From: a virus
DNA: 21,165 nucleotides
Virus record (IMG/VR): IMGVR_UViG_3300028597_000431
Coordinates: 1 to 21,165 of that record
Reading direction: 5' to 3' (one strand)
Within the stretch, counting starts at the first letter, position 1; every line of letters starts with the position of its first letter. The notes under the pieces are model-generated. The model had not been told where the DNA came from, made no database searches, and saw only the letters and a program-made list of their open reading frames with translations. The translations under genes and the position numbers were made by a program. Of this stretch, positions 1 through 21,165 are shown piece by piece.

Positions 1-605
1 GTGGCAACGGCAACAATCTCTCGCAGGCAACATCTGGTCAGCGCCCGACTTTCGATACGACGGGATTAAACAGTCTCAAGGCGGTGGTGTTCTCTGCCGC
101 TGCCAGCACTTGGCTGAGAGGCGTCACCAACGCGGCGGACATAACGGGCACCGCTGTATCCGTTTTTGTCGTCGGACAGATGAACACTGCCACGCCAGGA
201 AATGGTCGCTGCGTGTCATTCGCCGCCAATGCCGCGAATGATTACGGCAACACGGCAAGCTGGACCTTTACGCGATCTTCCTCTGGAGATTTCATACGTC
301 TCACCATGAACACCCCTGATGCCCTAGCAGACGGGGCCATAACACTTGATACCGAATACAGGCTTGGCTTCACTCTGGAGACGGGTGAAGCAATTGTGTA
401 CGTCAACAATGTTGCTGATGGCACTGACACTGCTGATGTAGCGCCAAATTTCACTGTCGGGACTCTCGCGATAGGGGAAATGGCCAACGCAAATTCGGAC
501 TTTTGGGATGGGCCAATCTCAGAGGTTGTGATCGTCAAACGGGTGCTGACGACGCAAGAGCGCAACGATCTGGACGCCTACTTTGTAGCGAAGTGGGGGT
601 TCTGA
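1..605 (+). CDS. LamG / concanavalin-like lectin domain protein, 5' end missing
   Basis: The frame is open from base 3 to the stop at 603-605, so the gene runs off the left edge and about 200 C-terminal residues are seen. The segment opens with a GNNLSQATSGQRPTFD-like stretch and closes with ERNDLDAYFVAKWGF. Both are typical of the concanavalin A/LamG-like beta-sandwich domains on phage and bacterial surface proteins; such domains usually end in a KWG motif. Alternating beta-strand patterns fill the middle. Such a domain normally binds glycans or forms part of a virion fibre or receptor-binding protein. It lies one base upstream of a repeat-rich appendage protein, which supports a virion surface role. 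The fold assignment is by motif and the ligand is unknown. A GTG at 84 is internal and not the true start. Confidence 0.75.
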   Translation, partial: GNGNNLSQATSGQRPTFDTTGLNSLKAVVFSAAASTWLRGVTNAADITGTAVSVFVVGQMNTATPGNGRCVSFAANAANDYGNTASWTFTRSSSGDFIRLTMNTPDALADGAITLDTEYRLGFTLETGEAIVYVNNVADGTDTADVAPNFTVGTLAIGEMANANSDFWDGPISEVVIVKRVLTTQERNDLDAYFVAKWGF

Positions 606-606
606 G

Positions 607-3600
607 ATGGCATTCGCATCAGTAGGAAACATCGGTTCGGCGCTAAGTTCGGGCAACAACCAAGCCTCGCTCGCGATCACCACCAGTGCCGCCGCTGAGG
701 CCGGCAATTTTCTCATTCTGCTCGTCGCGGTTGACAACAACCAGACCACGGACGGTGCATCCACCGCAGTCAGCGGCATCACCGACTCGGCGGGTGGAAA
801 TACTTGGACGCGGGCAATCGGCTACGCCAACTCGCTCGGTTCCACTCAAGACGGCGCTGACATCTCGATCTGGTACTGCCGCGTAACCAACACCATCGCG
901 AGCGGCGGAACGATCACCGCCACCTTCACTACGCAGGCCCAGGCCGATGCCACGGCGATGTCGTGCTGGGAGTTCACGGTCGCTGCTGCCGCGACGATCG
1001 TGGTGGAAGGCACGCCGGTCGGGCAGTCTGGCGACGGCGTCAGCATCACGACGCTGGCGGCGCTGAACGTCACAACTAGAAATATACCTTGCCTTCGCGT
1101 TCGTGCAATCGCCAGTGAGAGCAACTCCTCGACGGCGCTGACGCCCACGGCGGGAGGCTGGGCGATCTTTACGCAGGCGGTCTCTGGTGCCGGTACGTCG
1201 GCGACAGAGATGGGCGTGCGTGGCGAGTGGTTGATTAGTACAGGGACAGGTGGGTCATCTGACCCGACTGCCGCTATTACTGCTGACCACGCTTCTGCTT
1301 ATGTTGCGTTTAGTGAGTTCGTTCAGACTAACATCACTCCGGCGCAGGGCAACCTTGCCCTGTCGTCTGCAGCGCCCACCATCCAGATTACTACTAATCG
1401 TGTTATTACTCCGGCCCAGGGTAACCTGGCGCTCTCAACTCTTGCACCTATACGGGCTATTAACTTTAGCAGGCAACCTGCCCAGGGTAACCTAGCCCTC
1501 TCAACGACAGCCCCCAGTGTCTCTGCCGGTATAGGCAGGCAACCGGCCCAGGGTAATCTGGTACTCACGGGCACTGCCCCCGGTGTGGTGGTGGCGGCCC
1601 CGGGGTCAAAGGCCATCGTCTCCTGGATGGAGGTGCGGGCTGGTGTTTCTGATAGCATCAGCAAGGTCCCGGAGTTTGCTAATCTAACACTAACCACGAC
1701 GGCCCCCACGGTCCAGCGGACCCAGCACCAATTCCGTACTCCCGCGCAAGGCGACCTTACACTAACGACCGTTGCGCCATCCCGGTCGGTGGACGTGCGC
1801 CGCACCCCGGCCCAAGGGAATCTCACCCTCTCTACGGTCGCACCCGTTGTTGTCTGGACTGATCATCACTTCCGGTTCCCGGCGCAGGGGAACCTGACCC
1901 TCTCGACCACCGCCCCTGCCGTCGTACAGAATAGCATCCGGACGCCAGCCCAGGCGAACCTGACGCTGACGACCACGGCTCCCTCGATTGTACTGGCCAC
2001 GAATAGGCAACCGGCCCAAGGGAATCTCACCCTCTCCACGGTGGCCCCCGCCCGGACCGTCAACTTTAATAGGCAACCTGCTCAAGGGAACCTAACACTC
2101 TCTACGGCCGCCCCCACCGTTGTTAGGACTGATAATCATAATCGGTTCCCGGCTCAGGGTAATCTGACATTAACGACTGTTGCTCCTAATAGGCAGATAG
2201 ACCTACCACTCTCCCCCGCGCGAGTGGATTTGACGCTCACCAAGTTCGCACCCTCGGTGGTGCGTACAGAGCACCAATTCATTGAGGTTGATCAGGGTGA
2301 TCTGACGCTAACGACCACGGCCCCAACTATTAGTGTTGGGATGGCCATGGCTCCGGCCAGAGTTGATCTAACACTTTCCACGACCGCGCCTGTTGTTGTT
2401 TGGACTGATAATCGTGTTATTACCCCAGCCCAGGGTAACCTGACGTTAACGACAGTTGCTCCTAGCGTCTCTGCTGGCACTGGACGACAGCCTGCTCAGG
2501 GGAATCTAACTCTCTCTACATTCGCACCAACTGTCTCTGCTGGTATTGGACGACAGCCCGCTCAGGGTAATCTAACTCTCACCACGGTAGCACCCATACG
2601 CTCGCTGGGTATCCAGCGAACCCCTGCCCAGGGGAACCTAACCCTCTCTACTTTCGCACCTACTGTCCAGCAGACGTTCAATCACTTACGATTCCCGGCC
2701 CAGGGTAATCTGACCTTATCCACGTTTACACCAAGCATCCAGGCTGGTGATAATCGTAACCTAACGCCAAACAGCGCAGACCTAACACTTTCTACGTTCG
2801 CGCCAACTGTCCAGCAGACGTTCAATCACTTCCGGTTCCCGGCTCAGGGTAATCTTACCCTATCCACGGTGGCTCCCAGCGTCTCAGCTGGTACGGTACG
2901 ACAACCTGCGCAGGGCAACCTAACACTCTCTACATTCGCGCCTAGCGTCTCTGCTGGTACAGGGCGGCAACCGGCACAGGGTAATCTAACCCTATCCACG
3001 GTAGCACCTACTGTCTCAGCGGGTACCGGACGACAGCCTGCGCAGGGGAACCTGACACTCACAACGTTCGCCCCAAGTGTCGTACGGACTGATAACCACT
3101 TCCGGTTCCCGGCGCAGGGCAATCTAACCTTATCCACGTTCGCACCGAGCGTCCAGGCTGACGATAACCGCAATATAACACCGAACCATGCGGACCTGAC
3201 GCTCACCACGGTCGCCCCCACCCGGTCGATCAACTTTAATAGGCAACCTGCTCAAGGGAATCTAACCCTATCCACGGTGGCTCCGACCTTCGTGGAGGAT
3301 GATCCGGCGTTCCCGGCGCAGGGTAATCTTACACTCTCCACGGTTGCTCCTACTACGTATATAGACCTGCCGCGCACGCCCGCGCAGGGGGACCTAACTC
3401 TTACGACAGTTGCACCGAGCGTCGTACGGACTGATAATCACGCTCGGTTCCCGGCTCAGGGTAACTTGACCCTGTCCACGTTTACCCCGAGTGTGCAGGC
3501 GGGTGATAGCAGGAACATCACCCCGAACAGTGTTGACCTAACGCTCACGACCTTTGCGCCAATTCTGTCCTTCAGCTTTAGCAGGCAACCGGCGCAGGGC

Positions 3601-4380
3601 AATCTCACGCTCTCGACCGTCGCACCTATACGGGTGGTCAATTATGTAAGACAGCCCGCCCAAGGGAACCTGACCCTCTCGACGACAGCACCAACCGTCT
3701 CTGCGGGTACAGGACGGCAACCTGCCCAAGGGAACCTCACCCTTAGCACGGCTGCGCCCACTGTTGTAAGGACGGACAACCACTTCCGGTTCCCAGCCCA
3801 GGGGAACCTCACCCTCTCAACGGTCGCACCCACCAGGCAGGTAGACCAACCCCGAACGCCTGCACAGGGGAATCTAACACTCTCCACCTTCGCCCCAACG
3901 ATAACGGCGGTGCTCGCCCCGGCAGCGGGCCAGCTAACGCTGACGACCACTGCACCGACCCGAACGCTAAATCATATAATCACGCCAGCCCAGGCGAACC
4001 TGACGCTCTCCACGCAGGCTCCGTCCGCCGTCCAGAATATTATCCGGACGATAGCGCAGGGCAATATTGTACTTAGCAGTTCCGCGCCCTCGGTTACTAG
4101 CACGATCCAGATAACCCCCAATGCTGGGCAGCTGGCACTAACCACCACTGTACCGGTCGTTGATTTTGGCGACCGGCTAATTATGCCAGATGCAGGGCAA
4201 TTGATCATAAATGGTCATGCGCCTATAACTACTCCGGCGTGGCGCATTGTCCATGTGCTAGCCGAATATCGAGTTGTTGTTGTGGCCCCGGAGGATAGGA
4301 CGGTTACGGCTGCGTCCGCATTCCGTGTTGTAGAAGTTCTGCTCGAAGATCGAGAGGTTGAGACATCCGCGCCGCTGTAA
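607..4380 (+). CDS. Giant repeat-rich virion appendage (tail/fibre) protein
   Basis: A 1257-residue protein in three parts. Residues 1 to about 240 form a beta-rich N-terminal domain without obvious enzymatic motifs. Residues 244 to about 1211 are about 42 tandem copies of a 22-24 residue repeat with core (T/Q/F)PAQGNLTLSTVAP. The last 40 or so residues contain spaced E-x-R motifs (AEYR, PEDR, LEDR), which I associate with phage proteins encoded next to fiber-tail adaptor genes. Similar P-x-x-G-x-L-x-L-x-x-x-A-P repeats occur in other phage tail proteins, and the last unit (PDAGQLIINGHAP) is closest to that general form. There is no signal peptide or membrane segment. It starts one base after the lectin gene with a G-rich ribosome binding site just upstream. 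A fibre, stalk or surface-decoration role is inferred. It is rich in Ser, Thr and Asn, so it is a possible glycan acceptor. Confidence 0.8.
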   Translation: MAFASVGNIGSALSSGNNQASLAITTSAAAEAGNFLILLVAVDNNQTTDGASTAVSGITDSAGGNTWTRAIGYANSLGSTQDGADISIWYCRVTNTIASGGTITATFTTQAQADATAMSCWEFTVAAAATIVVEGTPVGQSGDGVSITTLAALNVTTRNIPCLRVRAIASESNSSTALTPTAGGWAIFTQAVSGAGTSATEMGVRGEWLISTGTGGSSDPTAAITADHASAYVAFSEFVQTNITPAQGNLALSSAAPTIQITTNRVITPAQGNLALSTLAPIRAINFSRQPAQGNLALSTTAPSVSAGIGRQPAQGNLVLTGTAPGVVVAAPGSKAIVSWMEVRAGVSDSISKVPEFANLTLTTTAPTVQRTQHQFRTPAQGDLTLTTVAPSRSVDVRRTPAQGNLTLSTVAPVVVWTDHHFRFPAQGNLTLSTTAPAVVQNSIRTPAQANLTLTTTAPSIVLATNRQPAQGNLTLSTVAPARTVNFNRQPAQGNLTLSTAAPTVVRTDNHNRFPAQGNLTLTTVAPNRQIDLPLSPARVDLTLTKFAPSVVRTEHQFIEVDQGDLTLTTTAPTISVGMAMAPARVDLTLSTTAPVVVWTDNRVITPAQGNLTLTTVAPSVSAGTGRQPAQGNLTLSTFAPTVSAGIGRQPAQGNLTLTTVAPIRSLGIQRTPAQGNLTLSTFAPTVQQTFNHLRFPAQGNLTLSTFTPSIQAGDNRNLTPNSADLTLSTFAPTVQQTFNHFRFPAQGNLTLSTVAPSVSAGTVRQPAQGNLTLSTFAPSVSAGTGRQPAQGNLTLSTVAPTVSAGTGRQPAQGNLTLTTFAPSVVRTDNHFRFPAQGNLTLSTFAPSVQADDNRNITPNHADLTLTTVAPTRSINFNRQPAQGNLTLSTVAPTFVEDDPAFPAQGNLTLSTVAPTTYIDLPRTPAQGDLTLTTVAPSVVRTDNHARFPAQGNLTLSTFTPSVQAGDSRNITPNSVDLTLTTFAPILSFSFSRQPAQGNLTLSTVAPIRVVNYVRQPAQGNLTLSTTAPTVSAGTGRQPAQGNLTLSTAAPTVVRTDNHFRFPAQGNLTLSTVAPTRQVDQPRTPAQGNLTLSTFAPTITAVLAPAAGQLTLTTTAPTRTLNHIITPAQANLTLSTQAPSAVQNIIRTIAQGNIVLSSSAPSVTSTIQITPNAGQLALTTTVPVVDFGDRLIMPDAGQLIINGHAPITTPAWRIVHVLAEYRVVVVAPEDRTVTAASAFRVVEVLLEDREVETSAPL
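1336..4239 (+). repeat. Coding tandem repeat, about 42 units of 66-72 bp
   Basis: The array lies inside the giant appendage gene. Most units are 22 codons (66 bp), many are 24 codons (72 bp), and unit 4 carries a longer linker. Each unit has a near-invariant core of about 13 residues (PAQGNLTLSTVAP) followed by a variable linker of 8-11 residues. At the DNA level the core is written with many synonymous codons, so conservation is stronger in protein than in DNA. Some neighbouring units are still almost identical in DNA, for example around 2665-2690 and 2807-2832, which suggests recent local duplication. Units at both ends are more divergent (NLALSS at the start, GQLIINGHAP at the end). Confidence 0.93.
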
Positions 4381-4392
4381 AGGATCACACTC

Positions 4393-4671
4393 ATGCTAGC
4401 TTGGCCCTATAAAGACCCCGAAGAAGTTCTGGACTATCAGGTTGACTGGTCCGACCGGCTGGGGGCAGACGACATCGTCGCTTCTACCTGGACGATCCCA
4501 GTGGGTGGAGCGGCACTAACCATCAACAGTAACTCCTTCACCGTCACCCATACGCTGATCTGGTTGTCGGCTGGTACGCTAGGTATAACCTACCAGCTGA
4601 CTAATCACATAACTACGCTGGGTGGGCGGCAGATGGAGCAAACCGTCAAGCTCAAGATAAAGACAAAGTGA
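4393..4671 (+). CDS. Phage fiber-tail adaptor-like protein
   Basis: A 92-residue protein opening with KDPEEVLDYQVDWSDRLG and continuing with a small beta-sandwich pattern (TWTIP, WLSAGTLGITYQLTNHITT, GGRQMEQTVKLKIK). The DP-x-EVLDY-x-DWS start and the Y-x-LTN-x-ITT-x-GGR core match a family of small phage proteins that I recall as annotated fiber-tail adaptor proteins. It begins 12 bases after the giant repeat protein with an AAGGA ribosome binding site at 4379-4383. The neighbour order (appendage, adaptor, connector) fits a part that joins fibres to the tail or neck. The structural role is inferred from family and context. Confidence 0.7.
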   Translation: MLAWPYKDPEEVLDYQVDWSDRLGADDIVASTWTIPVGGAALTINSNSFTVTHTLIWLSAGTLGITYQLTNHITTLGGRQMEQTVKLKIKTK

Positions 4672-4678
4672 GGTAGCT

Positions 4679-5233
4679 ATGGCAGAAGTAGATGTCGGTA
4701 CCGAAACGTACGAGGTGTATGCTGACCTTGATACGGCGGATTTGTACGCGGGCGCGGCGCTGCACGGGACCACGTACCGGGATGCTAGCAACGATGACAA
4801 GGGGCGGGCGCTGACGACGGCTACACGCACCCTGGACCGGCAGCGTTGGAAGGGTGTCAAGACTGACGAGCTCCAGACGCTGGCCTGGCCCCGGACCAAT
4901 ACGGGTGTGGAGGGGGTGGACGTTGATGAGGTTCCTCTTAATATCATCAATGCCTCCATCGAGCTCGCCTTCGCACTGCTGGACGGCAGCGAGGTGCAGA
5001 ACCAGCAGACTACGGCGGAGCGCGTGCGCAGCATGTCAGCGGGCTCGGTGTCTATCAGCCACTTCCGGGGCATCGACAACCCCACCCGCTTCCCGCTCAT
5101 CGTCCAGGAGCTCATCCGGGACTACCTGGCTGGTAGCCTGGGTGTGGATGAGGGCTTCTACGCGACGGCCGAGGGCATCGATGACGAGACGAGCTTCCCC
5201 GTGGAGGCAGGCTACCTACGAGGGATTCTATGA
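4679..5233 (+). CDS. Head-tail connector protein (DnaT-like phage family)
   Basis: A 184-residue protein with the pattern of the phage connector family labelled putative DnaT-like ssDNA binding protein: an N-terminal segment with TYEVYADLDTADLYAG, then a helix with KGRALTTATRTLDRQRWKG, then TLAWPRTN with a conserved WPR, then a helical segment (INASIELAFALLDG). Despite the DnaT label, these proteins sit in virion gene clusters and are generally taken to be head-tail connector or adaptor subunits; I follow that reading. A GAGG ribosome binding site precedes the ATG. Its TGA stop overlaps the ATG of a small downstream frame (ATGA at 5230-5233). Confidence 0.75.
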   Translation: MAEVDVGTETYEVYADLDTADLYAGAALHGTTYRDASNDDKGRALTTATRTLDRQRWKGVKTDELQTLAWPRTNTGVEGVDVDEVPLNIINASIELAFALLDGSEVQNQQTTAERVRSMSAGSVSISHFRGIDNPTRFPLIVQELIRDYLAGSLGVDEGFYATAEGIDDETSFPVEAGYLRGIL

Positions 5234-5358
5234 TCAGCTTGCAGGTAGGATCAGCAGGGTTAAATCCTTGGGGTGCCCCACGCCGCACCTTAAACGGAGA
5301 ATGGGAGTCCGGGCGCTTGGGCGGTTCCGGGTGGCCTCGGAACCGTGCCTGGATATAG
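5230..5358 (+). CDS. Small 42-residue hypothetical protein
   Basis: This frame starts at an ATG that overlaps the stop of the connector gene in an ATGA junction, a common sign of translational coupling and the same junction type used elsewhere in this window. It encodes 42 residues rich in Gly, Trp and Arg (for example LNPWGAPRRTLNGEWESG). I recognise no family. It fills most of an otherwise empty stretch of about 160 bases. The 3' part contains a perfect 8-bp hairpin, so the stretch could instead be an untranslated spacer. The case rests on the overlap and the uninterrupted frame only. Confidence 0.4.
   Translation: MISLQVGSAGLNPWGAPRRTLNGEWESGRLGGSGWPRNRAWI
5322..5345 (+). other. Intercistronic stem-loop
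   Basis: A perfect 8-bp inverted repeat (cggttccg / cggaaccg) with an 8-base loop. No run of T follows, so it is not a standard rho-independent terminator. It sits about 50 bases upstream of the first gene of the enzyme island, inside the 3' end of the putative 42-residue frame. It might mark an RNA processing or stability site between the structural genes and the island, or it may be incidental. Confidence 0.4.
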
Positions 5359-5394
5359 ACCTCACCGGCCTGCAAACATAGTGGAGATGTTTTA

Positions 5395-5586
5395 ATGGCA
5401 AGACGATCTGAGGTTGACCGGCGAGCTAGCCGGGGCTGGGTCCGCCAATCGGTTAGTGATTATGGCATGCACAAGGACGCCCCCGCGCCGGTGTTACCAA
5501 TGGCGTTGCTACCACGTGGGGTGGTGAGGGTCCGCCCCTTGCAGTATGAGTTGCGCCGTGCGCAGAGCAGGGGCCAGCGACGCTGA
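5395..5586 (+). CDS. Small basic hypothetical protein (63 aa)
   Basis: A 63-residue Arg-rich protein (MARRSEVDRRASRGWVRQ at the start, RRAQSRGQRR at the end) with a Pro/Leu-rich middle. There is a GGAG ribosome binding site about 10 bases upstream. Its TGA overlaps the ATG of the first glycosyltransferase by one base (TGATG at 5584-5588). No family is recognised. The high positive charge would suit nucleic acid or polyanion binding, but that is only composition. The tight junction makes it likely to be real and co-translated with the island. Confidence 0.6.
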   Translation: MARRSEVDRRASRGWVRQSVSDYGMHKDAPAPVLPMALLPRGVVRVRPLQYELRRAQSRGQRR

Positions 5587-6371
5587 TGGAAACCGTACGT
5601 ATATTCGTGGGGTGTGCGTCTAACAATGAGGACCTAGAGAGTCAGGTCGTCCTTGAGTACACCCTGCGCAAGTTTGCGTCGCAGCCGTTGCAGATCACCT
5701 GGATGCAGTTATCCAGGGATCCCTACAGCCCCTTCTACTCGTCACCGGAGCGCGGCCAGGGCTGGCGCACGCAGCAGTGGGCCACCCCGTTCTCTGGATT
5801 ACGGTGGGCGATACCGGCGTTGTGCAAGTTCCACGGAAAGGGTATTTATCTGGATAGTGACTTTATCTTTCTAGATGATATTGCCAAGCTTTGGAACCAA
5901 CCTATTGCCGAAGGTCGGCTAATCATTGCTGCTGACCGCAGTCGTCTAGATTGCTCAGTGTGGAATTGCGCGAAGTTCGCAGGCGAGACCTGGGACCTGA
6001 CCTGGCTCCAGCGCAAGGAGGGGTCAGCGACGGCGGCGGCCAGCCGTCTGAACGCTAACACGATACAGCCCTTTGCGGACGGTAACTGGAACGTGATGGA
6101 TATATCGATGCCGGCGGATATTAATACTCCTTCAATTAAGGCTATTCATTACACGCAGATGCATACCCAGCCCCAACTCAAGTACGCTATCCCGCGCCTG
6201 CGCGCGGCCGGTACCAAGCACTGGTACACTCGGGCGACCAAGCCCCACCCGCGCGAGGACCTACAAGCCCTGTTCGACCGTGAATATGAGGAGGCTCAGT
6301 CTAAGGGCATTACGATTGCTAAGTACCAGAAGGAACCCTACGGGAAGTACACTATTCGAGGAATAGGCTGA
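5586..6371 (+). CDS. GT-A (family 8-like) glycosyltransferase
   Basis: A 261-residue soluble protein with a GT-A nucleotide-sugar fold pattern: an N-terminal strand RIFVGCASN (residues 5-13), the aromatic-rich substrate region WRTQQWATPFSGLRWAIPAL (about 60-79), and a catalytic DxD motif in KGIYLDSDFIFLDD (D90-S91-D92) that would bind Mn2+ and a UDP-sugar. A C-terminal HYTQMHTQP (188-196) supplies the His expected to contact the metal or diphosphate in GT8-like enzymes. It is the first enzyme of the island, with one-base overlaps to both neighbours. The donor sugar and acceptor cannot be read from sequence. It is one of three DxD enzymes here, with those at 15518 and 17240. Confidence 0.85.
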   Translation: METVRIFVGCASNNEDLESQVVLEYTLRKFASQPLQITWMQLSRDPYSPFYSSPERGQGWRTQQWATPFSGLRWAIPALCKFHGKGIYLDSDFIFLDDIAKLWNQPIAEGRLIIAADRSRLDCSVWNCAKFAGETWDLTWLQRKEGSATAAASRLNANTIQPFADGNWNVMDISMPADINTPSIKAIHYTQMHTQPQLKYAIPRLRAAGTKHWYTRATKPHPREDLQALFDREYEEAQSKGITIAKYQKEPYGKYTIRGIG

Positions 6372-7447
6372 TGCTGCGGGAATGCTTCCAGCACCTAGGC
6401 ACCTTGGAACGCAAGCGTATAAGCACAGCACCGAACGTGGTGCTAAGGCTAAACCGGGGGGAACGGGTGGAACCCCTGCCCCGGGACCTACTAACGGCTA
6501 TGACGTACGCTGTGAGGGCCTCGAGCATCCAACAATACCCGGACTATGCCCCCTTCTATACCCGGCTAGGGCTGCACGTGGGAATGCCCCCCTCACAGCT
6601 GGTGGTGGGGGCGGGTATAGAAGAGTTTATCCGCACGTTAATGTTCCTTTGCTGCGAGCCTAAGGAGCGGGTGGCGGTACTGTGGCCCACCTGCGCTATG
6701 TACGAAATCTACTCCCGGGCCTTTGGGCTGCGGCTAATGAAGATGCTGACAGAGCCCGGTACCCAGACTCCTATGTCGTCATTGATTCATGTGTTCAAGG
6801 CAGTCGAAGGCCTGAAGCTGATCTTCATACCCAACCCTGGCCAGCCGGTGGAAACCTGCTACAACCTGGATGACCTAGAGGCACTAGCCGCCTGGACGGC
6901 CAGCCAGGGTATCACGCTCGCGATTGACGAGGCCCACTACGGCTTTGGTGCGCCCACGGCCCAGGCGTTGATACAGCGTTGGGGGCATGTGCTCGTCCTG
7001 CGCACGTTCTCCAAGTTCTTCGGGGGCGCGGGCCTGCGCGTGGGATTCGCGATGGGACAGGAGCCCTTGATTAAGGCATTACACGCGGTGCGTCCCTCCG
7101 GAGAAATCACTGGTCCCTCGCTGGCTATGGCGACCGTAGCACTAGATCGGTTTACGGAGTTTGAGACGAACGCCTTATACGTGATCGCAGGGCGTGACTA
7201 TCTACGCAAGGCTGTACGAAGTCTAGGTCTGCGGGCTTGGGGCAGCTTCGGCTTCTCAGTACTGATAGAGTTTGCTTCAGAGGAGGTGGCTGTACTGGTG
7301 GCGCATCGGTTGGAGGAGCAGGGCATCTACGTTAAGGCAGGTCTTCCACCCCCGGTGGAGAAGTGCATGCTGGTGGCCTGTGGTTACGTTCCAACGATGC
7401 AGACATTCTTTACAGCGTTACGTGATGTCGTACACAACGTCAACTAA
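6371..7447 (+). CDS. PLP-dependent aminotransferase, HisC/CobD-like (class I/II)
   Basis: A 358-residue fold-type I PLP enzyme of normal length for the histidinol-phosphate aminotransferase / threonine-phosphate decarboxylase group. Visible signatures are PDYAPFYTRLG (57-67), VVGAGIEEFI near 78-87, IDEAHYGFG (185-193, with the Asp that pairs with the PLP ring), and RTFSKFFGGAGLRVGF with the Schiff-base Lys at K215. The usual PNNPTG loop is PNPGQPVE (154-161), a departure. Its start overlaps the glycosyltransferase stop by one base. In a sugar-tailoring island it might aminate a keto-sugar or make an amino-alcohol substituent; amino-acid biosynthesis seems unlikely because no other pathway gene is present. 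The substrate is unknown. Confidence 0.85.
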   Translation: MLRECFQHLGTLERKRISTAPNVVLRLNRGERVEPLPRDLLTAMTYAVRASSIQQYPDYAPFYTRLGLHVGMPPSQLVVGAGIEEFIRTLMFLCCEPKERVAVLWPTCAMYEIYSRAFGLRLMKMLTEPGTQTPMSSLIHVFKAVEGLKLIFIPNPGQPVETCYNLDDLEALAAWTASQGITLAIDEAHYGFGAPTAQALIQRWGHVLVLRTFSKFFGGAGLRVGFAMGQEPLIKALHAVRPSGEITGPSLAMATVALDRFTEFETNALYVIAGRDYLRKAVRSLGLRAWGSFGFSVLIEFASEEVAVLVAHRLEEQGIYVKAGLPPPVEKCMLVACGYVPTMQTFFTALRDVVHNVN

Positions 7448-7457
7448 GGTGGTAGTC

Positions 7458-8153
7458 ATGCGAGGCGAATTTGTCTTTAAGGAAGACGGTATCGGAGGGT
7501 TGAAGTTCGTAGGGGACTTCGAAGGTCTATACCAGGCCGAGGACGATCCCTGGCAGCAGGTGGGGGCAGAGGGGCCCATGCCTGACTACAACCGGCACTC
7601 GCGTGCGCGCCTGCTAGCGGTGGCACGGCGTCATGCCAGCAATTTTGATGCCCTACCTATCAAGGGCCTGGAGGTGGGGTGTGGGCTCGGGGCCGTCACG
7701 ACCCTGTTGAACGCAGCCGTGCCCTGCTCTGAGTGGGACGGTACTGACATATCACAGTCGGCAATTACGCAGGCCGCCAAGACTAATCCCGACCGGCGGT
7801 TCTGGGTGGGTGATATAACTAATCCAGGCTTTGTCCCCGATGGCGCACCCGGGCGGGGCTGGTACCATATGGTCGTGCTGGGGCAGCTGCTGTGGTACGT
7901 CCTGCATCGCATAGATCCGGTTGTGGTTAACTGCCACCAGCTTATTCGTCCAGATGGTTTGCTGATTATCAGCCAGGCCTTCCTGAACCACCAGCGCTAC
8001 GGTCGGGAGATGTGCGACGGGTTCCCTGGGTTACTACAGTTCTTCCTGTCGCCCGACAACTGCGCCCGGTACTTTAGGATTATCGAGGCCAGCTACGACG
8101 ACAGCGGCAAGTATATCCATAATGACGGACTACTCGTTTTGCGAAGGATCTAG
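7458..8153 (+). CDS. Class I SAM-dependent methyltransferase
   Basis: A 231-residue protein with the Rossmann SAM-binding motif I LEVGCGLGAVT (71-81), an acidic end of strand beta-2 in GTDIS (D97), motif VGDITN, and a post-core segment IRPDGLLIIS. I chose the ATG at 7458 because AAGGTGG lies just upstream at 7446-7452; an earlier in-frame start at 7272 would overlap the aminotransferase widely and adds non-homologous sequence. It probably methylates a small molecule or sugar in the island's product. The acceptor is not predictable. Two bases separate it from the next gene. Confidence 0.83.
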   Translation: MRGEFVFKEDGIGGLKFVGDFEGLYQAEDDPWQQVGAEGPMPDYNRHSRARLLAVARRHASNFDALPIKGLEVGCGLGAVTTLLNAAVPCSEWDGTDISQSAITQAAKTNPDRRFWVGDITNPGFVPDGAPGRGWYHMVVLGQLLWYVLHRIDPVVVNCHQLIRPDGLLIISQAFLNHQRYGREMCDGFPGLLQFFLSPDNCARYFRIIEASYDDSGKYIHNDGLLVLRRI

Positions 8154-8154
8154 C

Positions 8155-8424
8155 ATGACACCGATCGTAGGATACTTTAATTGGCGGCAGACCCTGAACG
8201 GTGGGGTGACGTACGAGAAGGTTCTTAAGGAGCATGTGGATCATTGGCGGGCCAGTAACAAGCACTACTACGATCAGGTGTACAAGGCCCGGTTGCTGGC
8301 GACTACGGAGTTGACTGCAGAGCAATGGATACTCCCGCTCCATGAATTGGCAAAGTTGTTTCCAGATTACAACGGAGTTCCTGATGCCACTAAACGAAGC
8401 GACGAAGAAGAACCTTCAACGTAA
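8155..8424 (+). CDS. Hypothetical protein (89 aa)
   Basis: An 89-residue soluble, probably helical protein starting MTPIVGYFNWRQTLNGGVTY and ending in a charged tail (DEEEPST). GAAGGA at 8143-8148 sits 6 bases upstream of the ATG, which decides this start over an in-frame ATG at 8122 inside the preceding gene. Its last 41 bases overlap the start of the radical SAM gene, whose own ribosome binding site lies inside it, so the two are probably translationally coupled. No family is recognised. By position it could be a partner protein of the radical SAM enzyme, but no RiPP-recognition motif is evident. Confidence 0.6.
   Translation: MTPIVGYFNWRQTLNGGVTYEKVLKEHVDHWRASNKHYYDQVYKARLLATTELTAEQWILPLHELAKLFPDYNGVPDATKRSDEEEPST
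8374..8377 (+). promoter_or_regulatory. Ribosome binding site for the radical SAM gene
   Basis: GGAG lies 6 bases before the ATG at 8384, inside the preceding reading frame. It selects 8384 as the start rather than the in-frame ATG at 8342, which lacks a comparable site. Confidence 0.6.
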
Positions 8425-9295
8425 GTCCGCCTACGTTGATGTTGTGCAATTAAAAGACGGCGTGCCGCTGCCGTCCTGGATCGACATCTCTCTGACGGAG
8501 TTGTGTAACCGTTCGGCGGGACACGCCAACGCTTGTCCGTTCTGCCCACGCATAGATCCGAAGTGGGTCCCCAATCAGAACCTACACATGTCAATGCAGA
8601 CGGCATCTAAGATCGCTACGGAGCTAGACGAGTGGGGGTTCCTGGGCTCGGTAGTGTTCTGTGGGTTTGGGGAACCGCTGCTACATCCTAAGCTCGCTGA
8701 CGTGGTATCCTTGTTCACGTGCCGGGTCGAGGTCGTCACCAACGGGGATTTTCTAGGGCCTGAGAAAATTGCCAAGCTGCGGAACTCCGGTGTGGATTAT
8801 TTCGTGGTTAGTATGTACGATGGTCCCCAGCAGATTGCGAAGCTCCAGAAGGCCTTTACGGACGCGGAGTGTCCCCCGGAGTACTACCTACTCCGGGATC
8901 GCTGGCACTCAGAGGCCGACGCCTTCGGCCTAAAGCTGACTAACCGGGCCGGAACTGTGACGGTAGGGGATCAGGAACCAGTGGACACGAGCCACCCCTG
9001 CTGGTATACGACCTACATGATGCAGCTGGACTGGAACGGGGACGTGCTACTCTGCCCGCAGGACTGGCATCGGCGGGTGAAGTTCGGGAACGTGAACACT
9101 GAGAGCCTGCTCGATATTTGGACCTCCAAGCGTTTACACAAGCGTCGTACTAGCTTGTCACGCGACCGCACGGGGTTGGAACCGTGTAAGGATTGTAACT
9201 GCGACGGTTGTTTGCACGGGCATAACCACTTGGAAGCTTGGGGCTTAAATAAGCCCGTGCGTCGCGAGGACGCAGTGGAGGAGGCCCAGTTATGA
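8384..9295 (+). CDS. Radical SAM / SPASM-domain enzyme with CX9CX2C motif
   Basis: A 303-residue radical SAM protein. The cluster motif is C41, C51 and C54 in LTELCNRSAGHANACPFCPR, a CX9CX2C spacing instead of the usual CX3CX2C. Then come GFGEPLLHP (94-102, GGEP-like SAM-binding region) and EVVTNGDFL (116-124). The C-terminal SPASM-type auxiliary cluster region has C206, C224 and a CKDCNCDGC group (C268, C271, C273, C276), with the typical LDWNGDVLLCP and FGNVNTESLLDIW segments. SPASM enzymes modify peptides, proteins or sugars by radical chemistry. Here it lies between methyltransferase and oxygenase genes and shares an ATGA junction with the oxygenase. All ligands for two clusters seem present, so it should be active. 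The substrate is unknown. Confidence 0.88.
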   Translation: MPLNEATKKNLQRKSAYVDVVQLKDGVPLPSWIDISLTELCNRSAGHANACPFCPRIDPKWVPNQNLHMSMQTASKIATELDEWGFLGSVVFCGFGEPLLHPKLADVVSLFTCRVEVVTNGDFLGPEKIAKLRNSGVDYFVVSMYDGPQQIAKLQKAFTDAECPPEYYLLRDRWHSEADAFGLKLTNRAGTVTVGDQEPVDTSHPCWYTTYMMQLDWNGDVLLCPQDWHRRVKFGNVNTESLLDIWTSKRLHKRRTSLSRDRTGLEPCKDCNCDGCLHGHNHLEAWGLNKPVRREDAVEEAQL

Positions 9296-9954
9296 ACGTA
9301 GCTGTAGGATGCGGTATGCAGACAGCTGTTAAGCAGGCTGTCAAGGCGATCCGCAACGCCGAGGTTCTGGACGACCCTTGGCCACATCTTATCGTCAACG
9401 ACTTGTTCCCCAACAGCTTCTATCTGCTGATGGTCAACAAGCTCCCTCCTACCAGCGCCTGGAAGGCTTTCAACCAGTTCCGATCCTTCTACTGGCTGGA
9501 GTATAGCGAGGGCGACCGGCCTAACGGAATTCATACGCGCCCACCTGTGGATGGGTTCTGGGATGAGTTTCGGGAAGCCCTCTTCGACTCATTGTGGATG
9601 GAGTTGGAGAACCGGCTAGATGTGGTGGGTACTAGCATCGGTGCGCAGCTAATGCACGATCGCCCTGGCTACCAGATTGGCCCTCACACTGATACGTCCA
9701 ACAAGCTGGTCACGGGCCTGCTCTACCTTCCCAAGACGGGGTCGGACGCGAAGCAGGGCACGGTGCTGTGTAAGGGTAGGGTTCCGGACCCGTCCGGCAA
9801 GGGCCACAAGCCTGGTCCTGACTATGCACCGGTCAAGACAGTTCCCTACGTCCCCAACAGCGCTTTGTTCTTTATGCGGACGGACGTCTCCTACCATTGT
9901 GTTAAACCCTCCCCAGTAGAGCGTTGGCTGCTGGCGTTTGACGTGTTCAGGTGA
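9292..9954 (+). CDS. Fe(II)/2-oxoglutarate-dependent oxygenase (hydroxylase)
   Basis: A 220-residue double-stranded beta-helix oxygenase. The metal triad is H132-x-D134 (in GYQIGPHTDTSNK) and H202 (in TDVSYHCV), with R211 placed to bind the 2-oxoglutarate carboxylate. Flanking strands TGLLYLP and YVPNSALFF match the prolyl-4-hydroxylase-like 2OG-Fe(II) superfamily. It would hydroxylate a carbon on a sugar, lipid or protein side chain using O2 and 2-oxoglutarate. The start overlaps the radical SAM stop (ATGA at 9292-9295), so the two enzymes are made together and may act on one substrate. An N-terminal phrase DDPWPHLIVNDLFP is typical of phage members of this family. Confidence 0.87.
   Translation: MNVAVGCGMQTAVKQAVKAIRNAEVLDDPWPHLIVNDLFPNSFYLLMVNKLPPTSAWKAFNQFRSFYWLEYSEGDRPNGIHTRPPVDGFWDEFREALFDSLWMELENRLDVVGTSIGAQLMHDRPGYQIGPHTDTSNKLVTGLLYLPKTGSDAKQGTVLCKGRVPDPSGKGHKPGPDYAPVKTVPYVPNSALFFMRTDVSYHCVKPSPVERWLLAFDVFR
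9949..9953 (+). promoter_or_regulatory. Ribosome binding site selecting the GTG start at 9959
   Basis: AGGTG lies 5 bases before the GTG at 9959. The paralogue at 12478 begins at the equivalent residue, which supports this start over the TTG at 9938. Confidence 0.5.
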
Positions 9955-9958
9955 TGCT

Positions 9959-10600
9959 GTGCATGATGTCGCAATTATCGGGCATGGCCTGACTCCAGAG
10001 GGCCAGGGCTGGGGCCACCGTATAGATGCGACTCCAGTGGTGGTTCGTATGTGGAACTATCACTGGCAGAACTTACTGGACTATGGGGAGCGTTACGACT
10101 TTGGGTTCTACGAAATCTCCCCAACGGAGATGGCCCGCTTCTACAAGCATAATTGTCGCACGCCCGCGCGAGGCTGGGTTGCGACCCGGCTGCTAAAGCC
10201 GTATGAGGGACCGCTACCGGAGAATACTACGGTCTGTGACGCCTCTAGCTGGGACGACGACGGACGGCGGCTAGGTGGATTAGGGATGAAGGGTAGGTTG
10301 CTGTTGACGCGGGGAGTGCGGGCGGCCTGCTGGGCGCTGACAAAGTTCATGTCCCCGGGCCAGTCTATGGTACTGGTGGGCTTCGATAACGTGTACACAG
10401 GCCGTACGCTGTCCTCTAAGGAGGGCTTTCCGCAGAGCTACATTGAGTTTCCAGCTGCTTATCCAATGGTGCGTTACGACAACGCCCCACATACGGAAAC
10501 CAAATCAGGTAATCATGATTTTGCTGTTGAAGGACCGTTGCTTAATCTGTTGGCGAAGCGTGCGGGCATCAAGCTCGACCACGCTCAGGATGTCTGGTGA
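9959..10600 (+). CDS. GT29-like (sialyltransferase-motif) glycosyltransferase, copy 1
   Basis: A 213-residue protein if started at GTG 9959. Three segments resemble the sialylmotifs of GT29 enzymes. The first is an L-like region (VAIIGHGLTPEGQGWGHRID, residues 4-23, then VVVRMWNYHW). The second is an S-like region (LLLTRG with downstream MVLVGFDN, about 115-144). The third is a VS-like H-x4-E in NHDFAVEGPLL (H186, E191). It is much shorter than eukaryotic sialyltransferases and has no membrane anchor, so it would act in the cytoplasm. The gene at 12478 is a full-length paralogue of the same size. A CMP-sugar donor is only a family-based guess, and no CMP-sialate synthesis gene is present. A looser relationship to GT42 or DUF115-like folds is the main alternative. 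Confidence 0.62.
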   Translation: MHDVAIIGHGLTPEGQGWGHRIDATPVVVRMWNYHWQNLLDYGERYDFGFYEISPTEMARFYKHNCRTPARGWVATRLLKPYEGPLPENTTVCDASSWDDDGRRLGGLGMKGRLLLTRGVRAACWALTKFMSPGQSMVLVGFDNVYTGRTLSSKEGFPQSYIEFPAAYPMVRYDNAPHTETKSGNHDFAVEGPLLNLLAKRAGIKLDHAQDVW

Positions 10601-10612
10601 GGGAGGCTAGCT

Positions 10613-11194
10613 ATGTCATTTGATGCTATCTGGGACTCTGAGCGTCTTAAGTACGAGACAGTCTGGGGTGGCTATCCAGAGTATCGTACGCAGGCGGATG
10701 GGGACCCTGTGGTCGACTTGGCGTTCAAGCAGCTGGGGTGTAAGCCCGGGGAGTCGCTGATCGACTGGGGCTGTGGGAAGGGTACGCCCGCCCAGCGGCT
10801 ACAGGCTAAGGGACTAAAGGTAACCGGCTTCGACATCGCTCGGAACTGCCTAGACAAGGATGTCAAGATCCCGCTGATTGTTGGGAGCATGTGGGATCCG
10901 CCACCGTGGGTTCAGCAGGCCGACTATGCTTTTTGTACGGACGTGCTCGAACACCTACCACCTGACCGGTTGGAGCTAGCCCTCTCGCAAATGTGCCGCC
11001 TAACGCGCAAGGCGGCATTCATACAGGTATGTACTGTATTGGATACGTCCGGGCCCAAGATGAATCCACCCATGCGCCTCCACCTAAGTGTGTACTCCCA
11101 CGAGTGGTGGGGTGAGCACCTAGCGGCGTACTGGACGATCGAGGACTCCGGCAAGCGTGGCAAGGCCCGATCCTGGTTCGTCTGTAGGAAGTGA
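10613..11194 (+). CDS. Class I SAM-dependent methyltransferase
   Basis: A 193-residue methyltransferase with motif I LIDWGCGKGTPAQRL (49-63), motif II VTGFDIARN (70-78) and the motif FCTDVLEHLPPDRL (107-120). The C-terminal HLSVYSHEWWGEHL is matched by HVTVRSEEWWRAQI in the methyltransferase half of the fused protein at 14083, so the two are paralogues. A GGGAGG site precedes the ATG. The D-x-GCGKG and DVLEH signatures are common in phage-encoded methyltransferases found in glycan clusters. O-methylation of a sugar is likely but unproven. Confidence 0.83.
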   Translation: MSFDAIWDSERLKYETVWGGYPEYRTQADGDPVVDLAFKQLGCKPGESLIDWGCGKGTPAQRLQAKGLKVTGFDIARNCLDKDVKIPLIVGSMWDPPPWVQQADYAFCTDVLEHLPPDRLELALSQMCRLTRKAAFIQVCTVLDTSGPKMNPPMRLHLSVYSHEWWGEHLAAYWTIEDSGKRGKARSWFVCRK

Positions 11195-11197
11195 GTC

Positions 11198-11857
11198 ATG
11201 CATGTAGAACTCTACGGTCGTAAGATAGACTTAGGCGAACATCCCTCTAAAATGTGCCAGGCGCGTTGGGCGGGGCGCTATTCTCCTGAGCCCGAAACGG
11301 TTGGCTGGATCGAGACCCTCAGCCCCACGGGGGTGTTCTACGATATTGGGGCTAGTGTGGGGACGCATTCTATACGCGCAGCAGTTCATGGTCTATCGGT
11401 CGTGGCCTTCGAGCCTCAGTCGGATTTGGCCGAGGAGCTTCAGGAGACTGTTAGGCGTAACGACCTACCCATCGTAGTTCTCCCCCTAGCACTAAGTAAC
11501 ACACTGGGACGTGGCGTGCTCGGAGCAGGCCGCTCGACGCATACCTTCTATCACAAGGTCGGGGGTACAGTTACGGCCTCGACCGTGGACGAGTGCGTGG
11601 TCGCGTTCGGCTGTCCGAACTACATCAAGCTAGACGTGGACGGTAACGAGTTTGCTATCCTGCGAGGGGCAGCGGAGACCCTGCCTTTGGTACGGTCGCT
11701 ACTGGTCGAGATTGATCCGGCTATCCCCGGCCAGGATGACATTCCTAGCTATTTGGAACGGTTTGGGTTTACCTACAATCCCGCGCAGATTAAGCGGGAC
11801 AAGATTACTACCGGTAAGTATGCCGGCACCGCCAATTGGATTTTCTACAGACCCTAG
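11198..11857 (+). CDS. FkbM family methyltransferase, copy 1
   Basis: A 219-residue FkbM-type O-methyltransferase: SAM-binding FYDIGASVGTHSIRA (47-61), VVAFEPQ (68-74), the FkbM hallmark YIKLDVDGNEFAIL (142-155, usually KIDVEG-E), and LLVEIDPA. FkbM enzymes methylate hydroxyl groups on sugars and polyketides and are frequent in polysaccharide and flagellin-glycan loci. The ATG follows the previous stop by three bases. A second FkbM gene is at 16553. The two share only the family core, so they probably methylate different positions. Confidence 0.87.
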   Translation: MHVELYGRKIDLGEHPSKMCQARWAGRYSPEPETVGWIETLSPTGVFYDIGASVGTHSIRAAVHGLSVVAFEPQSDLAEELQETVRRNDLPIVVLPLALSNTLGRGVLGAGRSTHTFYHKVGGTVTASTVDECVVAFGCPNYIKLDVDGNEFAILRGAAETLPLVRSLLVEIDPAIPGQDDIPSYLERFGFTYNPAQIKRDKITTGKYAGTANWIFYRP

Positions 11858-11913
11858 ACATTGTATGTAACGGTGGGTGGCTGGAGTGCCAAAAAACACG
11901 AGGAGCTTAAGTT

Positions 11914-12420
11914 ATGGGAAGACGGGATGTTGCTACGAATACTGGGAATGGGAACCGGCAGATTACGGATATAGGTGCGACGGCCGAGCGGGTCACTCCT
12001 GATGACCCCCGGGTGGTATCGTTCCTTAACGATTACACGTCTATGCAGCGCCATCGGGACCAACTCCTGGGTATCGTCGAGCATCGGGACCTGGAGATTG
12101 CACGGCTCAATGATCGGGTCTCCCTACTCCAGCACGACCTGACGCGGACGCAGACCGCCCGCGATGAGTTCCAGAAGGGCTACTTCGAACTCAAGGCCCA
12201 GCTGGCTATTCTCACCACGTCAGCTATCTCAGCATGCGATCAGGTGCGGGTGGTGGCGGAACGAGCGTTGAGTTCGGCTAAGTCCGCGATGCTGGAGAAC
12301 GGCATCGTGGAGGACGTCAATCAGGACGGGTCCCCCAAGCTGACCGATGTGGAGACGGAAATGGCATCGTTGGCGGCAGTAGCCAACGCAACCGGCGTTC
12401 CCGAGCGCGAGCAGGCGTAG
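11914..12420 (+). CDS. Coiled-coil hypothetical protein (168 aa)
   Basis: A 168-residue soluble protein with a strong heptad-like coiled-coil stretch from about residue 43 to 100 (RDQLLGIVEHRDLEIARLND and following LLQHDL segments), a low-complexity N-terminus, and an acidic, Ala-rich C-terminus. There are no membrane segments or catalytic motifs. GAGGAG lies upstream of the ATG and a 56-base spacer separates it from the FkbM gene. It is unlike the enzymes around it and may be an oligomeric scaffold or a virion accessory protein. No family is recognised. Confidence 0.65.
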   Translation: MGRRDVATNTGNGNRQITDIGATAERVTPDDPRVVSFLNDYTSMQRHRDQLLGIVEHRDLEIARLNDRVSLLQHDLTRTQTARDEFQKGYFELKAQLAILTTSAISACDQVRVVAERALSSAKSAMLENGIVEDVNQDGSPKLTDVETEMASLAAVANATGVPEREQA

Positions 12421-12426
12421 TACTAG

Positions 12427-12460
12427 CCTGGGCGGTGTGTACCCGCGCGCACCGCCCGGG
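12427..12460 (+). other. Strong GC-rich stem-loop without a T tract
   Basis: A 13-bp stem with two G-T wobbles (arms 12427-12439 and 12448-12460, core gggcggtg / caccgccc) and an 8-base loop. It begins 6 bases after the coiled-coil gene stop and ends about 6 bases before the AAGGA site of the next gene. No U-run follows, so it is more likely an RNA-stability or partial-termination element than a classical terminator. Confidence 0.5.
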
Positions 12461-12477
12461 GCTGGGAAAGGATTCCT

Positions 12478-13119
12478 ATGACAATAGCGGTGATTGGGCA
12501 TGGGCGTTCTCCGGAAGGTAAGAGTTGGGGCTCTAGGATAGATGTCTGTTCTACTGTGGTTCGGTGTTGGGACTGGCACTGGCAGCACCCACGTGACTTT
12601 GGATACCAATATCATTACGGGTTATTTGTACTCACCCCTAGAAACTTTCGACTATTTAGTGAGCACAATCAAAGACGTCCCGAGCGCGGGTGGCTTGTAT
12701 ACCTGGGTAAACCAACCTCCTGTCATCTACCGGATAGCTCGCAACTGGTCGACACCACCCGATGGTGTGACCTTGGACGGGCGCTAGGCGGGCAGGGGCT
12801 TAGTGGGGGCTTCACGCTCACGCGCGGGTGCGCTATGGCGGCCTGGGCTATAGAGCACGCTGGTAAGGGGGAGGAGGTTATCCTGGTCGGATTCGATAAC
12901 GTGCTGTGTGGGATCAACAAGCCGATAGAGGAGTCCTTCTGCCCAGAGTACTGGGCTATGCAGAGTCTCTACTGGGACGAAAAGAAGACCGACAAGATTT
13001 ATCCTGTTGGCGAGGCCAAGACGGCCACGCATGATATGTCGGTGGAGAAGCCTTTGCTAGAAGCACTGGCATCTAGTAACAATGTGCCACTAAAATTCGC
13101 ACAGGAGGTTTGGGAATGA
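12478..13119 (+). CDS. GT29-like (sialyltransferase-motif) glycosyltransferase, copy 2
   Basis: A 213-residue paralogue of the protein at 9959, collinear along its whole length. Shared segments are VIGHGRSPEGKSWGSRID (5-22) with VVRCWDWHWQ, TLTRGCAMAAWAI (113-125), VILVGFDNV (134-142), and HDMSVEKPLLEAL with an H185-x4-E190 pair. These correspond to L-, S- and VS-like sialylmotifs. The middle region (about 40-105) and the segment before the H-x4-E are diverged, as expected if acceptor use differs. AAGGA lies upstream of the ATG. The stop overlaps the next gene's ATG (ATGA at 13116-13119). No secretion or membrane signal is seen. The same caveats on family and donor apply as for copy 1. Confidence 0.62.
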   Translation: MTIAVIGHGRSPEGKSWGSRIDVCSTVVRCWDWHWQHPRDFGYQYHYGLFVLTPRNFRLFSEHNQRRPERGWLVYLGKPTSCHLPDSSQLVDTTRWCDLGRALGGQGLSGGFTLTRGCAMAAWAIEHAGKGEEVILVGFDNVLCGINKPIEESFCPEYWAMQSLYWDEKKTDKIYPVGEAKTATHDMSVEKPLLEALASSNNVPLKFAQEVWE

Positions 13120-13955
13120 AAGTAGCAGCATACATCTTGACTGGCAACGGTCACGCAGCGCTGACGTGCCCTGCTATGGTGGCAGGCGCACGGGCGCAAG
13201 GTGAGACGGTGGACATCCTGTCCGAGAAGCAATACAAAAAGGACCACGCTGACACGTACGACGCGGCTATCTTCTGGGGCTACGTCGAGATCATGCAGAC
13301 CATCATGAACGATTTTAACGCCCGCGAGAAGCCAGTGGTGTACCTGGACCTGGCCTATTGGGAGCGTGGCACCCACTACAAGGTATCTATCGGTGCTCGC
13401 CACCCCACCAAGTACTTCCAGAACTTCCCCCACAACGACTCCCGGCTACAGCGTTGGGGTGTGAAGCTAGAGTCCAAGTGGGTGGACGATGGCACTATCC
13501 TGCTCGTGGGCATGGGGCCGAAGGCGGCCTGGGCCGAGAAGCAGGAACCGGTGGAGAGTTGGGAGAAGAACGCTATCGCCAACCTCAAGCGGTGTACCGA
13601 CCGCCCCATTATCTACCGCCCCAAACCCAGCCAGCACTACGGCAAGCCTATTGCGGGAACTACGTTTGACGTTACCACCCCACTCGAAAAGGCTCTGCGG
13701 AGCAGCTGGGCGACTGTTACCCACCACTCGAACGTAGCTGTGGAGGGGGTGGTCCTAGGCGTACCCACGTTTGCGTGGAGCGGGGTGGCGGTGCCTATGG
13801 GGCTCCAGGACTTCGGTTGTATTGAGGTCCCCTACCGTCCGGACATCGACACGGTGCAGGAGTGGTTGAACGATGTCAGCTACTGCCAGTGGTCCATGGA
13901 CGAGATGAAGGACGGTACCTGCTGGCGGCACCTTCGGTCGGAGGGGTTGGTGTGA
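13116..13955 (+). CDS. GT-B-like glycosyltransferase, capsule-synthesis type
   Basis: A 279-residue protein. An N-terminal Rossmann-like start (MKVAAYILTGNGHAALTCPA) is followed by VVYLDLAYWERG (74-85), HPTKYFQ, PIIYRPKPS (164-172), and a C-terminal TVTHHSNVAVEGVVLGVP (200-217). That last stretch resembles the nucleotide-sugar-binding region of GT-B capsule and Kdo transferases, where S-x-x-x-E-x-x-x-x-G-x-P is typical. SYCQWSMDEM (255-264) closes it. ATG 13116 was chosen for the AGGAGG at 13103-13108 and the ATGA overlap, over a TTG two codons earlier. The N-terminal 300 residues of the protein at 14083 are its paralogue. No acceptor can be assigned. Confidence 0.62.
   Translation: MKVAAYILTGNGHAALTCPAMVAGARAQGETVDILSEKQYKKDHADTYDAAIFWGYVEIMQTIMNDFNAREKPVVYLDLAYWERGTHYKVSIGARHPTKYFQNFPHNDSRLQRWGVKLESKWVDDGTILLVGMGPKAAWAEKQEPVESWEKNAIANLKRCTDRPIIYRPKPSQHYGKPIAGTTFDVTTPLEKALRSSWATVTHHSNVAVEGVVLGVPTFAWSGVAVPMGLQDFGCIEVPYRPDIDTVQEWLNDVSYCQWSMDEMKDGTCWRHLRSEGLV
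13940..13944 (+). promoter_or_regulatory. Ribosome binding site for the 44-aa membrane protein
   Basis: GGAGG lies 7 bases before a GTG at 13952 that overlaps the upstream stop. It is the main reason to call the short membrane protein. Confidence 0.6.
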
Positions 13956-14086
13956 CAGTGACCCTCTTTATCGCATACCTACTGCTATACATCCACGACT
14001 ACTCGGTGTTGTGGTATATAGCCGTGTTCCTGCTGTGGCTCCTCCATCTTTCCGTAACGCACTCCGGAAGGATAGGTCACCAGTGA
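13952..14086 (+). CDS. Small hydrophobic membrane protein (44 aa)
   Basis: A 44-residue protein starting at GTG, with stop/start overlaps of the GTGA type at both ends (13952-13955 and 14083-14086) and a GGAGG site at correct spacing. Residues 2 to about 35 are almost continuously hydrophobic (TVTLFIAYLLLYI, then WYIAVFLLWLLHLSV around a short HDYS turn), which suits one long or two short membrane helices. A polar tail follows (THSGRIGHQ). It is the only clear membrane protein in the window. A holin-like, enzyme-anchoring or regulatory role would all be guesses. Double coupling between two paralogous transferase genes suggests that it belongs to the cassette. Confidence 0.65.
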   Translation: MTVTLFIAYLLLYIHDYSVLWYIAVFLLWLLHLSVTHSGRIGHQ

Positions 14087-15534
14087 ACTACCGCTTCGCG
14101 TTCTACCATTCGTCTAAGATACGTACCCAGATGTTTGGTAGAATGCTGGCGGAGGGTGCACGCCGTCACGGCGATACGGTAGATTTAATCCTACAGGAGA
14201 ACTTTCAACTCGACCACCTAGAGAAGTTCGACGGCGGGGCCAACCTGGGGATGGCGCTGGCCTGCAAACGGCTCATGGACGCCTACCGGGGAGCAGGACG
14301 ACATTTTATATACTTTGACAAGGGCTACTTTGATCGCGACAAGTACTGGCGGCTGTCGATTGATGGTTGGCAACCGCTGTCCTACTTCCAGCGCTTTAAG
14401 CGCGGCCCAGACCGCATGAAGCGGCTCAACATCAAGCTTGGTGATCGTCGCAAGAGTACTGAAGGTATGAACATCGTGCTGGCGGGGGCCTGCCAGAACT
14501 ATCATAACTTCTGTGACTTGCCTACGGTAACCGAGTGGTGCACGGATATTGCGAGAGAGCTCGGTGCTCACTCCTCGCATCCGGTGGTCTATAGGCCCAA
14601 TCCCTCCTGGGCGATACGTCACGAGGACGAGTTCGCACCTATAGAGGGGACCACGTTATCACCCCCACAGGAGCCCTTCGCGCAGACGTTGGCCCGCTGT
14701 CATCTATTGGTCACCCATGGCTCGTCCGCAGCACTAGCTGCGCTGGCCCGGGGCATTCCGGTCTTTATAGTGGGTGACGGTATCTGTAAGCCCATGAGCC
14801 CGAGTTGGCCGCAGTGGTGGCAGAGCGATGTTATTACACGTTGTACGATGCTGGAGCATCCGCACTGGCCTCATATGCGGTTAATCGAGCAGTTCTTTCA
14901 GGATGTGACCTACTGTCAATGGACCCCGGAGGAGTACCGCTCCGGGGTGGCTTGGGAGGAGGTGCGGTTGGCCCTGGCCTACCTACGGGGGAAGCCAGGG
15001 GAGGACACCCCCAATCAGATTATTCGCCAGTACCAGATCATGCATAAGTCCCAGAAGTACTTCCGGGGCCTAAGCGTCATGCAGTATCGGGACGTTATCC
15101 AAAGTCTAATTAAGTCTACTAAGTCCCGTACCCTGCTGGACTACGGCTGCGGTAAGGGTGACCAGTATCTGCATCCCTACAAGGTTAACGAGACTTGGGG
15201 CGTGAGTATTGCCCTCTACGATCCGGCAATAGGTCCCTATGCGGCACTACCTGCCGGTCGGTTTGACGGTATAATTTGTGTGGACGTTATGGAGCATGTT
15301 CCGGAGGCCGTGGTCCCGGATACCTTGCGGCAGATTATTGGCCTAGCGGACAAGTTCGTGTTCTTTGCGATAGCATCGGCCCCCGCAAACAAGAGCCTCC
15401 CGGACGGGCGCAACTGTCATGTCACTGTGCGATCAGAGGAGTGGTGGCGAGCACAGATTGCGGCTGTGGTACCTAAGCGCAGCCCCGTGCGGGTAGAGGT
15501 GATCGTGGTAGGGGCGGATGACGCCGATGACTGA
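14083..15534 (+). CDS. Bifunctional GT-B-like transferase fused to class I methyltransferase
   Basis: A 483-residue two-domain protein. Residues 1-300 are paralogous to the whole of the 13116 product: MNYRFAFYHSSK, HGDTVDLIL, FIYFDKGYFDRDKYW (75-89), PVVYRPNPS (167-175), LLVTHGSSAALAALARGIP (208-226), VTYCQWTPEEYRSG (275-288). After a short linker, residues 340-483 form a SAM methyltransferase with TLLDYGCGKGDQY (350-362), IICVDVMEHVPE (397-408) and CHVTVRSEEWWRAQI. The start is GTG 14083: it aligns with the paralogue's first residue and overlaps the preceding stop. The ATG at 14011 would overlap the membrane protein. Fusion suggests that one polypeptide both transfers and methylates, or that methylation caps the product of the transferase half. 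Confidence 0.72.
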   Translation: MNYRFAFYHSSKIRTQMFGRMLAEGARRHGDTVDLILQENFQLDHLEKFDGGANLGMALACKRLMDAYRGAGRHFIYFDKGYFDRDKYWRLSIDGWQPLSYFQRFKRGPDRMKRLNIKLGDRRKSTEGMNIVLAGACQNYHNFCDLPTVTEWCTDIARELGAHSSHPVVYRPNPSWAIRHEDEFAPIEGTTLSPPQEPFAQTLARCHLLVTHGSSAALAALARGIPVFIVGDGICKPMSPSWPQWWQSDVITRCTMLEHPHWPHMRLIEQFFQDVTYCQWTPEEYRSGVAWEEVRLALAYLRGKPGEDTPNQIIRQYQIMHKSQKYFRGLSVMQYRDVIQSLIKSTKSRTLLDYGCGKGDQYLHPYKVNETWGVSIALYDPAIGPYAALPAGRFDGIICVDVMEHVPEAVVPDTLRQIIGLADKFVFFAIASAPANKSLPDGRNCHVTVRSEEWWRAQIAAVVPKRSPVRVEVIVVGADDADD

Positions 15535-16336
15535 TTTTACGGTGGTTACATCCTGCTCGCTGGAGGGTTGGGCTAGCTACGGTGCTAAGTTCGTAGATAC
15601 GTTTTTGCAGTACTGGCCCAAGGAGGTTGCGCTTTTAATTATCTCCGAGGATGCGATTCCAGTACGGGAGTATACCACCCATTCCGTCTGTCACCTGGAC
15701 CTGGTTGGTAATTCAGCGCGGGCCAGGGACTTCCTAGCCCGCCATAGGGAACATGGCTGGACCCAAGGTGAGGCCGCCTCACCCCGCCCCCCGGGGATAG
15801 CTAGGCGGTGGCCTACCAACGCCGGTAAGAACTTCCGCTATGACGCCTATAAGTTCAGCAAGAAGGTCTTTGCCATAGAACTGGCTGCTGGTCGGCTGGA
15901 TAGCGGTCGCCTGCTCTGGGTGGACGCTGACGTGATAACCTTCGCCCCGGTGCCTGCTGATTTAGCCACCACGCTCCTGCCGTGGGATGCAGCAATCTCC
16001 TGCCTCGCGCGCCCGGGTTATCACTCTGAGTGTGGCTTCGTAGGTTACAACTTGAACCACGTGGCTTGCCGTCCGTTTATTACTACCTTTGCGGATCTCT
16101 ACGCAACGGATGCTGTGTTCGCCCTAGACGAATGGCATGACTCCTGGGTGTTCGATTACGTACGTAAGCTACTTAACACTCCTACCCACCATATTCCGCA
16201 CCGCTCCCAGTCGCATCCGTTTATCAACTCCGAGCTCGGTAAGTACATGGACCACTGTAAGGGCAAGCGGAAGAAGCTCGGTCGCAGCGTAGCCGTCGAG
16301 CAGGTAGTCCATAAGAAGATCACCTACTGGCAATAG
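15518..16336 (+). CDS. GT-A glycosyltransferase with DAD motif
   Basis: A 272-residue soluble protein. An N-terminal strand FTVVTSCSLEGW is followed by KNFRYDAYKFSKKVFAI (104-120), then the catalytic DxD in RLLWVDADVITFAPVP (131-146, D136-A137-D138). GFVGYN and a C-terminal HPFINSELGKYMDHCKG are typical of GT8-like phage enzymes. It would transfer a sugar from a metal-bound nucleotide sugar. The gene overlaps the preceding fused gene by 17 bases. A second ATG at 15527 is an alternative start. It is clearly diverged from the other two DxD enzymes, so it is probably not a redundant copy. Confidence 0.82.
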   Translation: MTPMTDFTVVTSCSLEGWASYGAKFVDTFLQYWPKEVALLIISEDAIPVREYTTHSVCHLDLVGNSARARDFLARHREHGWTQGEAASPRPPGIARRWPTNAGKNFRYDAYKFSKKVFAIELAAGRLDSGRLLWVDADVITFAPVPADLATTLLPWDAAISCLARPGYHSECGFVGYNLNHVACRPFITTFADLYATDAVFALDEWHDSWVFDYVRKLLNTPTHHIPHRSQSHPFINSELGKYMDHCKGKRKKLGRSVAVEQVVHKKITYWQ

Positions 16337-16347
16337 AGGAGCACATA

Positions 16348-16581
16348 ATGTCTAATCCTGCACTAAACGTCGGTTTGTCCGTTGATCTGGTTGTGGGCCG
16401 GATCATAGACCCCCCTCTACAGGTACAGGCCAGTGTGCGGGGCCAGGTTATCATCCTGGGCTTCAGCAACCGAGAGACACAACAGGGGGTGGAGGTGTCA
16501 TTCTCGGAGAAGGCAGCATCCGATTTGATTCAGCTACTAATGGAGACGGTTAATGTGGCAAAAGGTCAAGTTGGGCATTGA
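16348..16581 (+). CDS. Hypothetical protein (77 aa)
   Basis: A 77-residue protein with a beta-rich first half (VGLSVDLVVG, VQASVRGQVIILGF) and a C-terminal helix (KAASDLIQLLMETV). GAGGAG lies upstream of the ATG. Its last 29 bases overlap the FkbM gene, whose GGAG site lies inside it. No family is recognised. It may be a small partner of the flanking enzymes. Confidence 0.65.
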   Translation: MSNPALNVGLSVDLVVGRIIDPPLQVQASVRGQVIILGFSNRETQQGVEVSFSEKAASDLIQLLMETVNVAKGQVGH

Positions 16582-17239
16582 GGGACCTATGAAGATCGTG
16601 GGACAGTGGTACCTACCGGCAGCGGACAACTACTTTGGGCCCTTGCTCGAGCGCACGCCCGAGGGCTTTGAGATCGACCATCTAGAGTGTGCTCTTACGT
16701 TCGTGGAGAAGTTCGACGTTGCGATGGATGTGGGGGCACACATCGGTACCTGGACGGTTAGGCTGGCCAGGGATTTCAAGCAGGTCTACGCCTTCGAGCC
16801 CGCCCCCGACACCTACGAGTGTCTATCCAAGAATTGTGAGAGCTACGCCAACATTTCCCTAAGCCAGTCGGCGATAGGGGCTTATGGAGGTTACGGGCGG
16901 TTGGATAACGACCCCACCCGTCAGGGTAACACGGGTGCGCGTATCCTGCGTGGAATTAAGGGGGAAGGTAGTGTTAAGGTATCTACGTTGGATAGCTTCG
17001 GGCTTAAGGTGCTGGATTTTCTCAAGATTGACGTGGAAGGATACGAAATCGGAGTATTACAAGGGGGCGTACAAACCCTACGGCGCTGCCGTCCGGTGGT
17101 GTTGCTAGAATGTAAGGAGTTTGTGCCTCCACGCTACGGCGGTGTTATGGCAGCTGTAAAATTCCTGGGGGCCTTGGGCTTCACCAAGGTGGGAGGTATT
17201 CGTAATGACTGGGTGTTCCGGCATCAGCGGTTGGAGTAG
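16553..17239 (+). CDS. FkbM family methyltransferase, copy 2
   Basis: A 228-residue FkbM-type methyltransferase, closer to the family consensus than copy 1: AMDVGAHIGTWTVRLARDF (57-75), VYAFEPAPDTYECL (78-91), VSTLDSFGL (143-151) and FLKIDVEGYEIGVLQGG (156-172). GGAG at 16542-16545 precedes the ATG by 7 bases. The expected reaction is SAM-dependent O-methylation of a sugar hydroxyl. The next glycosyltransferase starts on the base after its stop, which suggests that the two steps are paired. Confidence 0.9.
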   Translation: MWQKVKLGIEGPMKIVGQWYLPAADNYFGPLLERTPEGFEIDHLECALTFVEKFDVAMDVGAHIGTWTVRLARDFKQVYAFEPAPDTYECLSKNCESYANISLSQSAIGAYGGYGRLDNDPTRQGNTGARILRGIKGEGSVKVSTLDSFGLKVLDFLKIDVEGYEIGVLQGGVQTLRRCRPVVLLECKEFVPPRYGGVMAAVKFLGALGFTKVGGIRNDWVFRHQRLE

Positions 17240-17959
17240 ATGCGAGAATCGATCTTTGTTGGCTTTGATCCTCGGGAGGCTGCGGCCTTCTTGGTGACGG
17301 TGAGCTCTATACGTCGTCACCTATCCCGCCGGATAAGTATTGTGGGGTTGGAGCTAGATGACCTACGGCGTTCAGGCCTCTATACCCGCCCCACAATCTT
17401 TAATAACGGTCGGTTACTTGATACTATTTCCGAACATCCTATGTCCACCGAATTTGCTATCTCCCGCTTCCTGGTACCTACGCTTGCTGGGAAAGGTTGG
17501 GCATTGTTTCTAGATTGCGACATGCTGGTATTATCGGACCTGGCAGATTTGTTTGACCTTGCGGACGATCGCTACGCCGTGATGTGTGTTCAGCATAACC
17601 ACGACCCCAATAATACTACCAAGATGGGTGGGCAGTTGCAGTCTACCTACTTCCGCAAGAATTGGTCGTCAGTCTGCTTATTCAACTGTGACCATCCGGC
17701 TAATAAATCATTGACTACGCATTTGGTTAATTCCGCACGGGGGCTACACCTCCATCAGTTCTGCTGGCTGGAGGATAAGGATATTGGAGCCCTACCATCA
17801 GAATATAATTTCCTGGTAGGAACCGACACACCTACCGACATCCCGCCTAAGATTGCTCACTATACGGAGGGAACGCCCGATCTACCGGGATATGAGACGG
17901 CTCCCTATGCGGATTTGTGGCGTTCTGAACTTAGAAAATCAGCGCATCTATTTCTGTGA
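17240..17959 (+). CDS. GT-A (family 8-like) glycosyltransferase
   Basis: A 239-residue protein with the pattern of a GT8-like group often seen in phages: IFVGFDPREAAAFLVTVSSI (5-24), GLYTRP (46-51), HPMSTEFAISRFLVPTLA (66-83), DxD in WALFLDCDMLVLSDL (87-101, D92-C93-D94), WSSVCLFNCDH (142-152), WLEDKDIGALPSEYNFL, and a C-terminal HYTEGTPDLPGY (207-218) with the expected metal-binding His. It should be an active cytoplasmic nucleotide-sugar transferase. It is the last of the DxD enzymes in the island. Its TGA overlaps a possible GTG start at 17956. Confidence 0.9.
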   Translation: MRESIFVGFDPREAAAFLVTVSSIRRHLSRRISIVGLELDDLRRSGLYTRPTIFNNGRLLDTISEHPMSTEFAISRFLVPTLAGKGWALFLDCDMLVLSDLADLFDLADDRYAVMCVQHNHDPNNTTKMGGQLQSTYFRKNWSSVCLFNCDHPANKSLTTHLVNSARGLHLHQFCWLEDKDIGALPSEYNFLVGTDTPTDIPPKIAHYTEGTPDLPGYETAPYADLWRSELRKSAHLFL

Positions 17960-18084
17960 TAAGGGGCTTTACGGGTATAGTGATCCAGGGTACATGCGGT
18001 AATGCTGACCTAGTGTATAAGCAAAAGCAAGAAAACGTCGTTAGGGTCTCAGCGCGTGCGGTAGCATCTAAATTGGTATCATGA
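17956..18084 (+). CDS. Possible small coupled protein (42 aa)
   Basis: The 121-base gap between the last DxD transferase and the next gene holds an unbroken frame from GTG 17956 (GTGA overlap with the upstream stop) to TGA 18082-18084 (ATGA overlap with the downstream start). It encodes 42 residues, basic in the second half (KQKQENVVRVSARAVASKL), with no family. No good Shine-Dalgarno site precedes the GTG; a later GTG at 17980 is possible. The DNA is locally more A-rich than its surroundings, so a spacer or regulatory region is the alternative. TATAAG at 18016-18021 could be a -10 box but has no convincing -35. Confidence 0.35.
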   Translation: MIRGFTGIVIQGTCGNADLVYKQKQENVVRVSARAVASKLVS

Positions 18085-18272
18085 TCTCCATGTGGGCCGG
18101 CAAACCGTTCTCGGAGCTTAACGATACTGAGCTTGAAGAAGCTACGGCGTTCTTTCAGGCTGCTCACGATCGCTTGATTGATTTTGCGCCCACCCCGGTG
18201 TGGGTGTTCCTGGTGGATCAGATTTCCCTCCTCACGGTGCTTAAGGTACAGCGCCTGAAGCCCGCTGCATGA
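18081..18272 (+). CDS. Hypothetical helical protein (63 aa)
   Basis: A 63-residue protein: an acidic helical first half (FSELNDTELEEATAFFQAAH) and a hydrophobic stretch (VWVFLVDQISLLTVLKV). Its TGA overlaps the next gene's ATG (ATGA at 18269-18272). The start may be the ATG at 18081 or the one at 18090; neither has a strong ribosome binding site, which would fit translation coupled to the frame upstream. No family is recognised. Confidence 0.55.
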   Translation: MISMWAGKPFSELNDTELEEATAFFQAAHDRLIDFAPTPVWVFLVDQISLLTVLKVQRLKPAA

Positions 18273-18823
18273 AAGCGCTGGTCTTCGGGCGCGGGCGTGG
18301 GGTGTGGGATGAGATGGCTGCGGCGCAAAAGCTAGCAGCGTTTGATTGTATAATCGGGGTAGGTTCTGCTGCCGTAGACTATTCGGGTCCACTGGATCAC
18401 TGGGTGAGCTTTCACCACAGCGTATTCCCGGAGTGGGCCGCCGCGCGTTCCCGCAAGGGTCTTCCCCCAGCGCGAGTCTATTGGTCATCAGTCTATCGCG
18501 GCTCACAGTCGGTACGCCTTGGGGCCGCCTACCCCGTCCGGTTCGTCCGCCAGGAGGGTGGATCGTCGGGACTGATTGCTGTGATGGTGGCCTTTGAACT
18601 AGGGGCCCATCGCGTGGTCCTAGCGGGAGTGCCCATGGATGGGGACTATGGGCAGTATGATACTAAATTGCCTTGGAAGGAAGCTTTGATCCACCGAGAG
18701 ATATGGCGTAGGGATTTACATAAGTTACTAGGTCGGGTGCGTTCGATGTCAGGCTGGACCCAGGAGCAGCTAGGCACCCCGACCACTAAATGGTTGCTGG
18801 AAAATGACTGTACTGCAGTTTAG
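18269..18823 (+). CDS. DUF115/MptE-like Rossmann protein of phage glycan islands
   Basis: A 184-residue protein beginning KALVFGRGRGVWDE (2-14, with a Gly-rich first loop), then FDCIIGVGSAAVDYSGPLDHWVSFH (25-49), GGSSGLIAVMVAFELGAHRV (97-116) and VLAGVPMDG (117-125). The layout (Gly loop, a statement of position with DHWVSFH, a GSSG..A..A....G segment, a closing G-x-P-M-D) recalls the DUF115/MptE-like and GT29/42-like folds, in which a nucleotide or sugar nucleotide is bound. I infer a transferase or glycan-related role. Catalysis is not proven by motifs. It overlaps the Mu F-like gene by 20 bases, which ties the island to the head genes transcriptionally. Confidence 0.5.
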   Translation: MKALVFGRGRGVWDEMAAAQKLAAFDCIIGVGSAAVDYSGPLDHWVSFHHSVFPEWAAARSRKGLPPARVYWSSVYRGSQSVRLGAAYPVRFVRQEGGSSGLIAVMVAFELGAHRVVLAGVPMDGDYGQYDTKLPWKEALIHREIWRRDLHKLLGRVRSMSGWTQEQLGTPTTKWLLENDCTAV

Positions 18824-19814
18824 CAAAGCCCAGAGCCTAGATCCGTTGGCGCACTGTGAGCGTAGTATTTATACTGCGCTCGCACAGTTCATGGTCAACG
18901 TCCGGGCAGGGTCTACGCAGCGTGACATTAAAGCGCTCCTGGATCAGGGAAATATCACCGGAGCGCAAAAGATTGTTGGAGATCATATTGTAGCCCTGAG
19001 CGGGGTGATCCCACGCTCCTTCGTCCAGTGCGCGCATCAGGAGATGACACGCCAAGTCCCGGCCGGACGGCGAGCTCGCATAGCGAAGGCTGTCCCGCAT
19101 CGGAGTGTGGCACTGAACTTTGATCCCTCCGACGATCGGGCCGCGCGCCTTATGCGTACGACCCGCCTGCGCTTCGTCCAGCAGTTCGACACGGCCCAAC
19201 GGGATGCGACCCGTTACGCGATGGCCACTGCCTTCCAGCGTGGAGAGGGTCCGCTGGAGGCGGCCCGCGCGTTCCGGGATGCCATTGGGTTGACCCGTAC
19301 CCAACTTCAATCGGTAGAGGCCTACCGCGACTTGCTGGAAGCCAATTCGGCCGAGGCCCTGAAGCGGGAGCTACGGGACCGTCGGTTCGATCCAACGATT
19401 GAGCGGGCTCTGACAGAGGACACTCCCCTGACGGAGGACCAGATTGATAGGATGGTGGAGCGCTACCGAGAACGCTTCCTGACCTATCGGTCCGAGAATA
19501 TAGCCCGTACCGAGGCGTTACGAATCGTCTCCCTGGCCCGTCACGAGGCCACTCAGCAGGTTCTAGACCAGCTAGGTATAGACCCCTCCCGGGTCCGGCG
19601 AACATGGGTAGCCGTTAAGGACAAGCGTACCCGCGACGCGCACCTGGAGATGGATGGGCAGACGGTCGGCTTCGACGAACCCTTCGAGGCTCCGGACGGT
19701 ACACTGATGATGTACCCTGGAGATTCGTCTGCGCCCGCCAACCTGGTAATCAACTGCCGCTGCTCAGTCACTACTGAGATCCTTGGCGAAGACGAGGATC
19801 AGGACGCGGCATAA
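18804..19814 (+). CDS. Phage head morphogenesis protein, Mu F / SPP1 gp7-like
   Basis: A 336-residue minor head protein. The C-terminal third carries the Mu F-type signature: NIARTEALRIV (232-242), RTWVAVKDKRTRDAHLEMDG (266-285), a FDEPF...MMYPGDSSAPAN stretch, and the closing NCRCSV (317-322). The His and the CRC pair are the family's conserved positions. The N-terminal two thirds are helical and variable, as usual. In model phages these proteins bind the portal and enter the head in few copies. No portal gene lies directly upstream, where it is usually found; instead the glycosyltransferase island does. The ATG overlaps the preceding gene by 20 bases with a weak GGAAA site. Confidence 0.9.
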   Translation: MTVLQFSKAQSLDPLAHCERSIYTALAQFMVNVRAGSTQRDIKALLDQGNITGAQKIVGDHIVALSGVIPRSFVQCAHQEMTRQVPAGRRARIAKAVPHRSVALNFDPSDDRAARLMRTTRLRFVQQFDTAQRDATRYAMATAFQRGEGPLEAARAFRDAIGLTRTQLQSVEAYRDLLEANSAEALKRELRDRRFDPTIERALTEDTPLTEDQIDRMVERYRERFLTYRSENIARTEALRIVSLARHEATQQVLDQLGIDPSRVRRTWVAVKDKRTRDAHLEMDGQTVGFDEPFEAPDGTLMMYPGDSSAPANLVINCRCSVTTEILGEDEDQDAA

Positions 19815-19827
19815 AGAGGAGGATGCT

Positions 19828-20058
19828 ATGGCACAGGTTCGTCATTTTTTAGGTCCGATGGTGATCGTACGGCTGCGCCAGGCGGGTTTCACGGTGGACG
19901 ACAGTGGACCCCCGCCCGGTACCAACACGATCACCTGGAACGGAAGCCCAGTGCTGCCATCGGACGGCGGTGGCCCCAGTGGGTTGCTGGCCAAGCTGCT
20001 AGTCGGTGGCAAGGCCAAGGTCGCCCGTCTGCGTCAGCTAGGAATCTGGTCGTCGTAG
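19828..20058 (+). CDS. Hypothetical protein (76 aa)
   Basis: A 76-residue protein with a basic N-terminal helix (FLGPMVIVRLRQAGFTVDD), a Pro/Gly-rich middle and a basic C-terminal segment (KLLVGGKAKVARLRQLGIW). An AGGAGG site at 19817-19822 selects ATG 19828 rather than an upstream start inside the Mu F gene. It sits in the head module between the Mu F-like protein and the MCDYSL protein. No family is recognised; a virion-associated role is possible from position. Confidence 0.7.
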   Translation: MAQVRHFLGPMVIVRLRQAGFTVDDSGPPPGTNTITWNGSPVLPSDGGGPSGLLAKLLVGGKAKVARLRQLGIWSS

Positions 20059-20104
20059 AGGGGCTCTAGCACAGTAACGCCACTCACATACAGGAGGGTT
20101 CGGC

Positions 20105-20542
20105 ATGTGCGACTACAGCCTTCAAAACGTCAAGTCCCGTCCTGCTACAGTGGACGACAAGCTCGTTACGAAGAACTTCGGTACGGGTACCATCGGCTTT
20201 GCGGCGGTGGACAACCCGGAAGTGGCAGTCTGCGTACTGCCCGGTACCGAGATTGCCTTCGAGGAAGCTATCGTCCGCAACACGTCACTGCCCTACACGA
20301 TGAAGTACGAGCACGCCGCGTATACCACCGGCCGCTTCCGGCAGATCAACCGGCACACGGAGAATATGCACCACGACGCGCTCGAGCTCCCGGACGGTGA
20401 GGTCGTGATGCTGACCATGCTATCCCCTGGCCAGCGGGCCAAGGTGCTCCAACTCCCGGCCGCGCCCAAGAACGATAAGGAAGCCGAGGAGCAGACGCGC
20501 CTGTCCTACACCGAGGGCCAGCCCGAGGTCCTGTTCGGCTAA
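20105..20542 (+). CDS. MCDYSL-family conserved protein of unknown function
   Basis: A 145-residue protein opening MCDYSLQNVKSRPA, a start I recognise from a conserved family of unknown function found in bacteria (notably alphaproteobacteria, from memory) and their phages. Further family-like segments are TKNFGTGTIGF and VAVCVLPGTEIAFEEA, then a less conserved acidic C-terminus (KNDKEAEEQTRLSYTEG). AGGAGGG precedes the ATG. It ends just before a strong terminator. No catalytic motif is clear; the early Cys and later Cys (VAVCVLPG) could be functional but that is unproven. Confidence 0.7.
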   Translation: MCDYSLQNVKSRPATVDDKLVTKNFGTGTIGFAAVDNPEVAVCVLPGTEIAFEEAIVRNTSLPYTMKYEHAAYTTGRFRQINRHTENMHHDALELPDGEVVMLTMLSPGQRAKVLQLPAAPKNDKEAEEQTRLSYTEGQPEVLFG

Positions 20543-20560
20543 GAGGTCTTCCTCCCGACT

Positions 20561-20603
20561 GCCGTGCCGCATTACTCCCCGACGGCGGCACGGCCTTTTC
20601 TTT
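20561..20603 (+). terminator. Rho-independent terminator
   Basis: A perfect 10-bp GC-rich stem (gccgtgccgc at 20561-20570, gcggcacggc at 20585-20594) with a 14-base loop, followed by a T-rich run (cttttcttt). It lies 18 bases after the MCDYSL gene. It is the only classical terminator I see, so the preceding 20 kb could be read as one long transcription unit. Confidence 0.9.
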
Positions 20604-20618
20604 GCCAAGGTGGAACCG

Positions 20619-20804
20619 ATGGGTAAGTCAGATTTGAAGGATACCAAGTATATTGCTACGTTGACACTCACCACCGATCGCAAGGTGGCTAAGTCAGCGG
20701 TAGCGGAGCATCTATTGAACTGTCTGCTGGACACTCCGGAGCGTGGCATGTTGAAGCTCGCCGGGGTGAAGAAGGCCAAGGTGCGTACGGTCGATTTTGA
20801 CTAG
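20619..20804 (+). CDS. Hypothetical protein (61 aa)
   Basis: A 61-residue Lys-rich protein with a beta-alpha pattern (KYIATLTLTTDRKVAKSAVA, HLLNCLLDT, KKAKVRTVDFD). AAGGTGG at 20607-20613 selects the ATG at 20619; a GTG at 20610 lies within that site and is less likely. It begins right after the terminator, so its transcripts must come from read-through or from a promoter overlapping upstream sequence. No family is recognised. Confidence 0.7.
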   Translation: MGKSDLKDTKYIATLTLTTDRKVAKSAVAEHLLNCLLDTPERGMLKLAGVKKAKVRTVDFD

Positions 20805-20813
20805 GGTGGTACT

Positions 20814-21165
20814 GTGATTGAAGACACGGACGTGCACCAGTTCGAGGTTGTGAAGGTTGAGCCCTCCCTGGGCTTGGTCTTCGGCTGGGGTATTATCTGC
20901 AAGGTCGACGGCCAGGACTACTACGATCGCAATATCGATAAGGAGACCGGCCAGCGCGTACCGGAGCACATTCCCGAGACGACGATGCTGGAGGCCGCCT
21001 CCGACTTCATGGAGAACTCCCGGGTCGCCAAGGAGATGCACAAGGGTGATCCCAAGGGTAGCGTGGTGTTTGCCTTCCCGATGACCACGGAGATTGCTAA
21101 GTCGCTTAAGATTGCTACACCGATCACGGGTCTACTGGTGGCGATGAAGCCCACTCCCGAGGTAC
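20814..21165 (+). CDS. XkdF-like prohead protease, 3' end missing
   Basis: A frame open from GTG 20814 to the window edge, 117 codons seen. AGGGTGG at 20803-20809 precedes the start. The segment FEVVKVEPSLGLVFGWGIIC (10-29) followed by KVDGQDYYDRN, HIPETTMLEAASDFM (52-66), AKEMHKGDPKGSVV (72-85) and GLLVAMKPTPE (106-116) matches the XkdF-type putative phage serine protease (S78-related). Members cut scaffold or capsid precursors during head maturation. The conserved MH pair (75-76) is present; the rest of the catalytic region may lie beyond the edge. A capsid gene is expected downstream. Confidence 0.82.
   Translation, partial: MIEDTDVHQFEVVKVEPSLGLVFGWGIICKVDGQDYYDRNIDKETGQRVPEHIPETTMLEAASDFMENSRVAKEMHKGDPKGSVVFAFPMTTEIAKSLKIATPITGLLVAMKPTPEV

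Follow-up and report, generated by a model that had tools for sequence, protein, structure and literature searches.

A 13.4-kb enzyme island among the head genes of an uncultured phage: a candidate pathway for glycan decoration of the virion

Why does a phage carry a long run of sugar-related enzymes in the midst of its head genes, and on which molecule would they act? The stretch of viral DNA analyzed here (the window, 21,165 nt) holds an island of 20 genes over 13.4 kb (5395–18823), all on the plus strand, bordered by the head-tail adaptor gene Ad1 on the left and the MuF head morphogenesis gene on the right. The coordinates and common direction given in an earlier note on this sequence hold, while its "coupled junctions throughout" was slightly generous: 12 of the 20 junctions from 5395 up to MuF overlap or abut and four have gaps of 3–12 nt, but another four have gaps of 55–121 nt. 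In RDJL Phi 1 and about 25 relatives, Ad1 and MuF lie 0.5–2.4 kb apart, and no island-like insert was found between them. An assembly chimera was ruled out, since the island is present at 98.7–100% identity in several IMG/VR contigs of sister metagenomes; one of these, 44,406 bp long, spans it. Membrane spans are absent from all island proteins, and neither a membrane protein nor a flippase, polymerase or lipid-linked transferase was found in the island by family searches and the span check. Upstream of the window, a further methyltransferase and a protein read by eye as DUF115-like were observed.

The enzyme list of the earlier note proved essentially correct in Pfam and PHROGs searches (Table 1), which returned the aminotransferase, the SPASM and radical SAM domains, two FkbM and three further methyltransferase domains. 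Two of its three GT-A enzymes are GT8-type by sub-threshold matches, and the third is recognized by an invariant DxD. The island falls into two parts, a module A (aminotransferase, methyltransferase MT1, radical SAM enzyme, GT29-like transferase) and a module B (two GT-B-like proteins, GT-A, FkbM, GT-A, MptE/Maf-like).

Table 1. Features of the window, with positions counted from its first nucleotide and the main evidence for each label.
Feature	Position	Strand	Evidence
LamG/ConA-like virion protein, C-terminal part (context)	3..605	+	PF13385 7.9e-9; phrog_10356 virion structural 1.6e-18
Repeat virion protein, possible acceptor (context)	607..4380	+	at least 38 Ser/Thr-rich repeats of 22–24 aa, PAQGNLTLSTxAP (repeat count and spacing)
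gp77-like fibre-tail adaptor, left flank	4393..4671	+	PF23148 4.3e-25
Head-tail adaptor Ad1, left border	4679..5233	+	phrog_477 5.9e-27
63-aa ORF, overlapping GT-A 1	5395..5586	+	no family match
GT-A 1, GT8-type, YLDSDF (DxD)	5586..6371	+	PF01501 0.0019, below cut-off; paralogue of GT-A 3
HisC-like PLP aminotransferase (module A)	6371..7447	+	PF00155 8.5e-32; profile vs HisC structures 3.7e-33
NodS-like methyltransferase MT1 (module A)	7458..8153	+	Methyltransf_12 2.5e-10; best solved relative NodS 3ofj 6.1e-10
100-aa ORF, doubtful gene, overlapping both neighbours	8122..8424	+	no match in any library or relative
BtrN-like radical SAM/twitch enzyme (module A)	8384..9295 (ORF opens 8342; likely start 8384)	+	SPASM 1.3e-14; Radical_SAM 3.3e-8
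2OG-Fe(II) oxygenase (weak label)	9292..9954	+	PF13640 0.00059, below cut-off (21.2 bits vs 27)
GT29-like transferase a (module A)	9938..10600	+	40% to GT29b; 37–44% in viral contigs
Methyltransferase MT2	10613..11194	+	PF13489 3.5e-10
FkbM methyltransferase 1	11198..11857	+	PF05050 1e-9; 43% homologue in L080
168-aa coiled-coil orphan	11914..12420	+	no significant family
GT29-like transferase b	12478..13119	+	fold search: ST6GALNAC2/ST8SiaIII best, E 2e-4, prob 1.0
GT-B-like protein a (module B)	13110..13955	+	34% in sister phages; GT9 E 0.0099 (PDB)
GT-B-like N half fused to methyltransferase (module B)	14011..15534	+	DUF6716 3.8e-6 (26.5 bits vs 27); Methyltransf_23 3e-9
GT-A 2, invariant DxD (module B)	15518..16336	+	alignment with L091 and L102; no Pfam match
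77-aa ORF	16348..16581	+	no match
FkbM methyltransferase 2 (module B)	16553..17239	+	PF05050 6.5e-20
GT-A 3, GT8-type (module B)	17240..17959	+	PF01501 4.8e-4, below cut-off; phrog_28018 4.9e-52; 48–53% in sister phages
63-aa ORF	18081..18272	+	no match
MptE/Maf-like putative glycosyltransferase, overlapping MuF start (module B)	18269..18823	+	hhalign 92% to MptE/phrog_4603 group
MuF head morphogenesis protein, right border	18804..19814	+	PF04233 5.2e-15; phrog_3517 1.2e-77

Within module A, the aminotransferase retains the PLP lysine and aspartate of fold type I as invariant residues (K215 in TFSK, D186 in DEA), and it scores below the HisC equivalog cut-off (TIGR01141, 155.9 bits vs 276.55). 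MT1 likewise stays under the NodS family cut-off (PF05401, 18.4 vs 24), with NodS still its best solved relative, and from these distant relatives it is predicted to be an N-methyltransferase. The best structure match of the radical SAM enzyme is BtrN (profile 5e-33), an alcohol dehydrogenase acting on an aminocyclitol, whose auxiliary cluster is ligated by four cysteines (PMC9012708). The auxiliary-cluster cysteines of the phage enzyme are invariant (C206, C224, C268, C271), and its predicted reaction turns an alcohol into a ketone. Its cluster motif is CX9CX2C instead of CX3CX2C, as in L081, L082, L085, L086 and L087, while L067, L068, L069, L079, L084 and every bacterial relative keep CX3CX2C. 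The radical SAM gene alone was rejected as a marker of the system, as marine T4-like contigs often carry BtrN-like genes in other settings. A role for the doubtful 8122–8424 ORF as RiPP-like substrate of this enzyme was rejected for want of a conserved counterpart among relatives. The 2OG oxygenase named in the earlier note has its family match, but below the cut-off; a homologue (34%) directly follows the radical SAM gene in L080.

For the GT29-like pair, of sequence profile and fold search only the latter succeeded. GT29b does not reach the curated Pfam cut-off (PF00777, 19 bits vs 23), and neither a PDB search with the GT29 sequence profile nor a search of bacterial genomes gave a convincing match or any match, respectively. 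However, the AlphaFold model (pLDDT 82, pTM 0.84) has a GT29-type fold, with GT29 sialyltransferases as the best solved matches; all eight matches with E <0.001 were GT29 enzymes (TM 0.46–0.52). H185-x4-E190, matching sialylmotif VS (H-x4-E), is invariant among complete members, and a GxG..E..WG..ID..V.R block corresponding to motif L is present in all. The predicted fold supports the GT29 assignment. A relative in the viral locus L035 scores 35.9 bits against PF00777, and there a cytidylyltransferase (PF02348 1.6e-38) accompanies the radical SAM, aminotransferase and GT29 genes, an indirect pointer to a CMP-sugar as the predicted donor.

Module B is common to close sister phages, between which islands are gained and lost; GT-A 1 also has a match in a sister phage (L089, 38%). 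The GT-B pair bears the least secure label in the island, given the sub-threshold DUF6716 and marginal GT9 matches and an AlphaFold model of pLDDT 46. The MptE/Maf-like gene was overlooked in the earlier note. It has no Pfam or PHROG match, lies directly before MuF also in L102 and L091, and overlaps MuF in three phages.

The earlier note had proposed a comparison of gene neighbourhoods to see whether the whole set travels together. Module A does so, as an ordered set (aminotransferase, MT1, radical SAM, GT29 on one strand) in nine other viral contigs; module B is shared with close sister phages. In all nine contigs, module A lies among portal, major capsid protein (MCP) or connector genes, and its carriers represent four head types unrelated to each other and to this phage (portal phrog_113), or five with this phage included. 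These are L067 (portal phrog_21, MCP phrog_29), in which the cassette begins 75 bp after the MCP gene, L068 and L069 (portal phrog_156, MCP phrog_334), L080 (portal phrog_12, MCP phrog_10, the latter also in L085) and L079 (portal phrog_145). The cassette is mobile among unrelated phages, and the pairwise distances of aminotransferase, MT1 and radical SAM enzyme correlate (Mantel r 0.79–0.89, p ≤0.005). Module A was absent from approximately 50,000 phage records.

This placement bears on the possibility that during infection the island remodels a polysaccharide of the host surface (O-antigen or capsule), blocking superinfection or freeing progeny. LPS tailoring typically involves GT8-type and FkbM genes, the related locus L035 sits between tail-fibre-like ORFs, and the hypervariable host-recognition clusters of pelagimyophages, with GT8 and radical SAM cassettes by the tail fibre genes, were read as modifying the O-chain of host LPS (PMC7029224). 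The island shares with them GT8-type and radical SAM genes beside virion genes, yet neither the gene order of module A nor a site at MCP or portal genes is described there. As the cassette is tied to head genes across unrelated phages, the island has none of the membrane-associated functions searched for, and the clearest bacterial cases place the MT1–radical SAM pair at flagellin rather than at an LPS locus, we consider host polysaccharide an unlikely target.

These bacterial cases are two Paraglaciecola species with the pair beside flagellin, a FleQ-type regulator being confirmed in one. A class III aminotransferase accompanies the pair there and in three other bacterial loci, so that the trio recurs in bacteria with a non-homologous aminotransferase. 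No flagellin neighbour was seen in other bacterial relatives, e.g., L072, and L074 (a Nitrosomonadales MAG) was not counted as an independent host owing to 96% identity over 9.5 kb to Paraglaciecola mesophila. In Maf flagellin O-glycosylation, CMP-nonulosonate or CMP-Kdo donors serve to modify Ser/Thr of a self-assembling protein (PMC11339370). The phage island resembles this system in the MT1–radical SAM pair found at Paraglaciecola flagellin, and differs in its added GT29-like transferases and in a HisC-like enzyme replacing the class III aminotransferase. The head-gene location may be a mere route to late, strong expression, and the enzymes could be late cargo that exploits the strong late promoter and acts on another host or phage molecule, such as a metabolite or host flagellin. 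Flagellin genes adjoining two bacterial relatives and the turnover of islands among close relatives fit such cargo, which would however leave unexplained both the recurrence at portal, MCP and connector genes in five unrelated head types and the MptE/Maf-like gene overlapping MuF; we regard it as decidedly unlikely.

Hypermodification or glycosylation of phage DNA, which would evade restriction, appears very improbable. Phage glycosyltransferases, 2OG oxygenases and radical SAM enzymes have DNA among their possible substrates, whereas we know of no GT29 or FkbM enzyme that modifies DNA, and the island sits among head genes. Neither the families matched in the window nor a reading by eye of the remaining 44-kb contig revealed a base hydroxymethylase, a nucleotide kinase or a gene of TET/JBP type. 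This shows little, because the early genes, the expected home of nucleotide genes, lie outside both. The earlier note's argument from absence is weak for this reason, and its conclusion of virion-protein decoration stands as the best-supported reading on comparative evidence, since the core cassette recurs in head modules of unrelated phages, two of its genes occur at bacterial flagellin and no protein has a membrane span.

We therefore favor, as somewhat probable, that soluble, late-expressed enzymes build and tailor a glycan that is put on a head or neck protein of the virion. Module A would convert an alcohol to a methylamine: the BtrN-like enzyme may oxidize a hydroxyl, on a sugar or on a group linked to one, yielding a ketone that the HisC-like enzyme would then aminate, and the NodS-like enzyme would N-methylate the amine. 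The GT29-like enzyme would transfer a CMP-activated sugar, with host CMP-Kdo or a nonulosonate as likely donor, and module B (GT-B-like, GT-A, FkbM) may extend and O-methylate the chain. Assembly could take place in the cytoplasm on Ser/Thr of the capsid, MuF or repeat-rich fibre protein, on the model of Maf and flagellin. Radical SAM alcohol oxidation followed by transamination is also the logic of butirosin biosynthesis, where BtrN, the closest solved enzyme, acts; there, the aminotransferase is DegT-like, in contrast to the HisC-like one of the phage. The butirosin intermediate 2-deoxy-scyllo-inosamine is an unlikely substrate of the phage enzyme. That unrelated uncultured phages swap a dedicated capsid-sugar cassette, through which the major capsid or neck protein comes to bear a CMP-derived sugar that has been aminated and N-methylated, is a more tentative and still doubtful proposal.

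If true, this would be a phage counterpart of flagellin glycosylation and bring a radical SAM route into virion glycan synthesis. The few known cases of phage virion glycosylation involve simple enzyme sets. A complete, portable cassette missing from so many records would point to capsid sugar decoration as a widespread and selected trait in uncultured phages, with stability, hiding from receptors or defences, and adhesion as possible benefits. The flagellin link also means that the core chemistry is directly testable in a bacterium that can be cultured. Our literature searches on radical SAM with FkbM in phages, BtrN in phages, and radical SAM in flagellin glycosylation found nothing relevant.

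For mycobacteriophages (Che8 and relatives), covalent glycans on capsid and tail-tube proteins, linked to phage-encoded glycosyltransferases, were described (Freeman 2023, as cited in PMC11256854 and PMC12619734). The likeness lies in soluble phage-encoded glycan enzymes, here predicted ones located with virion genes. However, those phages use few glycosyltransferases, and the Maravista report locates its own towards the genome's 3' end, apart from the structural genes of the left arm, whereas the island places approximately 15 enzymes inside the head genes, radical SAM, aminotransferase and GT29-like ones among them. The earlier note's statement that no described system matches is right for the exact set of enzymes, while phage virion glycosylation itself and GT8/radical SAM phage islands had already been published.

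The genes of the island lie on the plus strand throughout, as the earlier note had described, and 12 of the 20 junctions from the island start through the head morphogenesis gene MuF overlap or abut; the coupling claimed for every junction is slightly overstated. Family assignments bore out its main enzyme classes, namely a HisC-like aminotransferase (AT), a radical SAM/SPASM enzyme (rSAM), five methyltransferase domains (two FkbM), two GT29-like transferases and three GT-A enzymes, two of GT8 type and the third without a Pfam match yet with an invariant DxD. The 2OG oxygenase and the two GT-B-like genes kept their labels, but both assignments are weak. One MptE/Maf-like gene is also present, and in no island protein does a hydrophobic segment reach the level of a membrane span (highest mean over 19 residues 1.74).

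The IMG/VR record is covered entirely by the 21,165-bp window, whose sequence recurs at 98.7-100% identity in several contigs of sister metagenomes. A 44,406-bp contig spanning it (base 12001 = window base 94) reads portal (phrog_113), methyltransferase, DUF115-like protein, LamG/repeat virion proteins, gp77 adaptor, head-tail adaptor Ad1, island, MuF and protease/scaffold region, followed by a capsid-like protein, tail tube and tape measure (the DUF115-like and last three identities were read from sequence); early genes are absent from this contig.

Coordinates of the features discussed
Feature	Location	Description
Island	window 5395-18823	+ strand
Repeat virion protein	window 607-4380	1257 aa, beside Ad1; at least 38 Ser/Thr-rich repeats of 22-24 aa (PAQGNLTLSTxAP)
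Radical SAM	window 8384-9295	CNRSAGxxxxCxFC
Orphan coiled-coil protein	window 11914-12420	168 aa, between FkbM1 and GT29b; no relative found
GT29b	window 12478-13119	
Capsid-like protein	L016:6674-7666	
Viral island	L035:2094-10297	between two tail-fibre-like ORFs
phrog_4603 gene	L068:6075-6701	'alpha-2,3-sialyltransferase'; relatives in L069, L080, L081, L085, L086
FAD-oxidoreductase-like gene	L091:3365-4360	within sister-phage island; possible sugar mutase, by-eye reading

Portal, Ad1 and MuF are consecutive in RDJL Phi 1 and Rhizobium phage RHph_TM3_3_9, and among 55 viral loci from a MuF profile scan the Ad1-MuF gap is 0.5-2.4 kb wherever both genes could be placed, except in L102 (8.5 kb); it is 13.6 kb in the window phage. 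Judged by gene order, the island is an insertion at a conserved Ad1/MuF site. A related island sits between Ad1 and MuF in L102, just upstream of Ad1 in L091 and upstream of MuF in L093. These sister phages share with the window the GT-B (30-37% identity), GT-A 2 (28-32%), GT-A 3 (48-53%) and MptE-like (36-39%) genes, FkbM2 is 34-35% identical to the L091 and L102 copies, and three phages have the end of the MptE/Maf-like gene overlapping the start of MuF. Since the sisters do not share the AT, MT1 (NodS-like methyltransferase), rSAM and GT29 genes with the window, the island consists of two modules, B belonging to the lineage and A (these four genes) acquired from elsewhere.

Scans with rSAM, GT29 and AT profiles found the order AT-MT1-rSAM-GT29 on a single strand in nine viral contigs (L067, L068, L069, L079, L080, L081, L085, L086, L087), about seven lineages given the close pairs L068/L069 and L085/L087; L084 has the first three genes without GT29. 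Identities to the window are 38-47% for AT, 33-43% for MT1, 53-61% for rSAM and 34-44% for GT29, and L080 additionally carries 2OG (34%), FkbM1 (43%) and a GT-B-like gene (23%). The head genes of these contigs are unrelated, being lambda-type in L067 (portal phrog_21, major capsid protein phrog_29), podovirus-type in L068/L069 (phrog_156, phrog_334) and HK97-type in L080/L085 (capsid phrog_10); L079 has portal phrog_145. Wherever the contig extends far enough to either side, head genes surround the cassette: it follows the capsid gene by 75 bp in L067, comes after the capsid or neighbouring phrog_4603 gene in L068, L080 and L085, directly follows a head-tail adaptor in L081 and L086, and comes after the portal in L079. 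In several phages the phrog_4603 gene precedes the cassette and adjoins a capsid or connector gene. AT, MT1 and rSAM distances correlate (Mantel r 0.79-0.89, inflated by near-duplicates); at the limits used, AT, MT1 and GT29 had zero matches in 50,697 phage records. Module A moves as a unit between unrelated phages. The new part of the finding is the portable, capsid-linked cassette.

The nearest matches are HisC for AT and NodS (6e-10) for MT1, with further amine methyltransferases next in the list. NodS is an N-methyltransferase acting on an amino-sugar. The nearest solved relative of the rSAM, which conserves all four auxiliary-cluster Cys, is BtrN (profile E 5e-33), which turns the alcohol of an aminocyclitol into a ketone by oxidation (PMC9012708). 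With these closest relatives, the proposed order would be oxidation (rSAM), amination (AT) and N-methylation (MT1). A CX9CX2C motif with a six-residue insert, shared with L081, L082, L085, L086 and L087, marks a phage-enzyme clade; other rSAM relatives have CX3CX2C. In bacteria, relatives of the rSAM mostly come with MT1 and have a class III aminotransferase nearby, so that the trio is the same although its aminotransferase is not homologous. Methyltransferase, rSAM, MptE-like, 2OG and aminotransferase genes are also grouped in L023, a marine T4-like contig. In INPHARED, Campylobacter myophages (H26-H31) carry an rSAM relative (27-28%), annotated BtrN in some records.

Fold searches with the GT29b structure model gave significant matches exclusively to GT29 sialyltransferases. 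A CMP-sugar donor would fit, because L035 holds both a cytidylyltransferase and a GT29 gene above threshold; its island further encodes a HAD phosphatase, two rSAM, an aminotransferase, 2OG and GT-A.

The island would resemble virion and flagellin glycosylation in its mode of working. Both Paraglaciecola algarum and P. mesophila have a flagellin gene at a distance of 3-6 kb from their MT1-rSAM pair. Maf enzymes O-glycosylate flagellin using CMP-nonulosonate or CMP-Kdo (PMC11339370), and the island has its own putative Maf/MptE-like gene at the MuF start. By analogy, we infer that a capsid or neck protein may be the natural counterpart of flagellin as acceptor; the repeat protein is a possible alternative. 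The main rival, modification of host LPS, draws on similar-looking pelagimyophage islands that were interpreted in this way (PMC7029224). The observation of the island is sound, and glycan decoration of a virion protein is its likely but unproven role. The same Ser/Thr-rich repeats form a further stretch upstream of the repeat protein in the 44-kb contig. A Nitrosomonadales MAG contig (L074) is 96% identical to the P. mesophila locus (L075) over 9.5 kb and may be misbinned.
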